The position numbers and the translations under genes were made by a program. This document shows positions 1 to 64,000 of a stretch of DNA of 64,000 nucleotides, one piece after another. This DNA is from Dechloromonas sp. ZY10 (GTDB taxonomy: Bacteria; Pseudomonadota; Gammaproteobacteria; Burkholderiales; Rhodocyclaceae). The notes under the pieces were generated by a model, which was not told the origin of the DNA, did no database searches, and saw only the letters and a list, made by a program, of their open reading frames with translations. Numbering within the stretch: position 1 is the first letter of the stretch; every line of letters begins with the position of its first letter. Location of the stretch: positions 2,527,501 to 2,591,500 of the forward strand of contig NZ_CP144212.1 in the NCBI RefSeq assembly GCF_041378895.1. Direction: 5' to 3'.

Positions 1-82
1 TTTTGACAGCCCACGCTCACTCCCGCGCGCCAATCTTGCATGCCTCGTCAGGCAGCAAAAAAAACAGCGATCAATCAGAGGC

Positions 83-1417
83 TTAATCGCTCAACCCGTA
101 GTGCTTGATCAGGCGATAGATGTTGCGCTCGCTGATCTCCAGCGCCTGCGCCGCAGCAGCGCGATTCCCGCCGTGACGCAACAGGGCTGTGCGCAGGCAT
201 TCGCGCTCGACCTCGGCCAGTGTTGGCGACTGCGCAAAACTGAATACCACGGCATCGCTACTCCCGCCTTGCAAGGGGCCAAAATGCTCGGGCCGGATCT
301 TCTCGTCGCGGCCGGCGAGGATCGCCGCCCGTTCGATCAGGTTACGCAACTCCCGGACATTCCCCGGCCAGTCATAGGCCTGCAGCAGACGCAAAGCCTC
401 CGGGGTCAGCAGCAACTGCCGGCCACGGGCGAAGCGCTGGAGAAAATGCTGGGCCAACAGGGGAATATCCTCGCGCCGCTCGCGCAGGGGCGGCACCCGG
501 ATGACGAAGCTCGCCAGCCGGAAATAGAGATCGCTGCGAAACCCGCCATTACGGCTCAACTCGGCCAGATCGCGATTGGTGGCGACCACGAAACGGACAT
601 CAGCCTTGAGCGTCTTGGTTCCGCCGAGACGGCGGAAAGTCGAGGTTTCGAGGACGCGCAGCAGCTTGGCCTGGTTGGCCGCCGACATTTCGCCAATTTC
701 GTCGAGGAACAGGGTACTGCCGGCAGCCTCCTCGATCAGGCCTTTCTTTTGCCGCTCGGCGCCGGTGAAGGCTCCGCGCTCATGGCCAAACAATTCCGAC
801 TCGAACAAGGTTTCCTGCAGGGTGCCGCCATCCACCACCACCAGTTCGCCGGCGTGCCGGGCACTGGCCTGGTGAATCGCCTGCGCAACCATTTCCTTGC
901 CGCTGCCGGACTCGCCAAGGATCAGTACGGTTGCTTCGGTTGGGGCAACGGCATCGATCATCGCCTGCAGTTCGCGCATCGCAGGGGCCTCGCCAAGCAA
1001 CGGGCCCGGCCGCCGCGATGCCAGTTGCCGCCTGAACAAGGCATTGCTGCGCCGCAGTTCGGCATTGGCCAGTTCGCGGCGCAGGGTCAGTTCGAGTTCA
1101 TCCAGCCCGACCGGTTTGGTCAGATACTCGACCGCCCCCGCCTGGATCAGATCGACCGCATTGCGGATCGAACCGTAGCCGGTGAGGACCACGACCGGAA
1201 ACTGACCGGCCAGGGTCTCGACCAGTTGCGGGGTATCGGCATCGGGCAGGCGCAGGTCAAGAAAGATCAGATCCGGCTCGCTCTCGGCAAGAAAGGCCGT
1301 AGCCTCGGCCCAGTTCAGGGCTCCGTAGGCATCGAAGCCCATCTCGCCGATCTGGTCGACCAGCAGGCGGTTGAAAACGCGGTCATCGTCGACCACCAGA
1401 ATCTGTTTGCGCATCAT
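83..1417 (-). CDS. Sigma-54-dependent response regulator (NtrC family)
   Basis: A 444-residue cytoplasmic transcription activator. The N-terminal receiver domain (about residues 4-120) has the DDD acidic pocket and a likely phospho-acceptor Asp in FLDLRLPD near residue 54. The central AAA+ domain has Walker A GESGSGKE and the sigma-54 contact motif GAFTGA. The C-terminal Fis-type helix-turn-helix ends in SERNIYRLIKHYGLSD. I chose the ATG at 1417 because GAGGAA lies just upstream and the receiver domain starts there; a longer open frame to 1510 lies inside the kinase gene. The kinase stop codon is one base before this start, so the two are translated together as a two-component pair. Its target genes cannot be read from the sequence. 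Confidence 0.93.
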   Translation of the reverse strand: MMRKQILVVDDDRVFNRLLVDQIGEMGFDAYGALNWAEATAFLAESEPDLIFLDLRLPDADTPQLVETLAGQFPVVVLTGYGSIRNAVDLIQAGAVEYLTKPVGLDELELTLRRELANAELRRSNALFRRQLASRRPGPLLGEAPAMRELQAMIDAVAPTEATVLILGESGSGKEMVAQAIHQASARHAGELVVVDGGTLQETLFESELFGHERGAFTGAERQKKGLIEEAAGSTLFLDEIGEMSAANQAKLLRVLETSTFRRLGGTKTLKADVRFVVATNRDLAELSRNGGFRSDLYFRLASFVIRVPPLRERREDIPLLAQHFLQRFARGRQLLLTPEALRLLQAYDWPGNVRELRNLIERAAILAGRDEKIRPEHFGPLQGGSSDAVVFSFAQSPTLAEVERECLRTALLRHGGNRAAAAQALEISERNIYRLIKHYGLSD

Positions 1418-1418
1418 C

Positions 1419-3284
1419 CTATTCCTCGGCTCGCTGCAAATACACCTGGAACACGGTCCCTTCGCCAACCACGCTGGAGACATCGATCCGACCGCCGTAG
1501 CGCTCGACAATGCTTTTGCAGATGGTCAGCCCAAGCCCGGTGCCACCTTCGCCATCGGCCCGGCGGCTGTAAAAAGGGTCGAAAATCCGTGCCAGCACCT
1601 CGGCCGGGATGCCACAGCCACTATCGCGGACCTCGATCAGCGCCAGCTTGCCTACCGCAGCGGTCCGTACCTGCAAACATCCGCCCTCCGGCATGGCATG
1701 GTGGGCGTTCTGTACCAGATTGAGCACCAGCATGCGCAGATCGCTATCGTCGGCCAGCACCTCCAGCACCTCCCCGGCGAGTTCGAGTTGCTGCTCGATG
1801 CGATGGCTGCGGGCGTCGAACTCAAGCAGGGTGACGGTATCCGCAACCGCCGGATTGAGTGCAACCCGCTGCGCCTGCTGCTGCGGCAAGCGCGACAGCA
1901 GCAAGAGGCGCTGGGTGACGCCGGTACAGCGGTCAATTTCGGCACTCATCATTTCCAGATAGCCGCTCAAGCGCTGCGGCTCTGCCTGTCCCTGGCGCAG
2001 GGCACGCAACAGGCCATCGACCGCCAGGCGCATCGAGCCCAGGGGATTGTGGATTTCGTGGGCGATCCCGGCGGCAAGCAGCCCCAGCTCGGACAAGCGC
2101 TGCTCCTGGGAATGGCGGACGGCATGCGATAGATCGACAATCGACTCGACGATCAGCGCCCCGGCATCGTGTTCGAGCAGGCTGGCATGGACCTCAACCG
2201 GAACCTCGCGGCCATCGGCCGCTTTATGGCGGTGGCGACAAACCAGCGACTGCGCCGGCGAGCGCAGTTCGACCAGCGGGCAAACCAGCAGGGTCTGCGG
2301 ACAGGGAGCACTCCGTCCATGACTCAGACGATAGCAGGGCTGCCCCAGTGCTGCCGGAGCACTGATCCCGAGTTGTCGGGCAAAGGCCGCATTGACGGCA
2401 AGCACCTGATAGTCTGCCTGACGGATCACGCGCACGCCGTCGGGCAGGCCGTCGAGCAATTCCTGCAAATAGCGGCGCTGCTCTGCGGTCTGCTGCAACT
2501 GCCCGGCCAGACGGTCGGCCATGCGATTGAACGAGGCGGCCAGCCGGCCGGTTTCATCATCGCAACCGGCATCGGCGCGCTGGGCCAGATCGCCGCCGGC
2601 GAGCGCATCGGCAGTTGCCGCCAGAGCGGCCAGCGGGTCGATTACCCGGCGCCGCAACAACCACCACAGCAGCGCCAGGGTCAGGCCGAGGACCGCGATG
2701 CCAGCGCCGGCAAACAGCCCAGCACTGCGCAGCGAAGCCTCGCGGATGGCGCCGGCAGCCAGGTCGACGACCAGCACGCCATTGACCGGATGCGCCTGCA
2801 GATCGCCGTGGCACGCCACGCAGGCTGGCTGGTTGGGCACCGGGTTAAAGGAACGTAACAACTCCTCGCCATCACGTTGCAGAAACTCTGCCTGCATCCG
2901 CTCGGCAACCAGTCCGGCAGTCAATTCCGGCAACTGCCGCCCCAGATCATCGGGCCGCGAAGCAAAACGCACCTCGCCGGCCGGCGTCAGGATCATCACC
3001 CCGGCAATCCCAGGCTGGGCCCCGAGGTGATTGACAATATCGCGCAAGCCCTCAACGTCGCGTTTGAGCATTGCATTTTCGAGCGCCCCGCGCAGCAGAC
3101 GGCTGACCTGCTCGGCGGCCCGGGTCCGTTCCTCGATCAATTGCTGGCGATAGAGACCGAAAAAAAGCAGGCCAAACAACAGCGAAGCACCGCCCGCAAC
3201 CAGCAGGATCCGCCGCAGCATCGCAGCCACCAGCGTCCCTGCCGGCAGCCCGGCAACTGCCGCCGGTGGCTCAAGGAGCGGCAT
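1419..3284 (-). CDS. Membrane histidine kinase with extracytoplasmic CxxCH (haem) motif
   Basis: A 621-residue sensor kinase. Order: membrane segment about 23-45, extracytoplasmic domain about 46-187 with CVACH (C155, C158, H159), second membrane segment about 188-210, HAMP, PAS about 272-390, HisKA with phospho-acceptor H409 in AAGIAHEIHNPLGS, and a C-terminal HATPase with the DSGCGIP and GGTGLGL boxes. CxxCH in a periplasmic sensor is the signature for covalent haem c, so haem or redox sensing is the likely input; this is inference. The PAS also holds four cysteines (317, 328, 335, 349). Partner of the downstream sigma-54 regulator and 12 bases after the sulfurtransferase stop. A later ATG at 3221 is an alternative start. 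Confidence 0.92.
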   Translation of the reverse strand: MPLLEPPAAVAGLPAGTLVAAMLRRILLVAGGASLLFGLLFFGLYRQQLIEERTRAAEQVSRLLRGALENAMLKRDVEGLRDIVNHLGAQPGIAGVMILTPAGEVRFASRPDDLGRQLPELTAGLVAERMQAEFLQRDGEELLRSFNPVPNQPACVACHGDLQAHPVNGVLVVDLAAGAIREASLRSAGLFAGAGIAVLGLTLALLWWLLRRRVIDPLAALAATADALAGGDLAQRADAGCDDETGRLAASFNRMADRLAGQLQQTAEQRRYLQELLDGLPDGVRVIRQADYQVLAVNAAFARQLGISAPAALGQPCYRLSHGRSAPCPQTLLVCPLVELRSPAQSLVCRHRHKAADGREVPVEVHASLLEHDAGALIVESIVDLSHAVRHSQEQRLSELGLLAAGIAHEIHNPLGSMRLAVDGLLRALRQGQAEPQRLSGYLEMMSAEIDRCTGVTQRLLLLSRLPQQQAQRVALNPAVADTVTLLEFDARSHRIEQQLELAGEVLEVLADDSDLRMLVLNLVQNAHHAMPEGGCLQVRTAAVGKLALIEVRDSGCGIPAEVLARIFDPFYSRRADGEGGTGLGLTICKSIVERYGGRIDVSSVVGEGTVFQVYLQRAEE

Positions 3285-3296
3285 GCCGCCCCCGGT

Positions 3297-4178
3297 TCAA
3301 CGAGCCAGCGGCCGCGCCGGGTCTGCGCACCACTCGCTCCACGACCCCGGATAGAGCCGGGCACCGGGCAAGCCGGCAATTTCCATGGCCACCAGATTGA
3401 GGCAGGCGGACACGCCCGAGCCGCATTGGTGCACCACCTGCTCCGGTGCGGCACCGGCCAGCAGCGACAGCCATTCGGCACGCAGCACGGCCGCCGGCTT
3501 GAAGCGGCCATCGGGCAGCAAGTTATCCTTGAAGAAGCGATTGCGAGCCCCCGGGATATGCCCGCCGACCGGGTCGATGGTCTCGTTCTCACCGCGATAG
3601 CGATCAGGCGACCGGGCATCGACCAGACACATATTCACGGTCGACAGGTTTTTTTGCACAAAATCGGCGTCGACCGTCAATCCCGGCCTGGGTACGGCCA
3701 CCGTACTGGCCGGCTGCGGTGTCTTGGTCCCCGCAGCCGGAGCATCCGCAGCCCCCGCCGCTATCTGCCCTCCTGCCGCCAGCCAGGCCGCCCAGCCGCC
3801 GTCGAGCAAGGCCACTGCCTCGTGACCGAGCCAGCGCAACAGCCACCACAGGCGCCCGGCGATCATTCCCTGGGCATCGTCATAGACCACCACCTGCGTC
3901 GTTGGCGCCAGCCCCAGCCCGGCCATCCGGGCGGCAAAGACCGCCGGATCAGGCAACGGGTGGCGGCCATTGCCGCCGCTCACCATCCCCGACAGATCGC
4001 GGTCACAATGCAGGAAACGGGCGCCCGGCACATGCGCCGCAGCGTAGGCCCGCTCGCCGTACTCCGGGTCAGCCAGCTGGTGCCGCACATCGATCACCAG
4101 CCAGTCCGGTGCATCGAGATGCGCCGCCAGAGTGGCGGCGTCGACATGGGTAAGATAAGGCTTCACCCCGGGACTCAC
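3297..4178 (-). CDS. sseA: 3-mercaptopyruvate / thiosulfate sulfurtransferase (tandem rhodanese)
   Basis: A 293-residue two-domain rhodanese. The N-terminal domain (WLVIDVRHQLADPEYGE) is the inactive half; the C-terminal domain carries the active-site loop CGSGVSAC, which resembles the CG[SG]GV[ST]A loop of mercaptopyruvate sulfurtransferases more than the charged loop of thiosulfate rhodaneses. It moves sulfane sulfur from 3-mercaptopyruvate or thiosulfate to a thiol acceptor. The start is the GTG at 4178, which overlaps the stop of the STAS-like gene as GTGA; the open frame to 4283 would run through that gene. It lies in a four-gene minus-strand cluster with a haem-type two-component system, a linkage worth noting. 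Confidence 0.9.
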   Translation of the reverse strand: MSPGVKPYLTHVDAATLAAHLDAPDWLVIDVRHQLADPEYGERAYAAAHVPGARFLHCDRDLSGMVSGGNGRHPLPDPAVFAARMAGLGLAPTTQVVVYDDAQGMIAGRLWWLLRWLGHEAVALLDGGWAAWLAAGGQIAAGAADAPAAGTKTPQPASTVAVPRPGLTVDADFVQKNLSTVNMCLVDARSPDRYRGENETIDPVGGHIPGARNRFFKDNLLPDGRFKPAAVLRAEWLSLLAGAAPEQVVHQCGSGVSACLNLVAMEIAGLPGARLYPGSWSEWCADPARPLAR

Positions 4179-4528
4179 AGTGGCTCCATCTCCAGCCACA
4201 TCCTGGCCTCCTCGGCGACCGCAAAGACCTCGACATCGGCATTGACAAAGGTCTGCGACAACCAGGCGCTCCAGGTCACCCACTGGCTGTCGGTAACCAC
4301 TGCCACCCGCTTGAAGTCGTTGGCGTGCGCCCGCGAAAACTTGACCTCCTCCCAGGCCACATCCAGCGTCAGGCCGGCCATCTGGCTAAGATCGAAATAA
4401 AGGTCTACCGGCCCCTCGAATTTCACCTTGTAATTGACGACCTCCTCAAACTCCTTGTAATCGGCCAGAGTGAACTCGCCGAATACGGCGACGTTGACGA
4501 GATTTGGTTTGTGGTCGATGACGATCAT
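4175..4528 (-). CDS. STAS / SpoIIAA-like protein
   Basis: A 117-residue soluble protein beginning MIVIDHKPNLVNVAVFGEF. The alternating strand-helix pattern, with FGEFTLADYKEFEE at the front and VAVVTDSQWVTW in the middle, resembles the SpoIIAA-like/STAS fold (the DUF3478 group). Such proteins are small and often of unknown partner. The start at 4528 is supported by GGGAGCAG six bases upstream; the longer open frame to 4738 has no such site. First gene of the apparent operon with sseA and the two-component pair. No catalytic residue can be assigned. Confidence 0.75.
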   Translation of the reverse strand: MIVIDHKPNLVNVAVFGEFTLADYKEFEEVVNYKVKFEGPVDLYFDLSQMAGLTLDVAWEEVKFSRAHANDFKRVAVVTDSQWVTWSAWLSQTFVNADVEVFAVAEEARMWLEMEPL

Positions 4529-4762
4529 GATCTGCTCCCGAAAGTGGTTCACGGCCTGCCATCCTTGTCGTGGCGGGGCTTCAGGGACTATCTTAATCCC
4601 ATGCGAGCAAGCCCGCACGTCGACCGCCGGGCAACCCCCGGCGGAATTCCGCGCAAACCGGAGAAGCTGCGCCAAAAAAGCAGGCTTTTTACGGTCGACC
4701 GTGGCTCCCTCCGGATTTCTCCGGCATCGTCTGTCCACCCTGAATCAGCCCCTGTCCTCACC
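4529..4762. promoter_or_regulatory. Divergent intergenic region with a core palindrome
   Basis: This 234-base gap separates the minus-strand STAS-like gene from the plus-strand radical SAM gene, so it should hold two promoters. It contains one exact copy of the repeated palindrome ACGGTCGACCGT at 4691-4702, preceded by AGCAGGCTTTTT. Unlike the copies between convergent genes, this one has no matching GC arm on the right side, so it is not an obvious terminator here. Confidence 0.6.
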
Positions 4763-5737
4763 ATGACCACCACGCCCCCACCGACCGCACAGACCCGGGA
4801 AGAAATTCTCGCCTGCCTGCAAAATACCCCGCTGCGCATCGGCCAGATCGACGTCAACGGCAAATGCAATGCCAAGTGCTGGTATTGCCCGGTGAAGTAC
4901 GAAGGCAATCCGCAGGAGTTTGCGGTCCAGATGCCGCCGGAGATGCTCGACGAGATTCTCGGCAAGCTGCGGGCATCGCCCCTGATCACACCCGATTTCC
5001 GCTTCCTCTACACCTGTCATTACAACGAAGTGCTGCTCTACCGCCATTTTGCCGAACTGCCCGGACTCTTCCGCAAGCACGGTTTCGCCACCATGGTACT
5101 GTCGAATGGCACACCGCTGACTCCCGAAAAAATCGACATCATCATGGACAATCAGGACGTGATCTGGGGTCTGGCACTGAATATTCCGGCGCTCGAACAA
5201 AACGACTGGGCCCGCAAAACCGGCTTCCCTGCGAGCATGCACAACAAGCTGCTGCGCAATCTCGATTATCTGCACGAGCGGCGCAGCGCGACCATCCAGA
5301 TCAACTGCGCCACCAATACGGCCAGTGTGCTCGGCGAAGGCATGGGCAACACCAGCGAAGAAGCAGAGAATATCGCCGAAGCCTTCCGCCAGCGCTATCC
5401 GAAATTCAAAATATCGCTGCAAACCTGGCTCAGCGACCGGGCGGGAAAACTCAGCGAGCATGGAGCGATCTCGCTGCAACAAGCGGCCAGGCAACCGATC
5501 ATCGGCTGCTCGCACTCGGCCAACGAAGGCGGCCGGGTGTTCGGCTGGGCACACATCAACGCACGTGGCCAGATGTTTCTATGCTGCGACGATTACGAGA
5601 TGCGCTACCGCTTTGGCGACCTGACCCAACAGAGCTTCGCCGAAGCCTGGCTGTCGGCCGAGCATATCGATGCGATCGAAGCCTCGCGCAACGGCATTTG
5701 CCGCCACTGCCCCTTCCGCATCGAGCAGACAGCCTGA
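4763..5737 (+). CDS. Radical SAM/SPASM domain protein
   Basis: A 324-residue predicted iron-sulfur enzyme. CNAKCWYC (C35, C39, C42) is the CxxxCxxC ligand set for the SAM-cleaving 4Fe-4S cluster. The C-terminal third has further cysteines (C252, C274, C275, C313, C316) in the layout of a SPASM auxiliary-cluster domain. These enzymes make a 5'-deoxyadenosyl radical; many SPASM members modify peptides or act as maturases. No small precursor peptide gene is visible next to it, so the substrate is unknown. The start at 4763 was chosen because homologous content begins there; no strong ribosome site is visible. The longer frame from 4325 overlaps the opposite-strand STAS gene. Confidence 0.88.
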   Translation: MTTTPPPTAQTREEILACLQNTPLRIGQIDVNGKCNAKCWYCPVKYEGNPQEFAVQMPPEMLDEILGKLRASPLITPDFRFLYTCHYNEVLLYRHFAELPGLFRKHGFATMVLSNGTPLTPEKIDIIMDNQDVIWGLALNIPALEQNDWARKTGFPASMHNKLLRNLDYLHERRSATIQINCATNTASVLGEGMGNTSEEAENIAEAFRQRYPKFKISLQTWLSDRAGKLSEHGAISLQQAARQPIIGCSHSANEGGRVFGWAHINARGQMFLCCDDYEMRYRFGDLTQQSFAEAWLSAEHIDAIEASRNGICRHCPFRIEQTA

Positions 5738-5749
5738 AGCAGCGGCCGC

Positions 5750-6601
5750 TCAGTCCTGCTCGACCGGGCTGGCGCGCGAGAAATGCGTGGCGGCGATGCC
5801 GGAGAGGATGATCAGGCCGATCGCCGCCCAACCCGAGGCGTCCATCACCTCGCCCCAGAGCTGCATCCCGAAGAGGCTGGAAAAAATCACCGTACTGTAG
5901 GCCAGCGCCGCCGAAACCAGGGTTTTACCGCGCGAATAGGCGCGGGTCATCGCCAGTTGCGCAACGGTGGCAAAGCTGGCCACCCCGAGCAGCAGCAAGC
6001 CGCTCTCCAGATCCACCGGATGCAGTTCGGAAAACGCCAGCCAGACGGCAGCGCAGACGGTAGACACCAGCGAAAAATAAAATACCGTGCGGGTTTCCGA
6101 CTCGCCGCGCGCGCCCAGCTGGCGGACGCTGAAATAAGCCATCCCGGCCATGATCCCGGAACCCAGACCGATCAGACCGCCGACCAACTGCTCGGCGTGC
6201 AGGGTCGGTTTGAGCAACAGGCCAACCCCGAGCAGCCCGACCGCCAAGGCCCCGAGCATGCCGCCCCGGACGCGCAAACCGGCCAGCGCCAGATAGAGGG
6301 CGAGAAAGATCGCCGAGGTGTAGTTGAGCGTCACCGCCGTCGCCAGCGGCAACAGGGTAATCGCGTAGAAATAGGAAAACAGCGAAATGAAGCCGACCAC
6401 GCCGCGCGTGATCTGCCAGCGCAGGTGCGCGGTCGCCAGCGGCACGCCGCGCAGGCGAACCAGACCGAACATCAGAATCAGCGACAGGAAACTGCGCCAG
6501 AAAGTGATCTCGACCGCCGAATGGGTAGCCGATGCGAGCTTGACGCACACTCCCATGCAGGCGAAGAGCAAGCTGGCAACGATCATCCACAGGGATTGCA
6601 T
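5750..6601 (-). CDS. DMT-superfamily (EamA) membrane transporter
   Basis: A 283-residue hydrophobic protein with about ten membrane helices in two EamA repeats, starting MQSLWMIVASLLFACMGVCV. Conserved features include the early FWRSFLSL segment and the AxxLNYTSAIF-like helix. The family exports metabolites such as amino acids, nucleosides or drugs; substrate cannot be told from sequence. The start at 6601 fits the first membrane helix; an upstream ATG at 6652 would add a basic leader. It converges on the radical SAM gene with only 12 bases between stops. Confidence 0.88.
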   Translation of the reverse strand: MQSLWMIVASLLFACMGVCVKLASATHSAVEITFWRSFLSLILMFGLVRLRGVPLATAHLRWQITRGVVGFISLFSYFYAITLLPLATAVTLNYTSAIFLALYLALAGLRVRGGMLGALAVGLLGVGLLLKPTLHAEQLVGGLIGLGSGIMAGMAYFSVRQLGARGESETRTVFYFSLVSTVCAAVWLAFSELHPVDLESGLLLLGVASFATVAQLAMTRAYSRGKTLVSAALAYSTVIFSSLFGMQLWGEVMDASGWAAIGLIILSGIAATHFSRASPVEQD

Positions 6602-6648
6602 AGAAAGCCGGTTATCCGAAACGAGGCAGAGTCGCGCCGACGCGATCC

Positions 6649-6689
6649 GCAAAAAACAAAAGGGCGCCGGCTTTTTGCTGCCGACGCCC
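6649..6689 (-). terminator. Intrinsic terminator after the Rieske oxygenase gene
   Basis: A hairpin of GGGCGCCGGC (6662-6671) and GCCGACGCCC (6680-6689), ten pairs with one mismatch and an eight-base loop. Read on the minus strand it is followed by a run of T broken by one G (6649-6661), as expected for termination downstream of the Rieske gene. Confidence 0.7.
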
Positions 6690-6709
6690 GGTTGACCGTG
6701 GAAGACCGC

Positions 6710-7843
6710 TCAGCGGGCCTCAATCGAGGATTGCATGACCCGGCGATAGAACTCGTGGAAGTGCTGCATGCCGTCTTCCATCGGGCTCTGGTAGGGACCG
6801 ACCTCGTTGCGCCCCTGCGCGAGCAGCGCCTTGCGGCCGCGATCCATGCGTTCACCGATATCGTCGTCCTCGATCGCCGTCTCCATGTAGGCGGCGCGCT
6901 CGGCCTCGATGAACTCGCGTTCGAAATCGACGATTTCCTCGGGGTAGTAGAACTCGACCACGTTCATGGTCTTGTTCGGCCCCTGCGGGATCAGCGTAGA
7001 CACCACCAGGACGTGCGGATACCACTCGACCATGATATTCGGGTAGTAAGTCAGCCAGATCGCGCCTTGCGGCGGGGTCTCGCCCCGGTCACCGTAGTAC
7101 TCGCGCACCACTTTCTGCCACTTGTCGTAGACCGCCGAACCGGACTTCATCAACGAGGTAATGCCGACCTTCTGCACCGAATACCAGTCGCCAAATTGCC
7201 AGGTCAGATCGTCGCAGGTGACGAAGTTGCCGAGACCGGGGTGGTAGGGCACGACATGGTAGTCCTCCAGATAGACCTCGATGAAGGTCTTCCAGTTGTA
7301 GTTGCACTCGTGCATCTCGACGTGGTCGAGCTTGTAGCCGGTGAAATCGAGGTCACGCGCCACCTTCATCCCGGCCAGATCGGCATTGGCCGAACGCGGG
7401 CCCTTGAAGAGCAGGCCGTTCCAGTTTTCCAGCCGGGCCTTGTCGAGGTTGAGGCAAGGATTCTGCGGAAAGTGCGGCGCCCCGATCAGTTGCCCGCCCT
7501 GGTCGTAGGTCCAGCGGTGAATCGGGCAAACCACCGGCCCTTCGAGCGTGCCGCTGCCTTGCAGCATGATCGCCTGGCGATGGCGGCAGACGTTGGACAT
7601 CTGCCAGATCCCGGCGTTGGGGCCGATTTCGCCGCCATTGAGCAGCATCTGGCCGTGGTCCTTCCATTCCAGCGAACGATAGTTGCCGGGTTCCGGAACC
7701 ATCAGTTGGTGCCCGACATAGCCGGGACCGGCATCGAAGATGAGCTTTTTCTCCAGCTCATAGATTTTTTCGTCGAAGTACCAGTCCACCGGCAGTTGGG
7801 AAACTGCGGGGGCCAAACGGGACATCGTGGCGACATCGGACAT
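6710..7843 (-). CDS. Rieske 2Fe-2S aromatic-ring-hydroxylating-type oxygenase, alpha subunit
   Basis: A 377-residue oxygenase alpha subunit. The Rieske cluster ligands are CRH (C86, H88) and CPIH (C106, H109). The mononuclear iron site is the EDYHVVPYH segment with H196 and H201. The size and the absence of an adjacent beta subunit or reductase fit a stand-alone demethylase or hydroxylase type fed by a general reductase; homologues of this shape are common in betaproteobacteria beside housekeeping genes, and the substrate is not evident. GGAGG lies seven bases before the ATG. It is transcribed divergently from xseB. Confidence 0.88.
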   Translation of the reverse strand: MSDVATMSRLAPAVSQLPVDWYFDEKIYELEKKLIFDAGPGYVGHQLMVPEPGNYRSLEWKDHGQMLLNGGEIGPNAGIWQMSNVCRHRQAIMLQGSGTLEGPVVCPIHRWTYDQGGQLIGAPHFPQNPCLNLDKARLENWNGLLFKGPRSANADLAGMKVARDLDFTGYKLDHVEMHECNYNWKTFIEVYLEDYHVVPYHPGLGNFVTCDDLTWQFGDWYSVQKVGITSLMKSGSAVYDKWQKVVREYYGDRGETPPQGAIWLTYYPNIMVEWYPHVLVVSTLIPQGPNKTMNVVEFYYPEEIVDFEREFIEAERAAYMETAIEDDDIGERMDRGRKALLAQGRNEVGPYQSPMEDGMQHFHEFYRRVMQSSIEAR

Positions 7844-7961
7844 CTCAAGCCTCCGGCAGGATTGTGAAAATTAACGGAAAGGCGGGATTCTACCCGTCCC
7901 CGCATTTGACCAGAAGCCCTTTGTTGGAGTATTTTGATATGTTTTGTCATCCCCCGTTGAC

Positions 7962-8201
7962 ATGGATCAATCCCCAATTGGCGACCTGAAATTCGAGGCT
8001 GCGCTGGCCGAACTTGAAGGCATCGTGCGCAGCATGGAGAACGGCCAGCTTGAACTGGAGGCCGCAATTGCCGCCTACAGCCGCGGCATGGCGCTGATGC
8101 AGCACTGTGGCGCCCAGCTGGACGCCGCCGAGGATCAGATTCGCATCCTGGAAAATGGCCAGTTGCGCGCCGTTGACCGTAGCACGCTGGAGAATTCGTG
8201 A
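7962..8201 (+). CDS. xseB: Exodeoxyribonuclease VII small subunit
   Basis: A 79-residue protein with the conserved FEAALAELEGIVRSMENGQL core of the XseB family, two antiparallel helices that bind the large catalytic subunit XseA. The complex degrades single-stranded DNA in the cytoplasm. Length is typical. The start is taken as the ATG at 7962; a TTG at 7944 in frame, with GGAG further upstream, would add six residues. The stop overlaps the GTG start of ispA, so translation is coupled in the order xseB-ispA-dxs, a common arrangement in proteobacteria. Confidence 0.9.
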   Translation: MDQSPIGDLKFEAALAELEGIVRSMENGQLELEAAIAAYSRGMALMQHCGAQLDAAEDQIRILENGQLRAVDRSTLENS

Positions 8202-9109
8202 CTTCCGCCTCCCCGACCGCCACCCTTGCCTTCAGCGACTGGATGGCGACGACGCAGCAGCGCGTCGAACAGGCCCTGAGCCAGCACCTGCCTTCTGCCG
8301 ACCGGATTCCCGCCCGCCTGCATGCGGCGATGCGCTACGCGACCCTGGGCGGCGGCAAGCGCGTCCGGCCGCTGTTGGTGTTTGCGGCCGGCGAACTGTC
8401 TGGCGCTCCGGTCGAACGCTTGGAAGTCGCCGCCTGCGCGGTCGAGATGATCCACGTTTATTCACTGGTGCACGACGACCTGCCGTGCATGGACGACGAC
8501 GTACTGCGCCGTGGCCGCCCGACCTGCCACGTCGAATACGACGAACCGACCGCGCTGCTGGTCGGCGACAGCCTGCAAACCCGGGCCTTTGAAATCCTCG
8601 CCGATCCGGCGCTTGGCGACCCCGCCCGGCAGCTGAAAATGATCGCCCAACTGGCGCATGCCAGCGGCTCCTGCGGCATGGCCGGCGGCCAGGCCATCGA
8701 CCTGGCTTCGGTCGGCCAGACCTTGAACCAGACCGAACTAGAATTGATGCACGCGCTCAAGACCGGTGCCCTGATCCGCGCTGCCGTGCTGCTTGGCGCT
8801 CTCGCCGGTAACCCGCTCGACGCCGAAGCCGAACACCAGCTCGACCGCTTTGCCAAGCGCGCCGGCCTGCTCTTCCAGGTCGTCGACGACATTCTCGACT
8901 GCACCGCCAGCACCGCCACGCTGGGCAAGACCGCCGGCAAGGACGAAGCCGCCGACAAGCCGACCTACGTGGCGCTGCTCGGGCTCGAACGCGCCCGCGC
9001 CTACGCCGAAGAACTGCGAACCGAAGCCCTCGCGGCGCTGTCTGTGTTCGGCGAGCGTGCCAGCCGCCTGATCCAGCTGGCCGATTTCATTTGCCACCGG
9101 CAATTCTGA
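8198..9109 (+). CDS. ispA: Farnesyl/geranyl diphosphate synthase
   Basis: A 303-residue short-chain prenyl transferase that condenses isopentenyl diphosphate with dimethylallyl or geranyl diphosphate. The first Asp-rich motif is DDLPCMDDD (D93-D101), with the two extra residues typical of bacterial FPP synthases, followed by RRGRPT. The second Asp-rich motif is DDILD. The GGGKRVRP box binds the diphosphate. It starts at GTG 8198, overlapping the xseB stop by four bases, and ends two bases before dxs, so supply of precursor and chain elongation are encoded together. Confidence 0.96.
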
Positions 9110-9111
9110 AC

Positions 9112-10986
9112 ATGACTGCTGCCTCGACCTTTCCGCTGCTGGAACGCATTGCCTCACCGGCCGACCTGCGCCGCCTGGACCGCAAACAACTGCCGGTCCT
9201 CGCCGCCGAGTTGCGCCAGTTCCTGATCGAATCGGTCGCCCAGACCGGTGGTCACCTCTCGTCGAACCTCGGTACGGTCGAGCTGACCCTGGCCCTGCAC
9301 CGCGTCTTCAACACCCCCGACGACCGGCTGGTCTGGGACGTCGGCCACCAGTGCTATCCGCACAAGATTCTCACCGGTCGCCGTGAGGGGATGAGTCGGC
9401 TGCGCATGCGCCACGGTCTCGCCGGCTTTCCCAAGCGCTGCGAGAGCGAGTACGACACCTTCGGCGTCGGGCACTCCTCGACCTCGATCTCGGCGGCGTT
9501 GGGCATGGCCCTGGCCGCCAAGCAGCAAGGCCTTCCCCGCCAGGTGGTGGCAATCATCGGCGACGGCGCGATGTCGGCCGGGCAAGCCTTCGAAGCGCTC
9601 AACAATGCCGGTGTCGCCGATGCCGACATGCTGGTCATCCTCAACGACAACGAGATGTCGATCTCGCCGCCGGTCGGCGCGCTGAACAACATCCTCACCC
9701 GCCTGACCTCAAGCAAGACCTACAACGCCGCCCGCGAAGCCGGCCGCCACATGCTCGGTTTTGCCCCGCCGCTGCTCGAACTCGCCCGTCGTGCCGAAGA
9801 GCACGTCAAGGGCATGATCGCACCGGGTACGCTGTTCGAGGAATTCGGCTTTCATTATTACGGTCCGATTGATGGCCATGACCTCGATGCGCTGATCCCG
9901 ACGCTGGAAAACCTGAAGCAGATCAAAGGCCCCAAGTTCCTGCACGTGATCACCAAGAAGGGCCAGGGCTACAAGCTGGCCGAGGCCGACCCCATCCTTT
10001 ACCACGGCGTCAGCAAATTCTCCGCCGACGAAGGCATCGCCTCCGGCAAGAGCGGCGGCAAGCTCAGCTACACCCAGGTCTTTGGCGACTGGCTGTGCGA
10101 CATGGCACGCGCCGATGCCCGCCTGGTCGGGATCACCCCGGCGATGCGCGAAGGCTCGGGCATGGTCCGCTTCGCCAGCGAACAGCCGGCGCGTTACTTC
10201 GACGTCGGGATCGCCGAACAGCACGCCGTCACCTTCGCCGCCGGCATGGCCTGCGAGGGCCTCAAGCCGGTGGTTGCGATCTACTCGACCTTCCTGCAGC
10301 GGGCTTACGACCAACTGGTGCACGACGTTGCGCTGCAGAATTTACCGGTGGTTTTCGCGGTCGACCGTGGCGGCCTGGTCGGCGCCGACGGCCCGACCCA
10401 CCACGGCACCTTCGACCTCTCGTTCGCCGCCTGCATCCCCAATCTGGCAGTCATTACCCCCGCCGACGAAGCCGAGTGCCGCGCACTGCTGACCACCGCC
10501 TTCCGCCACGACGGCCCGACGCTGGTCCGCTACCCGCGCGGCAGCGGTCTCGGCACCGTCCCCGGCAATGACCTCGACGCCCTGCCCTTCGGCAAGGGCG
10601 AAATCCGCCGCCCGGGCCGTCAGGTCGCGCTGCTCGCTTTCGGCAGCCTGCTCGGCGCTGCCTTGGCCGCCGGCGACGACCTCAATGCCACGGTCGCCAA
10701 CATGCGCTTCGTCAAGCCGCTCGACGCCGACCTGGTCGCCGAACTCGCCGGGAACCATTCCCTGCTGGTCACGCTCGAAGAAAATGCCGTGATCGGCGGC
10801 GCCGGCTCGGAGGTCGAGCGCGTGCTCGCCGAACGCGGTCTCGCCGTCCCGGTACTGCGCCTCGGCCTGCCCGACCGCTTCATCGACCACGGCGAACAAG
10901 GCCAGCTCCTCGCCGAACTCGGCCTCGACAAAGCAGGCATCGTCCGCGCCATCCAGGCCCGGCTTGCCTCCGACAACAGACAATAA
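9112..10986 (+). CDS. dxs: 1-deoxy-D-xylulose-5-phosphate synthase
   Basis: A 624-residue thiamine-diphosphate enzyme that joins pyruvate and glyceraldehyde 3-phosphate, the first step of the non-mevalonate isoprenoid pathway. Visible motifs are GHQCYPHK near the N terminus, the thiamine-binding [18 protein letters not shown], the catalytic-region [15 protein letters not shown], and [16 protein letters not shown]. Length matches the family. The ATG at 9112 follows the ispA stop by two bases; an earlier in-frame codon at 9091 lies inside ispA. The VDRGG codons contain a near-copy of the repeated palindrome, which here is explained by conserved protein sequence. Confidence 0.97.
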
Positions 10987-11012
10987 CCCTTACCCCGACA
11001 GAACAGCCCACC

Positions 11013-11813
11013 ATGAGCACCCCGAACACTGCTATCCCCGACGTGCAGAACCTGGCCGACACCCGCCAGATCGCGATCAATAAAGTCGGGATCAAGTCGA
11101 TCCGCCACCCGATCAAGGTCCAGGACAAGTCCGGCGGCATCCAGCACACCATCGCGATGTTCAACATGTACGTCAGCCTGCCGCACAACTTCAAAGGCAC
11201 GCACATGTCCCGCTTCGTCGAGATTCTCAACAGCCACGAGCGTGAAATCTCGGTCGAAAACTTCCCGGCGATGCTGCGCGACATGGTCGAAAAGCTCGAA
11301 GCCGAAAGCGGCCACATCGAGATGAGCTTCCCGTACTTCATCAACAAGGCCGCGCCGGTTTCCGGCGTGCAGAGCCTGATGGACTACGACGTCACCTTCA
11401 TCGGCGAAATCTGCGGCGGCGAAATCCGCTTCTCGCTCAAGGTCGTGGTCCCGGTCACCAGCCTCTGCCCGTGCTCGAAAAAGATTTCCGAATACGGCGC
11501 CCACAACCAGCGCTCGCACGTCACCGTCACCGCCCGCACCAACGGCTTCCTGTGGATCGAGGAACTGGTCCAGTTGGTCGAAAGCGAAGCCTCCTGCGAA
11601 CTGTGGGGCCTGCTCAAGCGCCCGGACGAGAAGTACGTCACCGAGCGCGCCTACGACAACCCCAAGTTCGTTGAAGACATGGTTCGCGACGTCGCCGCCC
11701 GCCTCAACGCCGAAACCCGGATCGATGCCTACATCGTCGAATCCGAAAATTTCGAGTCGATCCACAACCACTCCGCCTACGCGCTGATCGAAAAAGACAA
11801 AACACGCGGCTAA
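11013..11813 (+). CDS. folE2: GTP cyclohydrolase I type 2 (FolE2)
   Basis: A 266-residue member of the GCYH-IB (FolE2) family, which converts GTP to 7,8-dihydroneopterin triphosphate at the head of folate synthesis. The family markers are the SLCPCSK motif with its conserved cysteine, [14 protein letters not shown], and the C-terminal [10 protein letters not shown]. FolE2 can use metals other than zinc and in some bacteria is induced under zinc limitation; no Zur site was identified here. It lies 26 bases after dxs and may be cotranscribed. Confidence 0.95.
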
Positions 11814-11828
11814 ACCGGCAAAAACCCG

Positions 11829-11887
11829 GATTTTCACGGTCGACCGTGAAAATCAGCCAAAAAGCGCAGCCAGGCTGCGCTTTTTTC
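11829..11887 (+). terminator. Core palindrome followed by an intrinsic terminator
   Basis: Two adjacent elements lie between folE2 and the convergent AraC gene. 11829-11854 is a perfect 26-base inverted repeat centred on GGTCGACC with core CACGGTCGACCGTG and AT arms. It is followed by an ordinary terminator: AAAAGCGCAGCC, then GGCTGCGCTTTTTT (about 11860-11886). The palindrome has no GC outer arm of its own here. Confidence 0.8.
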
Positions 11888-11903
11888 TTTTTCACTGCCG
11901 CCG

Positions 11904-12707
11904 CTACCCGGCAACCGCAAAAAACTCGCTCGGCGCAGCGCCGAACTGGCGGCGGAACATGGCGGTAAAGGCGCTCGGGCTGGCGTAGCCGGCGTCGAGC
12001 GCGACGTCGAGGACGCGACGGCCGGCGGCCAGTTGTTGCAGGGCGAACAGCAGCCGCGCTTGGCGCCGCCATTCGCCGAAGCTCATCCCGGTCGCTCGCT
12101 GAAAACGCCGCTGCAGGGTGCGGCTGTCGATGCCCAAGGCCGCCGCCCAGTCGACCGTTGTGCGCGCGTCGTCGGGGGTGTTGCGCAGGGTTTCGCACAA
12201 GGGCTGCAGGAGCGGATCGGCGGGGATCGGCAGCGCCAGTGGCAGGCTTGGCAGGATTTGCAGTTCGTCGAGCAGTACGCGGATCAGCCGTTCGGCCCGG
12301 CTCTCAGGCGGATGCGGCGGCTGCAATTGCACCGCCGCCAGCAGCAACTCGCGCAGCAGCGGCGTCACCGCCAGCACGGCGCACATGCTCGGCATCGCCC
12401 GCACCGCATCGGGCCGGACATAGACGCTGCGGATGCACACCCGGCTCAGCATCCGCACCTGGTGCCACTCGCCGGGTGGAATCCAGATCGCCCGGCTCGG
12501 CGGCGCGATCCATTGGCCAAGCCCGGTTTCAACCTGCATCACCCCCTCGATCGCGAACAGCACCTGCGCCACCGGGTGGGTATGGCGGATGGTCGTCGTT
12601 CCGGCGACGTAGGTTTCGGATTTGCCGATCAGCAAGCTGTCGGCCATCGCCTCGGGCGGGCCAACTTCGGCAATCGGCGCCAGCGCCGGGTTGCTTGGGT
12701 ACTCCAT
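11904..12707 (-). CDS. AraC-family transcriptional regulator with cupin sensor domain
   Basis: A 267-residue regulator. The N-terminal part (HTHPVAQVLFAIEGVMQVET, IPPGEWHQV) is a cupin-like ligand domain. The C-terminal part has the AraC double helix-turn-helix with LGIDSRTLQRRFQRATG and the second helix ending AGYASPSAFTAMFRRQFG. The ATG at 12707 starts at MEYPSNPALAP; the longer frame to 12785 would put a hydrophobic stretch in front. It is divergent from the Fsr-type exporter gene and probably controls it, as neighbouring AraC genes of this kind often do. Confidence 0.88.
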   Translation of the reverse strand: MEYPSNPALAPIAEVGPPEAMADSLLIGKSETYVAGTTTIRHTHPVAQVLFAIEGVMQVETGLGQWIAPPSRAIWIPPGEWHQVRMLSRVCIRSVYVRPDAVRAMPSMCAVLAVTPLLRELLLAAVQLQPPHPPESRAERLIRVLLDELQILPSLPLALPIPADPLLQPLCETLRNTPDDARTTVDWAAALGIDSRTLQRRFQRATGMSFGEWRRQARLLFALQQLAAGRRVLDVALDAGYASPSAFTAMFRRQFGAAPSEFFAVAG

Positions 12708-12803
12708 GTCGCTTTCTCGATAGTTTCTGCCACAATCCAGCAGGACAGGCAAAAGCATAACACCTAGCATGATCACCCGACTCATCCCTGGAGCCTCCCG
12801 ATC

Positions 12804-14009
12804 ATGACCAGCAGCACCGCTTTACCCGCCAACGCCGCGCCCGACGATACCCGCTACCGGGTACTGACCGCGATCAGCCTGGCGCACTTTCTCAACGACA
12901 TGATGCAGTCGCTGATCCTGGCGCTTTACCCGATTCTCAAAGGCAATTACCACCTCAGTTTTGGCGAAATCGGCCTGCTGACCCTGACCTACCAATGCAC
13001 CGCCTCACTGCTGCAGCCGCTGGTCGGACTCTTCACCGACCGCAAGCCGATGCCGCGCGCCTTGGCGCTGGCCATGGCCGCGACGCTGATCGGCTTGCTG
13101 CTGCTGGCGCAGGCCACCACCCTGCCCGGCCTGCTGCTGGCGGCCGCACTGGTCGGCACCGGTTCGGCGATTTTTCATCCGGAATCGTCGCGGGTGGCGC
13201 GCCTGGCCTCGGGCGGCCGGCACGGCTTCGCGCAGTCGCTGTTCCAGTTGGGTGGCAATGGCGGCACCGCCGCCGGTCCGCTGCTGGCGGCGCTGATCAT
13301 CCTGCCCGGGGGCCAGCACAGCGTTGCCTGGTTTGCGCTCGCCGCGCTGCTGGCGATCATCGTCCTCTGGCAAGTCGGCAACTGGTATCGCACTCACCTA
13401 GCGGCCCAGCCCACACGGGCACCGGCACCGGTGCAGGCGCCGCTGGCGGCTGGCCGCACCCGGCTGGCACTGGCAGTGCTGGTCGGCCTGGTGATCGGCA
13501 AATACACCTACATGGCCAGCCTGCACAGCTACTACACCTTCTACCTGATGCAGCATTTCGCGCTCGACGCCGAGGCAGCGCAGCTCTACCTGTTCGCCTT
13601 TCTCTTTGCCGCTGCTGCCGGCACGCTGCTCGGCGGCCCCCTGGGTGACCGGATCGGGCGGCGCAGCGTGATCTGGTTTTCGATTCTCGGCACCATTCCC
13701 TTCGCGCTGTGGCTGCCTCATGCCAACCTGCACGGCACGCTGCTGCTGAGCATGGCGATCGGTTTCATCCTCTCGTCGGCGTTCTCTGCGATTCTGGTCT
13801 TCGCCCAGGAGTTGGTGCCAGGCAAGGTGGGTACGATTTCCGGGCTGTTCTTTGGTCTGGCCTTCGGCATCGCCGGACTGGCCGCCGCCGTGCTCGGCTG
13901 GCTCGCTGACCACTGGGGCATTGTCGGCATCTACCAGCTGAGCGCCTGGCTGCCGCTGAGCGGCCTGATCGCGCTGGCTCTGCCGGACCTGCGCCGCAGC
14001 GGCCGTTGA
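12804..14009 (+). CDS. fsr: MFS exporter, fosmidomycin-resistance (Fsr) type
   Basis: A 401-residue transporter with twelve predicted membrane helices. The N-terminal ISLAHFLNDMMQSLILALYP, the FHPESSRVARLASGGRHG loop and SLFQLGGNGGTAAGPLLA match the Fsr group of the major facilitator superfamily. Fsr expels fosmidomycin, an inhibitor of DXP reductoisomerase, the step right after Dxs. The dxs gene lies only about 1.8 kb upstream. Natural substrates may differ. A divergent AraC regulator precedes it and a bidirectional terminator follows. Confidence 0.88.
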   Translation: MTSSTALPANAAPDDTRYRVLTAISLAHFLNDMMQSLILALYPILKGNYHLSFGEIGLLTLTYQCTASLLQPLVGLFTDRKPMPRALALAMAATLIGLLLLAQATTLPGLLLAAALVGTGSAIFHPESSRVARLASGGRHGFAQSLFQLGGNGGTAAGPLLAALIILPGGQHSVAWFALAALLAIIVLWQVGNWYRTHLAAQPTRAPAPVQAPLAAGRTRLALAVLVGLVIGKYTYMASLHSYYTFYLMQHFALDAEAAQLYLFAFLFAAAAGTLLGGPLGDRIGRRSVIWFSILGTIPFALWLPHANLHGTLLLSMAIGFILSSAFSAILVFAQELVPGKVGTISGLFFGLAFGIAGLAAAVLGWLADHWGIVGIYQLSAWLPLSGLIALALPDLRRSGR

Positions 14010-14013
14010 AGCA

Positions 14014-14045
14014 AAAAAAAACGGAGTGCCGAGGCACTCCGTTTC
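14014..14045. terminator. Bidirectional terminator between fsr and rplS
   Basis: The inverted repeat AAACGGAGTGCC / GGCACTCCGTTT with a two- to three-base loop and flanking A- and T-rich ends lies between convergent genes. The A-run on the left makes it usable from the minus strand as well as the plus strand. Confidence 0.85.
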
Positions 14046-14068
14046 CTGAACTGAAAGAACAGTCCTGA

Positions 14069-14452
14069 TTACTGCGCGGCCGCAGCAGCCGGCTTGCGTG
14101 CAACCAGCTTTTCCTTGATGCGGGCGGACTTGCCGGAACGCTCGCGGAGGTAGTACAGCTTGGCACGACGCACATCACCGCGACGCTTGACTTCGATCGA
14201 AGCAACCAGCGGGGAGTAGCTCTGGAAAGTACGCTCGACGCCTTCGCCGGAAGAGATCTTGCGGACGATGAAGGAAGAGTTCAGACCACGGTTGCGCTTG
14301 GCAATGACCACGCCTTCGTAAGCCTGCAGACGCTCGCGGTTACCTTCCTTGACCTTCACTTGCACGACGACGGTGTCGCCGGGAGCGAAATCAGGGATGG
14401 TCTTGCCCAGGCGGGCGATTTCTTCTTGTTCCAGTTGTTGAATCAGGTTCAT
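14069..14452 (-). CDS. rplS: 50S ribosomal protein L19
   Basis: A 127-residue ribosomal protein with the typical start [17 protein letters not shown], the [20 protein letters not shown] segment and the FRKIS-like [17 protein letters not shown] core. It sits at the 30S-50S interface in the large subunit. It is the last gene of rpsP-rimM-trmD-rplS, the conserved order in most proteobacteria, 24 bases after trmD. The C terminus carries a short Ala-rich tail. Confidence 0.98.
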
Positions 14453-14476
14453 GTGAGATCCTTCGATTGTTAAATT

Positions 14477-15250
14477 TTACTCACCGCATTGCTCCGCTTC
14501 GGCAATTTCCGAGAGGAGTTGCGTTTCTTCCGCAGTCAGACTGCGTTGCGCCAGCCAATTGGCCAACAGCTCCGGGCGGCGCTCCCGGGTTCGCTGCAGC
14601 GACTGCTTGAGCCGCCAGCGGCGAATCTTTTTGTGGTCGCCGGACAGCAGTACTGCCGGCACCCCTTGTCCTTCGTAGACTTCGGGCCGCGTGTAATGCG
14701 GGCAATCGAGCAGGCCATCGACAAAGGAATCCTCGGTCGCCGACGCAGCATCGCCCAGCACCCCCGGCAACTGGCGGACAACGGCATCGATCAACACCAT
14801 TGCCGGCAATTCGCCGCCGGACAGCACGAAATCTCCGACCGATATTTCTTCATCGACGCAGCGCTCGATCAGACGCTCGTCAATTCCTTCATAGCGACCG
14901 CAGAGGAGGATCAAGCCCTCGTCGGCGGCAGCCAGTTCCATCACTCGCGCATGCGTCAGCGGACGCCCTTGCGGCGACAGGTAAATCACCCGGCTGCGCA
15001 CCACGCCGACAGCGGACTGGGCCGCCTTGGCTGAGGCAATCGCCTTTTCCAGCGGCGCGGCCTGCATCAGCATGCCGGGACCGCCGCCAAACGGCCGATC
15101 ATCGACGCGCCGCCAGGCATTTTCGGCGAAATCGCGCGGATTCCAGCCTTGCCAGGCCCAGCGCCCTTCTTCCAGTGCGCGACGGGTAATCCCGCTCTGC
15201 GTGACGGCCGCGAACATCTCGGGAAAGATGCTCACGCAGTCGAAACGCAT
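14477..15250 (-). CDS. trmD: tRNA (guanine37-N1)-methyltransferase
   Basis: A 257-residue SAM-dependent enzyme that methylates G37 next to the anticodon and prevents frameshifting. The start [13 protein letters not shown], the [13 protein letters not shown] loop and the knotted SAM site ([13 protein letters not shown] and [15 protein letters not shown]) are clear. I placed the start at ATG 15250, which overlaps the rimM stop codon as TGATG; a GTG one codon earlier is also possible. Confidence 0.97.
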
Positions 15251-15795
15251 CACCAGTCGAGTCCCCAGTCGGCGAGAATTTCGCCTTTTTCGCGGTCGAC
15301 CGTGGAAACCACGGCATCGACGAAAGGCAAAAGCCGCTCGGTGCCATCTTCGCCAACGACGCGCAAGACATCGTTGGCACCGGTCTCGATCAGGCTGGCC
15401 ACCCGACCAAGCAATTCGCCCGCCGGATTAACCACCCGCATGCCGATCAAGTCGGCCCAGTAATACTCGTCGGCCGCAGTCTGCGGCAAGGCCGCGCGCG
15501 GCGCCCCGACCAGCACCCCCTTGAGGGACTCGGCAGCATTGCGGTCGGCAACGCCTTCCACTTGCACTACCAGACCGTCGCCGTGGGCCTTCAGCCCGAG
15601 CAGACCGATCTGGCGCCAGGGACCGCCTTCGCGCCCCAGCCACCAATGCGGCATTTGCCGCCAGGCCAGCGGGTCGTCGCCAAAAGCGTGCAGGTGCAGC
15701 CAGCCGCGAACCCCATAAGGATCGGCAAGCCGGCCCAGGACAACGATTTCGTCAGTCACAGCAATGCCGGACTGATCGGCAGGCTTGTCGCTCAA
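15250..15795 (-). CDS. rimM: 16S rRNA processing protein RimM
   Basis: A 181-residue 30S maturation factor. [20 protein letters not shown] is the RimM N-terminal barrel and [13 protein letters not shown] starts the PRC-barrel domain. The start is uncertain: the open frame begins with TTG at 15795, and a GTG at 15759 directly before TDEIVVLGR would also give a full domain; neither has a strong ribosome site. Near its 3' end the gene contains a near-copy of the repeated palindrome (15293-15302) encoding VSTVDRE, a position where RimM proteins usually have a similar VD motif. Confidence 0.94.
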
Positions 15796-15808
15796 GGCCG
15801 GAGAGCAA

Positions 15809-16063
15809 TCAGGCGGCTTGCTTGGCAGCGTACTGCTTGATCACGCGAGCAGCGGTCGGGCTCATCTGAGCGCCGTTCTGCTGCCAGTAGGTCAGGCGAT
15901 CCATGGCGACGCGAACGCCTTCTTCGCTTTCAGCAGCAACCGGATTGTAGAAACCGATGCGCTCGACGAAACGGCCATCACGACGGCAGCGGGAGTCGGC
16001 AACAACGATGCTGTAGAAGGGACGCTTCTTGGAGCCGCCACGGGCAAGACGGATAACAACCAT
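15809..16063 (-). CDS. rpsP: 30S ribosomal protein S16
   Basis: An 84-residue ribosomal protein with [40 protein letters not shown] and a C-terminal [24 protein letters not shown] helix. It is the first gene of the rpsP-rimM-trmD-rplS operon and is preceded by a good sigma-70 promoter on the minus strand. Confidence 0.98.
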
Positions 16064-16098
16064 GAGAATTCTTTCGTTAGCAGGAAAAAAGACTGTAG

Positions 16099-16126
16099 AT
16101 TATAGCGTCAAAGCGTGAAAAAACAA
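16099..16126 (-). promoter_or_regulatory. Sigma-70 promoter of the rpsP operon
   Basis: Read on the minus strand, TTGTTT (16121-16126) and TATAAT (16099-16104) are separated by 16 bases. The -10 matches the consensus perfectly and sits about 35 bases before the rpsP start. Confidence 0.7.
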
Positions 16127-16223
16127 GCCACTTAGCCAAAGGCTGCAGGAAAGAGGCGCGACAAGTTGTGAAAAAGCACGAAGCCTGTACATTTCCGGCG
16201 GTTTTGCTATCCTCGCCGGACCC

Positions 16224-17696
16224 ATGAATACGCCTCCGGAATACCATGATCCGGCCGGGCAAGCCGCCGCCGAAATCCTTGCCTGGCTGAGCAGCACCCG
16301 CCCCGCCAGCGCCGAACCCGGCGAGTTGCTGCGCCTGCTGCAATTACTCGACAGCGCCCCCCTGCCGAGCGAACCGCGGCAGCGCTTTCTCGACCTCATT
16401 TACAGCCAGGCTCTCCGCCTGGCCACCAACCTGACCGGTAGCCTCGGCACGCAGACGCTACCCTTGCCGCGACCGCTACGCCAGCGCACCCGGCAAACTG
16501 CCAGCCTCCTGGCGCTACTGGCTGAAACCTACGCCCGCAGCCCCGCCTTCCCAGCCACGCCCGCAGCCACCCGTCCGCACCATCTCTGGCAAGCCCTGCA
16601 GGCCAGCCTGTGGCAGTTGCGCACTGACCAGCAGAGCGCCGCCCCGAGCGAACCAGGAACCTGGCTGCGCATCCATGCGCTCTATCAGCGTGCCCACGAA
16701 CAGGGCATCCATCAACACCCCGGCCCCCGCCACACCGCCAGCATCGAAGCCCTTTACCTGCAACTGGTACTGGCTGCGATTGCGCAACCCACGTCGTTCA
16801 GTCCCGACGAAATCGGCTTCATTGGCGAGTATCTGGCCCAATCGCTCCCCCTGCCCGAGCTTTCGCAGCGGCCCGGACAACCGCCAACCACCTTCTGGAT
16901 CGACCCGAACAAGGATTTGCCGGCGCAAGCCCTGGTCCGGCGCAACCCGCCGCCGGAAACGGCCATCCTCTATCTCGACTGCCAGGCCCTGGCGGCCCGC
17001 ATCGGCGAGCATTGCCAACGACTGCAACAGGGCGCAACCAGCGAGCGACTTGGCCTGCCGCCGCTGCCGCCCGGCCTGCCCCTGCCAGCCACGTTGCGAC
17101 GCCTGCAACAACTCTGGGGCGAACCCGCCCGCCGCCGCTTTCCGCGGCGCCGCCAATCCTACCGGGCCAGCCTGCTCAGCGGCCTCGACACCCTGAACAA
17201 ATTTGCCCGCGACGGCTCTTGCGCGCAGCCGGGGAGCCAATGGATGGTCATCAACGAAAGCCCGGACGGGTATGCGCTGATGCACCTCAGCGGCGACAGC
17301 AGCAACATTCGCGTTGGGGATGTGGTGGCGATCCAGCCGCAGCGGGATTCCACTACCGACCGCGCCAACTGGCAAACCAGCCTGATCCGCTGGGTGGTTT
17401 CCGAGAATCCGGAACATCTGGAAATTGGCCTGCAGGTTCTTGCTCCGCAAATGCAGGCCGCCGAAATCGCCGGCTTGGCCGAGCGTATCCCGGCGCTATT
17501 CCTGCCGGAAAAGCCGCCGCTGCGCCCCCAAGCCGGGCTGATCGTGGCCGCCGGCAGCCTGCCCGGCCAGCCGGAGCGCTTGTTGCTGCTGGTGGAACAA
17601 GGCAATCTTTGCGTTCGCGAAGTACGCCCCACCCGCCTTGAAGAACAAACCGCGAGCGTCGAAATCTTCAGCGTCGAGCCCGATCACTCCCAGTAG
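16224..17696 (+). CDS. Large hypothetical protein with PilZ-like C-terminal motif
   Basis: A 490-residue protein I do not recognise by name. The first two thirds is helical, rich in Leu, Ala, Gln and Pro, with no membrane segment. From about residue 305 a basic stretch (RRRFPRRRQSYR) is followed some 30 residues later by WMVINESPDGYAL, which fits the PilZ pattern of an Arg-rich RxxxR followed by [DN]xSxxG. The later RWVVSENPEHLEIGLQVLAP resembles the closing strands of a PilZ barrel. Cyclic-di-GMP binding is therefore plausible but inferred. The stop lies 29 bases inside the end of the convergent yihY-like gene. Two diguanylate cyclases lie elsewhere in the window. Confidence 0.75.
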   Translation: MNTPPEYHDPAGQAAAEILAWLSSTRPASAEPGELLRLLQLLDSAPLPSEPRQRFLDLIYSQALRLATNLTGSLGTQTLPLPRPLRQRTRQTASLLALLAETYARSPAFPATPAATRPHHLWQALQASLWQLRTDQQSAAPSEPGTWLRIHALYQRAHEQGIHQHPGPRHTASIEALYLQLVLAAIAQPTSFSPDEIGFIGEYLAQSLPLPELSQRPGQPPTTFWIDPNKDLPAQALVRRNPPPETAILYLDCQALAARIGEHCQRLQQGATSERLGLPPLPPGLPLPATLRRLQQLWGEPARRRFPRRRQSYRASLLSGLDTLNKFARDGSCAQPGSQWMVINESPDGYALMHLSGDSSNIRVGDVVAIQPQRDSTTDRANWQTSLIRWVVSENPEHLEIGLQVLAPQMQAAEIAGLAERIPALFLPEKPPLRPQAGLIVAAGSLPGQPERLLLLVEQGNLCVREVRPTRLEEQTASVEIFSVEPDHSQ

Positions 17697-18516
17697 CCGC
17701 GAGCAAGCCGCCGAGCAGCACAATCCCCCAGGAAACGTGCAGCCAGAGCAGAAATACCGGAAACGCGGCAAAAGCACCGTAAATACTCTTCAGCAAAGCC
17801 GAACTGACCAGATAGTACTCGAACACTTTCTGCATTCCGGCGAAGGCGAACGCCGCGAAAAATCCGCCCAGCAGCGCACGCCGTCGCGCTACTGCGGCAT
17901 TCGGCACGGCGTAGTAGAGGAAGGAAAAGAACAGCCCGAGCAGGAACAGCGAACTCCCCTTGAGCACCCAGTGCTCGGCCAGACCAAGATCGCCAAACCA
18001 GCCGAGCGAATTGCTGACGGCAAACGACACGGCCAAAGCCACCCCGCCCAGCAGCAAGGGCCAGACCAGCATCATCAGCAGATACAGACCCAGACGATCC
18101 AACCAGCGCCGCGGCTCAACCTGCCACAAATGATTGAAGGCCCGCTCGATGGTGTGCAGCAGCATGAAAGCGGTTACCGCCAGGACCCCCAGGCCAGCCC
18201 AAGTCAGCTGTCGCGCCTTGTCGGTAAAGCGCACCAGGCCGGCGACGATGGTTGCCGCTGCCCCGGGCGGGAGCAAGGTGTCCTTGAGCAAGGCATCAAG
18301 CTTGAGCAGCAAGGGATCGGCATAGGGAAAAAAGTGCGCCAGCGACAACACCACGGTCAGCAGCGGAACCATCGACAACAGCGTGGTAAAAGCCAACGCA
18401 GCACTGGTCTGGATCATGTTTTCGCCGAAAAAACGGCTGACAATCCAGCGCACAGGGTTTTCTCGGCCGGCACTGACGCGCGAAGGCGACGGGCGTTTGC
18501 GGCGGGTAGTCGGCAT
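17668..18516 (-). CDS. YihY/BrkB-family inner membrane protein
   Basis: A 282-residue protein with about six membrane helices. FFGENMIQTSAALAFTTLLS and VPLLTVVLSLAHFFP match the family N-terminal region, and YGAFAAFPVFLLWLHVSWGI the C-terminal region. The family was once annotated as ribonuclease BN, which is wrong; its function is not settled. I placed the start at ATG 18516, giving a short basic leader before the first helix. Only 21 bases separate this start codon from that of divergent wrbA. Its 3' end overlaps the convergent PilZ-like gene. Confidence 0.88.
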   Translation of the reverse strand: MPTTRRKRPSPSRVSAGRENPVRWIVSRFFGENMIQTSAALAFTTLLSMVPLLTVVLSLAHFFPYADPLLLKLDALLKDTLLPPGAAATIVAGLVRFTDKARQLTWAGLGVLAVTAFMLLHTIERAFNHLWQVEPRRWLDRLGLYLLMMLVWPLLLGGVALAVSFAVSNSLGWFGDLGLAEHWVLKGSSLFLLGLFFSFLYYAVPNAAVARRRALLGGFFAAFAFAGMQKVFEYYLVSSALLKSIYGAFAAFPVFLLWLHVSWGIVLLGGLLAATGSDRARR

Positions 18517-18523
18517 GGGGCCG

Positions 18524-18529
18524 TATAAT
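18524..18529 (+). promoter_or_regulatory. Perfect -10 hexamer directly in front of wrbA
   Basis: TATAAT occupies 18524-18529 and the wrbA ATG is at 18538. A start of transcription about seven bases after the hexamer would fall at or next to the ATG, leaving no room for a ribosome site. No clear -35 was seen. Confidence 0.5.
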
Positions 18530-18531
18530 AG

Positions 18532-19128
<597 letters not shown>

Positions 19129-19130
19129 CC

Positions 19131-19499
19131 GTGAATATTCCCCCCGCATCCGCCCCGCGCTGGCAACTGCTGGCCAGCGCCAGCCTGATCGCGCTGATTG
19201 CCCTTTGCCTGGCCTGGGAAGGCTGGCTGGCCCCGCTCCGTCCCGGCGGCTCGTGGCTGATCCTCAAGGGCTGCTTCCTGCTGCTGCCGTTGTTCGGCAT
19301 CCTGCGCGGCAAGCGCTACACCTACAAGTGGCTGTCGCTGTTCGTGCAGTTCTACCTGCTCGAAGGCCTGACCCGCGCCACCAGCGAACAAGGGGCAAGC
19401 CAATGGCTGGCCGTCGGCGAAACCCTGCTCGCCAGCCTGCTGTTCGCCGCCTGCATCCTCTACGTGCGCGCCACCCGCAACCCGCCGACCACAGCGTAA
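19131..19499 (+). CDS. DUF2069 inner membrane protein
   Basis: A 122-residue protein with four predicted membrane helices: LLASASLIALIALCLAW, WLILKGCFLLLPLFGIL with the following GKRYTYKWLSLFVQFY motif, and a C-terminal pair. GKRYTYKW and QFYLLEG are typical of DUF2069, which often follows wrbA in betaproteobacteria. Function unknown. It starts with GTG two bases after the wrbA stop and is probably cotranscribed with it. Confidence 0.85.
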   Translation: MNIPPASAPRWQLLASASLIALIALCLAWEGWLAPLRPGGSWLILKGCFLLLPLFGILRGKRYTYKWLSLFVQFYLLEGLTRATSEQGASQWLAVGETLLASLLFAACILYVRATRNPPTTA

Positions 19500-19516
19500 A
19501 TCCCGCCCCGACCATG

Positions 19517-19560
19517 AAAAAAGGCGGTTTTCACGGTCGACCGTGAAAACCGCCTTTTTT
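19517..19560. terminator. 44-base perfect palindrome, bidirectional terminator with repeated core
   Basis: Between the convergent DUF2069 gene and leuA. Outer arms AAAAAAGGCGG and CCGCCTTTTTT flank the repeated core TTTTCACGGTC/GACCGTGAAAA. All 44 bases are self-complementary. The T-run on either strand makes it a bidirectional intrinsic terminator. Confidence 0.9.
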
Positions 19561-19580
19561 GTGCGGCAAGCGCCTAGGGC

Positions 19581-21122
19581 TTATACGTCGCCCTGCGCCT
19601 TGACCTTGTCGCGACTGGAATGCAGCTTGTTCAGCGCATTCAGGTAGGAGCGTGCGGAGGCGATGACAATGTCGGTATCCGCCCCGTTGCCATTGACGAT
19701 GCGCTCACCCAGCGCCAGACGAGTCGTCACTTCGCCCTGAGCATCGGTTCCGGTGGTGATCGCGTTGACCGAGTAGAGCAGCAGTTCGGCACCGCTGCCG
19801 GCGATGCTTTCGATGGCCTTGAAGGTAGCATCGACCGGGCCACCACCGCCCGCTTCGCCCTTTTTCTCGACGCCGCCGACATTCAGGATCACCTTGGCAA
19901 ACGGCAGCTCACCGGTCTCGGAACAGACATGTGAATACACCAGCTTGTAGTACTCCTGGTCCGGCGTCACCACCTCGTCGGAGACCAGCGCATGCAGGTC
20001 TTCATCGAAGATTTCGTGTTTCTTGTCGGCAAGTTCCTTGAAGCGGGCAAAGGCGGCATTCAGGGTTTCGTCGCTATCGAGTTCGATCCCGAGCTCGGAC
20101 AGACGGGTCTTGAACGCATTGCGCCCGGAATGCTTGCCCAGCACCAGCTTGTTCTGAGTCCAGCCGACATCCTGGGCGCGCATGATTTCGTAGGTCTCGC
20201 GGTGCTTGAGCACGCCGTCCTGATGGATACCCGATTCGTGCGCGAAGGCATTGGCACCGACCACGGCCTTGTTCGGCTGCACCGGGTAGCCGGTGATTTG
20301 CGACACCAGTTTGGAGGCGGGAACGATCTGCGTCGTCTCGATCCGGGTTTCGACCGGAAAAACGTCGCTGCGCGTGCGCACTGCCATCACGATTTCTTCA
20401 AGCGAGGCATTGCCGGCGCGTTCGCCCAAGCCATTGATCGTGCATTCAACCTGCCTGGCGCCAGCCATCACCGCCGCCAGCGAGTTAGCTACCGCCAACC
20501 CGAGGTCGTTGTGGCAATGCACCGACCACACTACCTTGTCGGAATTGGGCACCCGCTCGATCAATTGGCGAATGGTATCGGCGTACTGCTGCGGAATGTT
20601 GTAGCCGACGGTATCGGGAACATTGATCGTGGTCGCGCCGGCCTTGATCACTTCCTCGAAAATGCGGCAGAGGAAATCAATCTCGGAACGCCCGGCGTCC
20701 TCGGCGGAAAATTCGATATCGCCGGTGTATTGCCGCGCCCAGCCGATCGACTTGACCGCCTGCTCGACCACTTGGTCCGGCGTCATCCGCAGCTTCTTTT
20801 CCATATGGATCGGCGAAGTTGCGATGAAGGTATGAATCCGCCCCGACTTGGCTGGCTTGATCGCCTCGCCGGCACGCCGGATGTCGTTTTCGTTGGCCCG
20901 TGCCAGCGAGCAGACGGTCGAATCCTTGATTGCCTGCGCGATCGAGTGGATCGAATCGAAATCACCAGGGGAAGCGGCGGCAAAGCCGGCCTCGATCACG
21001 TCGACCCGCATCTTTTCCAGCTGACGGGCGACACGAATCTTCTCTTCCTTGGTCATCGACGCGCCGGGGCTCTGCTCGCCGTCGCGCAAGGTGGTATCGA
21101 AAATGACAAGATGCTGTTTCAT
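19581..21122 (-). CDS. leuA: 2-isopropylmalate synthase
   Basis: A 513-residue enzyme of leucine synthesis that condenses 2-oxoisovalerate with acetyl-CoA. The catalytic barrel has [16 protein letters not shown], the metal-binding [14 protein letters not shown] and [13 protein letters not shown]. The C-terminal part (about 395-500) is the leucine-binding regulatory domain with [14 protein letters not shown]. Length is typical for the long LeuA type. It ends the ilvBHC-pssA-leuA series, 15 bases after pssA. Confidence 0.97.
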
Positions 21123-21137
21123 CGAAAACTCCGTAAA

Positions 21138-21890
21138 TCAGATTGCCTTGCGCTTGAACAGGCCAAGCGCGGCGAGGACGTAGCCGGACAGGCCGTAGAG
21201 CACGAAAAAGCCGAACAAGGCAATTTCCGGACTATAGGCAACCAGCGCAAAACCGAGGGCAATCGCGGCAATCACGAAGAACGGCACGCTCTTCTTCAGA
21301 TTGACGTCCTTGAAGCTGTAATAGCGGATATTGGAGACCATGGTCACGCCGGCAAAAATGGTCAGCACGCAGGCAATCCCGCGCACGTCGGCGCCGGCCA
21401 CCCCGGAAACGATCATCACCCAGACGAAACCAGCCACCAACGCCGCCGCCGCCGGAGACGGCAAGCCCTGGAAGAAGCGTTTGTCGACCACTTCCAGCGT
21501 GGTATTGAAGCGCGCCAGGCGCAAAGCCGCACCGGCACAGTAAATGAAGGCGGAAATCCAGCCCAGGCGGCCGAGATCCTGCAACGCCCATTCGTACATC
21601 ACCAGCGCCGGCGCCGCGCCAAAGCTAACCATGTCGGACAGGGAATCATATTCGGCGCCAAACGCCGATTGGGTATTGGTCAGCCGCGCAACGCGGCCAT
21701 CGAGACCATCGAGAACCATGGCGATGAAAATCGCCATCGCTGCCCGTTCAAAATCCCCCTGCATCGCCTGGACAATGGCGAAAAAGCCGGCAAACAACGC
21801 CGCCGTGGTAAACAGGTTGGGCAGCACGTAAATACCGCGCCGCTTGACTTCGGGATTGAACAGGGTCTTTCGGGGCTTGAGTTCAGTCAT
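21138..21890 (-). CDS. pssA: CDP-diacylglycerol-serine O-phosphatidyltransferase
   Basis: A 250-residue inner membrane enzyme that makes phosphatidylserine, precursor of phosphatidylethanolamine. The CDP-alcohol phosphatidyltransferase signature is DGLDGRVARLTN followed by FGAEYDSLSD, with eight or so membrane helices around it. The ATG at 21890 (MTELKPRKTLFNPEV) gives the usual cytoplasmic leader; the open frame to 21950 has no support. It sits between ilvC and leuA, as in many betaproteobacteria. Confidence 0.95.
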   Translation of the reverse strand: MTELKPRKTLFNPEVKRRGIYVLPNLFTTAALFAGFFAIVQAMQGDFERAAMAIFIAMVLDGLDGRVARLTNTQSAFGAEYDSLSDMVSFGAAPALVMYEWALQDLGRLGWISAFIYCAGAALRLARFNTTLEVVDKRFFQGLPSPAAAALVAGFVWVMIVSGVAGADVRGIACVLTIFAGVTMVSNIRYYSFKDVNLKKSVPFFVIAAIALGFALVAYSPEIALFGFFVLYGLSGYVLAALGLFKRKAI

Positions 21891-21957
21891 TGGCAAACAA
21901 TCCACGGGCAATCCGAAGAGGATACACCCGGACAGCGTCAAAATCCGCAAACAACAA

Positions 21958-21983
21958 GGGCGGTGCAGTTTCCCACACCGCCC
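21958..21983 (-). terminator. Hairpin downstream of ilvC
   Basis: GGGCGGTG (21958-21965) pairs with CACCGCCC (21976-21983) around a ten-base loop. On the minus strand it lies about 85 bases beyond the ilvC stop and before pssA, followed only by a weak T-rich stretch. It may attenuate rather than stop read-through into pssA-leuA. Nothing else is seen in the 177-base gap. Confidence 0.5.
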
Positions 21984-22067
21984 GAAGCGAAGACGAGGCT
22001 AGGCACAAGCGCCCGGACAATCCGTCAGTACGGCAAACGCCGCCTCGCCAAGCCAGTCAATGACCAA

Positions 22068-23601
<1,534 letters not shown>

Positions 23602-23619
23602 CGTCTTTTCCTTCCCCGC

Positions 23620-25320
23620 TTACAGGTCTTCAGCGAGGATCATTTCGGTCAGACCCTTGCCTGCCGCCACCATCGGGAAGACGTTGGCCGCCGGGTCGAT
23701 GATGAAGTCCATGAACACCAGGTCGTCCTTGTGTTCGGTAAATGCCTTGCGCAGGGCCGGTTCGACGTCTTCCGGACGCTCGATCTTCATCCCGACATGG
23801 CCGTAGGACTCGGCCAGCTTGACGAAGTCCGGCAGCGAAGTGACGTAGGACTGAGAATAGCGCTTGGAATAGAACATCTCCTGCCACTGGCGGACCATGC
23901 CCAGCATGCCGTTGTTCAGGTTGATGATCTTGACCGGCAGACCGTACTGCTTGCAGGTCGACAACTCCTGGATACACATCTGGATCGATGCTTCGCCAGT
24001 GATGCAAGCCACCGTCGCATCCGGGTTCGCCATCAGGACGCCCATGCCATACGGCAGACCGACGCCCATGGTGCCGAGACCGCCGGAATTGATCCAGCGG
24101 CGCGGCTGGTCGAACTTGTAGTACTGCGCAGCAAACATCTGATGCTGGCCGACGTCGGAAGTAACGAAGGCATTGCCGCCGGTCACTTCATAGAGTTTCT
24201 CGACCACGTACTGCGGCATGATGTGCTCGCTCTGGCGATAACGCAGCGAATTGCGACCACGCCAGTCTTCGATCTGCTTCCACCAATCAGGCAGTTCCGG
24301 ATCGGTCTTGCAGCCGCCGTCGAGCAACTTGAGAATTTCATCAAGGACATCAGCGACATTGCCGACGATCGGCACATCGACCTTGACCCGTTTGGAAATC
24401 GAGGAAGGATCGATGTCGATATGGATGACACGGCGCTTTTCCTGGCTGAAATGCTCCGGATTGCCGATCACGCGATCGTCGAAGCGGGCGCCGATCGCCA
24501 GCACCACGTCGGCGTAATGCATCGCCATGTTGGCTTCGAAGGTTCCGTGCATGCCGAGCATGCCAACAAACTGCCGGTCAGTGGCAGGGTAGCCACCGAG
24601 GCCCATCAGCGTGTTGGTCACCGGGAAATTCAGTTTGCGCGCCAGTTGGGTCAGCTTGTCGGCGGCATCGGAAAGAATCACACCGCCGCCAGTATAGATA
24701 ATCGGGCGCTTGGCTTCCTGCAGCAACTGGACGGCCTTCTTGATCTGTCCCAGATGCCCCTTGACCACCGGGTTGTAGGAGCGCATCTGGACAGCCTTGG
24801 GATATTCGAACTCGCACATCTGTGCGGTGATGTCCTTCGGGATATCGACCACTACCGGACCAGGACGACCGGTCGCCGCGATGTGGAAGGCCTTCTTGAT
24901 AGTAACAGCGAGATCCTTGACGTCCTTGACCAGGAAGTTGTGCTTGACACAGGGACGGGTGATCCCGACCGTATCGCACTCTTGGAAGGCATCCTGGCCG
25001 ATGTACTGGGTCGGCACCTGGCCGGTCAGCACCACCATCGGGATCGAATCGCAGTAAGCGGTCGCAATGCCGGTCACGGTATTGGTCACGCCGGGACCGG
25101 AGGTCACCAGCGCCACGCCAACCCGCTGCGAGGAGCGCGAGTAGGCATCCGCCGCATGCACGGCAGCCTGCTCGTGGCGAACCAGAATATGTTTGACCTG
25201 ATCCTGCTTGAAAAGGGCATCGTAAATGTGCAGCACGGACCCGCCCGGGTAACCGAACACACAATCAACCTTTTCTTCCTGCAAGCACCTGATTACAATT
25301 TCCGCACCGCTGATCATCAT
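23620..25320 (-). CDS. ilvB: Acetolactate synthase large (catalytic) subunit
   Basis: A 566-residue thiamine-diphosphate enzyme that makes acetolactate and acetohydroxybutyrate. The catalytic Glu lies in VRHEQAAVHAADAYSR, the FAD region in the middle (AIGARFDDRVIG), and the thiamine motif in GEASIQMCIQELSTCKQYGLP with NLNNGMLGMVRQWQ. Two ATG codons at 25320 and 25317 are possible starts. Preceded by a minus-strand promoter and divergent from the sigma factor gene. The symbol ilvI would serve equally well. Confidence 0.97.
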   Translation of the reverse strand: MMISGAEIVIRCLQEEKVDCVFGYPGGSVLHIYDALFKQDQVKHILVRHEQAAVHAADAYSRSSQRVGVALVTSGPGVTNTVTGIATAYCDSIPMVVLTGQVPTQYIGQDAFQECDTVGITRPCVKHNFLVKDVKDLAVTIKKAFHIAATGRPGPVVVDIPKDITAQMCEFEYPKAVQMRSYNPVVKGHLGQIKKAVQLLQEAKRPIIYTGGGVILSDAADKLTQLARKLNFPVTNTLMGLGGYPATDRQFVGMLGMHGTFEANMAMHYADVVLAIGARFDDRVIGNPEHFSQEKRRVIHIDIDPSSISKRVKVDVPIVGNVADVLDEILKLLDGGCKTDPELPDWWKQIEDWRGRNSLRYRQSEHIMPQYVVEKLYEVTGGNAFVTSDVGQHQMFAAQYYKFDQPRRWINSGGLGTMGVGLPYGMGVLMANPDATVACITGEASIQMCIQELSTCKQYGLPVKIINLNNGMLGMVRQWQEMFYSKRYSQSYVTSLPDFVKLAESYGHVGMKIERPEDVEPALRKAFTEHKDDLVFMDFIIDPAANVFPMVAAGKGLTEMILAEDL

Positions 25321-25357
25321 TGCTAGAGCCTAAAAGCTGTTACCCGAAAAGGGCATA

Positions 25358-25386
25358 ACCTTAATCGACCGACCAGTTCCGGTCAA
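25358..25386 (-). promoter_or_regulatory. Candidate promoter of ilvBHC
   Basis: On the minus strand TTGACC (25381-25386) and TAAGGT (25358-25363) are 17 bases apart, about 40 bases before ilvB. The -35 is near consensus and the -10 is moderate. No leader peptide rich in Ile, Val or Leu was seen. Confidence 0.5.
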
Positions 25387-25405
25387 GGTTTGCAGCATGT
25401 GCGTA

Positions 25406-25411
25406 TATAAT
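25406..25411 (+). promoter_or_regulatory. -10 hexamer of the sigma factor operon
   Basis: TATAAT at 25406-25411 lies 34 bases before the proposed CTG start at 25446. No convincing -35 is visible at the usual distance; a weak GTCAAG occurs near 25382. Confidence 0.45.
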
Positions 25412-25445
25412 CGGCTCGCGTTAAAGAAGAACGGAAGGCAAGACC

Positions 25446-26012
25446 CTGGCTGCACCCCATCAACTCTCAAGCTTCCTCGAATCGGTTGAACGCCGAGCCT
25501 TCAAGCAGGCGATGTTCGCCGTTCACGACGAGGAAGCCGCGCTGGACATCGTTCAGGACGCCATGCTGAAGCTTGCCGAAAAATACGGCGACCGCCCGGA
25601 AGAAGAGTTCCCCATGCTCTTTCAGCGCATCCTGCAGAACACCATCCGCGACTACTACCGACGGAGCAAGGTTCGCTCGATGTGGACCACGCTGCTGTCG
25701 GCGTTTTCCAAGGACGACGACGAGGATCACGACCCACTGGAAACCCTGGCCGCCGACGAAGACCAGAAAGGCGAGGCCAGAACCCCCGAAAGCAAGCTAC
25801 TGCAGGCGCAGACACTGAACCTGATCGAGGACGAAATAAAAAAATTGCCGGCACGTCAACGCGAAGCCTTCCTGATGCGTTACTGGGAGGACATGGACGT
25901 CGCTGAGACCGCAGCGGCGATGGGCTGCTCAGAAGGCAGCGTCAAGACCCACTGCTCGCGCGCCACCCACGCGCTCGCAGCCGCCCTGTCGGCGAAAGGT
26001 ATAGAGCTATGA
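25446..26012 (+). CDS. RNA polymerase sigma factor (ECF/sigma-70 family), probable CTG start
   Basis: A 188-residue sigma factor. Region 2 runs from about 20 to 80 (DEEAALDIVQDAMLKLAEKY, FQRILQNTIRDYYRRSKVRS) and region 4 from about 125 to 180 (LPARQREAFLMRYWEDMDVA, GCSEGSVKTHCSRATHAL), with an acidic linker. The first ATG at 25512 would cut off SFLESVERRAFKQA, which belongs to the start of region 2. Upstream and in frame is CTG 25446, with GGAAGG seven bases before it and a stop codon 27 bases further up. I therefore favour CTG, inferred from sequence only. It overlaps the next gene by four bases. Confidence 0.85.
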   Translation: MAAPHQLSSFLESVERRAFKQAMFAVHDEEAALDIVQDAMLKLAEKYGDRPEEEFPMLFQRILQNTIRDYYRRSKVRSMWTTLLSAFSKDDDEDHDPLETLAADEDQKGEARTPESKLLQAQTLNLIEDEIKKLPARQREAFLMRYWEDMDVAETAAAMGCSEGSVKTHCSRATHALAAALSAKGIEL

Positions 26013-26392
26013 AGGAAGAACGCTACGCACAACGGATTCGGCAAGCCCTGAATCACGGACTCAAGGACGTTTCCCCGGCCGCTTCGCGGCGGCTGGAGGC
26101 CGCCCGTCATCTGGCGCTGAGCAAGCAGAAGCAGACCGCCCCACAACTGGCGCTGAACACCGGCAACCGCCACACCGGCAGCAGTTGGCAGGAGGTTCCC
26201 TACGTGCGCCAACTCCTGGCGATTGTCGCCCTGCTGCTGGGCATGTGGATCTCTTTTTACTGGCACAGCGTGCAGTACGTCAGCGAAATCGAGGCCGTCG
26301 ATAGCGCCCTGCTCGCCGACGACCTGCCGCCCGAAGCTTTTCTCGACGAAGATTTCTTTTCATGGCTCACCGACGACTCCTCGGACGATTGA
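26009..26392 (+). CDS. DUF3619 family protein (possible anti-sigma partner)
   Basis: A 127-residue protein starting MKEERYAQRIRQALNHGLKD, with one membrane helix (QLLAIVALLLGMWISFYW, about 68-85) and a very acidic C terminus. It matches DUF3619, regularly found right after this type of sigma factor in betaproteobacteria. A cytoplasmic helical N terminus plus one membrane span is the layout of an anti-sigma factor, but that role is inference. The ATG overlaps the sigma factor stop (ATGA). Confidence 0.8.
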   Translation: MKEERYAQRIRQALNHGLKDVSPAASRRLEAARHLALSKQKQTAPQLALNTGNRHTGSSWQEVPYVRQLLAIVALLLGMWISFYWHSVQYVSEIEAVDSALLADDLPPEAFLDEDFFSWLTDDSSDD

Positions 26393-26880
26393 CCCTACTG
26401 GCGGCCCTCAGCCTGCCGGTTGCTGCCCAAGTACCAACCACGGCGGTAATTGGCACGCCCCCGCAACCCACCTGGGGCCAATTGAGCGCACAGCAAAAAG
26501 GGGTACTGGCCCCGCTGTCCCAGGACTGGGACAAGATGGAAAACATCCGACGGAAAAAATGGCTGGGAATCGCCGACCGCTACCCCAGCATGAAGCCGGA
26601 GGAACAGCAACGGATGCAGGAGCGGATGCGTGAATGGGCCGCTCTGACCCCCGAGCAGCGCGCGAAAGTGCGCGGAACCTACAAGGATTTCCAGCAACTA
26701 CCCGTCGAACAAAAGCAGGTTGTAAAGCAGAAATGGGAGGCTTACAACAGCCTGCCAAGCGAAGAGCGCCAGAAAATCCGCGAAAGCGGCAAATCGGCCA
26801 AGCTGCTCGCCCCACCGCCCGAAGCCCCGGCGCCGGAAAGCCCGGCCGAGCCCCCCCCAGCCGAAGCCGGACGTAATTGA
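26362..26880 (+). CDS. DUF3106 family exported protein
   Basis: A 172-residue protein with a signal peptide (MAHRRLLGRLTLLAALSLPV, then AAQ). The mature part has repeated motifs of the type W..L....R..... and LTPEQRAKVRGTYKDFQQLP, rich in Trp, Gln, Lys and Arg, typical of DUF3106. The C terminus is a Pro-Ala-Glu tail. Function unknown; the periplasmic location and the sigma/DUF3619 operon suggest a sensor or chaperone role, which is inference. It overlaps the previous gene by 31 bases in another frame. Confidence 0.8.
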   Translation: MAHRRLLGRLTLLAALSLPVAAQVPTTAVIGTPPQPTWGQLSAQQKGVLAPLSQDWDKMENIRRKKWLGIADRYPSMKPEEQQRMQERMREWAALTPEQRAKVRGTYKDFQQLPVEQKQVVKQKWEAYNSLPSEERQKIRESGKSAKLLAPPPEAPAPESPAEPPPAEAGRN

Positions 26881-27314
26881 TGCCGCCCTCCCCCCCCCTG
26901 CCCAGCGCCGGACTGGGGCGCCGCCTTGCCAGCCTGCTTTACGAGGGACTGGTCCTGTTTGCAGTATTGCTGATCGGTTTCTGGCTACCGCAAGCCCTGC
27001 TTCTCGGCAACGGCATCCAGTTCAGCGCCAGACAACTCTGGCTGCACGTATTCCTGCTATTGATGCTGTACTGCGTCTGGTTCTGGATCAACGGTGGCCA
27101 GACCCTGCCGATGAAGACCTGGCGCCTGCGTATCGTAAATGCCAATGGTGGCGCCATCCGTCCGACCCAGGCCTTGCTTCGCTACCTTGCCAGCTGGCCT
27201 TGCCTGCTACTTGGCGGCATCGGCATTCTCTGGGCCCTGATCGACAAGGACCGGCAATTCCTGCACGACCGGGTCGCCGGCACCCGCATCGTCCAGGAGC
27301 CCGCGAACACCTGA
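26880..27314 (+). CDS. RDD family membrane protein
   Basis: A 144-residue protein with three to four membrane helices. The RDD family pattern is seen in LGRRLASLLYEGLVL at the start, GGQTLPMKTWRLRIVNANGG in the middle and IDKDRQFLHDRVAGTRIV at the end. The family is thought to include small transporters, without a fixed substrate. The ATG at 26880 overlaps the DUF3106 stop as TGATG, so this is the fourth gene of the sigma operon. Confidence 0.85.
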   Translation: MPPSPPLPSAGLGRRLASLLYEGLVLFAVLLIGFWLPQALLLGNGIQFSARQLWLHVFLLLMLYCVWFWINGGQTLPMKTWRLRIVNANGGAIRPTQALLRYLASWPCLLLGGIGILWALIDKDRQFLHDRVAGTRIVQEPANT

Positions 27315-27347
27315 TCCAGCCGCCCTCCGGCCAAGGATTGATCCAGT

Positions 27348-27391
27348 AAAAAAGCCTGCTTTCACGGTCGACCGTAAAAGCAGGCTTTTTT
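27348..27391. terminator. Palindromic bidirectional terminator with repeated core
   Basis: Lies between the convergent RDD gene and lptG. Outer arms AAAAAAGCCTGC and GCAGGCTTTTTT enclose the core TTTCACGGTCGACCGTAAAA, which has one mismatched pair. T-runs on both strands make it a two-way terminator. Confidence 0.9.
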
Positions 27392-27412
27392 ACCACCACC
27401 TCTCTGTCGCTT

Positions 27413-28498
27413 TCAGCGGCGCTCAACCCACCACAGCATTCCGGCCGCGGCCAGCATGAACAGTGCCGACGGCGCAGCCGCACTGGCAAAAGGAGGCCAG
27501 GCGTTGATCACGCCGAGGTTGGAGAACAAGCCATTGAGCGCGTAGAAAACGATGCCCAGCATCACTCCGGCGAAAATCTTGAGGCTGACACCGCCGACAC
27601 GGTCATGCGAATAACCGAAGGGCAAGGCCAGCGCCACCATCACCAGCGCAGTCAGGGGATAAAGCAATTTTTTCCATAGCGCGATCTCGTAGCGTCCGGT
27701 TTTCTGCCGGTTCTCAGCCAGATGACGGGTATAGTTAACCAGCCCGAACAGCGACATCCGCTCCGGCGAGACCATCAACACCGACAGCAAATCCGGTGTC
27801 ACCGCCGATTGCCACCACTCACTTGCCGCCCTTTCGACCCGGGCCGACTCACCGGCCAACGCGGTGCGCACCACTTCATGCAACTGCCAGCCATGCTGCG
27901 CATCGTATTCGGCAGTCGCCGCGTCGGTCACCGACTGCAACGCATTTTCGGCGTCAAAACGATAAATCCGCACCTGCTCCAGGCGAGCATCCGGCGTTGC
28001 CGAACGAATATTGATAAAGCTTTTGCCATCCTTGACCCAGATGCCACTGCCAAAACCCTGCTGCGCAATCACCCGACTCAAGGCGCGCGCTTTCAACTCC
28101 TGCGCCACCCGCTCCGACCAGGGGACCAAGGCTTCGCCCACCAGCAAGGTCAGCAGCGCCAACAGCCCAGCCACTCGGAACAAGGTGAGCAACAAATCGC
28201 GGGTAGCCAACCCCGAGGCCCGCAACACGGTGATTTCCGAGTGGCGGGCGAGCGTGGACAGCGCATACAAGGTGCCGATCAGGGTAGCGATCGGAATCAG
28301 TTCATAAACCAAACCCGGCATGCTCAGGGAAACAAAAAGCAGTGCTTGCGCAACACCGTAGTCGGCCTTGCCGACATTACGCAGCTCATCGATGAAATCG
28401 AAAAAACCGAACAGGGCAAGAAAGGCCGCCAGCACCAGGCCGACCGCAGCCAGGACCTCGCGCATCAAATAGCGCTGATAGAGACCCAAACGCAACAT
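27413..28498 (-). CDS. lptG: LPS export ABC transporter permease LptG
   Basis: A 361-residue inner membrane subunit of the LptB2FG machine that extracts lipopolysaccharide for transport to the outer membrane. It starts MLRLGLYQRYLMREVLAAV, has two N-terminal plus four further membrane helices and a periplasmic jellyroll between them; LARHSEITVLRASGL is the coupling helix that contacts LptB. The ATG overlaps the lptF stop (TGATG). The open frame continues to 28783 inside lptF and is not the start. Confidence 0.95.
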   Translation of the reverse strand: MLRLGLYQRYLMREVLAAVGLVLAAFLALFGFFDFIDELRNVGKADYGVAQALLFVSLSMPGLVYELIPIATLIGTLYALSTLARHSEITVLRASGLATRDLLLTLFRVAGLLALLTLLVGEALVPWSERVAQELKARALSRVIAQQGFGSGIWVKDGKSFINIRSATPDARLEQVRIYRFDAENALQSVTDAATAEYDAQHGWQLHEVVRTALAGESARVERAASEWWQSAVTPDLLSVLMVSPERMSLFGLVNYTRHLAENRQKTGRYEIALWKKLLYPLTALVMVALALPFGYSHDRVGGVSLKIFAGVMLGIVFYALNGLFSNLGVINAWPPFASAAAPSALFMLAAAGMLWWVERR

Positions 28499-29589
28499 CA
28501 ACCCTCCCTCCGCTGCCAAGGCATGCGGATCGCCACCCGCCGGTAGAAGAGCAGCAGCAGTGGCAACAGCATTAGCGCATGGACAGCCCAGACACCGACC
28601 CAGAACGACAGCTTGCCCTGCGACACCCAAGCCTGACTGACCGATAGCAGATTGCTGTAAATCGCATAAATCAGGATCGCAATCAACATGTTGGCGGAAC
28701 GCCCGGCACGCGGATTGACATAAGAAAGCGGAATCGCCAGCAAGGCCAGGATCAGCGCCGAAATCGGCATGCCGATTCGCCACACCAGTTCGCCCTGGGC
28801 CCCCGCCACCCCACTCGCCGCACTGCGCACCAAGTCATCCAGCGGCATCCGGTTGGGCAAGCGTTCGGCAGGCGTCGCCTCGCCATCCTGAGTACGCACC
28901 CAGTAACGCTCGAACTCCATGATCCGGAACGCCGGAGTCCCCGGCTCAACCTCGTAACGCCGCCCCTGTTCCAGCACCACGAAGCGGTCACCGTTATCGG
29001 CCGTTTCCTGGGTACCGGTATCGGCCATCACCACCCCCAGACGCCCCTCCTGAATCGAGGCGACAAACACGTTGCCGACGCGACTGGCATCATCGGCCAG
29101 CGCCTCGACAAAAAACACCCGCTGGCCGCTCTTGACCTCCCGGAAAGAGCCGGGCGAGACCTGGGACAACTCGCTGCGCACCGACAACCGCTGCTTGTAA
29201 TCGGCGGTGTTGTAGTTGGCCCACGGCGACAAGAAACCAGAGAGCACCGCAATTGCCACCACCAGCGGCAAGGCAAAGCGGACCACCGGCCCCACCCAGG
29301 CCGTCAACGGCTGACCGCAGGAAAACCAGACCACCATTTCGGAATCGCGATAAACCCGCGACAGACTGAGCAGAACAGCGACGAACAAGGTCAGCGACAA
29401 CAGCACCGGCATGAAATTGAGCGCCGCAAAGCCAAGCAGGGACGCCACTGCCTCGGGCGCAATCCGGCCGCCGGCCGCATCCTTGAGCAATCGGATCAAT
29501 TGGGTGGAAGTCAGGATCGCCAACAGCGCTACGCTGATGCCGGCCGCCGCCTGGGCGAACTCGCGCCGGGCGGCGCGCTCGAATATCAT
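28498..29589 (-). CDS. lptF: LPS export ABC transporter permease LptF
   Basis: A 363-residue partner of LptG. MIFERAARREFAQAAAGISV opens the protein, with the coupling region YRDSEMVVWFSCGQPL, a periplasmic domain about 115-255 and a C-terminal helix bundle (IPLSYVNPRAGRSANML). Translation is coupled to lptG. It is divergent from pepA with 71 bases between start codons, a common arrangement in proteobacteria. Confidence 0.95.
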   Translation of the reverse strand: MIFERAARREFAQAAAGISVALLAILTSTQLIRLLKDAAGGRIAPEAVASLLGFAALNFMPVLLSLTLFVAVLLSLSRVYRDSEMVVWFSCGQPLTAWVGPVVRFALPLVVAIAVLSGFLSPWANYNTADYKQRLSVRSELSQVSPGSFREVKSGQRVFFVEALADDASRVGNVFVASIQEGRLGVVMADTGTQETADNGDRFVVLEQGRRYEVEPGTPAFRIMEFERYWVRTQDGEATPAERLPNRMPLDDLVRSAASGVAGAQGELVWRIGMPISALILALLAIPLSYVNPRAGRSANMLIAILIYAIYSNLLSVSQAWVSQGKLSFWVGVWAVHALMLLPLLLLFYRRVAIRMPWQRREG

Positions 29590-29660
29590 GTTTTGACGAA
29601 AGCGAAAAGAAGCGCGGATAATCCGACGGTTACAGATACTTCCCCGTTCAGGAGCAGCCT

Positions 29661-31157
29661 GTGGAATTTAGCATAAAAAGCGGTAGCCCGGAAAAACAGC
29701 GCACGGCCTGCGTTGTTGTCGGCGTCTACGAAAACCGGAAACTGAGCCTGGCGGCAGAGCTGCTGGATAACGCCTCGGGCGGTTATTTGCAGGAAATCAT
29801 CAAGCGCGGCGATCTCGACGGCAAGCCCGGCAGCACGCTGATGCTCCATCGAGTGCCCGGCACCGCCTGCGAGCGCGTGCTGCTGATTGGCCTGGGCAAG
29901 GAAAAGACTTTCCGCGAAAAGGAATTCAACCGTGCCCTGCGGGCCGCCACCAAGGCACTCAACGATGCCAACCTGGCCGACGCCAGCCTGTTCCTGACCG
30001 AACTGCCGGTAAAAAAGCGGGACAGCGCCTGGAGGATTCGCCAGGCTGCGAGTGTTGTCAGCGAGACCAGCTATCGCTTCGACCGCTTCAAGAGCAAGCT
30101 GGATGACGCCCGCCCGGGCCTGCGCCGACTGGTTCTGATCGTGGATCGCCGCAACGAACTGCCAGCCGCCGAGGAGGCCCTGCAACAAGGTCTGGCCATT
30201 GCTGCCGGCACCACGCTCGCCCGCGACCTGGGCAACCTGCCGCCGAATATCTGCCACCCGACCTATCTGGCCGAACAAGCCCGGCAGCTGGCCAGCGAAT
30301 TCAAGCTCGATTGCGAAATCCTCGAACGCGCCGACATGGAGGCCCTAGGGATGCACTCGCTACTGGCCGTGGCCCGCGGCTCACAACAGCCGCCCAAGCT
30401 GATCGTCCTGCACTACCGAGGCGGCGCCGCGCAGGACAAGCCGATCGTCCTGGTCGGCAAGGGCATCACCTTCGACACCGGCGGCATTTCGCTGAAGCCG
30501 GGTGCCGAAATGGACGAAATGAAGTACGACATGTGCGGTGCTGCCGGCGTCATCGGCACCCTGCGCGCAGTCGCCGGCATGCAGTTGCCGATCAACCTGA
30601 CCATCGTCGTTCCGGCAACGGAAAACATGCCCGACGGCAACGCCACCCGGCCGGGAGACATCGTCACCTCGCTCTCCGGCCAGACCATCGAAATTCTCAA
30701 CACCGACGCCGAAGGCCGCCTGATCCTGTGCGACGCGCTGACTTACAGCCAGCGCTTCGAACCGGATACCGTGATCGACGTCGCCACCCTCACCGGCGCC
30801 TGTGTTGTCGCCCTCGGCCAGGTTGCCAGCGGCCTCTTCGCCAACGATGACCACCTTGCCCGCGAACTGCTCGATGCCGGAGAAGAAGCCGACGACCGCG
30901 CCTGGCAAATGCCGCTCTGGGAGGACTATCAGGACCTGCTGAAGAGCCCCTTTGCCGACATGGCGAACATCGGCGGCCGCTGGGGCGGCGCGATTACGGC
31001 CGCCTGCTTCCTGGCCCGGTTCACCAAAGAATACCGCTGGGCGCACCTGGACATTGCCGGCACTGCCTGGAAATCGGGTGCCGACAAGGGAGCCACCGGA
31101 CGCCCGGTCCCCCTGCTGACGCACTACCTGATGCGCTGCGCCGGGAAGCTGAATTGA
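29661..31157 (+). CDS. pepA: Leucyl aminopeptidase (M17)
   Basis: A 498-residue cytosolic zinc or manganese peptidase. The catalytic domain shows GKGITFDTGGISLKPGAEMD with metal ligands, YDMCGAAGVIGTL, and the signature NTDAEGRLILCDAL. PepA homologues in E. coli also bind DNA. It starts at GTG 29661 with AGGAG upstream and overlaps holC at its end. Confidence 0.97.
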   Translation: MEFSIKSGSPEKQRTACVVVGVYENRKLSLAAELLDNASGGYLQEIIKRGDLDGKPGSTLMLHRVPGTACERVLLIGLGKEKTFREKEFNRALRAATKALNDANLADASLFLTELPVKKRDSAWRIRQAASVVSETSYRFDRFKSKLDDARPGLRRLVLIVDRRNELPAAEEALQQGLAIAAGTTLARDLGNLPPNICHPTYLAEQARQLASEFKLDCEILERADMEALGMHSLLAVARGSQQPPKLIVLHYRGGAAQDKPIVLVGKGITFDTGGISLKPGAEMDEMKYDMCGAAGVIGTLRAVAGMQLPINLTIVVPATENMPDGNATRPGDIVTSLSGQTIEILNTDAEGRLILCDALTYSQRFEPDTVIDVATLTGACVVALGQVASGLFANDDHLARELLDAGEEADDRAWQMPLWEDYQDLLKSPFADMANIGGRWGGAITAACFLARFTKEYRWAHLDIAGTAWKSGADKGATGRPVPLLTHYLMRCAGKLN

Positions 31158-31585
31158 CCGAAGTTTTCTTCTACCACGGCGCTGCCGACCGCATTGCCGC
31201 TGCCTGCGCGCTACTTGGCGGTGCAGCGGCGCAAAAGAAGGCGGTACTGGTCTACGCTCCGGAAGCCGGGCTGGCCGCGACTCTCGACCGCAGCCTGTGG
31301 ACGCACAATGCGCTGAGTTTCGTGCCGCATTGTGCAGTCGACTCGCCACTGGCCGCCGAAACCCCGATCCAGATCGCCGCCTCGGCTGCCGCCCTGGCTA
31401 CGGCCGGCCCGCGCGAGCGGCTGATGAACCTCGGCCAGCAGGCCGCTCCCGGCTTTGCCAGCTATGCGCGACTGATCGAGGTCGTCGGCCAGGACAAAGA
31501 GGAGCGGCGGATTGCCCGCGAGCGCGTACAGTTCTACCGGCAATCCGGTTGCGACGTGCGCTTTTTCGACCTTAGCCAGCGCTGA
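31154..31585 (+). CDS. holC: DNA polymerase III chi subunit
   Basis: A 143-residue clamp-loader accessory protein starting TEVFFYHGAADRIAAACALL, with KKAVLVYAPEAGLAATLDRSLWT and FVPHC in the usual order and QDKEERRIARERVQFYRQSG near the end. It links the clamp loader to single-strand binding protein. The TTG start at 31154 overlaps the pepA stop (TTGA). pepA-holC-valS is a conserved order. Confidence 0.93.
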   Translation: MTEVFFYHGAADRIAAACALLGGAAAQKKAVLVYAPEAGLAATLDRSLWTHNALSFVPHCAVDSPLAAETPIQIAASAAALATAGPRERLMNLGQQAAPGFASYARLIEVVGQDKEERRIARERVQFYRQSGCDVRFFDLSQR

Positions 31586-31589
31586 AACC

Positions 31590-31991
31590 ATGCCCAGCCC
31601 CATCCTTGCCCGCGCCAACGCCCTGATGCACCGGCATCGCAGCAACGCCGACGACGGCGATGAAATTCCCGTGCTCACCGATGCGGTTGCCAGCAGCGAG
31701 GAAGCCCCGCTGCTGACCGACATCCTGTCGCCGGAAATCGCCCCGGCATTGCCGCCGCTGACGGCCCCTGACCTCTGCCTGGAACCCATCGAACCCGCCG
31801 CCCCGGCTGCGCGGCCAGACCCGGCCCCGCAGCCGCCAGAGAATGCGCTGCTGCAGGCTCTTTGCCAGCGCGTCGAAGCCCGCCTGGCGGCAGCCCTGCC
31901 CGGACTGATCCAGGCCTGCTTGCAGGAAGTGCTCGCCGAACAGGCTACCGCCCCAGACACAGCGGCACCGCGCGACCTGCTGGCCCCCTGA
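31590..31991 (+). CDS. Hypothetical acidic protein with repeated LTD motifs
   Basis: A 133-residue protein without a certain name. Near the N terminus are two similar short repeats, IPVLTDAV and APLLTDIL, followed by a Pro-Ala linker and an amphipathic C-terminal helix (ALLQALCQRVEARLAAALPG). Similar small proteins with xPVLT[DE] repeats sit between holC and valS in related betaproteobacteria, possibly the DUF2486 group. It follows holC by four bases. Confidence 0.7.
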   Translation: MPSPILARANALMHRHRSNADDGDEIPVLTDAVASSEEAPLLTDILSPEIAPALPPLTAPDLCLEPIEPAAPAARPDPAPQPPENALLQALCQRVEARLAAALPGLIQACLQEVLAEQATAPDTAAPRDLLAP

Positions 31992-32011
31992 ATTGCATCC
32001 GCTACCAGCCG

Positions 32012-32044
32012 GGAGCGAATCGCTCCGGCTGCCTCCGGTATAAT
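32012..32044 (+). promoter_or_regulatory. valS promoter region with inverted repeat
   Basis: A perfect inverted repeat GGAGCGA-A-TCGCTCC (32012-32026) lies just before TATAAT at 32039-32044. The repeat covers the place where a -35 would be. No T-box or tRNA-like leader is visible in the short leader before valS. Confidence 0.45.
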
Positions 32045-32076
32045 CACCGGTTTTCCCCATTTCCCCGTACAGCCCC

Positions 32077-34914
32077 ATGGAACTCGCCAAAGCCTTCGAG
32101 CCGGCCGACATCGAACGTCGCTGGTACCCCGAGTGGGAAGCCCAGAATTACTTCGCCGCCGGCGTCGACCGTAACCAACAGGACAATTTCTGCATCCTGC
32201 TGCCGCCGCCCAACGTCACCGGCACCCTGCACATGGGTCACGGCTTCAACCAGACGATCATGGACGCGCTGACCCGCTACTACCGGATGAAGGGCCACAA
32301 TACGCTGTGGCAACCGGGCACCGACCATGCCGGGATCGCGACGCAAATCGTCGTCGAGCGCCAATTGGACGCGCAGGGCATCTCCCGCCACGACCTCGGC
32401 CGCGAGAAGTTCCTGGAAAAGGTCTGGGAATGGAAGGAATACTCCGGCAACACCATCACCAAGCAGATGCGCCGGATGGGCACCAGCCCGGACTGGACGC
32501 GTGAGCGCTTCACCATGGATGCCGGCCTCAACCAGGTCGTCACCGAGACCTTCGTCCGCCTCTACAAGGAAGGCCTGATCTACCGTGGCAAGCGCCTGGT
32601 GAACTGGGACCCGAAGCTGCACACCGCCGTGTCCGACCTCGAAGTCGTGCAGGAGGAAGAAGACGGCTTCATGTGGCAGATCCGCTATCCGCTGGCCGAT
32701 GGCAGCGATAGCCTGGTGGTCGCCACCACCCGCCCGGAAACCATGCTCGGCGACACCGCCGTGATGGTCCACCCGGAGGACGAGCGCTACCAGCACATGA
32801 TCGGCAAGATGGTGAAGCTGCCGCTGACCGACCGCGAAATTCCAGTCATCGCTGACGCCTACGTTGACCGCGAATTCGGCACCGGTTGCGTCAAAGTCAC
32901 GCCGGCACACGATTTCAACGACTACGCCGTCGGCCAGCGCCACAACCTGCCGATGATCTCGATCCTGACCCTGACCGGCCAGATCAACGACCACGCCCCG
33001 GAAAAGTACCGTGGCCTCGACCGCTTCGACGCTCGCAAGGCCGTGGTCGCCGACCTCGAAGCGGCTGGCATTCTGGTCAAGGTCGACAAGCACAAGCTGA
33101 AGGTGCCGCGCGGTGATCGCACCGGGGTGGTCATTGAGCCGATGCTCACCGACCAGTGGTTCGTTGCGATGAGCAAGCCGGGCGCTGACGGCAAGTCGAT
33201 CACCGAAAAGGCGCTCGACGTGGTCCATTCCGGCGAAATCAAGTTCTACCCGGAAAACTGGGTCAATACCTACAACCAGTGGCTGAACAACATCCAGGAC
33301 TGGTGCATCTCCCGCCAGCTGTGGTGGGGCCATCAGATTCCGGCCTGGTACGGCGTCAATGGCGAAGTCTTCGTCGCCCACAACGAGGAAGAAGCCCGTG
33401 CCCAGGCCGATCAGGCCGGCTATGCCGGGCAGCTGACTCGTGACGCCGACGTCCTCGACACCTGGTACTCGTCCGCCCTGTGGCCGTTCTCGACGCTCGA
33501 CTGGAGCGGTGACGAGGCGCAGGATGCCGCCAACCAGATGCTGCAGCAGTATCTGCCGTCGTCGGTGCTGGTCACCGGCTTCGACATCATCTTCTTCTGG
33601 GTCGCCCGCATGGTGATGATGACCAAGCACATCACCGGCAAGATCCCGTTCAAGCACGTCTATGTGCACGGCCTGATCCGCGACGGCGAAGGCCAGAAGA
33701 TGTCCAAGTCCAAGGGCAACGTGCTCGACCCGATCGACCTGATCGACGGCATCGGCATCGATGCGCTGGTGGAAAAGCGCACCTTCGGCCTGATGAACCC
33801 GAAGCAGGCCGAGAGCATCGCCAAGAAAACCAAAAAGGAATTCCCGGACGGCATCCCGGCCTTCGGCACCGACGCGCTGCGCTTCACCTTCGCTTCGCTC
33901 GCCAGCCCCGGCCGTGACATCAAGTTCGACCTCAACCGCTGCGACGGTTACCGCAATTTCTGCAACAAGCTGTGGAACGCCACCCGCTTCGTGCTGATGA
34001 ACGTCGAAGGCCAGGACCTGGCGCTCGAACACGAACAAGGGCGCGGCGGTGCATGCACGGTCGACGGTGAGAAAAAGCTGAAATTCAGCTTCGCCGACCG
34101 CTGGATCGTCAGCCTGCTGCAAAAGCTGGAACAGGAAGTCGAGCAGCACTTCATCGACTACCGCTTCGACCTGCTGGCGCAGGCGATCTACAAGTTCGTC
34201 TGGGACGAGTTCTGCGACTGGTATCTGGAAATCGCCAAGGTGGAAATCCAGACCGGCGACGAAGCCCAGCAGCGCGGCGCCCGCCGCACCCTGGTGCGGA
34301 CGCTGGAAACCATCCTGCGCCTGGCCCATCCGCTGATCCCGTTCATCACCGAAGAACTGTGGCAGACGGTCGCTCCGATTGCCGGGCGCAAGACGCACGC
34401 CTCGCTGATGCAGGCAAGCTACCCGAGCGCCAACCTTGCCCGCGTGGACGAAGCCGCCGAAGCCAAGGTCGAACGGCTCAAGGCCCTGGCTTACGCCTGC
34501 CGCAACCTGCGCGGTGAGATGGGTGTTTCGCCGGCACAGCGGATGCCGCTGCTGGTCGCCGGCGGCGGCGAGGAAATGGCGGAATTCGCGCCGATCCTGC
34601 AAGCCCTGGCCAAGGTTTCCGAAGTCCAGATCGTCGCCGAGATGCCGGAAGATGCAGTCGCACCGGTCGCCGTGGTCGGCGAAACCCGCCTCATGCTCAA
34701 GGTCGAGATCGACGTTGCCGCCGAGAAGGAACGCCTGAAGAAGGAAATCGAGAAGCTGGAAAAGCAGATTTCCATCGCCCAGGGCAAGCTCTCGAACGAA
34801 GGCTTCGTCGCTCGTGCGCCGGCCGCCGTGGTTGAGCAGGAAAAGCAGCGGGTCGCCGAGTTCAGCGCCACGCTGGAAAAGCTCAAGCCACAACTGGCCA
34901 AGCTGGGGAATTGA
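32077..34914 (+). CDS. valS: Valyl-tRNA synthetase
   Basis: A 945-residue class I aminoacyl-tRNA synthetase. The signature [18 protein letters not shown] holds the HMGH motif and [14 protein letters not shown] holds KMSKS. The editing domain lies about 200-340, and the C-terminal coiled coil ([20 protein letters not shown]) binds tRNA. The full length is normal. Codons near 34053-34075 encode CTVDGEKKL and contain a near-copy of the repeated palindrome in a part of the protein that varies among species. Confidence 0.98.
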
Positions 34915-34916
34915 GC

Positions 34917-35402
34917 ATGAGCACGCCCGCCGCCCAGCCGGGAGATCGCTTCACCGCGATCTTCTCGGCCTTCATGGTCTTCTGCGTACTGGTCTGGCTG
35001 TGGGGCCTCGGCCTGTTCATGCTCTGGCCATGGCAGAAGGGCGGCGAATGGCTGCCCGAGTTCCCGATTGCCGCGATCTGCGCCGACGAGCAAGTCTGTG
35101 CCGTGCCCTATGGCGAACTCGCGGCGGCCAAGACGGCCGGCCGGGTGAAAACCCTGCAACTGCCGACCGCCAGCGGCGAAACCGCTTACGAGATGATCGC
35201 GCTGCAGTGGAAAAAGCTGCCTGGCGGCGTTGAGGCCAAGGCCTCGGCCTGGAACTTCCAGACCACGGTGCGCTACCGGATCGAAGATGAGATGCCGATT
35301 CTGGTCGAGTACCAGGAAATCGGTGGCAAGGTCTTCTTGTACGCCATCGTCGGCGCCCTGATCAGCCTCGGCCTGCTCTATCTGCGCAAGCTGCGGAAAT
35401 AA
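34917..35402 (+). CDS. Hypothetical two-helix membrane protein
   Basis: A 161-residue protein not recognised by family. One membrane helix near the N terminus (FMVFCVLVWLWGLGLFMLW) and another near the C terminus (LYAIVGALISLGLLYL) flank a roughly 100-residue domain with two cysteines (AAICADEQVCAVPYG), which would be periplasmic if the N terminus is cytoplasmic. The ATG at 34917 follows the valS stop by two bases, so it is probably cotranscribed with valS. A terminator follows. Confidence 0.8.
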   Translation: MSTPAAQPGDRFTAIFSAFMVFCVLVWLWGLGLFMLWPWQKGGEWLPEFPIAAICADEQVCAVPYGELAAAKTAGRVKTLQLPTASGETAYEMIALQWKKLPGGVEAKASAWNFQTTVRYRIEDEMPILVEYQEIGGKVFLYAIVGALISLGLLYLRKLRK

Positions 35403-35423
35403 GCAGCCAGAGGCCATCAGCCC

Positions 35424-35455
35424 AAAGCGGGAGTGCGCAAGCCTCCCGCTTTTTT
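35424..35455 (+). terminator. Intrinsic terminator after the valS operon
   Basis: AAAGCGGGAG pairs with CTCCCGCTTT around a nine-base loop and is followed by six T (about 35450-35455). It lies 22 bases after the last stop codon. Confidence 0.85.
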
Positions 35456-35585
35456 CGTGCCCGTTTGTGGCACCACCTGTTTGGCAGCGACTGGATTTTG
35501 CGCCTACGGGGGAACCCGGCCCCGGTCCCAGCCCGGGTGGTACGCTGGCGGCCTCACCCAAGCCAGCAGGATTTGGCGATTACTC

Positions 35586-35597
35586 ACGGTCGACCGT
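35586..35597. repeat. Intergenic copy of the core palindrome
   Basis: An exact ACGGTCGACCGT copy preceded by CTC and followed by AAAAATG, in the 213-base gap between the valS operon and the convergent pabBC gene. There are no GC outer arms, so it does not form a terminator by itself. Apart from this and the valS-operon terminator I see nothing in the gap. Confidence 0.85.
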
Positions 35598-35615
35598 AAA
35601 AATGCCCGAAAACGC

Positions 35616-37397
35616 TCAGCAGGCTGCCCCGGACTCAGCTTCAATGCCAGCAATCCAGTGCAAACCGCGCAAGGCGTTGCCGAGCCAGAAGCCATCCCGC
35701 AGATCGGCCGGATAAAGCACTGCCTCGCGCGCCCGGCCGCTGGCCAGCAATTCGCCACGCAAGACGCCGGGCAACGCGCCGCTGGCAAGCGGCGGGGTCA
35801 GCAGGATGCCGTCGCGCTCGACAAACAGATTGCTGCGCGCGCCTTCCGCCAGCTCGCCACGCTGGTTCAAAAACACCACATCGAACAGCACCGGGTCGCC
35901 GCCGATGCGCTGCAGCGCCGCGTCGTAGAGCGCACGCTGGGTGGTCTTGTGACGGCGCAAGGGATCGTCGGCATCGATCGACTCGGCCGCCAGCCAGGCG
36001 CGGCGCGGCCCCTCCGGTTCGGGCTGGAGCGGAAAGGCCGCAACCTCCGGCCGGCCGTCTTTGCCCAGCGTCAAGCGCACCCGCCAGTCGCCAACGGTCT
36101 TGTCAGCCGCGAGTTGGTGCAAGGCCGCAGCCACCGCTGATAGGTCGCAGGCAAACCCGAACCAAGCCGCCGAACGGGTCAGCCGGGCCAAATGCCCAGC
36201 CAGGGCCGGATAGTCGCCGGCGCTCAAACGCAAGGTTTCAATCAGCCGCAAGCCGGGATCGGCCGCGTGCACAAAGGCGCCCTTGAGCAGGCATTCGCGC
36301 CATTCGGCGGCTGGATCGGAGTCGGCGACGATGCCGCTGCCCAGGCCGAGTTGCGCCTGTCCATCGGCAGCAATCGCCAGCGTGCGGATCGCGACATTGA
36401 GCCTGAGGTCACCCTCCGGCGAGCGCCAGCCGAGTGCCCCAGTGTACAAGCCGCGCGGCGCTGCTTCGAGTTCGCCGGCGATCTGCATGGCGCGGATTTT
36501 CGGCGCGCCGGTGATCGAGCCGCAGGGAAAAACCGCACGCAGCAACTCGCCAAGGCGCTCGTCACCCGGCGCCAGTTCGGCAGAAATCTCGGACACCATC
36601 TGCCAGACGCTGGGATAGGCCTCGACTTCGAACAACCGCTCGACACGGACGCTGCCGGCTGCGGCGACGCGCCCAAGATCGTTGCGCAGCAGATCGACGA
36701 TCATCAGATTCTCGGCCCGGTCCTTGACCGAATCGCGCAAGGCCTCGGGTGGCAAATCACGCGGCGCGGTGCCTTTCATCGGCCGGGTCAGCAAGCGCCG
36801 GCCGCGCTTTTCAATGAATAGCTCCGGCGACAGCGAGACAATTGCCTCGCCGCCCGCCGGGTCGCCGACAAAACCGCCATAACGTACCGGTTGCCGCTCG
36901 CGCAGGCGTGCGTAGAGCGCCAGGGGCGAACCGAACACCCGGCCGCTGACCGGGAAGGTCAGATTGACCTGATAGCAATCGCCGGCGGAAATCCAGTGTT
37001 TGACACGGTCGACCGCAGATAAATAGTCTTTTTCGGCAATCTGCGGCTGCCAGCCGCCGAGACCGGCTACCGGAGCAACACCGACCTGCACCGCCAGCCA
37101 GTCCGCCGCCTCGTCGGCCCGCAAGGTCCGCACTGCGGCAAACTGCCAGATCCGCCCCAGCGGCGCCGCACCATCGGCCGGCAGTTGCCAGCCCGCCGGA
37201 GCCGCACGCGGCTCAAGCAGGTAGCCCAGCTCGTAATCAAGCGCCAGCACCGACCAGCCAGCGCCCCGCTCGACAGCAGCAAGAGCTGCGGCCAGACTCC
37301 CGGCATCGCGAATTTCATGGCAGGCGAGCGGCTGCTCGAATAGCCAAGCGGCGGGTTCGCCGGCCGGCGCCCGCCTGTCTTCAAAAAAGGCAATCAA
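35616..37397 (-). CDS. pabBC: Bifunctional aminodeoxychorismate synthase I / aminodeoxychorismate lyase (PabB-PabC fusion)
   Basis: A 593-residue fusion for 4-aminobenzoate synthesis. The N-terminal 360 residues are PabB-like with AGDCYQVNLTFP, SPELFIEK, TRPMKGTAPR and the PCGSITGAPKIRAM box. The C-terminal 230 are a PLP-dependent PabC-like lyase with HKTTQRALYDAA (active Lys) and FLNQRGELAEGARSNLFV. The product feeds folate synthesis, matching folE2 elsewhere in the window. No ATG is available at the N terminus: TTG 37397, or a CTG ten codons upstream, must serve as start. Confidence 0.92.
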   Translation of the reverse strand: MIAFFEDRRAPAGEPAAWLFEQPLACHEIRDAGSLAAALAAVERGAGWSVLALDYELGYLLEPRAAPAGWQLPADGAAPLGRIWQFAAVRTLRADEAADWLAVQVGVAPVAGLGGWQPQIAEKDYLSAVDRVKHWISAGDCYQVNLTFPVSGRVFGSPLALYARLRERQPVRYGGFVGDPAGGEAIVSLSPELFIEKRGRRLLTRPMKGTAPRDLPPEALRDSVKDRAENLMIVDLLRNDLGRVAAAGSVRVERLFEVEAYPSVWQMVSEISAELAPGDERLGELLRAVFPCGSITGAPKIRAMQIAGELEAAPRGLYTGALGWRSPEGDLRLNVAIRTLAIAADGQAQLGLGSGIVADSDPAAEWRECLLKGAFVHAADPGLRLIETLRLSAGDYPALAGHLARLTRSAAWFGFACDLSAVAAALHQLAADKTVGDWRVRLTLGKDGRPEVAAFPLQPEPEGPRRAWLAAESIDADDPLRRHKTTQRALYDAALQRIGGDPVLFDVVFLNQRGELAEGARSNLFVERDGILLTPPLASGALPGVLRGELLASGRAREAVLYPADLRDGFWLGNALRGLHWIAGIEAESGAAC

Positions 37398-37427
37398 GGG
37401 TGGTGCGGTAAAACGCAGCGACGGAAA

Positions 37428-37655
37428 TTACTTCCGCTTCAGGAAGAACAGGAAAACCTTGTCTTCCTCACCCTGCTCGACCAGTTCATTTCCGGTCTGC
37501 TTGGCAAATGCGGGAAAATCCTTCAGCGAACCGGGATCGGTCGCCTGCACGCGCAAGACCTGCCCGGAATCCATTTCGGCCAGCGCCTTCTTGGTCCGCA
37601 GGATGGGCAACGGGCAGTTCAGGCCCTTGACGTCGAGATCGCGATCAAAATGCAT
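37428..37655 (-). CDS. TusA-like sulfurtransferase (SirA/TusA/YedF family)
   Basis: A 75-residue protein with the family signature VKGLNCPLPILRTKKALAEM, in which the Cys of NCPLP carries persulfide. TusA passes sulfur to tRNA thiolation or molybdenum cofactor synthesis; relatives act in sulfur oxidation. It lies 30 bases before pabBC on the same strand and near moaC, but the exact acceptor is unknown. Confidence 0.88.
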   Translation of the reverse strand: MHFDRDLDVKGLNCPLPILRTKKALAEMDSGQVLRVQATDPGSLKDFPAFAKQTGNELVEQGEEDKVFLFFLKRK

Positions 37656-37735
37656 GGTGTCAGCAACTTATGGCAAAAACAGACGCCCATTTTAGCGCGA
37701 ATCGCCGACCGTCACCCGCCGTAGCGGCGCTTGAT

Positions 37736-39181
37736 TCAACGCTTTTCCTTCATCTCGTCGATCCGTCGCTGCTTCATCTCGCGCAAGCGGGCATCGATGG
37801 TCGAATTTTCAAAAAAGTTGGCATCCCCTGCGCGTTGCGCCAGATTCAGCTGCTCGATGGCCGCCTGGGTCTGCCCCTGCAAAGCCGCCGCCTCCGCCAG
37901 CGCCAGATGTTGCGGCGCCCGCCGGCCAAGACCGGCATAGCTTTCGGCACGCAGGCGATAAAGCCGGACCTCGTCGGGAAACGACGACAACTGGGCGTCG
38001 ACAAAACGCAAGGCTTCCGGATAACGCTTGGCGGCGACCAGCGCCGCTGCATAACCGAAAACCAGCCCATGGTGCCGGGGAAAACGCTCGGCAGCCGCCC
38101 GATAGACCGCCAATCCGCCATCAACATCGCCCTGGGCAATCCGCACATCGGCCAGCAGATGTTCGATCATTGCGCTCCCGCTCTTGCCGGCCCTGGCCTC
38201 GCGCAAGGCCTGCTCGGCCGCAGCCCAGTTGCGCGCCCGGAACTGCGCCTGAGCCAGGCCGTACCAGGCGGCCGGCCGCACCGCATGCTTGCCTTCGGCC
38301 AGCAACTGGGTGAAATCGCGCACGGCTTCCGCCGGAACTCCCAACTGTGCCCGCAAGCGGGCCCTGACGAGATGAAAATCGAGGCTGTCGGGTACTTGCC
38401 GATAAGGCGTTTGCAGTTCGCGGTTCTGCATGTCGGTCACCCGCTCGCCACTGAGAGGGTGCGTGCGCAAATAGGCAGTGGCATTGTTTTCGTAAAGGCG
38501 CACCGCTTTCTGCAGGCGCTCAAAAAACAGCGACATTCCACGCGGGTCGAAGCCGGCACGCGACAGCAGGTCAAAACCGACCCGATCCGACTCGCGTTCG
38601 AAATCCCGCGAAAACGCCAGTTGCGCCGAAATCGCGCCCGCCTGGGAGGTTGCGGCGGCAGCACCGGCCACCTGCCCGTTGGAACGCGCGGCAAGCAGGG
38701 CCAAACCCATCGCCACCATCGACGCCATGCCGATCTTCTTTGACTGAAAAACCTGGCGGGCAATATGGCGCTGGGTGACGTGCGCAATTTCGTGCGCGAC
38801 CACCCCGGCCAGTTCCGACTCGCTCTGCGCGGCCAGGATCAACCCGGTATGCACGCCAATGTAGCCGCCCGGCATCGCGAAGGCGTTGATCGCCGGATCG
38901 CTGATCGCGAAAAAATAGAACCCTGTTCCCGGATCAGCACTGACAGCAGCCAGCCGCCCCCCCAACTGATTCAGGTAGGCCTCGATATCGGGATCGTCAA
39001 GAAATGCCGGTTCGCGCCAGCGGATTTCGTGCATGATCTGCTGCCCGATCCGCCGCTCGGCGGAAATCGAGAATTCGCTGCCGGCAATATCGCCAAGCTC
39101 GGGCAGATCGTCCGCCGGCTGCGCGGGAAATGCCAGCGAAACAGCCAGCAAGGCGGCGAGAAAACGAGAGGAACGACGCAT
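37736..39181 (-). CDS. bepA: BepA-like periplasmic M48 metalloprotease with TPR domain
   Basis: A 481-residue secreted protease and chaperone for outer-membrane proteins. A signal peptide (about 1-22, ending FPAQPAD) is followed by the M48 domain with the zinc motif HEIAH (H130, E131, H134) and the downstream SRDFERESDRVGFD glutamate ligand. The C-terminal half is TPR-like repeats (about 300-470). The start at ATG 39181 fits the signal peptide; the open frame to 39430 lies inside moaC on the opposite strand. In E. coli BepA degrades stalled LptD, which links to the LPS export genes in this window. Confidence 0.92.
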   Translation of the reverse strand: MRRSSRFLAALLAVSLAFPAQPADDLPELGDIAGSEFSISAERRIGQQIMHEIRWREPAFLDDPDIEAYLNQLGGRLAAVSADPGTGFYFFAISDPAINAFAMPGGYIGVHTGLILAAQSESELAGVVAHEIAHVTQRHIARQVFQSKKIGMASMVAMGLALLAARSNGQVAGAAAATSQAGAISAQLAFSRDFERESDRVGFDLLSRAGFDPRGMSLFFERLQKAVRLYENNATAYLRTHPLSGERVTDMQNRELQTPYRQVPDSLDFHLVRARLRAQLGVPAEAVRDFTQLLAEGKHAVRPAAWYGLAQAQFRARNWAAAEQALREARAGKSGSAMIEHLLADVRIAQGDVDGGLAVYRAAAERFPRHHGLVFGYAAALVAAKRYPEALRFVDAQLSSFPDEVRLYRLRAESYAGLGRRAPQHLALAEAAALQGQTQAAIEQLNLAQRAGDANFFENSTIDARLREMKQRRIDEMKEKR

Positions 39182-39245
39182 GGTGCTATGATACCCCACT
39201 CGCAAAATCGCCATCGCTACCGATGGTAAGCAAAGGTAAATCGCC

Positions 39246-39737
39246 GTGAGTGACACCCCCGCCTCCCCCCTCACCCACTTTGACGCCAGCGGCCAGGCCC
39301 ACATGGTCGACGTTGGCAGCAAGGCGGAAACCGCCCGCATCGCCCGTGCTGGCGGCAGCATCCGCATGCAGCCGGCAACCCTGGCCCTGATCCAGGCCGG
39401 CAACGCCAAGAAAGGCGATGTCCTGGGCATCGCCCGGATTGCCGCGATTCAGGCCGCCAAGCGGACCGGCGACCTGATTCCCCTGTGCCACCCACTGGCC
39501 CTGACCCGGGTAACCGTAGATTTTGAGATTGATGCCGCAGCCGCCACGGTCCGCTGCCAGGTCACCGCAGAATGCTTCGGTCGCACGGGTGTTGAAATGG
39601 AAGCCCTGACCGCTGCCAGCGTCGGCCTGCTCACCATCTACGACATGTGCAAAGCGGCTGACCGGGGGATGACCATCGAGAACCTTCGTCTGCTTGAAAA
39701 ACAGGGTGGCAAGTCCGGGCATTGGACGGCGCCCTGA
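39246..39737 (+). CDS. moaC: Cyclic pyranopterin monophosphate synthase
   Basis: A 163-residue enzyme of molybdenum cofactor synthesis that turns the MoaA product into cyclic pyranopterin monophosphate. [14 protein letters not shown] is the substrate site and [20 protein letters not shown] with [10 protein letters not shown] completes the signature. It begins with GTG 39246, 64 bases from the divergent bepA start. No other moa genes are in the window. Confidence 0.96.
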
Positions 39738-39756
39738 GCCGAAAAGGGAGCAAGCC

Positions 39757-42300
39757 TTGACTCCGCGCAAGCCTGCGGCCCGCCATTTGCGTTCGCTGCT
39801 GCTCATGGCGCTGGTAGCGGCCAACCTGCTGGTGCTCGCGCTGTCGGTCAGTTCGGTCCGGCAAGCCCGCCTGCAATACGAACAGAATGCCCGCACCCAT
39901 AGCGAAAACATCGCCCAGGCACTTGACCAGAGCGTCACCAACAGCATCGACAAGATCGACCTGGCATTGCGCAGCGTTGCCGACGAACTGGAACGCCAAC
40001 TGCAGCAAGGGCGCATTCTTCCCGATCAGGCTGATGCCTACCTGGAGCGCCTGCTCGCACGACTGCCAGAAGTCGAGGCGCTACGCGTTGCCGATGCCGA
40101 TGGCCGGGTTTTTCTCGGGCGCGGCGTTGACCGTGGAAATCCGGTCAGCTGGGCCGACCGCGAGTACTTTCTCGCCCTGCGAGCCGATCCGCAAGCGGGT
40201 TTGCAAATATCGAAACCGCGCATCGGCAAGGTCGCGAAGAAAGCCATCGTCGGCTTTGCCCGCCGCTACAACCACCCCGATGGACGCTTTGCCGGAGTCA
40301 TTTCGGCTCCGATTCCGGTCGAGCATTTCCAGACCCTGCTGTCCGGCTTCGATACCGGCCCTGGCGGCGCCGTTGTCCTGCGCGATGCAGAACTCGGCCT
40401 GATTGCCCGCCATCCGGCGCTGCCGGGCAATCCGGCAGCCAGCGTCGGCAGCCAGAGCGTCTCGCGGGAATTGCAGGAGTTGGTTGCCAGTGGTGTCGCC
40501 AGTGCCACCTATCACTCCATCACTGCCTCCGACAAACTTGAACGGATCATCAATTTCCGTCGCCTCGAAAAAGCCCGGATGTACGCACTGGCGGGGATTG
40601 CCAGCGACAACTATCTGGCAGGCTGGCGCGACGAACTGCGCAAGACCGCCTGGTTTGCCGGCAGTTTCTGCCTCCTCTCGCTGCTCTGTGGCGGCCTGCT
40701 GCTGCATCTGCTCGGCCGCACCCTGCGCGAAAGCACTCGCAACCGGGTATTCCTGCAGCGGGCCGGCGACGGAATCCAGATTCTGAACGCACGCGGCGAA
40801 CTGATCGAAGCCAATGAGCGCTTCGCTCAACTGCTGGACTACCCTGCCGAAGAATTGCCCGGGCGCAGCATTGGCGACTGGGAAACCGGCTGGGCAGATC
40901 CCGCCATCCGCCAGCGCTATCTCGACTGGAACGATGATGATGCCGGCCCTCCCACCTGCTTCGAGACCCGCTACCGCAACCGCGACGGAACCTTGATCGA
41001 TGTTGAGGTCAGTCTGGGACACTTTGAACTTGAGGGCGCGCGCCATGTTTACGCTGCCGCCCGCGACATCCGCGAACGCAAGCAGGCGGAACGTGAACTG
41101 ATTGCAGCCAAGCAGGTAGCAGAGGCTGCCAATCTCGCCAAAAGCCGCTTCCTGGCCACCATGTCGCACGAAATCCGGACACCGATGAACGGGATTCTGG
41201 GCATGGCGCAACTGCTGCAACTCCCTGACCTGACCATCGCAGAACAACAGGAATACGCCGGCACCATCCTCAGTTCCGGACAAACTCTGCTCGGCCTGCT
41301 CAACGACATTCTCGACCTGTCCAAAGTTGAGGCAGGCAAACTAGAGTTGCATCCAAGCGCCTTTACCCCCTCGCAGGTACTGGCCGATACCGCAGCCCTG
41401 TTTACCGCCAGCGCCGAACAAAAAGGTCTGACCATCGAAGTCGACCGTGAATCTGCGGCGAGTGGCAGCGTGTATCTCGGGGATGTCACGCGCCTGCGCC
41501 AGATGCTGTCCAACCTGGTCAGCAATGCAATCAAATTTACCGATCGCGGCCAGGTCGCCCTGTCGATTCGTGATCTTGCTCCCCCTGACTCCTCACCGGC
41601 TCGCCTGCGCTTTGCCGTAACCGACAGCGGTATCGGCATCCCGCCCGAGGCACAAAGTCGTCTCTTCTCGCCCTTCAGCCAGCTTGACTCATCGAGTACC
41701 CGCAAATACGGCGGCACCGGACTGGGACTCTCGATCGTGCGCCGCCTGGCCGAATTGATGGATGGTGAGGCCGGCGTCAGCAGTCGCCCCGGGGCCGGTT
41801 CGACCTTCTGGTTTGAAATTTCCCTGCCGCGTGCGCAGGGGCTTTCGCCCCTCCCGCCACCGGAGCCCAGCAGCCCTGCCGCTCCCAGCCTATCTGCCCC
41901 AATATCGGCGCACATCCTGCTGGTCGAAGACAACGCCACCAATCGCGCAGTGGTCAAGAGCCTGCTGGGAAAATATGGCTACCAGGTTAGTTGCGCTCAC
42001 GATGGACAAGATGCTGTCGAGCAATTGACCTGTGGTGAGCAGGCGATTGACCTGGTTTTGATGGACTGCCAGATGCCCCGTCTCGACGGTTTCGATGCCA
42101 CCCGCGAAATACGCTCCTGGGAACATTGTCAGGGACGCTCTCCCTTGCCGATTATTGCCCTGACCGCCGGCGCCTTCCCCGAAGACCGCCAACGCTGCCT
42201 GGAGGCCGGCATGAACGATTTTCTTGCCAAGCCGGTCAATGCCGGAGAACTGTTCGCTTGCCTGAAGAAGCACCTGCCCCCCTCGCCTTCGGTACATTGA
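39757..42300 (+). CDS. Hybrid sensor histidine kinase (Cache, PAS, HisKA, HATPase, receiver)
   Basis: An 847-residue membrane kinase. First membrane helix about 14-35; extracytoplasmic dCache-like domain about 36-285 ([41 protein letters not shown]); second helix about 290-312; PAS about 325-445; HisKA with phospho-acceptor H471 in [14 protein letters not shown]; HATPase with [15 protein letters not shown] and [10 protein letters not shown]-terminal receiver with D770 in [11 protein letters not shown]. The start is TTG 39757 with GGGAG seven bases before. SWADREYF and the later RIGK are typical of Cache sensors for small organic molecules. No separate response regulator is adjacent. Confidence 0.92.
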
Positions 42301-42400
42301 CAGGCGCCCCCGCCTGCCGGCAATGTAGAGGTTTTACTCGCCCACCGGGGGACCTCGCTGCAGGCCGCCCCGGCATTAGCCAAGAAAAGGACTCCCATCG

Positions 42401-42871
42401 ATGATGCCCCTGCGTCGACTGCTGCTGAAAGGCAGCGCAGCCGCTTCGCTATTGCCACTGCTCGGCGGAGGCATGTTGTTGCCTACGCGAGTGCTGGCCG
42501 CCGAATGGAACCGCAACGCCTTTACTGCCCGTCAGGCGGGCGATGCGCAAAAAGCCTATGGGGCTGCTCAGGTAAGCGAATCGCGCGAGATCACAATCAA
42601 CGCCCCTGAAATTGCCGAAAATGGCGCCAAGGTTGAAATCGAGGTCGCCACGACTCTGGCAGGGGCCCGCAGTATTGCCGTTTTCGCCGACAAAAACCCT
42701 TACCCCCTGTGCTCCACCATGGACTTTTCCCCGCCAGCCCTGCCCTTTGTCAAACTCCAGGCCAAGCTGGCCGAATCGACCCGAATCCGTGCCCTGGTCC
42801 GCACCGGTGACGGAAAAAATTACATCGCCTTTCGCGACGTCAAAGTCACGCTGGGCGGTTGCGGAGGCTGA
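42401..42871 (+). CDS. soxY: Thiosulfate-oxidation carrier protein SoxY
   Basis: A 156-residue periplasmic protein. The leader has the twin-arginine pattern LRRLLLKG followed by a hydrophobic stretch, so it probably uses the Tat pathway. The mature domain is the SoxY immunoglobulin-like fold and the C terminus ends in LGGCGG, where the Cys carries the sulfur substrate during Sox oxidation. AAAGGA precedes the start. It pairs with SoxZ, two bases downstream; soxA, soxB, soxX and soxCD are not in the window. Confidence 0.95.
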   Translation: MMPLRRLLLKGSAAASLLPLLGGGMLLPTRVLAAEWNRNAFTARQAGDAQKAYGAAQVSESREITINAPEIAENGAKVEIEVATTLAGARSIAVFADKNPYPLCSTMDFSPPALPFVKLQAKLAESTRIRALVRTGDGKNYIAFRDVKVTLGGCGG

Positions 42872-42873
42872 GC

Positions 42874-43185
42874 ATGGCAGACCCGATCAAGATTCGCGTT
42901 CAACAACATGGCGATTTCGCCGACATTCGCATCCTGATGCAGCACCCGATGGAAACCGGGCAACGCAAGGACGACCAAGGCAAAACCGTGGCACTGCAAT
43001 TCATCCAGACGTTTGCCGTCGAATTGAATGGCAAGCCGCTGATTGAAGGGCAGCTGAATACCTCGATTTCGCGCAACCCGCTATTTGCCTTCCGCGCCCG
43101 CGGAATTCGTGCCGGCGACAAGATTGCAGTCAGTTGGACAGACAATGGCGGCGACCGGCGGCGGGATGAAATCACCGTCGCCTGA
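42874..43185 (+). CDS. soxZ: Sulfur-oxidation protein SoxZ
   Basis: A 103-residue partner of SoxY with MADPIKIRVQQHGDFADIRI, LMQHPMETGQRKD, and the C-terminal VSWTDNGGDRR motif. It has no signal peptide, as expected, since it is exported bound to Tat-directed SoxY. Start at ATG 42874, just after soxY. Confidence 0.95.
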   Translation: MADPIKIRVQQHGDFADIRILMQHPMETGQRKDDQGKTVALQFIQTFAVELNGKPLIEGQLNTSISRNPLFAFRARGIRAGDKIAVSWTDNGGDRRRDEITVA

Positions 43186-43199
43186 AACGACGTGAAGCA

Positions 43200-43229
43200 A
43201 TAAAAAAACCCGCCGGAAGGCGGGTTTTG
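43200..43229. terminator. Bidirectional terminator between soxZ and the cold shock gene
   Basis: ACCCGCC and GGCGGGT pair around a four-base GGAA loop, with A-run on the left and T-run on the right. It lies between convergent soxZ and the cold shock gene. Confidence 0.85.
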
Positions 43230-43248
43230 TCTTGCGCGGATCCCCCGA

Positions 43249-43452
43249 TCAGGCGCGCTGGATGTTCGAGGCCTGCTTGCCCTTCGGGCCCTGCACGACA
43301 TCGAAGGAAACCTTTTCGCCTTCCTTCAGGGTCTTGAAGCCATTCATGTTGATTGCCGAAAAATGGGCGAAGAGATCTTCGCTGCCATCATCCGGAGTGA
43401 TGAAGCCGAAACCTTTGGAATCATTGAACCACTTAACGGTACCGAGTGCCAT
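43249..43452 (-). CDS. Cold shock domain protein (CspA family)
   Basis: A 67-residue single-strand RNA/DNA-binding protein. [20 protein letters not shown] holds RNP1-type KGFGFI and DLFAHFSAI holds RNP2-type residues. The ATG at 43452 gives the standard MALGTVKWF start; the open frame to 43542 is the leader. Csp mRNAs usually have a long structured 5' leader, which would occupy the gap upstream. Confidence 0.96.
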
Positions 43453-43711
43453 ATCCTTGCTACTTTCCCACAAAAAAACGAACCAAACTCCGGTGCTACC
43501 GGACTCCCTGTTTGAGTTCAACGCACCGGTGCGCTGCGGCATCTGCGATACAACTTGAATCCAAACGCCTCTGATTTTTACGCCTGCTGCATTTCGCCGT
43601 CAACACATTTCGATGCCGCAGTGCACCATCCATAATCACTTGCACGCGTCTCACCTGGGGGCGCGGCCACAGGCGGTTGCAGATTGAAACCGACTGTATA
43701 GAATCCGTCCC
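43453..43711. promoter_or_regulatory. Divergent region between the cold shock gene and clpS
   Basis: This 259-base gap should hold the cold shock gene leader and promoter on the minus strand and the clpS promoter on the plus strand. TTGCAG (43677-43682) and TATAGA (43697-43702) lie before clpS, but only 14 bases apart. No gene or strong hairpin was seen. Confidence 0.5.
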
Positions 43712-44023
43712 ATGGCTACACAGACTCACGAAGAAGGTGTTCAGGAGGCTAGCACCACCCTCCCGGAACCTCCGCGCATGTACAAGGTGTTGTTGCTGAA
43801 CGACGACTACACCCCGATGGATTTTGTCATTCTCGTGCTGCAACGTTTTTTTTCGCACGACACTGAACAAGCGACGCGCATCATGCTCAAAGTTCACAAC
43901 GAGGGCCGCGGCGTCTGCGGGATTTACCCCCGCGATATCGCGGCCACCAAGGTTGAACAGGTATTAGCTTTCGCGCGTCAGCATCAGCACCCGCTGGCCT
44001 GCACCATGGAGGAAAACCAATGA
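43712..44023 (+). CDS. clpS: ATP-dependent Clp protease adaptor ClpS
   Basis: A 103-residue adaptor that brings N-degron substrates to Clp[22 protein letters not shown] is the substrate-binding face, and the conserved helix [20 protein letters not shown] follows. A flexible N terminus of about 20 residues enters ClpA. The stop overlaps the clpA start. Confidence 0.97.
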
Positions 44024-46281
44024 TTGCCCAGGAACTCGAAGTCAGCCTGCACATGGCCTTTGTCGAGGCTCGCCAGAAACGCCACGAATTCATCACCGTG
44101 GAGCATCTGCTGCTTGCCCTGCTCGACAATCCTTCTGCCGCAGAGGCCCTGCGCGCCTGCGGCGCCAAACTGGATCTGCTGCGCAAGGACCTGGGCAACT
44201 TCATCGGTGAGCACACCCCGACCGTGGCTGGCGATGACGATATCGACACCCAGCCGACGCTGGGTTTTCAACGGGTCATCCAGCGCGCCATCCTGCACGT
44301 TCAATCATCGGGCAAGAAAGAGGTCAATGGCGCTAACGTGCTGGTTGCGATTTACGGGGAAAAGGACTCGCATGCGGTGTATTTCCTGCAGAAGATGGGC
44401 ATTACCCGCCTCGACGTAGTCAATTTCATCTCGCACGGAATCAGCAAGGTACCGCAGCCCAGCAAGGCACCAGCCGAAGGCGAAACCGAGCCGGAAGCCG
44501 AGCGCGAACAAGGCGGACCGCTGGAGCAATACACGATCAATCTCAATGCGCTTGCCCTGCAGGGCAAGATCGACCCGCTGATCGGTCGCGATAAGGAACT
44601 CGAACGGGTGATCCAGACCCTTTGCCGGCGCCGGAAAAACAATCCGCTGCTGGTCGGCGAGGCAGGCGTCGGGAAAACCGCGATTGCCGAAGGCCTGGCC
44701 CGGCGCATCGTTGAAGGTGACATTCCCGAAATTCTCGCAAAGGCCAACGTCTACTCGCTGGATATGGGTGCGCTGCTCGCTGGCACGAAATACCGAGGCG
44801 ATTTCGAGCAACGCCTCAAGGGCGTGCTGAAAACCTTGCAGGAAAACCCCAACGCAATCCTGTTCATTGACGAAATTCATACGCTGATCGGCGCCGGTTC
44901 GGCCTCCGGCGGAACACTCGACGCCTCCAACCTGCTCAAGCCCGCATTATCGAACGGTCAGCTCAAGTGCATCGGCGCCACGACCTATACCGAATTCCGG
45001 GGTATCTTCGAGAAGGACAGCGCTCTCTCGCGCCGTTTCCAGAAAATTGATGTCAACGAACCCTCGGTAGCCGAAACCATCGACATCCTCAAAGGCCTGA
45101 AGGCACGCTTCGAAGCTCATCACGGAATCAAATACTCGACGACAGCACTGTCCTCGGCCGTCGAATTGTCTGCCCGCTATATCACTGACCGCCACTTGCC
45201 CGACAAGGCCATCGACGTCATCGACGAAGCAGGCGCCGCTCAGCGGGTGCTTCCCAAGTCGCGACAGAAGAAAGTCATCAGCAAGCAGGACATCGAGGAA
45301 ATTGTTTCGCGGATTGCGCGCATTCCTTCGCAACACGTTACCATGGATGACCGCAGTGCATTGAGGAACCTCGACCGCGACCTCAAGGCCGTGGTGTTCG
45401 GACAAGACAACGCTATCGATGCACTGGCCCGCGCCATCAAGATGGCCCGTTCCGGCCTGGGTAACCCGGGCAAGCCGATCGGCAGTTTCCTGTTCAGCGG
45501 GCCGACCGGCGTCGGCAAGACCGAAGTCGCCAAGCAGTTGGCGTACTGCCTGGGGATCGAGCTACAACGCTTTGACATGTCGGAGTACATGGAGCGCCAT
45601 GCGGTCTCACGCCTGATCGGCGCACCACCCGGATACGTCGGTTTTGATCAGGGCGGACTGCTGACCGAAGCAATCACCAAGAAACCCTACTGCGTCCTGC
45701 TGCTCGACGAGATCGAAAAGGCCCACCCGGACGTTTTCAACATTCTGTTGCAAGTGATGGACCACGGCACGTTGACCGACAATAACGGACGCAAGGCCGA
45801 TTTCCGCAACGTGGTAATCATCATGACCACCAATGCCGGAGCCGCCGACCTGCAGAAAAGCAGCATGGGCTTCACCAGCAGCAAGCAGACCGGCGACGAA
45901 ATGGCGGAAATCAAGCGGATGTTCACCCCGGAATTCCGCAACCGCCTGGACGCGACCATCCCATTTGCCCCGCTCGACCGGCAGATTATCCTGCGTGTGG
46001 TCGACAAGTTCCTGATGCAACTGGAAGAGCAGCTGCACGAGAAGAAGGTCGAAGCGCATTTCACCGAAGCGATCAAGGAGATGCTCGCCGACAAGGGCTT
46101 TGATCCATTGATGGGTGCCCGACCGATGGCTCGCCTGATCCAGGACACCCTGCGCGCTGCACTTGCCGATGAATTGCTGTTCGGCAAACTGGCCAGTGGC
46201 GGGCATGTCACGGTCGACCTCGATGAACACGGAAAAATCCGCCTGTCCTTCGCTGAAGAAAAGGCAGAAGCAGTGGCCTGA
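44020..46281 (+). CDS. clpA: ATP-dependent Clp protease ATPase subunit ClpA
   Basis: A 753-residue AAA+ unfoldase. An N domain (about 1-145) is followed by D1 with Walker [13 protein letters not shown] and Walker [10 protein letters not shown], and D2 with [12 protein letters not shown] and [14 protein letters not shown]. It feeds proteins to ClpP. The ATG overlaps the clpS stop by four bases, the normal clpSA arrangement. Confidence 0.97.
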
Positions 46282-46302
46282 AGCGGCCGCAGAATCCATT
46301 AC

Positions 46303-46328
46303 AGCCATGCCCTGCATGGCTTTTTTTT
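46303..46328 (+). terminator. Intrinsic terminator after clpSA
   Basis: AGCCATG and CATGGCT pair around a short CCCTG loop and are followed by a run of T. It lies between clpA and rraA. Confidence 0.8.
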
Positions 46329-46345
46329 GACCAGGGAGACCTTGA

Positions 46346-46837
46346 ATGAGCTTTAAAACCCCCGACCTCTGCGACGAATTTGAAAATGAACTGGGCCACG
46401 GCCTGCGCGTCGTCACCCCGATGTTCAAGCGCTACGGTGGCCGCGCTGCATTTTCCGGACAGATCGTCACCCTCAAACTGTTTGAAGACAATTCGCTGGT
46501 TCGCGAAGCCTTCGGTGAAAACGGAACTGGCAAGGTACTGGTGATTGACGGCGGCGGCTCCCTGCGCTGCGCGCTGGTCGGCGACCAGTTGGCGATCCTG
46601 GCCAACAAAAACGGCTGGGAGGGCGTAGTGGTTTACGGCTGTATCCGCGACTCAGGCGACATCAACGGAATCGACATCGGGGTCCGGGCGCTCGACACCC
46701 ACCCGCAAAAAAGTATCAAGAAAGGGGTTGGTGACAAGAATATCGCCGTCACCTTCGGCGGTGTCACCTTCCAGCCCGGAGAATGGCTGTACGCCGATGA
46801 AGACGGCGTACTCGTCTCGGCCAGATCGCTAACCTGA
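46346..46837 (+). CDS. rraA: RraA family protein (RNase E regulator-like / oxaloacetate decarboxylase fold)
   Basis: A 163-residue protein starting [20 protein letters not shown]. The conserved [20 protein letters not shown] and [15 protein letters not shown] segments form the family active-site-like pocket. In E. coli RraA inhibits RNase E, while many family members have 4-hydroxy-4-methyl-2-oxoglutarate aldolase or oxaloacetate decarboxylase activity, so the name does not settle the function. AGGGAG lies nine bases before the ATG. Confidence 0.88.
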
Positions 46838-46873
46838 TCGATCCCGAAACCGAGTTGCCCGGAATTTCAGCCT

Positions 46874-48676
46874 TCACCCCTCCAGCAGGACACTGCTGTC
46901 GCAGCCGATGCGGGCACCCCCCCAGTGGCGACCATTGACAATCAACGGCAAGTTGATTTCCGACAAGACCTCGCCCGTATCTCGGGCGTAGGTCTGCACC
47001 AGCAAGGGCAGACGGTTTTTGGCTGCCCGCTGCCCGGTCGGATCCTCCCACAGGCGACGGGTTCGATTGCCGACCAAGTCAACCTGATAATCGCCGGTCA
47101 GGGGTTTTGAATGCTTGAGGTTATGGATTGCCCCGTAACCCTTGTTATCGACCACCAGCGCATACGCCCCCCCCTTCAGGCGCCCCAGGGTAGCTTCGGC
47201 AATCGGTTGAATCTCGCGCTCGAAAGCGGAAACATAGCTGACCTCGTATTTCTGCGGATTGGTTCCCGGAATGGGGCGGTAATTCTGATCCCAGATATCG
47301 ATTCCTCTTTGCACCATGGCGGTCAGCGCATCCTGGAACTCCTGCTGGAAGCGGCGCGCCTGCTCAACGTTGTAGTCAAATGCGCCGCGACCGATTTTAA
47401 AGCGGGACACCAGTTCCTGAACGCTCTCAGTAGCATTGCTCAAGGTCACGGTAGATTCAGATGAGGTTTTCATGCTCGCCGAGACCTCGGAGGACAAACC
47501 ATGAACCTGGGTCACCGCATCATGAACCTGGCCATTGGTTGCCCCCAGTTCCTCCATGGCCGCCGCAATCTGGCTCAACTGATCGCTGGTGCGCTCAAAA
47601 TCCAGAACCATCCGCTGAAACTCGTCGGAAGAACGTTCAACCACCTCACGGGTTTGCCGGACATCACCGTTGATCGCCTCGTTTTCCTGCTGGGTGTCGC
47701 GCACCAGAGCAATCATGCCGCCGATGTTTTCATTGATTTCCTGCGTTGCCACATTGACCCGTTCAGCCAGTTTTCTAACCTCATCGGCGACCACTGCAAA
47801 GCCTCTACCCGCCTCTCCCGCCCGGGCTGCTTCGATAGCGGCGTTAAGTGCCAGCAAATTGGTTTGATCGGCAATTTCCTTGATCAGCCCGGCGATTTGC
47901 CGAATGCTGTCAGAACGCTGCGACAACTGCCCGACCGTGTCGTTGAACCGCCCCAACTTGTCGCTGACTGTCTGCACCTTGTCTACAACCTGCCCGATCT
48001 CACCCAGAGACTTGCGCGCATTGGCCAAGTTACTTTCGGTAGACTCGGAAATTCTCTCGGTTGCCGCCGAAACCTCCTCGATTGCCTGCGTCGCCTCATT
48101 GCTGGCACCGAAAACCGCTGCCGCAATCTGACTTTGCTGCCCCGAACGCTCGGCCGTGACCGCCACCGCCTTCTTCATCATCACCGCTTCACGGGCGATA
48201 TTGACGCTCATCTTCCGCACTTCGCTGATGATTTCGCGCATCTTCTCAGCAAACCGGTTGTAGGACTCAGCCAGCGTTCGCAACTCATCGTGCGAAATAG
48301 TTGGCAGATTGCGAGAGAAGTCCCCCTCCCCACGCCCAATCTCATCGAAAATTTGCGAGATCAGGCGCACCGGGCGGAGGATCAAATGCCGGATATAGAG
48401 AATCTGCAAAACGTTCCAGCAGAGTGCGATACCAGTCAGGATCAGCATCAACAACAAGCCCTGATTCAGGCTATCACTCACCCCCTGCAACACCTCGGCT
48501 GAGGTATTGCCTGCACGCAGACGGGCCTCGATGTCGCCTTTTTGTCGCACGTAGATGCCAAGATAAACGGCATCGATCAGCAACAGGAGCAAGAAACTCA
48601 TCAGCTTCTTGGTCAGCGAATTCCAGAACGTGCGTTCGCTCCAATCATATAAACGCCGAAAAGTCTCCATGCCCAT
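46874..48676 (-). CDS. Methyl-accepting chemotaxis protein with C-terminal sensor-like domain
   Basis: A 600-residue chemoreceptor with an unusual order. Two membrane helices (about 25-43 and 73-95) enclose a periplasmic loop of only about 30 residues. HAMP and the signalling coiled coil follow, with the hairpin tip [20 protein letters not shown]. After about residue 445 comes an extra 150-residue domain ([49 protein letters not shown]) that resembles a Cache/PAS-like sensor but lies on the cytoplasmic side. Signal input is therefore probably cytoplasmic. Ligand unknown. Confidence 0.9.
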
Positions 48677-48876
48677 GCCTCCAGATTTGTAGATTTTGGC
48701 GAATTCAACGCTTCTTGGAGCACTCCGTCAAGGCTTACCCGACAAGGGTTTTCCCCTTATCAAGCCAGCGTCATTCGGCACCTGCGCAAGCAAAATTTCA
48801 CTAACGCAAATTATTTTTCACATTATGAAAAATAAAAAACAAGCCAATGATTTTAATAAGAAAAATATTGTCTTAT

Positions 48877-48890
48877 GTCTTATATAAGAC
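48877..48890. promoter_or_regulatory. 14-base palindromic operator upstream of aceA
   Basis: GTCTTATATAAGAC is a perfect 14-base palindrome, preceded by an extra direct half-site GTCTTAT at 48869. It ends two bases before the -35 of the aceA promoter. A site of the same sequence type with one change lies before aceB. Confidence 0.75.
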
Positions 48891-48892
48891 TA

Positions 48893-48921
48893 TTGCTGCC
48901 CCGCAAAAAAAAAACTATACT
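48893..48921 (+). promoter_or_regulatory. Sigma-70 promoter of aceA
   Basis: TTGCTG (48893-48898) and TATACT (48916-48921) are exactly 17 bases apart. Predicted transcription starts near 48928, leaving a leader of about 75 bases. The operator is centred about 44 bases upstream of that start, a position typical for activators. Confidence 0.7.
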
Positions 48922-49002
48922 TCTCTCCATCGCACAAGCACTCTCCAAACCCCTGGCTTGGCGCAACAAGCAAACTCTCAACCCTACTCTTGAGGAATTC
49001 AC

Positions 49003-50313
49003 ATGAGCACTCGCGAACAGCAAATCGCCGCCCTGGAAAAAGATTGGGCCGAAAACCCCCGCTGGAAGCTCGTCAAGCGCGGCTACTCCGCTGCTGACGT
49101 CGTCCGTCTGCGCGGCTCCCTGCAGCCGGAATACACCCTGGCCCAGCGCGGCGCCAAGATCCTCTGGGATAAGGTCAACGGCGGCGCCAAAAAGGGCTAC
49201 GTGAACGCCTTCGGTGCGATCACCGCTGGTCAGGCCATGCAACAGGCCAAAGCTGGCCTGGAAGCCGTCTATCTGTCTGGCTGGCAAGTCGCCGCCGACG
49301 GCAACACTTCCGAAACCATGTACCCGGACCAGTCGCTGTACGCCTACGACTCCGTCCCGACCATGGTTCGCCGCATCAACAACACCTTCAAGCGCGCTGA
49401 CGAAATTCAGTGGTCCCGCGGTGTCAATCCGGGCGACGAAGGCTTCATCGACTACTTCCTGCCGATCGTTGCCGACGCTGAAGCAGGTTTCGGTGGCGTC
49501 CTGAACGCTTTCGAACTGATGAAGAACATGATCGCCGCCGGTGCCGCTGGCGTTCACTTCGAAGACCAGCTGGCTGCCGCCAAGAAGTGCGGCCACATGG
49601 GCGGCAAGGTTCTGGTTCCGACCCGCGAAGCCATCGAAAAGCTGATCTCCGCTCGTTTCGCCGCTGACGTCATGGGCGTTCCGACCCTGATCCTGGCCCG
49701 TACCGATGCCGAAGCTGCCAACCTGATCACCTCCGACTACGACGACAACGACAAGCCGTTCCTGACCGGCGAGCGCACCCAGGAAGGTTTCTACCGCGTC
49801 AAGAACGGTCTGGAGCAGTCCATCTCCCGCGGCGTTGCTTACGCTCCGTATGCTGACCTCGTCTGGTGCGAAACCGGCGTGCCCGATATCGGCTTCGCCC
49901 GCGAATTTGCCCAGGCCATCCAGGCCGCCTGCCCGGGCAAGCTGCTGTCCTATAACTGCTCCCCGTCCTTTAACTGGAAGAAGAACCTGTCTGACTCCCA
50001 GATCGCTTCCTTCCAGGAAGAACTGTCGGCACTGGGCTACAAGTACCAGTTCATCACCCTGGCTGGTATCCACGTCAACTGGTACAACACCTTCCAGTTT
50101 GCCCACGCTTACGCTCGCGGCGAAGGCATGAAGCACTACGTCAACATGGTTCAAGAGCCGGAATTCGCTGCTCGCGAAAAGGGTTACACCTTCGTCTCCC
50201 ACCAGCAGGAAGTCGGCACCGGCTACTTCGACGAAGTCACCACCGTGATCCAGGGCGGCTCCTCCTCCGTCAAGGCCCTGACCGGCTCCACCGAAGAAGA
50301 ACAGTTCCACTAA
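49003..50313 (+). CDS. aceA: Isocitrate lyase
   Basis: A 436-residue enzyme that splits isocitrate into glyoxylate and succinate, the first glyoxylate-bypass step. The signature [11 protein letters not shown] holds the catalytic Cys196; the metal site lies in FEDQ and the substrate loop in [13 protein letters not shown]. Codon use is strongly biased to a few codons, suggesting high expression. GAGGA precedes the ATG. A strong terminator follows. Confidence 0.98.
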
Positions 50314-50356
50314 TTAGAACAGGCCGAACGCCAACCGTCACCGCAGTGGCGCAAGG

Positions 50357-50388
50357 GCCGATCCCGGAAGGGATCGGCCCTTTTTCAT
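50357..50388 (+). terminator. Intrinsic terminator after aceA
   Basis: AGGGCCGATCCC pairs with GGGATCGGCCCT across a short GGAA loop and is followed by five T. It lies about 45 bases after the aceA stop. Confidence 0.9.
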
Positions 50389-50466
50389 TGTTTATCAAAC
50401 TAAGTAATTGATGACAAAAAAAAATGCTGTCAGAATTATAAAATCATCAACGACTAGTTAATAAGC

Positions 50467-52092
50467 ATGCTTTCGAATCTTAAAATTCGCCACCGTCTGG
50501 CATTGCTCGTTGTCGGAGCCCTGGTCCTGATGGTTGCCACCGCCGCCTACGGCCTGCTGATCCTGCGCGCATCGATTCTCGAGGACAAGCGAATCGAAAC
50601 CCGGGAAATCGTTAACCTGGCCTACAGCATCGCCGAACACTATGGAAAGCAAGCCGAGATCGGAAAACTCCCGCTCGAAGAAGCAAAAGAACGCGCACAA
50701 ACGGAAATCGCAGCCCTGCGCTATGAAGGCGACAATTACTTCAGCCAGTACGATACTTCGTACCGGATGGTTCGCCACCCGTTCAAGCCCGAACTTAATG
50801 GCAAGGATCTCAGCGAACTCAAGGACAGTACCGGCAAGCGCATTGTTTACGAGATGGTTGAGGCCGCCAAACGCGGCAAAGGCGAGTTCGTTGAATACCT
50901 CTGGCCACGCGGCGCCGACAAGACTCCGTTGCCCAAGCTGGCAACTGCCCGTCTGTATGCCCCCTGGGGTCTGATCGTCGCTTCCGGCATCTACATCGAC
51001 GATGTCGACACCCAGTTCCGTCAGGCCGCCAGCGTCATCGGGATTGGCATTGGAATCGGCATGCTGCTGCTGGTCGGTCTCTCGTGGACGATTGCAACCG
51101 GCATCACCCGCCCCCTGACCCAACTCAGCGAAGGCATGCATCTGGCGGCAGCCAGCGGCGACCTGAGCCAGCCCATTCAAATTCGCAGCCGTGCCGAAAT
51201 CGGCGCGATAGCGAAAGCTTTCAATACCCTGCAGCAAAAATTCGGTGACATTATCCGCGACATCTCTGCCAGTTCCCAGCAAGTCCTGGCTGCCTCGGAA
51301 CAGCTGAGCAGCAGCATCCGCCGAATTGAGCAAAGCAGCGCCCGACAAAGCGATGCCGCAGCCGCCACGGCAAGTACGATTGAAGAGGTCAGCCAAAGCA
51401 TCGCCAGCACCACCAGCAGCCTGCAGCAGTTGACCGGCATTGCCGGATCCTCCCGGCAACTAACAGAAGACGGGCGCTCCGTTGTCAACGAGGCTTCCGG
51501 CGAGATGAGCCGGATTGCCCAGTCGATTTCCGGTACAGCACAGGCTGTTGACCAGCTCGGCGAAGAATCACGACGGATCTCCGACATCGTGGCCGTAATC
51601 CGCGACATTGCCGACCAGACCAATCTGCTGGCACTGAATGCTGCAATCGAAGCTGCCCGGGCCGGCGAATCCGGGCGGGGCTTTGCCGTAGTGGCGGATG
51701 AAGTACGAAAACTGGCTGAACGCACCGCCCAATCGACCAGCGAAATCACCGGCATGATCGGCTCAATCCAGTCCCGTACGGAACGGGCTGTCGATGAAAT
51801 CGGCCAAGTATCGGGCATGGCGCTGAACGGTGTCACACTGGCCGAAAAGGCAGGAGACTCGGTCACCAGCATCAGCGGCAGCGTGGGTGAGGTCAGCCAG
51901 ATCGTTGCCGACATCGCACGCGCCGCAGAAGAGCAGCACATCGCCAGCGCATCGATCTCCGGTCACATCGAAGATATCTCGCGGCAAGCCTACGAAAACA
52001 CCTCCGCCATCCGCGACGTTGCCGAGGCAGCCCGAGGCCTGGAAAAGATGGCCGAAAGCATGCGCAGCACAATTGCCCGGTTTCGTATCTGA
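50467..52092 (+). CDS. Methyl-accepting chemotaxis protein with single-Cache (sCache_2) sensor
   Basis: A 541-residue chemoreceptor. First membrane helix about 11-33; periplasmic sCache_2-like domain about 34-185 ([56 protein letters not shown]); second helix about 190-210; HAMP; signalling domain with [20 protein letters not shown]. sCache_2 domains commonly bind small organic acids, and the gene directly follows aceA, but the ligand is not known. The ATG at 50467 has little ribosome-site signal. Confidence 0.92.
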
Positions 52093-52105
52093 ACGCGGTT
52101 CCCTG

Positions 52106-52135
52106 CTGCTCCCGCGACCGAACTCGCGGGAGCAG
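52106..52135. terminator. Strong hairpin after the chemoreceptor gene, no T-run
   Basis: CTGCTCCCGCGA (52106-52117) pairs perfectly with TCGCGGGAGCAG (52124-52135) around a six-base loop. No T-run follows, so it may protect the 3' end or pause transcription rather than terminate by itself. Confidence 0.55.
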
Positions 52136-52210
52136 TACAACCCTGTCGCCAGCACGGGCAATTGCTCGTACAATGAAACCGAAATCACTACAACGACAGG
52201 AGCTTCAACC

Positions 52211-52438
52211 ATGTTTCCCGAATTCCGCGACCTGATCACCCAACTGAAGACCAGCGACCGTCATTTTTTAAACCTGTTCGACAAGCACAATGAACTTGAT
52301 CAGAAGATCAAGAACATGGAAGCCCACATCGAACCGGGCACCCCGGTCGAAATCGAAGTGCTGAAGAAGGAAAAGCTGGCACTCAAAGACGAACTCTACG
52401 CCGTACTCAAAAAAGCCAGCGCCGAAGCTGCCGCCTGA
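52211..52438 (+). CDS. YdcH family (DUF465) small helical protein
   Basis: A 75-residue protein. LITQLKTSDRHFLNLFDKHN and the later EIEVLKKEKLALKDELYAVL match DUF465, two helices in a coiled coil. It is common in proteobacteria and of unknown function. AGGAG lies seven bases before the ATG. A terminator follows. Confidence 0.88.
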   Translation: MFPEFRDLITQLKTSDRHFLNLFDKHNELDQKIKNMEAHIEPGTPVEIEVLKKEKLALKDELYAVLKKASAEAAA

Positions 52439-52463
52439 CTTACGAATGACCCGAAGTCGACAA

Positions 52464-52488
52464 GCCGGCGCTCAGCGCCGGTTTTTTT
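52464..52488 (+). terminator. Intrinsic terminator after the ydcH-like gene
   Basis: CCGGCGC and GCGCCGG pair around a four-base loop, followed by seven T. Confidence 0.85.
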
Positions 52489-52599
52489 ATTGCTGCTCAA
52501 CCAACCGGCCAGCGCATCAAGACAGCGCAAAGCGCTTCTGTGATCCGAAAATCCCGGCTAAGATCGCTACCTTGTAAAAATCACAAATCTAGCAGCATC

Positions 52600-53781
52600 G
52601 TGCCCCCTCTCTGGCAAAGCATTTCGCGCCACATCGTCGCCCCCTCGCAACTCAATGCCAGCCAGCTGTTCAGCCTGCTGACACCAGCCGGCCGGTCACT
52701 GCACCTGCGGCGCCACGCCGCGAGCGTGATTCTCGCCAGGGTGCAATTAATTGCCGCACTGTTTGCCGTCCTGGTCCCGCTCTGTTCGATCGTCGACCTG
52801 CTGGTTTTCCCGAGCGAGCTTGCCTGGCAACTGGTCATCCTCCGCATTGCCTCGGCACTGCTCTTCGTCGCCCTCGCGTGGCCCCGCGAGTTGTCCGCAG
52901 CCCATCCTTACCGGCAGGCACTGTTGCACCTGCTTGGGCTACTGATGATCCCGCCGCTCTTTCACCTGTTTGCTGCCGATGCCCTGCTGGGGGCTGGAAC
53001 CACCCAGGCGCAACGCCTGGTCGCCCAGCTATATACCTACTTGCCCACCATTGTTCTCGGCGGCCTGGCCATTTTTCCGCTGACAGCCTTGGAGACCCTG
53101 GGGCTCGCCCTGCCTGTGATTGTCACCGGATTACTCGGTGCGACCAGTGGCCAGACCCTCAGCCTGGAACAACATGGCGGCACCCTCTGGTTCATGAGCA
53201 TGATGCTTGGCGTAGCCGTTTTTTCCGGCATGAGCCAATGCCACTACATGGCAACGCTGGTTCTCAAGGCGATGCACGACCCGCTGACCGGTGCCTTCAC
53301 CCGCCAGTCCGGGGAAGAAGCGCTCAATCTGCTGTTTCGTTTGAATGCCATGGCTGACAAGCCGCTGACCCTGGCCTTTTTTGACCTGGACCATTTCAAA
53401 AGCATCAATGACACCTGGGGGCATGAAGCGGGCGATCGCTGCCTGCAGACACTGGCTGACCGCATCCGTCAAGGCTTGCGGCGCAGCGACCTGCTGGTCC
53501 GCTGGGGAGGGGAGGAATTCATCGCTCTGTTACCCGACACCCCGAGCGACAATGTCGAAATCCTCCTGCGGCGCCTGCGCGCCAGCGGACTCGGAACTCG
53601 TCCGGACGGAACAGCCCTAACCGCATCGGTAGGGATTGCCGCCAGTAGCGAAGACGGAATCACCGCCTGGGAACAATTGGTCCAGCGTGCCGATCAGCGC
53701 ATGTATGCAGCCAAGGCGCTAGGTCGCGACGGCGTGGTTACGCCAGCTGGCGACTATCACTCGCTCACCCCTGAGCCCTGA
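52600..53781 (+). CDS. Membrane diguanylate cyclase (GGDEF)
   Basis: A 393-residue protein with about six membrane helices in the first 225 residues and a GGDEF domain after that. DHFKSINDTWGHEAGDRCLQ is the metal and substrate region and the active motif is GGEEF in LVRWGGEEFIALL, so it is probably active in making cyclic-di-GMP. No RxxD inhibitory site is evident before the motif. The start is GTG 52600 or, less likely, GTG 52540; neither has a clear ribosome site. Confidence 0.88.
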   Translation: MPPLWQSISRHIVAPSQLNASQLFSLLTPAGRSLHLRRHAASVILARVQLIAALFAVLVPLCSIVDLLVFPSELAWQLVILRIASALLFVALAWPRELSAAHPYRQALLHLLGLLMIPPLFHLFAADALLGAGTTQAQRLVAQLYTYLPTIVLGGLAIFPLTALETLGLALPVIVTGLLGATSGQTLSLEQHGGTLWFMSMMLGVAVFSGMSQCHYMATLVLKAMHDPLTGAFTRQSGEEALNLLFRLNAMADKPLTLAFFDLDHFKSINDTWGHEAGDRCLQTLADRIRQGLRRSDLLVRWGGEEFIALLPDTPSDNVEILLRRLRASGLGTRPDGTALTASVGIAASSEDGITAWEQLVQRADQRMYAAKALGRDGVVTPAGDYHSLTPEP

Positions 53782-53790
53782 GCACTCCCT

Positions 53791-54144
53791 TCAGGCATTC
53801 GGCCGGCTCAGCATCCAGCCGAACACCACCACGCCAACGGCCATCGGCACATAGGCCAGTGGCGGCGACAGCCACCACCAGCCGCCGACCGCACTGATTG
53901 TCAGCAAGATTCCGGCCATCCATTTCGCCACCAGCGGAATCGCCCGCCGCTGCCGCCAGGCCATGATGGCCGGACCGACTCGGGGATGAGCCAAGAGCCG
54001 CGCCTCCCATTCCGGATGTGAATGGGCAAAAAAATACGCGGCCAAGATGAGAAAAGGCGTCGTCGGCAGCAAGGGCAGAAAGGCGCCGATAACGCCGAGC
54101 ACAACCGAACAGATTCCCAGCAGTCGATAGACCGGACGCTTCAT
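53791..54144 (-). CDS. YbaN family (DUF454) inner membrane protein
   Basis: A 117-residue protein with three to four membrane helices. GICSVVLGVIGAFLPLLPTT and PFLILAAYFFAHSHPEWEAR are the family signature, followed by HPRVGPAIMAWRQRRAIP. Function unknown. It converges on the diguanylate cyclase gene with nine bases between stops and lies 77 bases after the LysR gene on the same strand. Confidence 0.9.
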   Translation of the reverse strand: MKRPVYRLLGICSVVLGVIGAFLPLLPTTPFLILAAYFFAHSHPEWEARLLAHPRVGPAIMAWRQRRAIPLVAKWMAGILLTISAVGGWWWLSPPLAYVPMAVGVVVFGWMLSRPNA

Positions 54145-54221
54145 GGTTTAGAGCAGGCTGAGCAAGCCAAGGAGATGGAAGAGCGGCAGCTTAGCGCAGT
54201 TTCTCTCGGTCGCCACCGCTG

Positions 54222-55124
54222 TTAGCGCAGTTCCCAATACGCCGGGTTGCCATAGTTGTCCTTGAGCAGATCAATGAACAGCCGGACCCGCAGCGGCAGA
54301 TGCCGGCGCTGCGGGAATACCGCGTAAATTCCCATCGGCGGCGCCTGCCAGGCATCGAGCACCGAAGTCAGCCGCCCCTCCTTGAGGTCGCGCCCGACCT
54401 CCCACAACGAGCGCCAGGCCAGCCCGCGTCCGGCCAGCGCCCATTCGTGCAGTACAGCCCCGTCGTTGCATTCGAAGCGACCACTGACCTTGAAGGTCTC
54501 GACCTCGCCGCTCTCCGGCTGGCGAAAAATCCAGCCGCGCTGCTGCCCGAGCGACAGGCAGTTGTGCCGAGCCAGATCGGCCGGCGAGCGCGGCACCCCG
54601 TGCGCGACCAGATAAGCCGGACTAGCGACCACCATCCGCCGCATTTCGCCCAAGCGGACACTGACCAGACTGGAATCGGTCAATTCACCGATGCGCACCG
54701 CGCAATCTATGTTTTCGTTGATCAGGTCAACAATTCTGTCGCTCAAATTGAGGTTGACCGTAACTTCCGGATTGGCGCGCATGAAATCGCCGACCAGCGG
54801 CGCCACATGCTGCCGGCCAAAGCCGGCCGGCGCCGAAATCTTGAGGTAGCCACTCGCCTGCAGCCCGCCGAGCGATACTGCCGCCTCGGCATTGGCCAAA
54901 TCGTTGAGCAGTTTCTGGCAATCCTCAAGAAAGGCCTGCCCCTCGAAGGTCAGGGTCAGCTTGCGCGTGGTGCGCAGCAGCAAACGCACGCCCAGACGAG
55001 CCTCCAGCGCATCGAGGCGACGCCCGATGATCGCCGGCGTCACCCCTTCGGCACGCGCCGCCGCCGACAAACTGCCGCGAGTTGCGACACCAACAAAGGC
55101 CTCAACCTGTTTTAATCGATCCAT
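54222..55124 (-). CDS. LysR-family transcriptional regulator
   Basis: A 300-residue regulator with an N-terminal winged helix-turn-helix (QVEAFVGVATRGSLSAAARA, ALEARLGVRLLLRTTRKLTL) and a C-terminal ligand domain of the CrgA-like type (SGYLKISAPAGFGRQHVAPL). It is divergent from aceB with 124 bases between start codons, so aceB is a likely target. A dyad of LysR type lies one base upstream of its own start codon, over the place where the ribosome would bind. Confidence 0.92.
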   Translation of the reverse strand: MDRLKQVEAFVGVATRGSLSAAARAEGVTPAIIGRRLDALEARLGVRLLLRTTRKLTLTFEGQAFLEDCQKLLNDLANAEAAVSLGGLQASGYLKISAPAGFGRQHVAPLVGDFMRANPEVTVNLNLSDRIVDLINENIDCAVRIGELTDSSLVSVRLGEMRRMVVASPAYLVAHGVPRSPADLARHNCLSLGQQRGWIFRQPESGEVETFKVSGRFECNDGAVLHEWALAGRGLAWRSLWEVGRDLKEGRLTSVLDAWQAPPMGIYAVFPQRRHLPLRVRLFIDLLKDNYGNPAYWELR

Positions 55125-55125
55125 T

Positions 55126-55142
55126 TTTTACTTTAAGTAAAA
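55126..55142. promoter_or_regulatory. Inverted repeat over the lysR ribosome-binding region (LysR-box-like)
   Basis: TTTTACTT-T-AAGTAAAA is a perfect 17-base dyad containing a T-N11-A pattern, the classic form of LysR boxes. It lies one base before the lysR start codon and about 105 bases before aceB. Confidence 0.6.
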
Positions 55143-55169
55143 GATGAAATGATTTTACCCAGCTTCCAA

Positions 55170-55183
55170 GTCTTATAGAAGAC
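55170..55183. promoter_or_regulatory. Palindromic operator upstream of aceB, shared with aceA
   Basis: GTCTTATAGAAGAC differs from the aceA site GTCTTATATAAGAC at one position. It lies 65 bases before the aceB ATG. No consensus -35 is found after it; weak -10 candidates such as TACTCT (55215-55220) fit a promoter that needs an activator. Confidence 0.7.
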
Positions 55184-55248
55184 CCATAAAATGCGTTGCA
55201 TCGCAGCATTGGTTTACTCTTCATTCAACTTTGATCCAGGAGATCCGC

Positions 55249-56847
55249 ATGGCCCTCAACCTGCCCGCCGGTATGCAAATTACCGCCCCCGTGAAGCCCG
55301 AATGGGAATCCATCCTCACCACTGAGGCCCTGGAATTCGTCGCCAAGCTGCACCGCGCCTTCGAAGGCCGTCGCCAGGAACTGCTGAAGGCCCGCGTCGA
55401 GCGCCAGGCCCGCATCGATGCCGGCGAAATGCCGGACTTCCTGCCGGAAACCAAGCACATCCGCGAAGGCGACTGGAAGGTTGCCCCGATCCCGGCCGCC
55501 CTGCAATGCCGCCGCGTCGAAATCACCGGCCCGGTCGAAGCCAAGATGATCATCAACGCCTTCAACTCGGGCGCTGATTCCTACATGACCGACTTCGAAG
55601 ATTCCAACAGCCCGAACTGGGAAAACCAGATCCAGGGCCAGTTGAACCTGTACAAGGCCATCCGCCGCGAACTGTCGTTCAAGAACGAAGCCGGCAAGGA
55701 ATACAAGCTGAACGACAAGATCGCCACCCTGCAGATTCGTCCGCGCGGCTGGCACCTCGACGAGAAGCACGTTCTGGTTGATGGCCAGCGCGTTTCCGGC
55801 GGCCTGTTCGACTTCGGTCTGGTCTTCTTCCACAACGCCAAGGAACAGATCGCCCGCGGCGCCGGCCCGTTCTACTACCTGCCGAAGATGGAAAGCCACC
55901 TCGAAGCCCGCCTGTGGAACGACGCCTTCGTGATGGCCCAGGACCACGTCGGCCTGCCGCAAGGCACGATCAAGGCCACCGTGTTGGTCGAAACCATCCT
56001 CGCCACCTTCGAGATGGAAGAAATCCTGTACGAACTGCGCAACCACTCCGCCGGCCTGAACGCCGGTCGCTGGGACTACATCTTCTCCTGCATCAAGAAG
56101 TTCAAGAAGAACAAGGACTTCTGCCTGGCCCAGCGCGGCGCCATCACCATGGAAGTGCCCTTCATGCGCGGCTACGCCCTGGCCCTCGTCCAGGCCTGCC
56201 ACAAGCGCGGCGCGCCGGCCATGGGCGGCATGTCGGCCCTGATCCCGATCAAGAACGACCCGGTTGCCAACGAAAAGGCCCTAGCTGGCATCCGTCACGA
56301 TAAGACCCGCGACGCCAACGACGGCTTCGACGGCGGCTGGGTGGCTCACCCGGGTCTGGTGCCCATCGCCATGGAAGAGTTCGTCAAGGTGCTGGGCGAC
56401 CGTCCGAACCAGTTCGACAAGCAAGTCGAAGGTTCCTTCGGCCCGCAACAGTGGCTCGACTTCCGCCCGACCACCCCGATCACCGAAGCCGGTCTGCGCA
56501 ACAACATCAACGTCGGTATCCACTACCTCGGTTCCTGGCTGGCCGGTAACGGTTGCGTGCCCATCCACAACCTGATGGAAGACGCCGCCACCGCCGAAAT
56601 CTCCCGCTCGCAAGTCTGGCAGTGGGTCGTTTCGCCGAAGGGCATCCTCGACGACGGCCGCAAGGTCACCGTTGAAATGGTCCGTCCGATGATCGCCGAA
56701 GAACTGGTCAAGGTGAAGGCCACCGTCACCGCCCAGGGCGAAGACACCGCCACCTACGATCAAGCTGCCGAAATCTTCGACCGCATGTCGCTGACCCCGG
56801 ATTACCCGGAGTTCCTGACCCTGCCGCTGTACGAAGCCATGGCCTAA
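55249..56847 (+). CDS. aceB: Malate synthase A
   Basis: A 532-residue enzyme that joins glyoxylate and acetyl-CoA to malate. The family signatures are DFEDSNSPNWENQIQGQLNL, the catalytic barrel segment YYLPKMESHLEARLWND, and GGMSALIPIKNDP. Size matches the A isoform. It starts at ATG 55249 with AGGAGA upstream. Codon bias is as strong as in aceA. With isocitrate lyase it completes the glyoxylate bypass. Confidence 0.98.
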   Translation: MALNLPAGMQITAPVKPEWESILTTEALEFVAKLHRAFEGRRQELLKARVERQARIDAGEMPDFLPETKHIREGDWKVAPIPAALQCRRVEITGPVEAKMIINAFNSGADSYMTDFEDSNSPNWENQIQGQLNLYKAIRRELSFKNEAGKEYKLNDKIATLQIRPRGWHLDEKHVLVDGQRVSGGLFDFGLVFFHNAKEQIARGAGPFYYLPKMESHLEARLWNDAFVMAQDHVGLPQGTIKATVLVETILATFEMEEILYELRNHSAGLNAGRWDYIFSCIKKFKKNKDFCLAQRGAITMEVPFMRGYALALVQACHKRGAPAMGGMSALIPIKNDPVANEKALAGIRHDKTRDANDGFDGGWVAHPGLVPIAMEEFVKVLGDRPNQFDKQVEGSFGPQQWLDFRPTTPITEAGLRNNINVGIHYLGSWLAGNGCVPIHNLMEDAATAEISRSQVWQWVVSPKGILDDGRKVTVEMVRPMIAEELVKVKATVTAQGEDTATYDQAAEIFDRMSLTPDYPEFLTLPLYEAMA

Positions 56848-56871
56848 AAAACAAAAAGTGGAGTGAGACAG

Positions 56872-56900
56872 AAGCGCCGGGGCAACCCGGCGCTTTTTTA
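56872..56900 (+). terminator. Intrinsic terminator after aceB
   Basis: AAGCGCCGGG pairs with CCCGGCGCTT around a four-base GCAA loop, followed by T-run. Confidence 0.9.
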
Positions 56901-56910
56901 TTGGTTTTTT

Positions 56911-56922
56911 ACGGTCGACCGT
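56911..56922. repeat. Intergenic copy of the core palindrome
   Basis: Exact ACGGTCGACCGT preceded by TTTTTT and followed by GGCAGG, with no outer arms. It lies ten bases after the aceB terminator. Confidence 0.85.
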
Positions 56923-57130
56923 GGCAGGAAGGAAAAAACCTCGACCCCGGCACCTATTGGTTTTTGTCGCAATCGACGCAAATCCTTACCTGGAAAGGCG
57001 CTCAGCATTTCCTGAGAAAGCGGTCGAAAAGCCTTCCGGGCAAGACATGTTGGCGACCCACAGGATAAACCAGGGGCGAAGGCGAACAGGGCCAGGAAGA
57101 ACCTGCCCCCCTAGGTGCCTCCTCGTGCAA

Positions 57131-57172
57131 AAAGGCCGGTTTTCACGGTCGACCGTGAAAACCGGCCTTTTG
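57131..57172. terminator. 42-base perfect palindrome, terminator with repeated core
   Basis: Outer arms AAAAGGCCGG and CCGGCCTTTT enclose the core TTTTCACGGTC/GACCGTGAAAA. All 42 bases are self-complementary. It serves the PHB depolymerase gene on the minus strand and could also stop read-through from the left. Confidence 0.9.
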
Positions 57173-57191
57173 GGCCGAGGCTAAAGTCAGA

Positions 57192-58712
57192 TCAGGGACA
57201 AACCGCTGTTGTCGGCTCGTTGTCGCGGGTGACAACGCTGTTTTTCGCCAATGAGAAATAGGGATCACAGGCAGCGGCAGGCTTACCGGTACGCACCGTT
57301 AACTCGGCACTACCGGCCAGCGGCTGGCCGCTGACGTTGAGTGCCTGCAGACTGTAGCGGTAGCTGGTCTGGGCCTGCAAGCCGTTATCAACCCAACTGT
57401 TGACCGTGCCGGCAGCCAGGGTCGTCAGCGGCTGGCTGTCGCGGAGCAGGCGGTAACTTTGCGCCCCGGGCACGGGCGCCCAGGCCAGCGCAACCTGGCT
57501 GGCGGAAGCATCAACCAGCTGCAAGCGCAGTTCGCGCAGGGGCGCCACCGGTGGCGCGGACTTGGCTGCTGCAGCAATGCGCTTCACCATGTTCCAGACG
57601 CTGGCAATCTGCGCGCCATCGCGGGTTGCGTAGTAGCCGGTCATGTTCCAGCCGTAATCGTTGTAGCCCCACCAATCCCAGCAGCCTTGCGGATTGAAGG
57701 GCGTTGCCGGCGGCGCGACGGCGGCAACGGTTTGCGGATAGAGCACGACAATCCGGTTGGCGTCGGCCCATTCGTTGAAGCCGGCGTGCTCGACGAAGTC
57801 GCGGCCGATCAGCCCGGCCTGCTGCTGACAACCGTGAAAAGCCACGTGCAGGCGACAGGACTCGCCATCGGCGCAGGCTTTCGGAACATACAGGTAACCA
57901 CTGTCGGCCAGCGAAATCTTGAGCGGCGTCACCGGCTTGCCGCCTTGCTGAGTATAGGGCCGCTGGTCGAACTCGCGGATGCTGCCCGCTAGCGCCGAGG
58001 CGGCCGTGCGCTGCAAGGGGCCATAGAACAGCTGCAGGGCGGCGCCGGCAGCGTCGTAAGCCTGCTCCGGACGCGCCTCATCGCGGCAGCTGTTGATGAA
58101 TTTGCCGCCGGTGGTGGCACAGGGCTGACACGCCGCCTCGGCGCTACCGCAAGCGGCAGAAATCTGGGCATGTGCTGCCGGCGTCTCGTTCTTGTAAAAC
58201 ACCTGGGCGGCCGGCACGAATTCGCGGTACCACTTGTACAGCGCATCGCTGACTGGAGCTTTGACGATCCCGTCGTTGTAGCCATGAAACAGCCAGACCT
58301 TTTGCTGGGCCAGGCTTTCGAGTGGGTCGATCAACTGCCAGCCGGCCCAGCTGCGGGTCGAGGAGACCATATTGCGCATCTCGGCATCGCCAATCGGCTT
58401 GGCCGGATAACCTGGGTCGCCCTGCATGCAGCGAGCGATCACCCGGCTGACACTGGCCCCGGCCCAGGAATCCTTGCCGGCGCAAAAATACGGCCCGCCT
58501 GCTGTCGCTGCTACGCCGCGCACCTGCGCTGAATGCACCACCCCGAATTGCACGGCCATAAAGGCGCCCGAGGAAATTCCCGAAACGCTGGTCTGGCTCA
58601 GATCGACATTCAAGGCAGGCAGCGGAGTCGCCGCAGCCACTGCCAAGGATGCCGCCAGCAGCGGCAGCACCAGAGGAAAGCGCAAAGCACAGGATAAACG
58701 CGGCAGGGCCAT
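57192..58712 (-). CDS. Exported poly(3-hydroxybutyrate) depolymerase with fibronectin-like domain
   Basis: A 506-residue secreted esterase. A signal peptide (about 1-28, LVLPLLAASLAVAAA) is followed by an alpha/beta hydrolase domain with lipase box GISSG (nucleophile S47) and the typical ISSGAFMAVQFGVVHSAQV. LHVAFHGCQQQAGLIG is the oxyanion region. The C-terminal about 80 residues (ASQVALAWAPVPGAQSYRLL) look like a fibronectin type III or linker domain. It cleaves PHB or its oligomers to hydroxybutyrate, which enters metabolism as acetyl-CoA, fitting the neighbouring glyoxylate genes. Start at ATG 58712 precedes the signal peptide. Confidence 0.88.
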   Translation of the reverse strand: MALPRLSCALRFPLVLPLLAASLAVAAATPLPALNVDLSQTSVSGISSGAFMAVQFGVVHSAQVRGVAATAGGPYFCAGKDSWAGASVSRVIARCMQGDPGYPAKPIGDAEMRNMVSSTRSWAGWQLIDPLESLAQQKVWLFHGYNDGIVKAPVSDALYKWYREFVPAAQVFYKNETPAAHAQISAACGSAEAACQPCATTGGKFINSCRDEARPEQAYDAAGAALQLFYGPLQRTAASALAGSIREFDQRPYTQQGGKPVTPLKISLADSGYLYVPKACADGESCRLHVAFHGCQQQAGLIGRDFVEHAGFNEWADANRIVVLYPQTVAAVAPPATPFNPQGCWDWWGYNDYGWNMTGYYATRDGAQIASVWNMVKRIAAAAKSAPPVAPLRELRLQLVDASASQVALAWAPVPGAQSYRLLRDSQPLTTLAAGTVNSWVDNGLQAQTSYRYSLQALNVSGQPLAGSAELTVRTGKPAAACDPYFSLAKNSVVTRDNEPTTAVCP

Positions 58713-58887
58713 CGACGAACTCCCGAACACGAAGAAGGAGGCCGCAATTATCGCATCGTCAACCACCATTAATGCCATAAGCAACAAAATAAATTCCCTC
58801 GGGATTACCCGTCTTGCCCGAAAGAAGCGATGCCTGCAGACTGCACTCCCTGCCGGTTCATCTGCGGCTTACTCCCCTTTCCCGACC

Positions 58888-59826
58888 ATGGATCTACTCG
58901 TCGATATCGTTCTCAGGGCCGGCCGCTCGGCGGTCGAGCTATCTCTATTCATTCTGCTGCCGGTGATGGTCGTGATGCTGTCGCTGATGCGCCTGCTTGA
59001 AGCACGCGGCGCGCTCGACCGACTGGTGCTGCTGCTGACCCCCCTGCTGCGCCCCTTCGGCCTGACCGGCCTGGGCGTATTTGCCGCGCTGCAGATCAAT
59101 TTCGTCAGTTTCGCCGCGCCGATGGCGACCCTGACCATGATGGAACAACGCGGCGCTTCCGACCGCCACCTGGCGGCGACCCTGGCGATGGTCTTCGCCA
59201 TGGCTCAGGCTAACGCTGCCTTTCCGATGCTAACCATGGGCCTCGATTTCACGCTGACGCTGGTTTTCTCGCTGCTCGGCGGACTGGCGGCAGCGGCGGC
59301 GACCTACTACCTGTTCGGCCGGCAACTGTCGGCCACCGAAGAACCGTTTGACGAATCGCTCAGGCATCCGGTGGCCGAATCAGCCAAGGGCGTACTCGAC
59401 GTGATCAACCGCGCCGGTGCCGAAGCGTTCAAGATCGCTATCGGCGCGATCCCGATGCTGGTCTTGTCGCTGGTCGCGGTCACCGCCCTGAAGAAATTCG
59501 GCGCACTTGACCTGTTGACCGTAGTCATTGCACCGGCACTGCAGTGGCTGGGCATTGACCCGGTCTTGATCCTGCCCGCGCTGACCAAATACCTGGCTGG
59601 CGGCACCGCAATGATGGGGGTGGTCGACGAGATGCGGCGCGCCGGACAGATCGGTCCCCTGTTGCTCAATCAGAGTGCCGGCTTCCTGATCTCGCCGTTC
59701 GACCTGCCTGGCGTCGCCGTCCTGATCTCAGCGGGAGCGCGTGTCGCCCGAGTATGGAAGGCGGCCGCTCTCGGTGCCTGCTGCGGCATCCTGCTGCGGA
59801 CCATGGGGCACGCCCTGTTTGCCTGA
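58888..59826 (+). CDS. Nucleoside-recognition (gate) domain membrane protein, SpmA/YjiH-like
   Basis: A 312-residue protein with about eight membrane helices and two gate-type halves (LLTPLLRPFGLTGLGVFAAL and ALQWLGIDPVLILPALTKYL). The motif NFVSFAAPMATLTMMEQRGA and QSAGFLISPFDLPGVAVLIS resemble transporter gate domains of the nucleoside-recognition family. The substrate is not known. The start at ATG 58888 is at the first helix; the open frame to 58426 is inside the gene on the other strand. Confidence 0.8.
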   Translation: MDLLVDIVLRAGRSAVELSLFILLPVMVVMLSLMRLLEARGALDRLVLLLTPLLRPFGLTGLGVFAALQINFVSFAAPMATLTMMEQRGASDRHLAATLAMVFAMAQANAAFPMLTMGLDFTLTLVFSLLGGLAAAAATYYLFGRQLSATEEPFDESLRHPVAESAKGVLDVINRAGAEAFKIAIGAIPMLVLSLVAVTALKKFGALDLLTVVIAPALQWLGIDPVLILPALTKYLAGGTAMMGVVDEMRRAGQIGPLLLNQSAGFLISPFDLPGVAVLISAGARVARVWKAAALGACCGILLRTMGHALFA

Positions 59827-59952
59827 GGCAGCGGCGGAGAATTTGATCCAGCGCAAAAAGCCAAAGACTTTGAGACGCCCACCATTGAATTTGTTTGGCA
59901 TTGCGTCATAATCGCCGGGCTTCCCAAAAAACCAATTACAACGCGAGACATC

Positions 59953-61815
59953 GTGAAACTCCACGCCAAGGTCACCCTGTTTTTCATTGGCATCGCAGTT
60001 GGACTGCTGGCCGTTCTGGTCGCAATCAGCCTGTATGCCTTCCGCAGCTTCTCGATCGCTACCGCGACCGAACACATCCGCACCGCTGGCGAGATCGTCC
60101 GTGTGCACCTCACGGAATCGATGATCAATGGCGTCATTGACAAGCGCGAGCGCTTCCTGCATCGCCTGGTCGAGGTCCAGAGCCTGAAATCGGCACGGGT
60201 GATCCGTTCGCCGGAGGTCAGCAAGCAGTTTGGCAACGGACTGACCGTGGAAGCCGCAGCCGACGACATCGAAAAAACCGTACTGCAGGATGGCAAACCA
60301 CGCTTCGAAGTGATTGATGTCGAAAACGACACGGTCTTCCGCGGCACCATCCCCTACATCGCCACCTCGCTCGGTAATCCCAATTGCCTGCAGTGTCACC
60401 AGGTTCCCGAAGGCACCGTGCTCGGTGCCGTCAGCATGACCATGTCGCTCAGCGCGCTGAAGGAAAAGGCGTTGTTTACAGTGGCCGGGATTGCCACTGC
60501 CGTAACGCTCTTCGCACTGGGCCTGATCCTGTTGCTGCGCCGCCAGCTGAAACCGATCTCGGATACCGCCTGGGCCGTCGAGGAGGCTGTACAGCGCGCC
60601 CTGCGTGGCGACTTCAAGGCACACGTCGAAAAGAAAACCAACGATGAAATCGGTCAGATTGCGACCGACATGAACCGCCTGCTGACCTTCCTCGACGAAG
60701 GCCTGACCCGGATCGGCAGCAATGTTGCCAGACTGATCAACCGCACCCCGACGCCAGGAGAAAACCTGCTTACGGCCACCATCGACATGGTCGACGGCCT
60801 GACCAAGGCTGCGCACTTCAAGCAGGCGATCGAGGAAGACGAATCGAAGGACGAAATCTACGAACGCCTCTCGACCACGCTGAAAACCGAGTTTAGCCTC
60901 GGCGAGTATTCGATTTACGAGGTCCACCCGAACAAGCGCCAGATGCAGAGCGTAATGGTCGACGGCGAGACCGGAGGAAGCTGCCGCTGGTGCGATCCGC
61001 AGGTGCTGGTCCGCCCCGAGGCCTGCCGTGTTGCCCGCACCGGGCACGTGGTCGACGGTGTCTCGACACCGGACATCTGCTACTCCTTCCGCCCCCCGGC
61101 CGAGGCCGGCGAACGCCGCCACGTCTGCTTCCCGGTAATGCAGTCGGGCTCGGTCGGCAGCATCGTGCAATTGCTGACCACGCCGGAGCGTGCCGCCTGC
61201 CTCAGCAACAAGATTCCCTTCGTCAATGTCTATCTGCGCGAAACCGCACCGGTGCTCGAAACCAAGCGACTGATGGAGAGCCTGCGCGACTCGACCCTGC
61301 GCGACCCGATGACCGGCCTGCACAATCGCCGCTTCCTTGAGGAATATGTCGAGACCTTGGTCGCCAGCGTCCAGCGCAAGCGGGTGCACGCAACGATCAT
61401 GATGCTCGACCTCGACTACTTCAAGATGGTCAACGACACCTACGGCCACGATGCTGGTGATGCCGTACTCAAGGCCCTATCGAGCATTCTCCGCCAGGCG
61501 GTGCGTGCCTCCGACCTGGTTATCCGCTATGGCGGCGAGGAGTTCATGATCATCCTGCTCGACACCCAGGGCGAGGCAGCCGAAAAGGTCGCCGAGGGCA
61601 TCCGCCTGGCGGTCGAGAACATGAAGGTGCAGGTCACTGGCGTGGTTTTGCAAAAGACCATCTCGATCGGCCTGTCCGACTTCCCGACCGACAGCGACAC
61701 CTTCTGGCAAGCGGTCAAGTTTGCCGACATCGCCCTCTACCAGGCCAAATCAAGCGGTCGCAACCGGGTGATCCGCTTCAACACCAGCATGTGGTCGGAT
61801 CAGAAGGAATACTGA
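59953..61815 (+). CDS. Diguanylate cyclase with extracytoplasmic CxxCH motif, HAMP and Cys-rich sensor domain
   Basis: A 620-residue sensor. Membrane helix about 8-30; extracytoplasmic domain about 31-172 with CLQCH (C145, C148, H149), a haem c site; second helix about 173-196; HAMP; a cytoplasmic GAF-like domain about 285-430 with several Cys (SCRWCD, EACRVA, DICYSF, HVCFPV); and GGDEF with active motif GGEEF at residues 527-531. The start is GTG 59953 with weak upstream signal. Haem- or redox-dependent control of cyclic-di-GMP is inferred from the motifs. The sensor half resembles the histidine kinase at 1419-3284. Confidence 0.9.
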   Translation: MKLHAKVTLFFIGIAVGLLAVLVAISLYAFRSFSIATATEHIRTAGEIVRVHLTESMINGVIDKRERFLHRLVEVQSLKSARVIRSPEVSKQFGNGLTVEAAADDIEKTVLQDGKPRFEVIDVENDTVFRGTIPYIATSLGNPNCLQCHQVPEGTVLGAVSMTMSLSALKEKALFTVAGIATAVTLFALGLILLLRRQLKPISDTAWAVEEAVQRALRGDFKAHVEKKTNDEIGQIATDMNRLLTFLDEGLTRIGSNVARLINRTPTPGENLLTATIDMVDGLTKAAHFKQAIEEDESKDEIYERLSTTLKTEFSLGEYSIYEVHPNKRQMQSVMVDGETGGSCRWCDPQVLVRPEACRVARTGHVVDGVSTPDICYSFRPPAEAGERRHVCFPVMQSGSVGSIVQLLTTPERAACLSNKIPFVNVYLRETAPVLETKRLMESLRDSTLRDPMTGLHNRRFLEEYVETLVASVQRKRVHATIMMLDLDYFKMVNDTYGHDAGDAVLKALSSILRQAVRASDLVIRYGGEEFMIILLDTQGEAAEKVAEGIRLAVENMKVQVTGVVLQKTISIGLSDFPTDSDTFWQAVKFADIALYQAKSSGRNRVIRFNTSMWSDQKEY

Positions 61816-61859
61816 TCAGGAAACGGCCGCCGGCTGTTTTTCGGGTAGCATCCTGAATC

Positions 61860-61879
61860 GGGGCGGCCACAGCCGCCCC
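61860..61879. terminator. GC-rich hairpin between sensor genes
   Basis: GGGGCGGC and GCCGCCCC pair around a four-base CACA loop, 45 bases after the cyclase stop. The T content after it is low, so termination efficiency is uncertain. Confidence 0.5.
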
Positions 61880-61930
61880 GCTGTCTTTCGGCCACGCGGC
61901 GACTTGCCCCCTGAATTAGGGTAAGTACCA

Positions 61931-64000
61931 ATGGCTGCCTTAGCCGTCGCGGCCAAAAATCAGTCGATGTTTATTCGCCCCCCTACTTCCTTTCCCGGCA
62001 AGCCTTGGCTATGGCTTGCGCCGTATGTCGCAATCGGTGTCTTCGCGGTCGCGATGTTTGCCGTTACCGCCATGTTGCAATGGCGCGAACTCGACACAGC
62101 CCGCTCGGCGCTAGAAGCCGACATGCACTGGGCTGAACGCACTATTGAAAGCCGCTTGCACCAGCACCAGGATTTTCTCGGTGAACTTGGCCGCGAACAG
62201 GAATTCCGCCAACTCGACTACGAAGGTTTCCAGGTCAAGGCCGCGCGCTATGTGCGCGACAATCCGGACCTGCAAGCGATTGTCTGGGTCAATACAGAGG
62301 GCAAAGTCGAATGGGTCGCCCCCAACGAAGGCACCGATACCTTTGTTGGTGAGCAACTGGAGGGGCTTCGACTACATGCTCTGCAGGAGGCACTGCGCAT
62401 CCGGCGCGAACTGTATTCGCCTGATTACCCTGACGTGAGCCAGAAACGCGTCCACGATCTGGTCCTCCCGGTACAGCGCGCCAGTAGCGATCTCGGAGCC
62501 TTCATCGCAATGCAGTCGCTGGAAATGCTGCTGCGTACCTCGCTGCCGACCAGTTTCACCACCCGCTACAACCTGACGCTGGTCGACGCCGGCAACCGCG
62601 AACTGCTGAGCAACACCTCGGTCAAGCCGACCCAGCGCGAACTTTCCGGCACGATCAGCCTCGACCTGCCCAACAACCGGCTCGGCCTGAACATCGTCGC
62701 CTACCGCAGCGGCGGCCCATGGATTCAGTACCTGCCGGCGCTGATGATCGGGCTCCTGACCCTGATTGCGGCGGCCACCCTGGTCCAGTTGCGGCGCCAT
62801 GCGCAGCACCGGGCCGATGCCGAGGAAGAATTGCGAGCGGCCTATGCGTTCCGCCAGGCAATGTCGAATTCGCTGATTACCGGCATGCGCGCCATCGACC
62901 TGGAAGGCCGGATCACCTTCGTCAATGCCGCCTTCTGCCGGATGACCGGCTTCAATGAACGCGAACTGATCGGACTCAAGCCTCCGTACCCCTACTGGCC
63001 TCCGGAAGAGTTCGAGCAATTGCAACACAATATCGATACGGCGCTCGCCGGGCAGGCACCGGCCAGCGGCTACGAGATGCGGATCATGCGCAAGAACGGC
63101 GAACGTTTTGACGTGCGCCTCTATTTTTCGCCGCTGATCGACACCGCCGGCCGCCAGATCGGCTGGATGGCCTCGATGAATGACATCACCGAGCCCAAAC
63201 GCGCCCGCGTCGAACTGGAGCGGGCCCACGAGCGTTTCGTCACGGTAATCGACGGCCTTGATTCAGCGGTACATGTCGCCGATGTTGATAGTGGCGAAAT
63301 CCTCTTTGCCAACCGGGCCTTCCAGAACATCTTCGGTTACAACACCCTCGGGCGCGACTCGGCGTTGGTCACTGCGGCGTGTCGGCCGGCGCCGGACGCG
63401 CTGGAAACCGACCCCATGGTCTTGTCCACGGAACAACTGCCGCAAGATTTGTTCGATGGCGAAATCCAGCACGCCCTGTCGGGGCGCTGGTACCACGTGC
63501 ACGAACGGGTGATCCGCTGGGTCGATGGTCGCGCGGTACGGGTGCAGGTCGGAACCGACATCACCGAGCGCAAGCATATCGAGGAGGTCAATCTGCAGCA
63601 GCAGAAGCGCCTGGAACAGACCTCACGACTGATCACCATGGGTGAAATGGCCTCTTCGCTCGCCCACGAACTCAACCAGCCACTCTCGGCAATCGCCAAC
63701 TACTGCGCTGGCTGCATCAAGCGGATGCAAGGCGGCAACTACCGTTTTGAGGACCTGTTGCTGGCGATGCAGAAGGCCGCCGACCAGGCCGAGCGCGCCG
63801 GCAAGATCATCCGCCGGATGCGCGACATGGTAAAGAAAGGCGACCCCAAGCGCTTGCCCATTGCGCTGGCAGAAATTATCGACGAAGCACGTGCTTTTGC
63901 CGACATCGAGGCGCAGCGGAACAGCACCCAGATTCAGGTCGAAATGGCCGAGGACCTGCCGCGCATCGTGGTCGACCGGATCATGATCGAGCAGGTGCTG
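61931..64000 (+). CDS. FixL-like sensor histidine kinase, cut by the window end
   Basis: The first 690 residues of a kinase that continues past the window. Membrane helix about 27-50; periplasmic domain about 51-262 (DFLGELGREQEFRQLDYEG, AIVWVNTEGKVEWVAPNEGT); second helix about 264-285; two PAS domains about 300-425 and 430-560; HisKA with phospho-acceptor H579 in SSLAHELNQPLSAIANYC. The HELNQPL box is of the FixL/DctB type, whose partners are FixJ/TtrR-like regulators, likely encoded just outside. Start at ATG 61931; another ATG occurs twelve codons later. Confidence 0.88.
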   Translation, partial: MAALAVAAKNQSMFIRPPTSFPGKPWLWLAPYVAIGVFAVAMFAVTAMLQWRELDTARSALEADMHWAERTIESRLHQHQDFLGELGREQEFRQLDYEGFQVKAARYVRDNPDLQAIVWVNTEGKVEWVAPNEGTDTFVGEQLEGLRLHALQEALRIRRELYSPDYPDVSQKRVHDLVLPVQRASSDLGAFIAMQSLEMLLRTSLPTSFTTRYNLTLVDAGNRELLSNTSVKPTQRELSGTISLDLPNNRLGLNIVAYRSGGPWIQYLPALMIGLLTLIAAATLVQLRRHAQHRADAEEELRAAYAFRQAMSNSLITGMRAIDLEGRITFVNAAFCRMTGFNERELIGLKPPYPYWPPEEFEQLQHNIDTALAGQAPASGYEMRIMRKNGERFDVRLYFSPLIDTAGRQIGWMASMNDITEPKRARVELERAHERFVTVIDGLDSAVHVADVDSGEILFANRAFQNIFGYNTLGRDSALVTAACRPAPDALETDPMVLSTEQLPQDLFDGEIQHALSGRWYHVHERVIRWVDGRAVRVQVGTDITERKHIEEVNLQQQKRLEQTSRLITMGEMASSLAHELNQPLSAIANYCAGCIKRMQGGNYRFEDLLLAMQKAADQAERAGKIIRRMRDMVKKGDPKRLPIALAEIIDEARAFADIEAQRNSTQIQVEMAEDLPRIVVDRIMIEQVL

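Follow-up and report, generated by a model that had tools for sequence, protein, structure and literature searches.

We describe a symmetric DNA element of about 44 bp, built around the near-inviolable palindrome CGGTCGACCG and two A/T tracts on either side, which is abundant in some Azonexus/Dechloromonas species and at background in others, including close relatives. From its composition and symmetry we read the element, with confidence and doubt about evenly balanced, as the chromosome-wide binding site of a putative dimeric DNA-wrapping protein, whose role would probably be architectural, that of a nucleoid-type protein.

The middle of the element is a 12-base palindrome that the initial annotation had reported seven times in the window (the whole stretch of 64,000 nucleotides analysed). 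All seven exact copies were recovered (Table 1), versus none across 100 dinucleotide-preserving shuffles; five of the reported start positions stand, and two, 19534 and 57146, are each one base off (19533 and 57145). A chance-level genomic count, named in advance as grounds for abandoning the element, was not seen: the 12-mer occurs 247 times in the 3,568,927 bases of the window's genome (G000), and a reversed 12-mer used as control occurs once. The claim that copies are always intergenic holds for 7 of 7 in the window and fails genome-wide, where 66 of 85 12-mers in 864 kb sampled lie outside genes, three on a gene edge and 16 inside; these intergenic counts depend on gene calls from a crude, home-made hexamer gene finder. 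Sampling followed a regular grid in the second half of G000; stretches from its first half, four further stretches, and those from G043, G044, G048 and G076 were picked at least in part round known sites, and their densities are biased accordingly. Nor does the 12-base core prove invariant as a whole: in the site-rich genomes examined the unvarying part is CGGTCGACCG, with an outermost A/T pair that differs by species. The TTTC/GAAA flank, towards which the match had been said to extend, also differs between species, and the element measures about 44 bp, not 12 to 20. Among the 864 kb of G000, which holds 385 cores in all, 83 exact 12-mers were counted versus 37 with one mismatch, and among tract-bearing copies 70 versus eight, all eight altered at the outermost base.

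Two A/T tracts flank the palindrome on each side, the inner close to ±9.5 and the outer spanning ±18.5 to 20.5. In a profile of 70 unique 12-mer copies, A/T reaches 96-99% at ±18.5 to 20.5 and 66-89% at ±7.5 to 11.5, falling to background past ±22, such that core and tracts account for all sequence common to the copies. A and T are interchangeable in the outer tracts, and the letters on the two sides vary independently: 86 two-tract copies comprise T-A (left-right) in 20, A-T in 17, A-A in 15, T-T in 15 and mixed tracts in 19. The occurrence of A/T in every combination is the signature expected of minor-groove or shape reading, and we infer a footprint that is symmetric, covers about 44 bp and would have its minor-groove contacts one helical turn apart. 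At least five of six tract bases are A/T in 112 of 132 copies of the 10-mer in G000, where 3.6% of random places reach this level, and in 10/13 (G011), 15/20 (G048), 11/17 (G076), 8/11 (G008), 5/7 (G010), 14/19 (G043) and 16/19 (G044) elsewhere. When all 6-, 8- and 10-bp palindromes with tracts were screened, the GTCGAC-centred one alone stood out in G000, G008, G043 with G044, G048 and G076; nothing stood out in G050, G016 or G041. A composite pattern with fixed tract positions gave 45 matches in G000, overlapping ones included, and is too narrow to serve as a count.

Table 1. Copies of the element in the window and their genomic settings
Feature	Footprint	Strand	Core	Setting	Remarks
Element copy 1	4675..4718	.	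4691-4702	SpoIIAA-like gene (-, 4175-4528) / radical SAM gene (+, 4763-5737)	A/T tracts both sides; sole divergent spacer among the seven
Element copy 2	11820..11863	.	11836-11847	Convergent folE2 (+) / AraC-type regulator (-)	Separate terminator-like hairpin adjoins, 11859-11885
Element copy 3	19517..19560	.	19533-19544	Convergent DUF2069 gene (+) / leuA (-)	
Element copy 4	27348..27391	.	27364-27375	Convergent RDD-family gene (+) / lptG (-)	Hairpin-forming
Element copy 5	35570..35613	.	35586-35597	Convergent 161-aa unnamed gene (+) / pabB-like chorismate-binding gene (-)	
Element copy 6	56895..56938	.	56911-56922	Convergent malate synthase (+) / unnamed 506-aa gene (-)	
Element copy 7	57129..57172	.	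57145-57156	Shares spacer with copy 6	Hairpin-forming
One-mismatch copy	36989..37032	.	Begins at 37005	Within pabB-like gene	Final core base changed; A/T tracts

Location with respect to genes is biased in G000: 41 of 83 intergenic sites fall in convergent spacers, which make up 20% of spacer bases (enriched, p 4e-9), and 9 of 83 in divergent spacers, which make up 23% (depleted, p 0.004). Outside G000 the bias is weaker or unproven. Five of 11 tract-bearing sites in G008 lie in called genes, and two of its six spacer sites are convergent (p 0.36); intergenic fractions of tract-bearing sites elsewhere are 8/10 (G011), 10/15 (G048), 8/11 (G076), 9/14 (G043), 10/16 (G044) and 2/5 (G010). Sites are spaced at random along the chromosome, and the first 100 of the 247 positions, together with the sampled stretches, reveal no marked bias along the origin-terminus axis.

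Comparison with the sister species G011 documents conservation of the tracts themselves: in paired copies the neighbouring sequence has drifted, and the outer tracts are still A/T. In ten G000/G011 pairs, matched by nearest site and including up to three that may not be true orthologues, all 20 positions at ±19.5 and all 20 at ±20.5 remain A/T, two of the former and three of the latter having switched between A and T; identity at ±22.5 to 25.5 is 45-60%. The pairs derive from 38 G011 sites, 25 of them outside sampled G000 and 13 mapped, ten with and three without a G000 site within reach. Among individual window copies, the paired G011 counterpart of copy 4 has the opposite letter in one outer tract, and copy 5 is also present in G011. 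The spacer of copy 3, next to leuA, carries the element in G011 and lacks it in 11 of 11 other relatives of the genus with a readable leuA 3' flank (that of G013 is not readable). Beside its orthologous malate synthase gene, G008 has a copy corresponding to copy 6 in its own spelling. The one-mismatch core at 37005 encodes Val-Asp-Arg in the pabB-like gene; protein constraint may explain this conserved in-gene copy, which was for that reason dropped as a sign of selection on the site.

Across the genus, distribution is patchy: 38 of 76 genomes, about half, hold 45 cores or fewer and are at or near background, and individual numbers include 470 (G076), 253 (G010), 26 (G051) and 14 (G016). A tree of 50 of the 76 genomes, some nodes of which are weak, interleaves species rich in sites with species poor in them. 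Carriers stand close to non-carriers in two groups, G008 and G076 beside G050 and G006, and G045, G047, G049 and G070 beside G016. Site positions are mostly not common to distant species, and spelling next to the core forms species dialects: at +5.5/+6.5, G000 has T-G, G048 T-C, G008 C-A, and G043 and G044 C or T at both, in a table restricted to tract-bearing copies, whose tract conservation is thus partly by construction. Outside the genus, counts surpass those of the reversed control in some genomes, among them G389 (80 versus two) and G439 (53 versus seven).

Of the two readings offered in the initial annotation, a REP-like mobile palindrome or the site of a dimeric protein, the latter is favoured by the dyad symmetry, the strict core, the phased and interchangeable A/T tracts, and the conservation of tracts between sister species. 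As we envisage it, each subunit would make major-groove contacts with one half-site of CGGTCGACCG, and a species-variable part of the protein would recognise the few bases beyond the core (±5.5 to 7.5). The DNA would bend round the protein, with two A/T-rich minor grooves per side (about ±9.5 and ±19.5) facing it. Hundreds of irregularly spaced sites would be kept where a 44-bp complex harms least and may help, the favoured places being downstream of genes, chiefly between convergent genes; there a nucleoid-type protein might pin, wrap or insulate DNA between transcription units, and some copies may double as intrinsic terminators. Several observations weigh against this proposal. A protein of general chromosome architecture ought to occur in every species, yet roughly half of the genus has cores at or near background only. 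The turnover of positions between distant species, their random spacing and the weaker or unproven location bias outside G000 also count against it. The strictness of the core, moreover, exceeds what is usual for nucleoid proteins and resembles that of uptake signals. Among genomes of the genus, none of four families (ParB-family paralogue, ComEC, RAYT, GspH) tracks core number. The ParB paralogue was rejected as candidate partner: core-rich G076 and G010 each have a single ParB match, of strong chromosomal type, and a second match is present in core-poor G016 and G051; median core numbers are 107 with a second ParB-family protein and 62 without (p 0.13).

An unlikely alternative, to which we nevertheless give some weight, is that the palindrome serves as a signal for uptake or for self-DNA, a functional counterpart of USS and DUS. 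Strict core and phased tracts would mark a species' own DNA, accumulating in harmless places, drifting into dialects and decaying where the system is lost. The signal would have evolved independently, with two-sided phased tracts, to mark some Azonexus/Dechloromonas chromosomes; it would be recognised by a putative system for uptake, sorting or self/non-self discrimination, and the signal would have come or gone more than once in one genus. As expected of USS and DUS, exact copies of a short, strict core far outnumber those with one mismatch, and the mixture of rich and poor species on the tree, random spacing and position turnover all suit such a signal. DUS are non-palindromic; dyad symmetry in the present element fits a dimer. 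ComEC occurs in 51 of 51 good genomes, site-rich or not, and in site-rich G008 is split over contigs and contains a stop; GspH-type pilin numbers do not track the core count (rho -0.21, p 0.13). According to the passages of the literature cited here, the USS of Pasteurellaceae shares with the element a strict core (9 nt), two A/T-rich regions at helical-turn spacing (PMC12616744) and occurrence in terminators (PMC5217627), but is non-palindromic, has its A/T-rich regions on one side, downstream (PMC12616744), numbers about 1300 copies in H. influenzae (PMC5217627) versus 385 cores in G000, and has an established uptake function. The DUS of Neisseriaceae, as there described, likewise forms species dialects of one motif within a group and occurs in terminators, as inverted pairs (PMC3630211); it differs in being a continuous motif of at most about 13 nt without distant tracts (PMC12616744), present in thousands of copies (2787 to 3603 for king3DUS; PMC3630211).

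An operator for some ordinary global regulator of transcription, as the palindromic core might suggest, is an improbable reading: G000 sites are depleted between divergent genes and enriched between convergent ones, positions are mostly not kept among distant species, and the core is stricter than in usual operators.

The convergent bias in G000 would also suit a family of intrinsic terminators with a favoured stem tip, and part of the RNA-folding evidence agrees. Long hairpins form in copies 3, 4 and 7 (z -7.0, -9.4 and -7.9 against shuffles); fully complementary arms give copy 3 a 20-bp hairpin with a terminal T-run, and this copy may also act as a terminator. Of 90 copies, 16 have 12 or more of 15 arm pairs complementary, versus 2% expected from arm shuffling. 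The other 74 copies lack such arms, however, and in three of the seven in the window the fold is either matched by shuffles (copy 1, z 0.03; copy 5, z -0.04) or bettered by most of them (copy 6, z 1.96); the hairpin of copy 2 is weak (z -3.2). T on the left with A on the right (20) is as common as the converse (17), and gene-internal copies have tracts as well. A simple scan of 11500-28000 found 21 terminator-like sites versus 17.6 ± 4.3, no excess; copies 3 and 4 were absent from its output, perhaps as the T-run was counted as stem. Terminators are contradicted as a general explanation, where we hold them distinctly improbable, and are possible for the hairpin subset.

An iterated palindrome arising through repair or mutation linked to a methyltransferase, like HIP1 of cyanobacteria, is highly improbable. 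As portrayed in the passages cited, HIP1 is likewise a highly iterated, GC-rich palindrome that shows single deviations at its outer bases and that some relatives lack or have in low number (PMC4390886), and distant A/T tracts are not reported for it there. In the present case only copies whose A/T tracts lie 20 bp out are in excess: the core by itself is not enriched in genes, where six genomes, rich or poor in sites, have similarly few tract-less copies (0-17 per Mb).

A REP-type palindrome moved by a RAYT transposase, the other reading of the initial annotation, is contradicted and carries next to no probability. The element does resemble REP/BIME sequences as a dispersed, mostly intergenic palindrome at gene ends in hundreds of copies, but Y1_Tnp (RAYT) matches at E <= 0.001 number zero in G000, G076, G048, G019, G008 and G080 and one to three in G011, G043, G044 and G010, which complete the ten richest genomes, and RAYT number is unrelated to core number (rho -0.006 over 56 genomes that are 90% complete or more). 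REP sequences have a defined body with a GTAG head; the copies described here share no homologous body, only core and A/T tracts, and the independence of tract letters on the two sides argues against copying from a template.

In the open-access literature the 12-mer string was not found, occurrences of the 10-mer string were unrelated by title among the matches listed, papers on Dechloromonas intergenic palindromes were, judged by title, none about the element, and no Dechloromonas uptake sequence was found; wider open-access searches gave no description of the element in titles or abstract starts. Among known counterparts are two palindromic motif pairs, in D. alkenivorans (57 copies, 55 intergenic, 18 between convergent genes) and A. 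ebreus (114 copies, 107 intergenic), which in the passages cited are likewise unexplained, palindromic and mostly intergenic, and differ in sequence and gap length and in being presented without dialect or tract analysis (PMC5217627). A single genus with carriers, intermediates and non-carriers offers a natural experiment on a putative chromosome-wide DNA-binding system. Identifying the protein partner would bring to light either an architectural protein of a new kind, whose sites co-evolve with it, or a self-DNA signal not described before. It would also put to the test whether dialects like those of uptake sequences can develop in site systems of other kinds. The sites of Noc, SlmA and MatP, and parS, are biased along the origin-terminus axis. 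The element may differ from these in axis bias, none of it marked over the positions surveyed, and differs in that a second ParB-like protein does not follow its sites; with them it would share the character of a palindromic site bound by a dimeric chromosome protein.

The seven copies of the 12-mer palindrome ACGGTCGACCGT (10-mer core, CGGTCGACCG) that the initial annotation reported in the window were borne out, with none in 100 shuffles, and the complete genome of 3,568,927 bases (G000; the window spans 2527501-2591500) contains 247 copies against one of the reversal, a control with the same letters in reverse order. The element is real and far above chance, and we recognize it as a new family of dispersed sites whose putative partner was not among the four protein families searched. 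The window itself returned no match to Rfam (gathering scores) or with ARAGORN. The nearest named relatives of its LeuA include Dechloromonas and Azonexus assemblies (90-92%), from which the genus is assigned, and other records at 92-93% are named to phylum or class only.

Among 70 unique copies, the core is flanked by inner tracts of 66-89% A/T at ±7.5 to 11.5 from the dyad centre and outer tracts of 96-99% A/T at ±18.5 to 20.5, with G/C-rich letters between them and background composition beyond ±22, giving an element of about 44 bp in which the steps from tract to tract and from tract to dyad are each about 10 bp, the length of a helical turn. Every one of the seven copies in the window is flanked by tracts on either side; outer tracts lie on both sides in 86 of 103 unique copies, and in these A and T are interchangeable (left-right T-A in 20, A-T in 17, A-A in 15, T-T in 15, mixed in 19). 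Away from stretch ends, 864 kb contained 83 exact 12-mers, 70 with both tracts; tracts accompanied 8 of 37 cores with one mismatch, all eight altered at the first or last base, and 5 of 91 with two. When all palindromes of 6, 8 or 10 bp accompanied by tracts at the element's distance were screened, CGGTCGACCG occurred 86 times in G000, the next 10-mers listed occurring once each, and was the sole outlier in the related genomes G008, G043 with G044, G048 and G076; no core stood out in G050, G016 and G041. Cores that lack tracts and lie within genes are scarce (0-17 per Mb) in the six genomes counted, whether site-rich or site-poor, so it is the complete composite, not the core, that is overrepresented. 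One 1.1-kb convergent spacer (Table) combines several element copies with longer repeats (an inverted repeat, GTACTTTTCTTG...CAAGAAAAGTAG); two of its cores lie 29 bp apart, the outer tract of one coinciding with the inner tract of the other.

Locations of element copies and associated features (z, fold score; the three window copies without a hairpin have z 0.03, -0.04 and 1.96)
Feature	Location	Observation
Window copy 1	core start 4691	no hairpin
Window copy 2	core start 11836	weaker hairpin, z -3.2
Window copy 3	core start 19533	long hairpin, z -7.0
Window copy 4	core start 27364	long hairpin, z -9.4
Window copy 5	core start 35586	no hairpin
Window copy 6	core start 56911	no hairpin
Window copy 7	core start 57145	long hairpin, z -7.9
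Repeat-bearing convergent spacer	G000:C1 279851-280960 (L034 14851-15959)	
Near-gap in copies	G000:C1 ~855600-1054300	one 12-mer copy in ~199 kb
Second ParB-like protein	G000:C1:1503639-1504184	
Element copies near it	1502696, 1504759	within ~1 kb
Irregular ComEC matches	G008:C10 and C17	
Irregular ComEC match	G059:C1 ~1959178	
Irregular ComEC matches	G019:C72 and C39	
Irregular ComEC match	G018:C8	

Called genes make up 86% of the G000 bases sampled but hold 28 of 114 tract-bearing cores (p = 3e-49), so that the initial claim of an always intergenic element survives as a preference and not as a rule. Among spacers 30 bp or longer, the convergent ones, with 20% of spacer bases, held 41 of 83 sites (p = 4e-9), and the divergent ones, with 23%, held 9 (p = 0.004). 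A second sample, a regular grid plus the window (itself picked by the earlier finding), gave the same picture, with 14 of 49 sites in genes, 16 of 32 sites in convergent spacers comprising 12% of bases (p = 9e-8) and 3 of 32 in divergent ones (p = 0.05). Six of the seven window copies lie between convergent genes. The bias was weaker in G008 (5 of 11 sites in genes; of six spacer sites, two convergent, p = 0.36, and none divergent); intergenic tract-bearing copies numbered 8/10 in the sister species G011, 10/15 in G048, 8/11 in G076, 9/14 in G043, 10/16 in G044 and 2/5 in G010. For the first 100 of the 247 copies, spacing fits an exponential (p = 0.36) and sampled stretches revealed no marked bias along the origin-terminus axis. 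One stretch sampled inside the near-gap has a lower G+C (0.53), which suggests acquired DNA.

Of 76 genomes of the genus, 38 contain no more than 45 copies of CGGTCGACCG, 9 contain 46-99, 19 contain 100-199 and 10 contain 200-470. For the reversed 10-mer the median is 33 and the highest count 116; in 25 of the 76 the count of CGGTCGACCG is not above the genome's own control. High counts of the 12-mer are confined to G000 (247), G011 (236) and G048 (120); no other genome exceeds 27. A wider count of 399 genomes of the order, five of them from the genus itself, gave a maximum outside the genus of 80 palindrome copies; eight genomes of other genera in the family had 0-15, and a few outside the genus exceeded the reversed control (G389, 80 vs 2; G439, 53 vs 7). 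Tracts, scored as at least five of six tract bases A/T (3.6% at random places), accompanied 112/132 10-mers in G000, 10/13 in G011, 15/20 in G048, 11/17 in G076, 8/11 in G008, 5/7 in G010, 14/19 in G043, 16/19 in G044, 1/2 in each of G019 and G015, and 2/4 in four poor genomes pooled. Spelling at +5.5/+6.5, judged from small samples of tract-bearing copies, is T-G in G000 and G011, T-C in G048, C-A in G008 and G010, C or T at both positions in G043/G044, and mixed in G076. A ParA, ParB and RsmG tree covering 50 genomes places rich G008 (262) near poor G050 (41) and G006 (27), at weak nodes, and poor G016 (14) amid genomes with 160-194 cores (supports 88 and 99); this mixture indicates that the element was lost or gained more than once.

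Sites are retained between close relatives: both G000 and G011 carry one in all five syntenic spacers where either does, and G043 and G044 share four of five. Distant pairs mostly lack common sites (G000/G008, 0/3 spacers; G008/G010, 1/2). Copies in G008's own spelling adjoin orthologues of folE2 and malate synthase, some coincidence being expected since sites occupy 36 of 82 convergent spacers. The leuA spacer has the element in G000 and G011 and in none of 11 other readable relatives. Thirteen G011 sites map to sampled G000, ten with a G000 site within reach and three without. Across these ten pairs, all 20 positions at each of ±19.5 and ±20.5 remain A/T despite two and three A-T exchanges, respectively, so the A/T class of the tracts is conserved rather than the letters; identity at ±22.5 to 25.5 is 45-60%.

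A REP-like mobile palindrome, one of the two readings initially offered, is rejected: G000 has no RAYT (REP-associated transposase), nor do five more of the ten genomes richest in the core, and RAYT counts show no correlation with core counts (rho -0.006, n 56). Terminators may account for the long hairpins of some copies, and in 16 of 90 copies 12 or more of the 15 arm positions pair (2% expected from arm shuffling); with paired arms confined to those 16 and three of seven window copies unfolded, we reject terminators as the general explanation, and the element is not an RNA element in general. A simple terminator scan of 11500-28000 showed no excess (21 vs 17.6 ± 4.3 in shuffles); copies 3 and 4 were not among its sites, and it picked a separate hairpin adjoining copy 2. 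Because well-paired copies include T...A arms, which would not end in a T-run, template switching that perfects palindromes may contribute to them. In the leuA 3' spacer (L051-L063), 10 of 11 readable element-less relatives have an ordinary stem-loop and T-run of unrelated stem, in the place of the element-centred hairpin of G000 and G011; that of G015 is a stem-loop without a T-run.

On this evidence neither RAYT nor any of three further candidates is the partner factor. An additional ParB-like protein, scoring 85 bits or more and listed for 38 of 76 genomes, is rejected since core number does not track it: core-rich G076 (470) and G010 (253) have a single ParB match each, core-poor G016 and G051 have the additional one, and median core number is 107 with it and 62 without (p = 0.13). 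In G000 this protein, whose kind is common across the genus, has two element copies nearby (Table). ComEC, present in 51 of 51 good genomes, and GspH-type pilins, near one per genome (one in 69 of 76), are likewise rejected. ComEC matches in several genus members appear split, shortened or interrupted.

We consider the element likely to be a protein-DNA footprint, and give even chances to an architectural or insulating role. A dimer would read the core in the major groove, with the DNA bent round it and the A/T minor grooves turned inwards, an arrangement we infer because the core and A/T-interchangeable tracts at ~10-bp steps match established protein-DNA geometry. The chief rival is an uptake-type signal of self-DNA. 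According to the respective reports, the uptake signal USS likewise joins a strict core to A/T-rich regions in helical phase (PMC12616744), and DUS has dialects (PMC3630211), much as the element has species spellings; USS, however, is not palindromic, and both are more numerous, DUS reaching thousands of copies. The cyanobacterial HIP1, as described in PMC4390886, is also a palindrome repeated many times that deviates at its outer bases and that some relatives have at low numbers or lack, but a HIP-type process would enrich the core alone, and here the core without tracts is not enriched. The element thus shares features with USS, DUS and HIP1 and matches none. Since a 2017 survey lists further intergenic pairs of palindromic motifs that have no explanation, a number of them located between convergent genes (PMC5217627), dispersed palindromic site systems may be commoner than is known.
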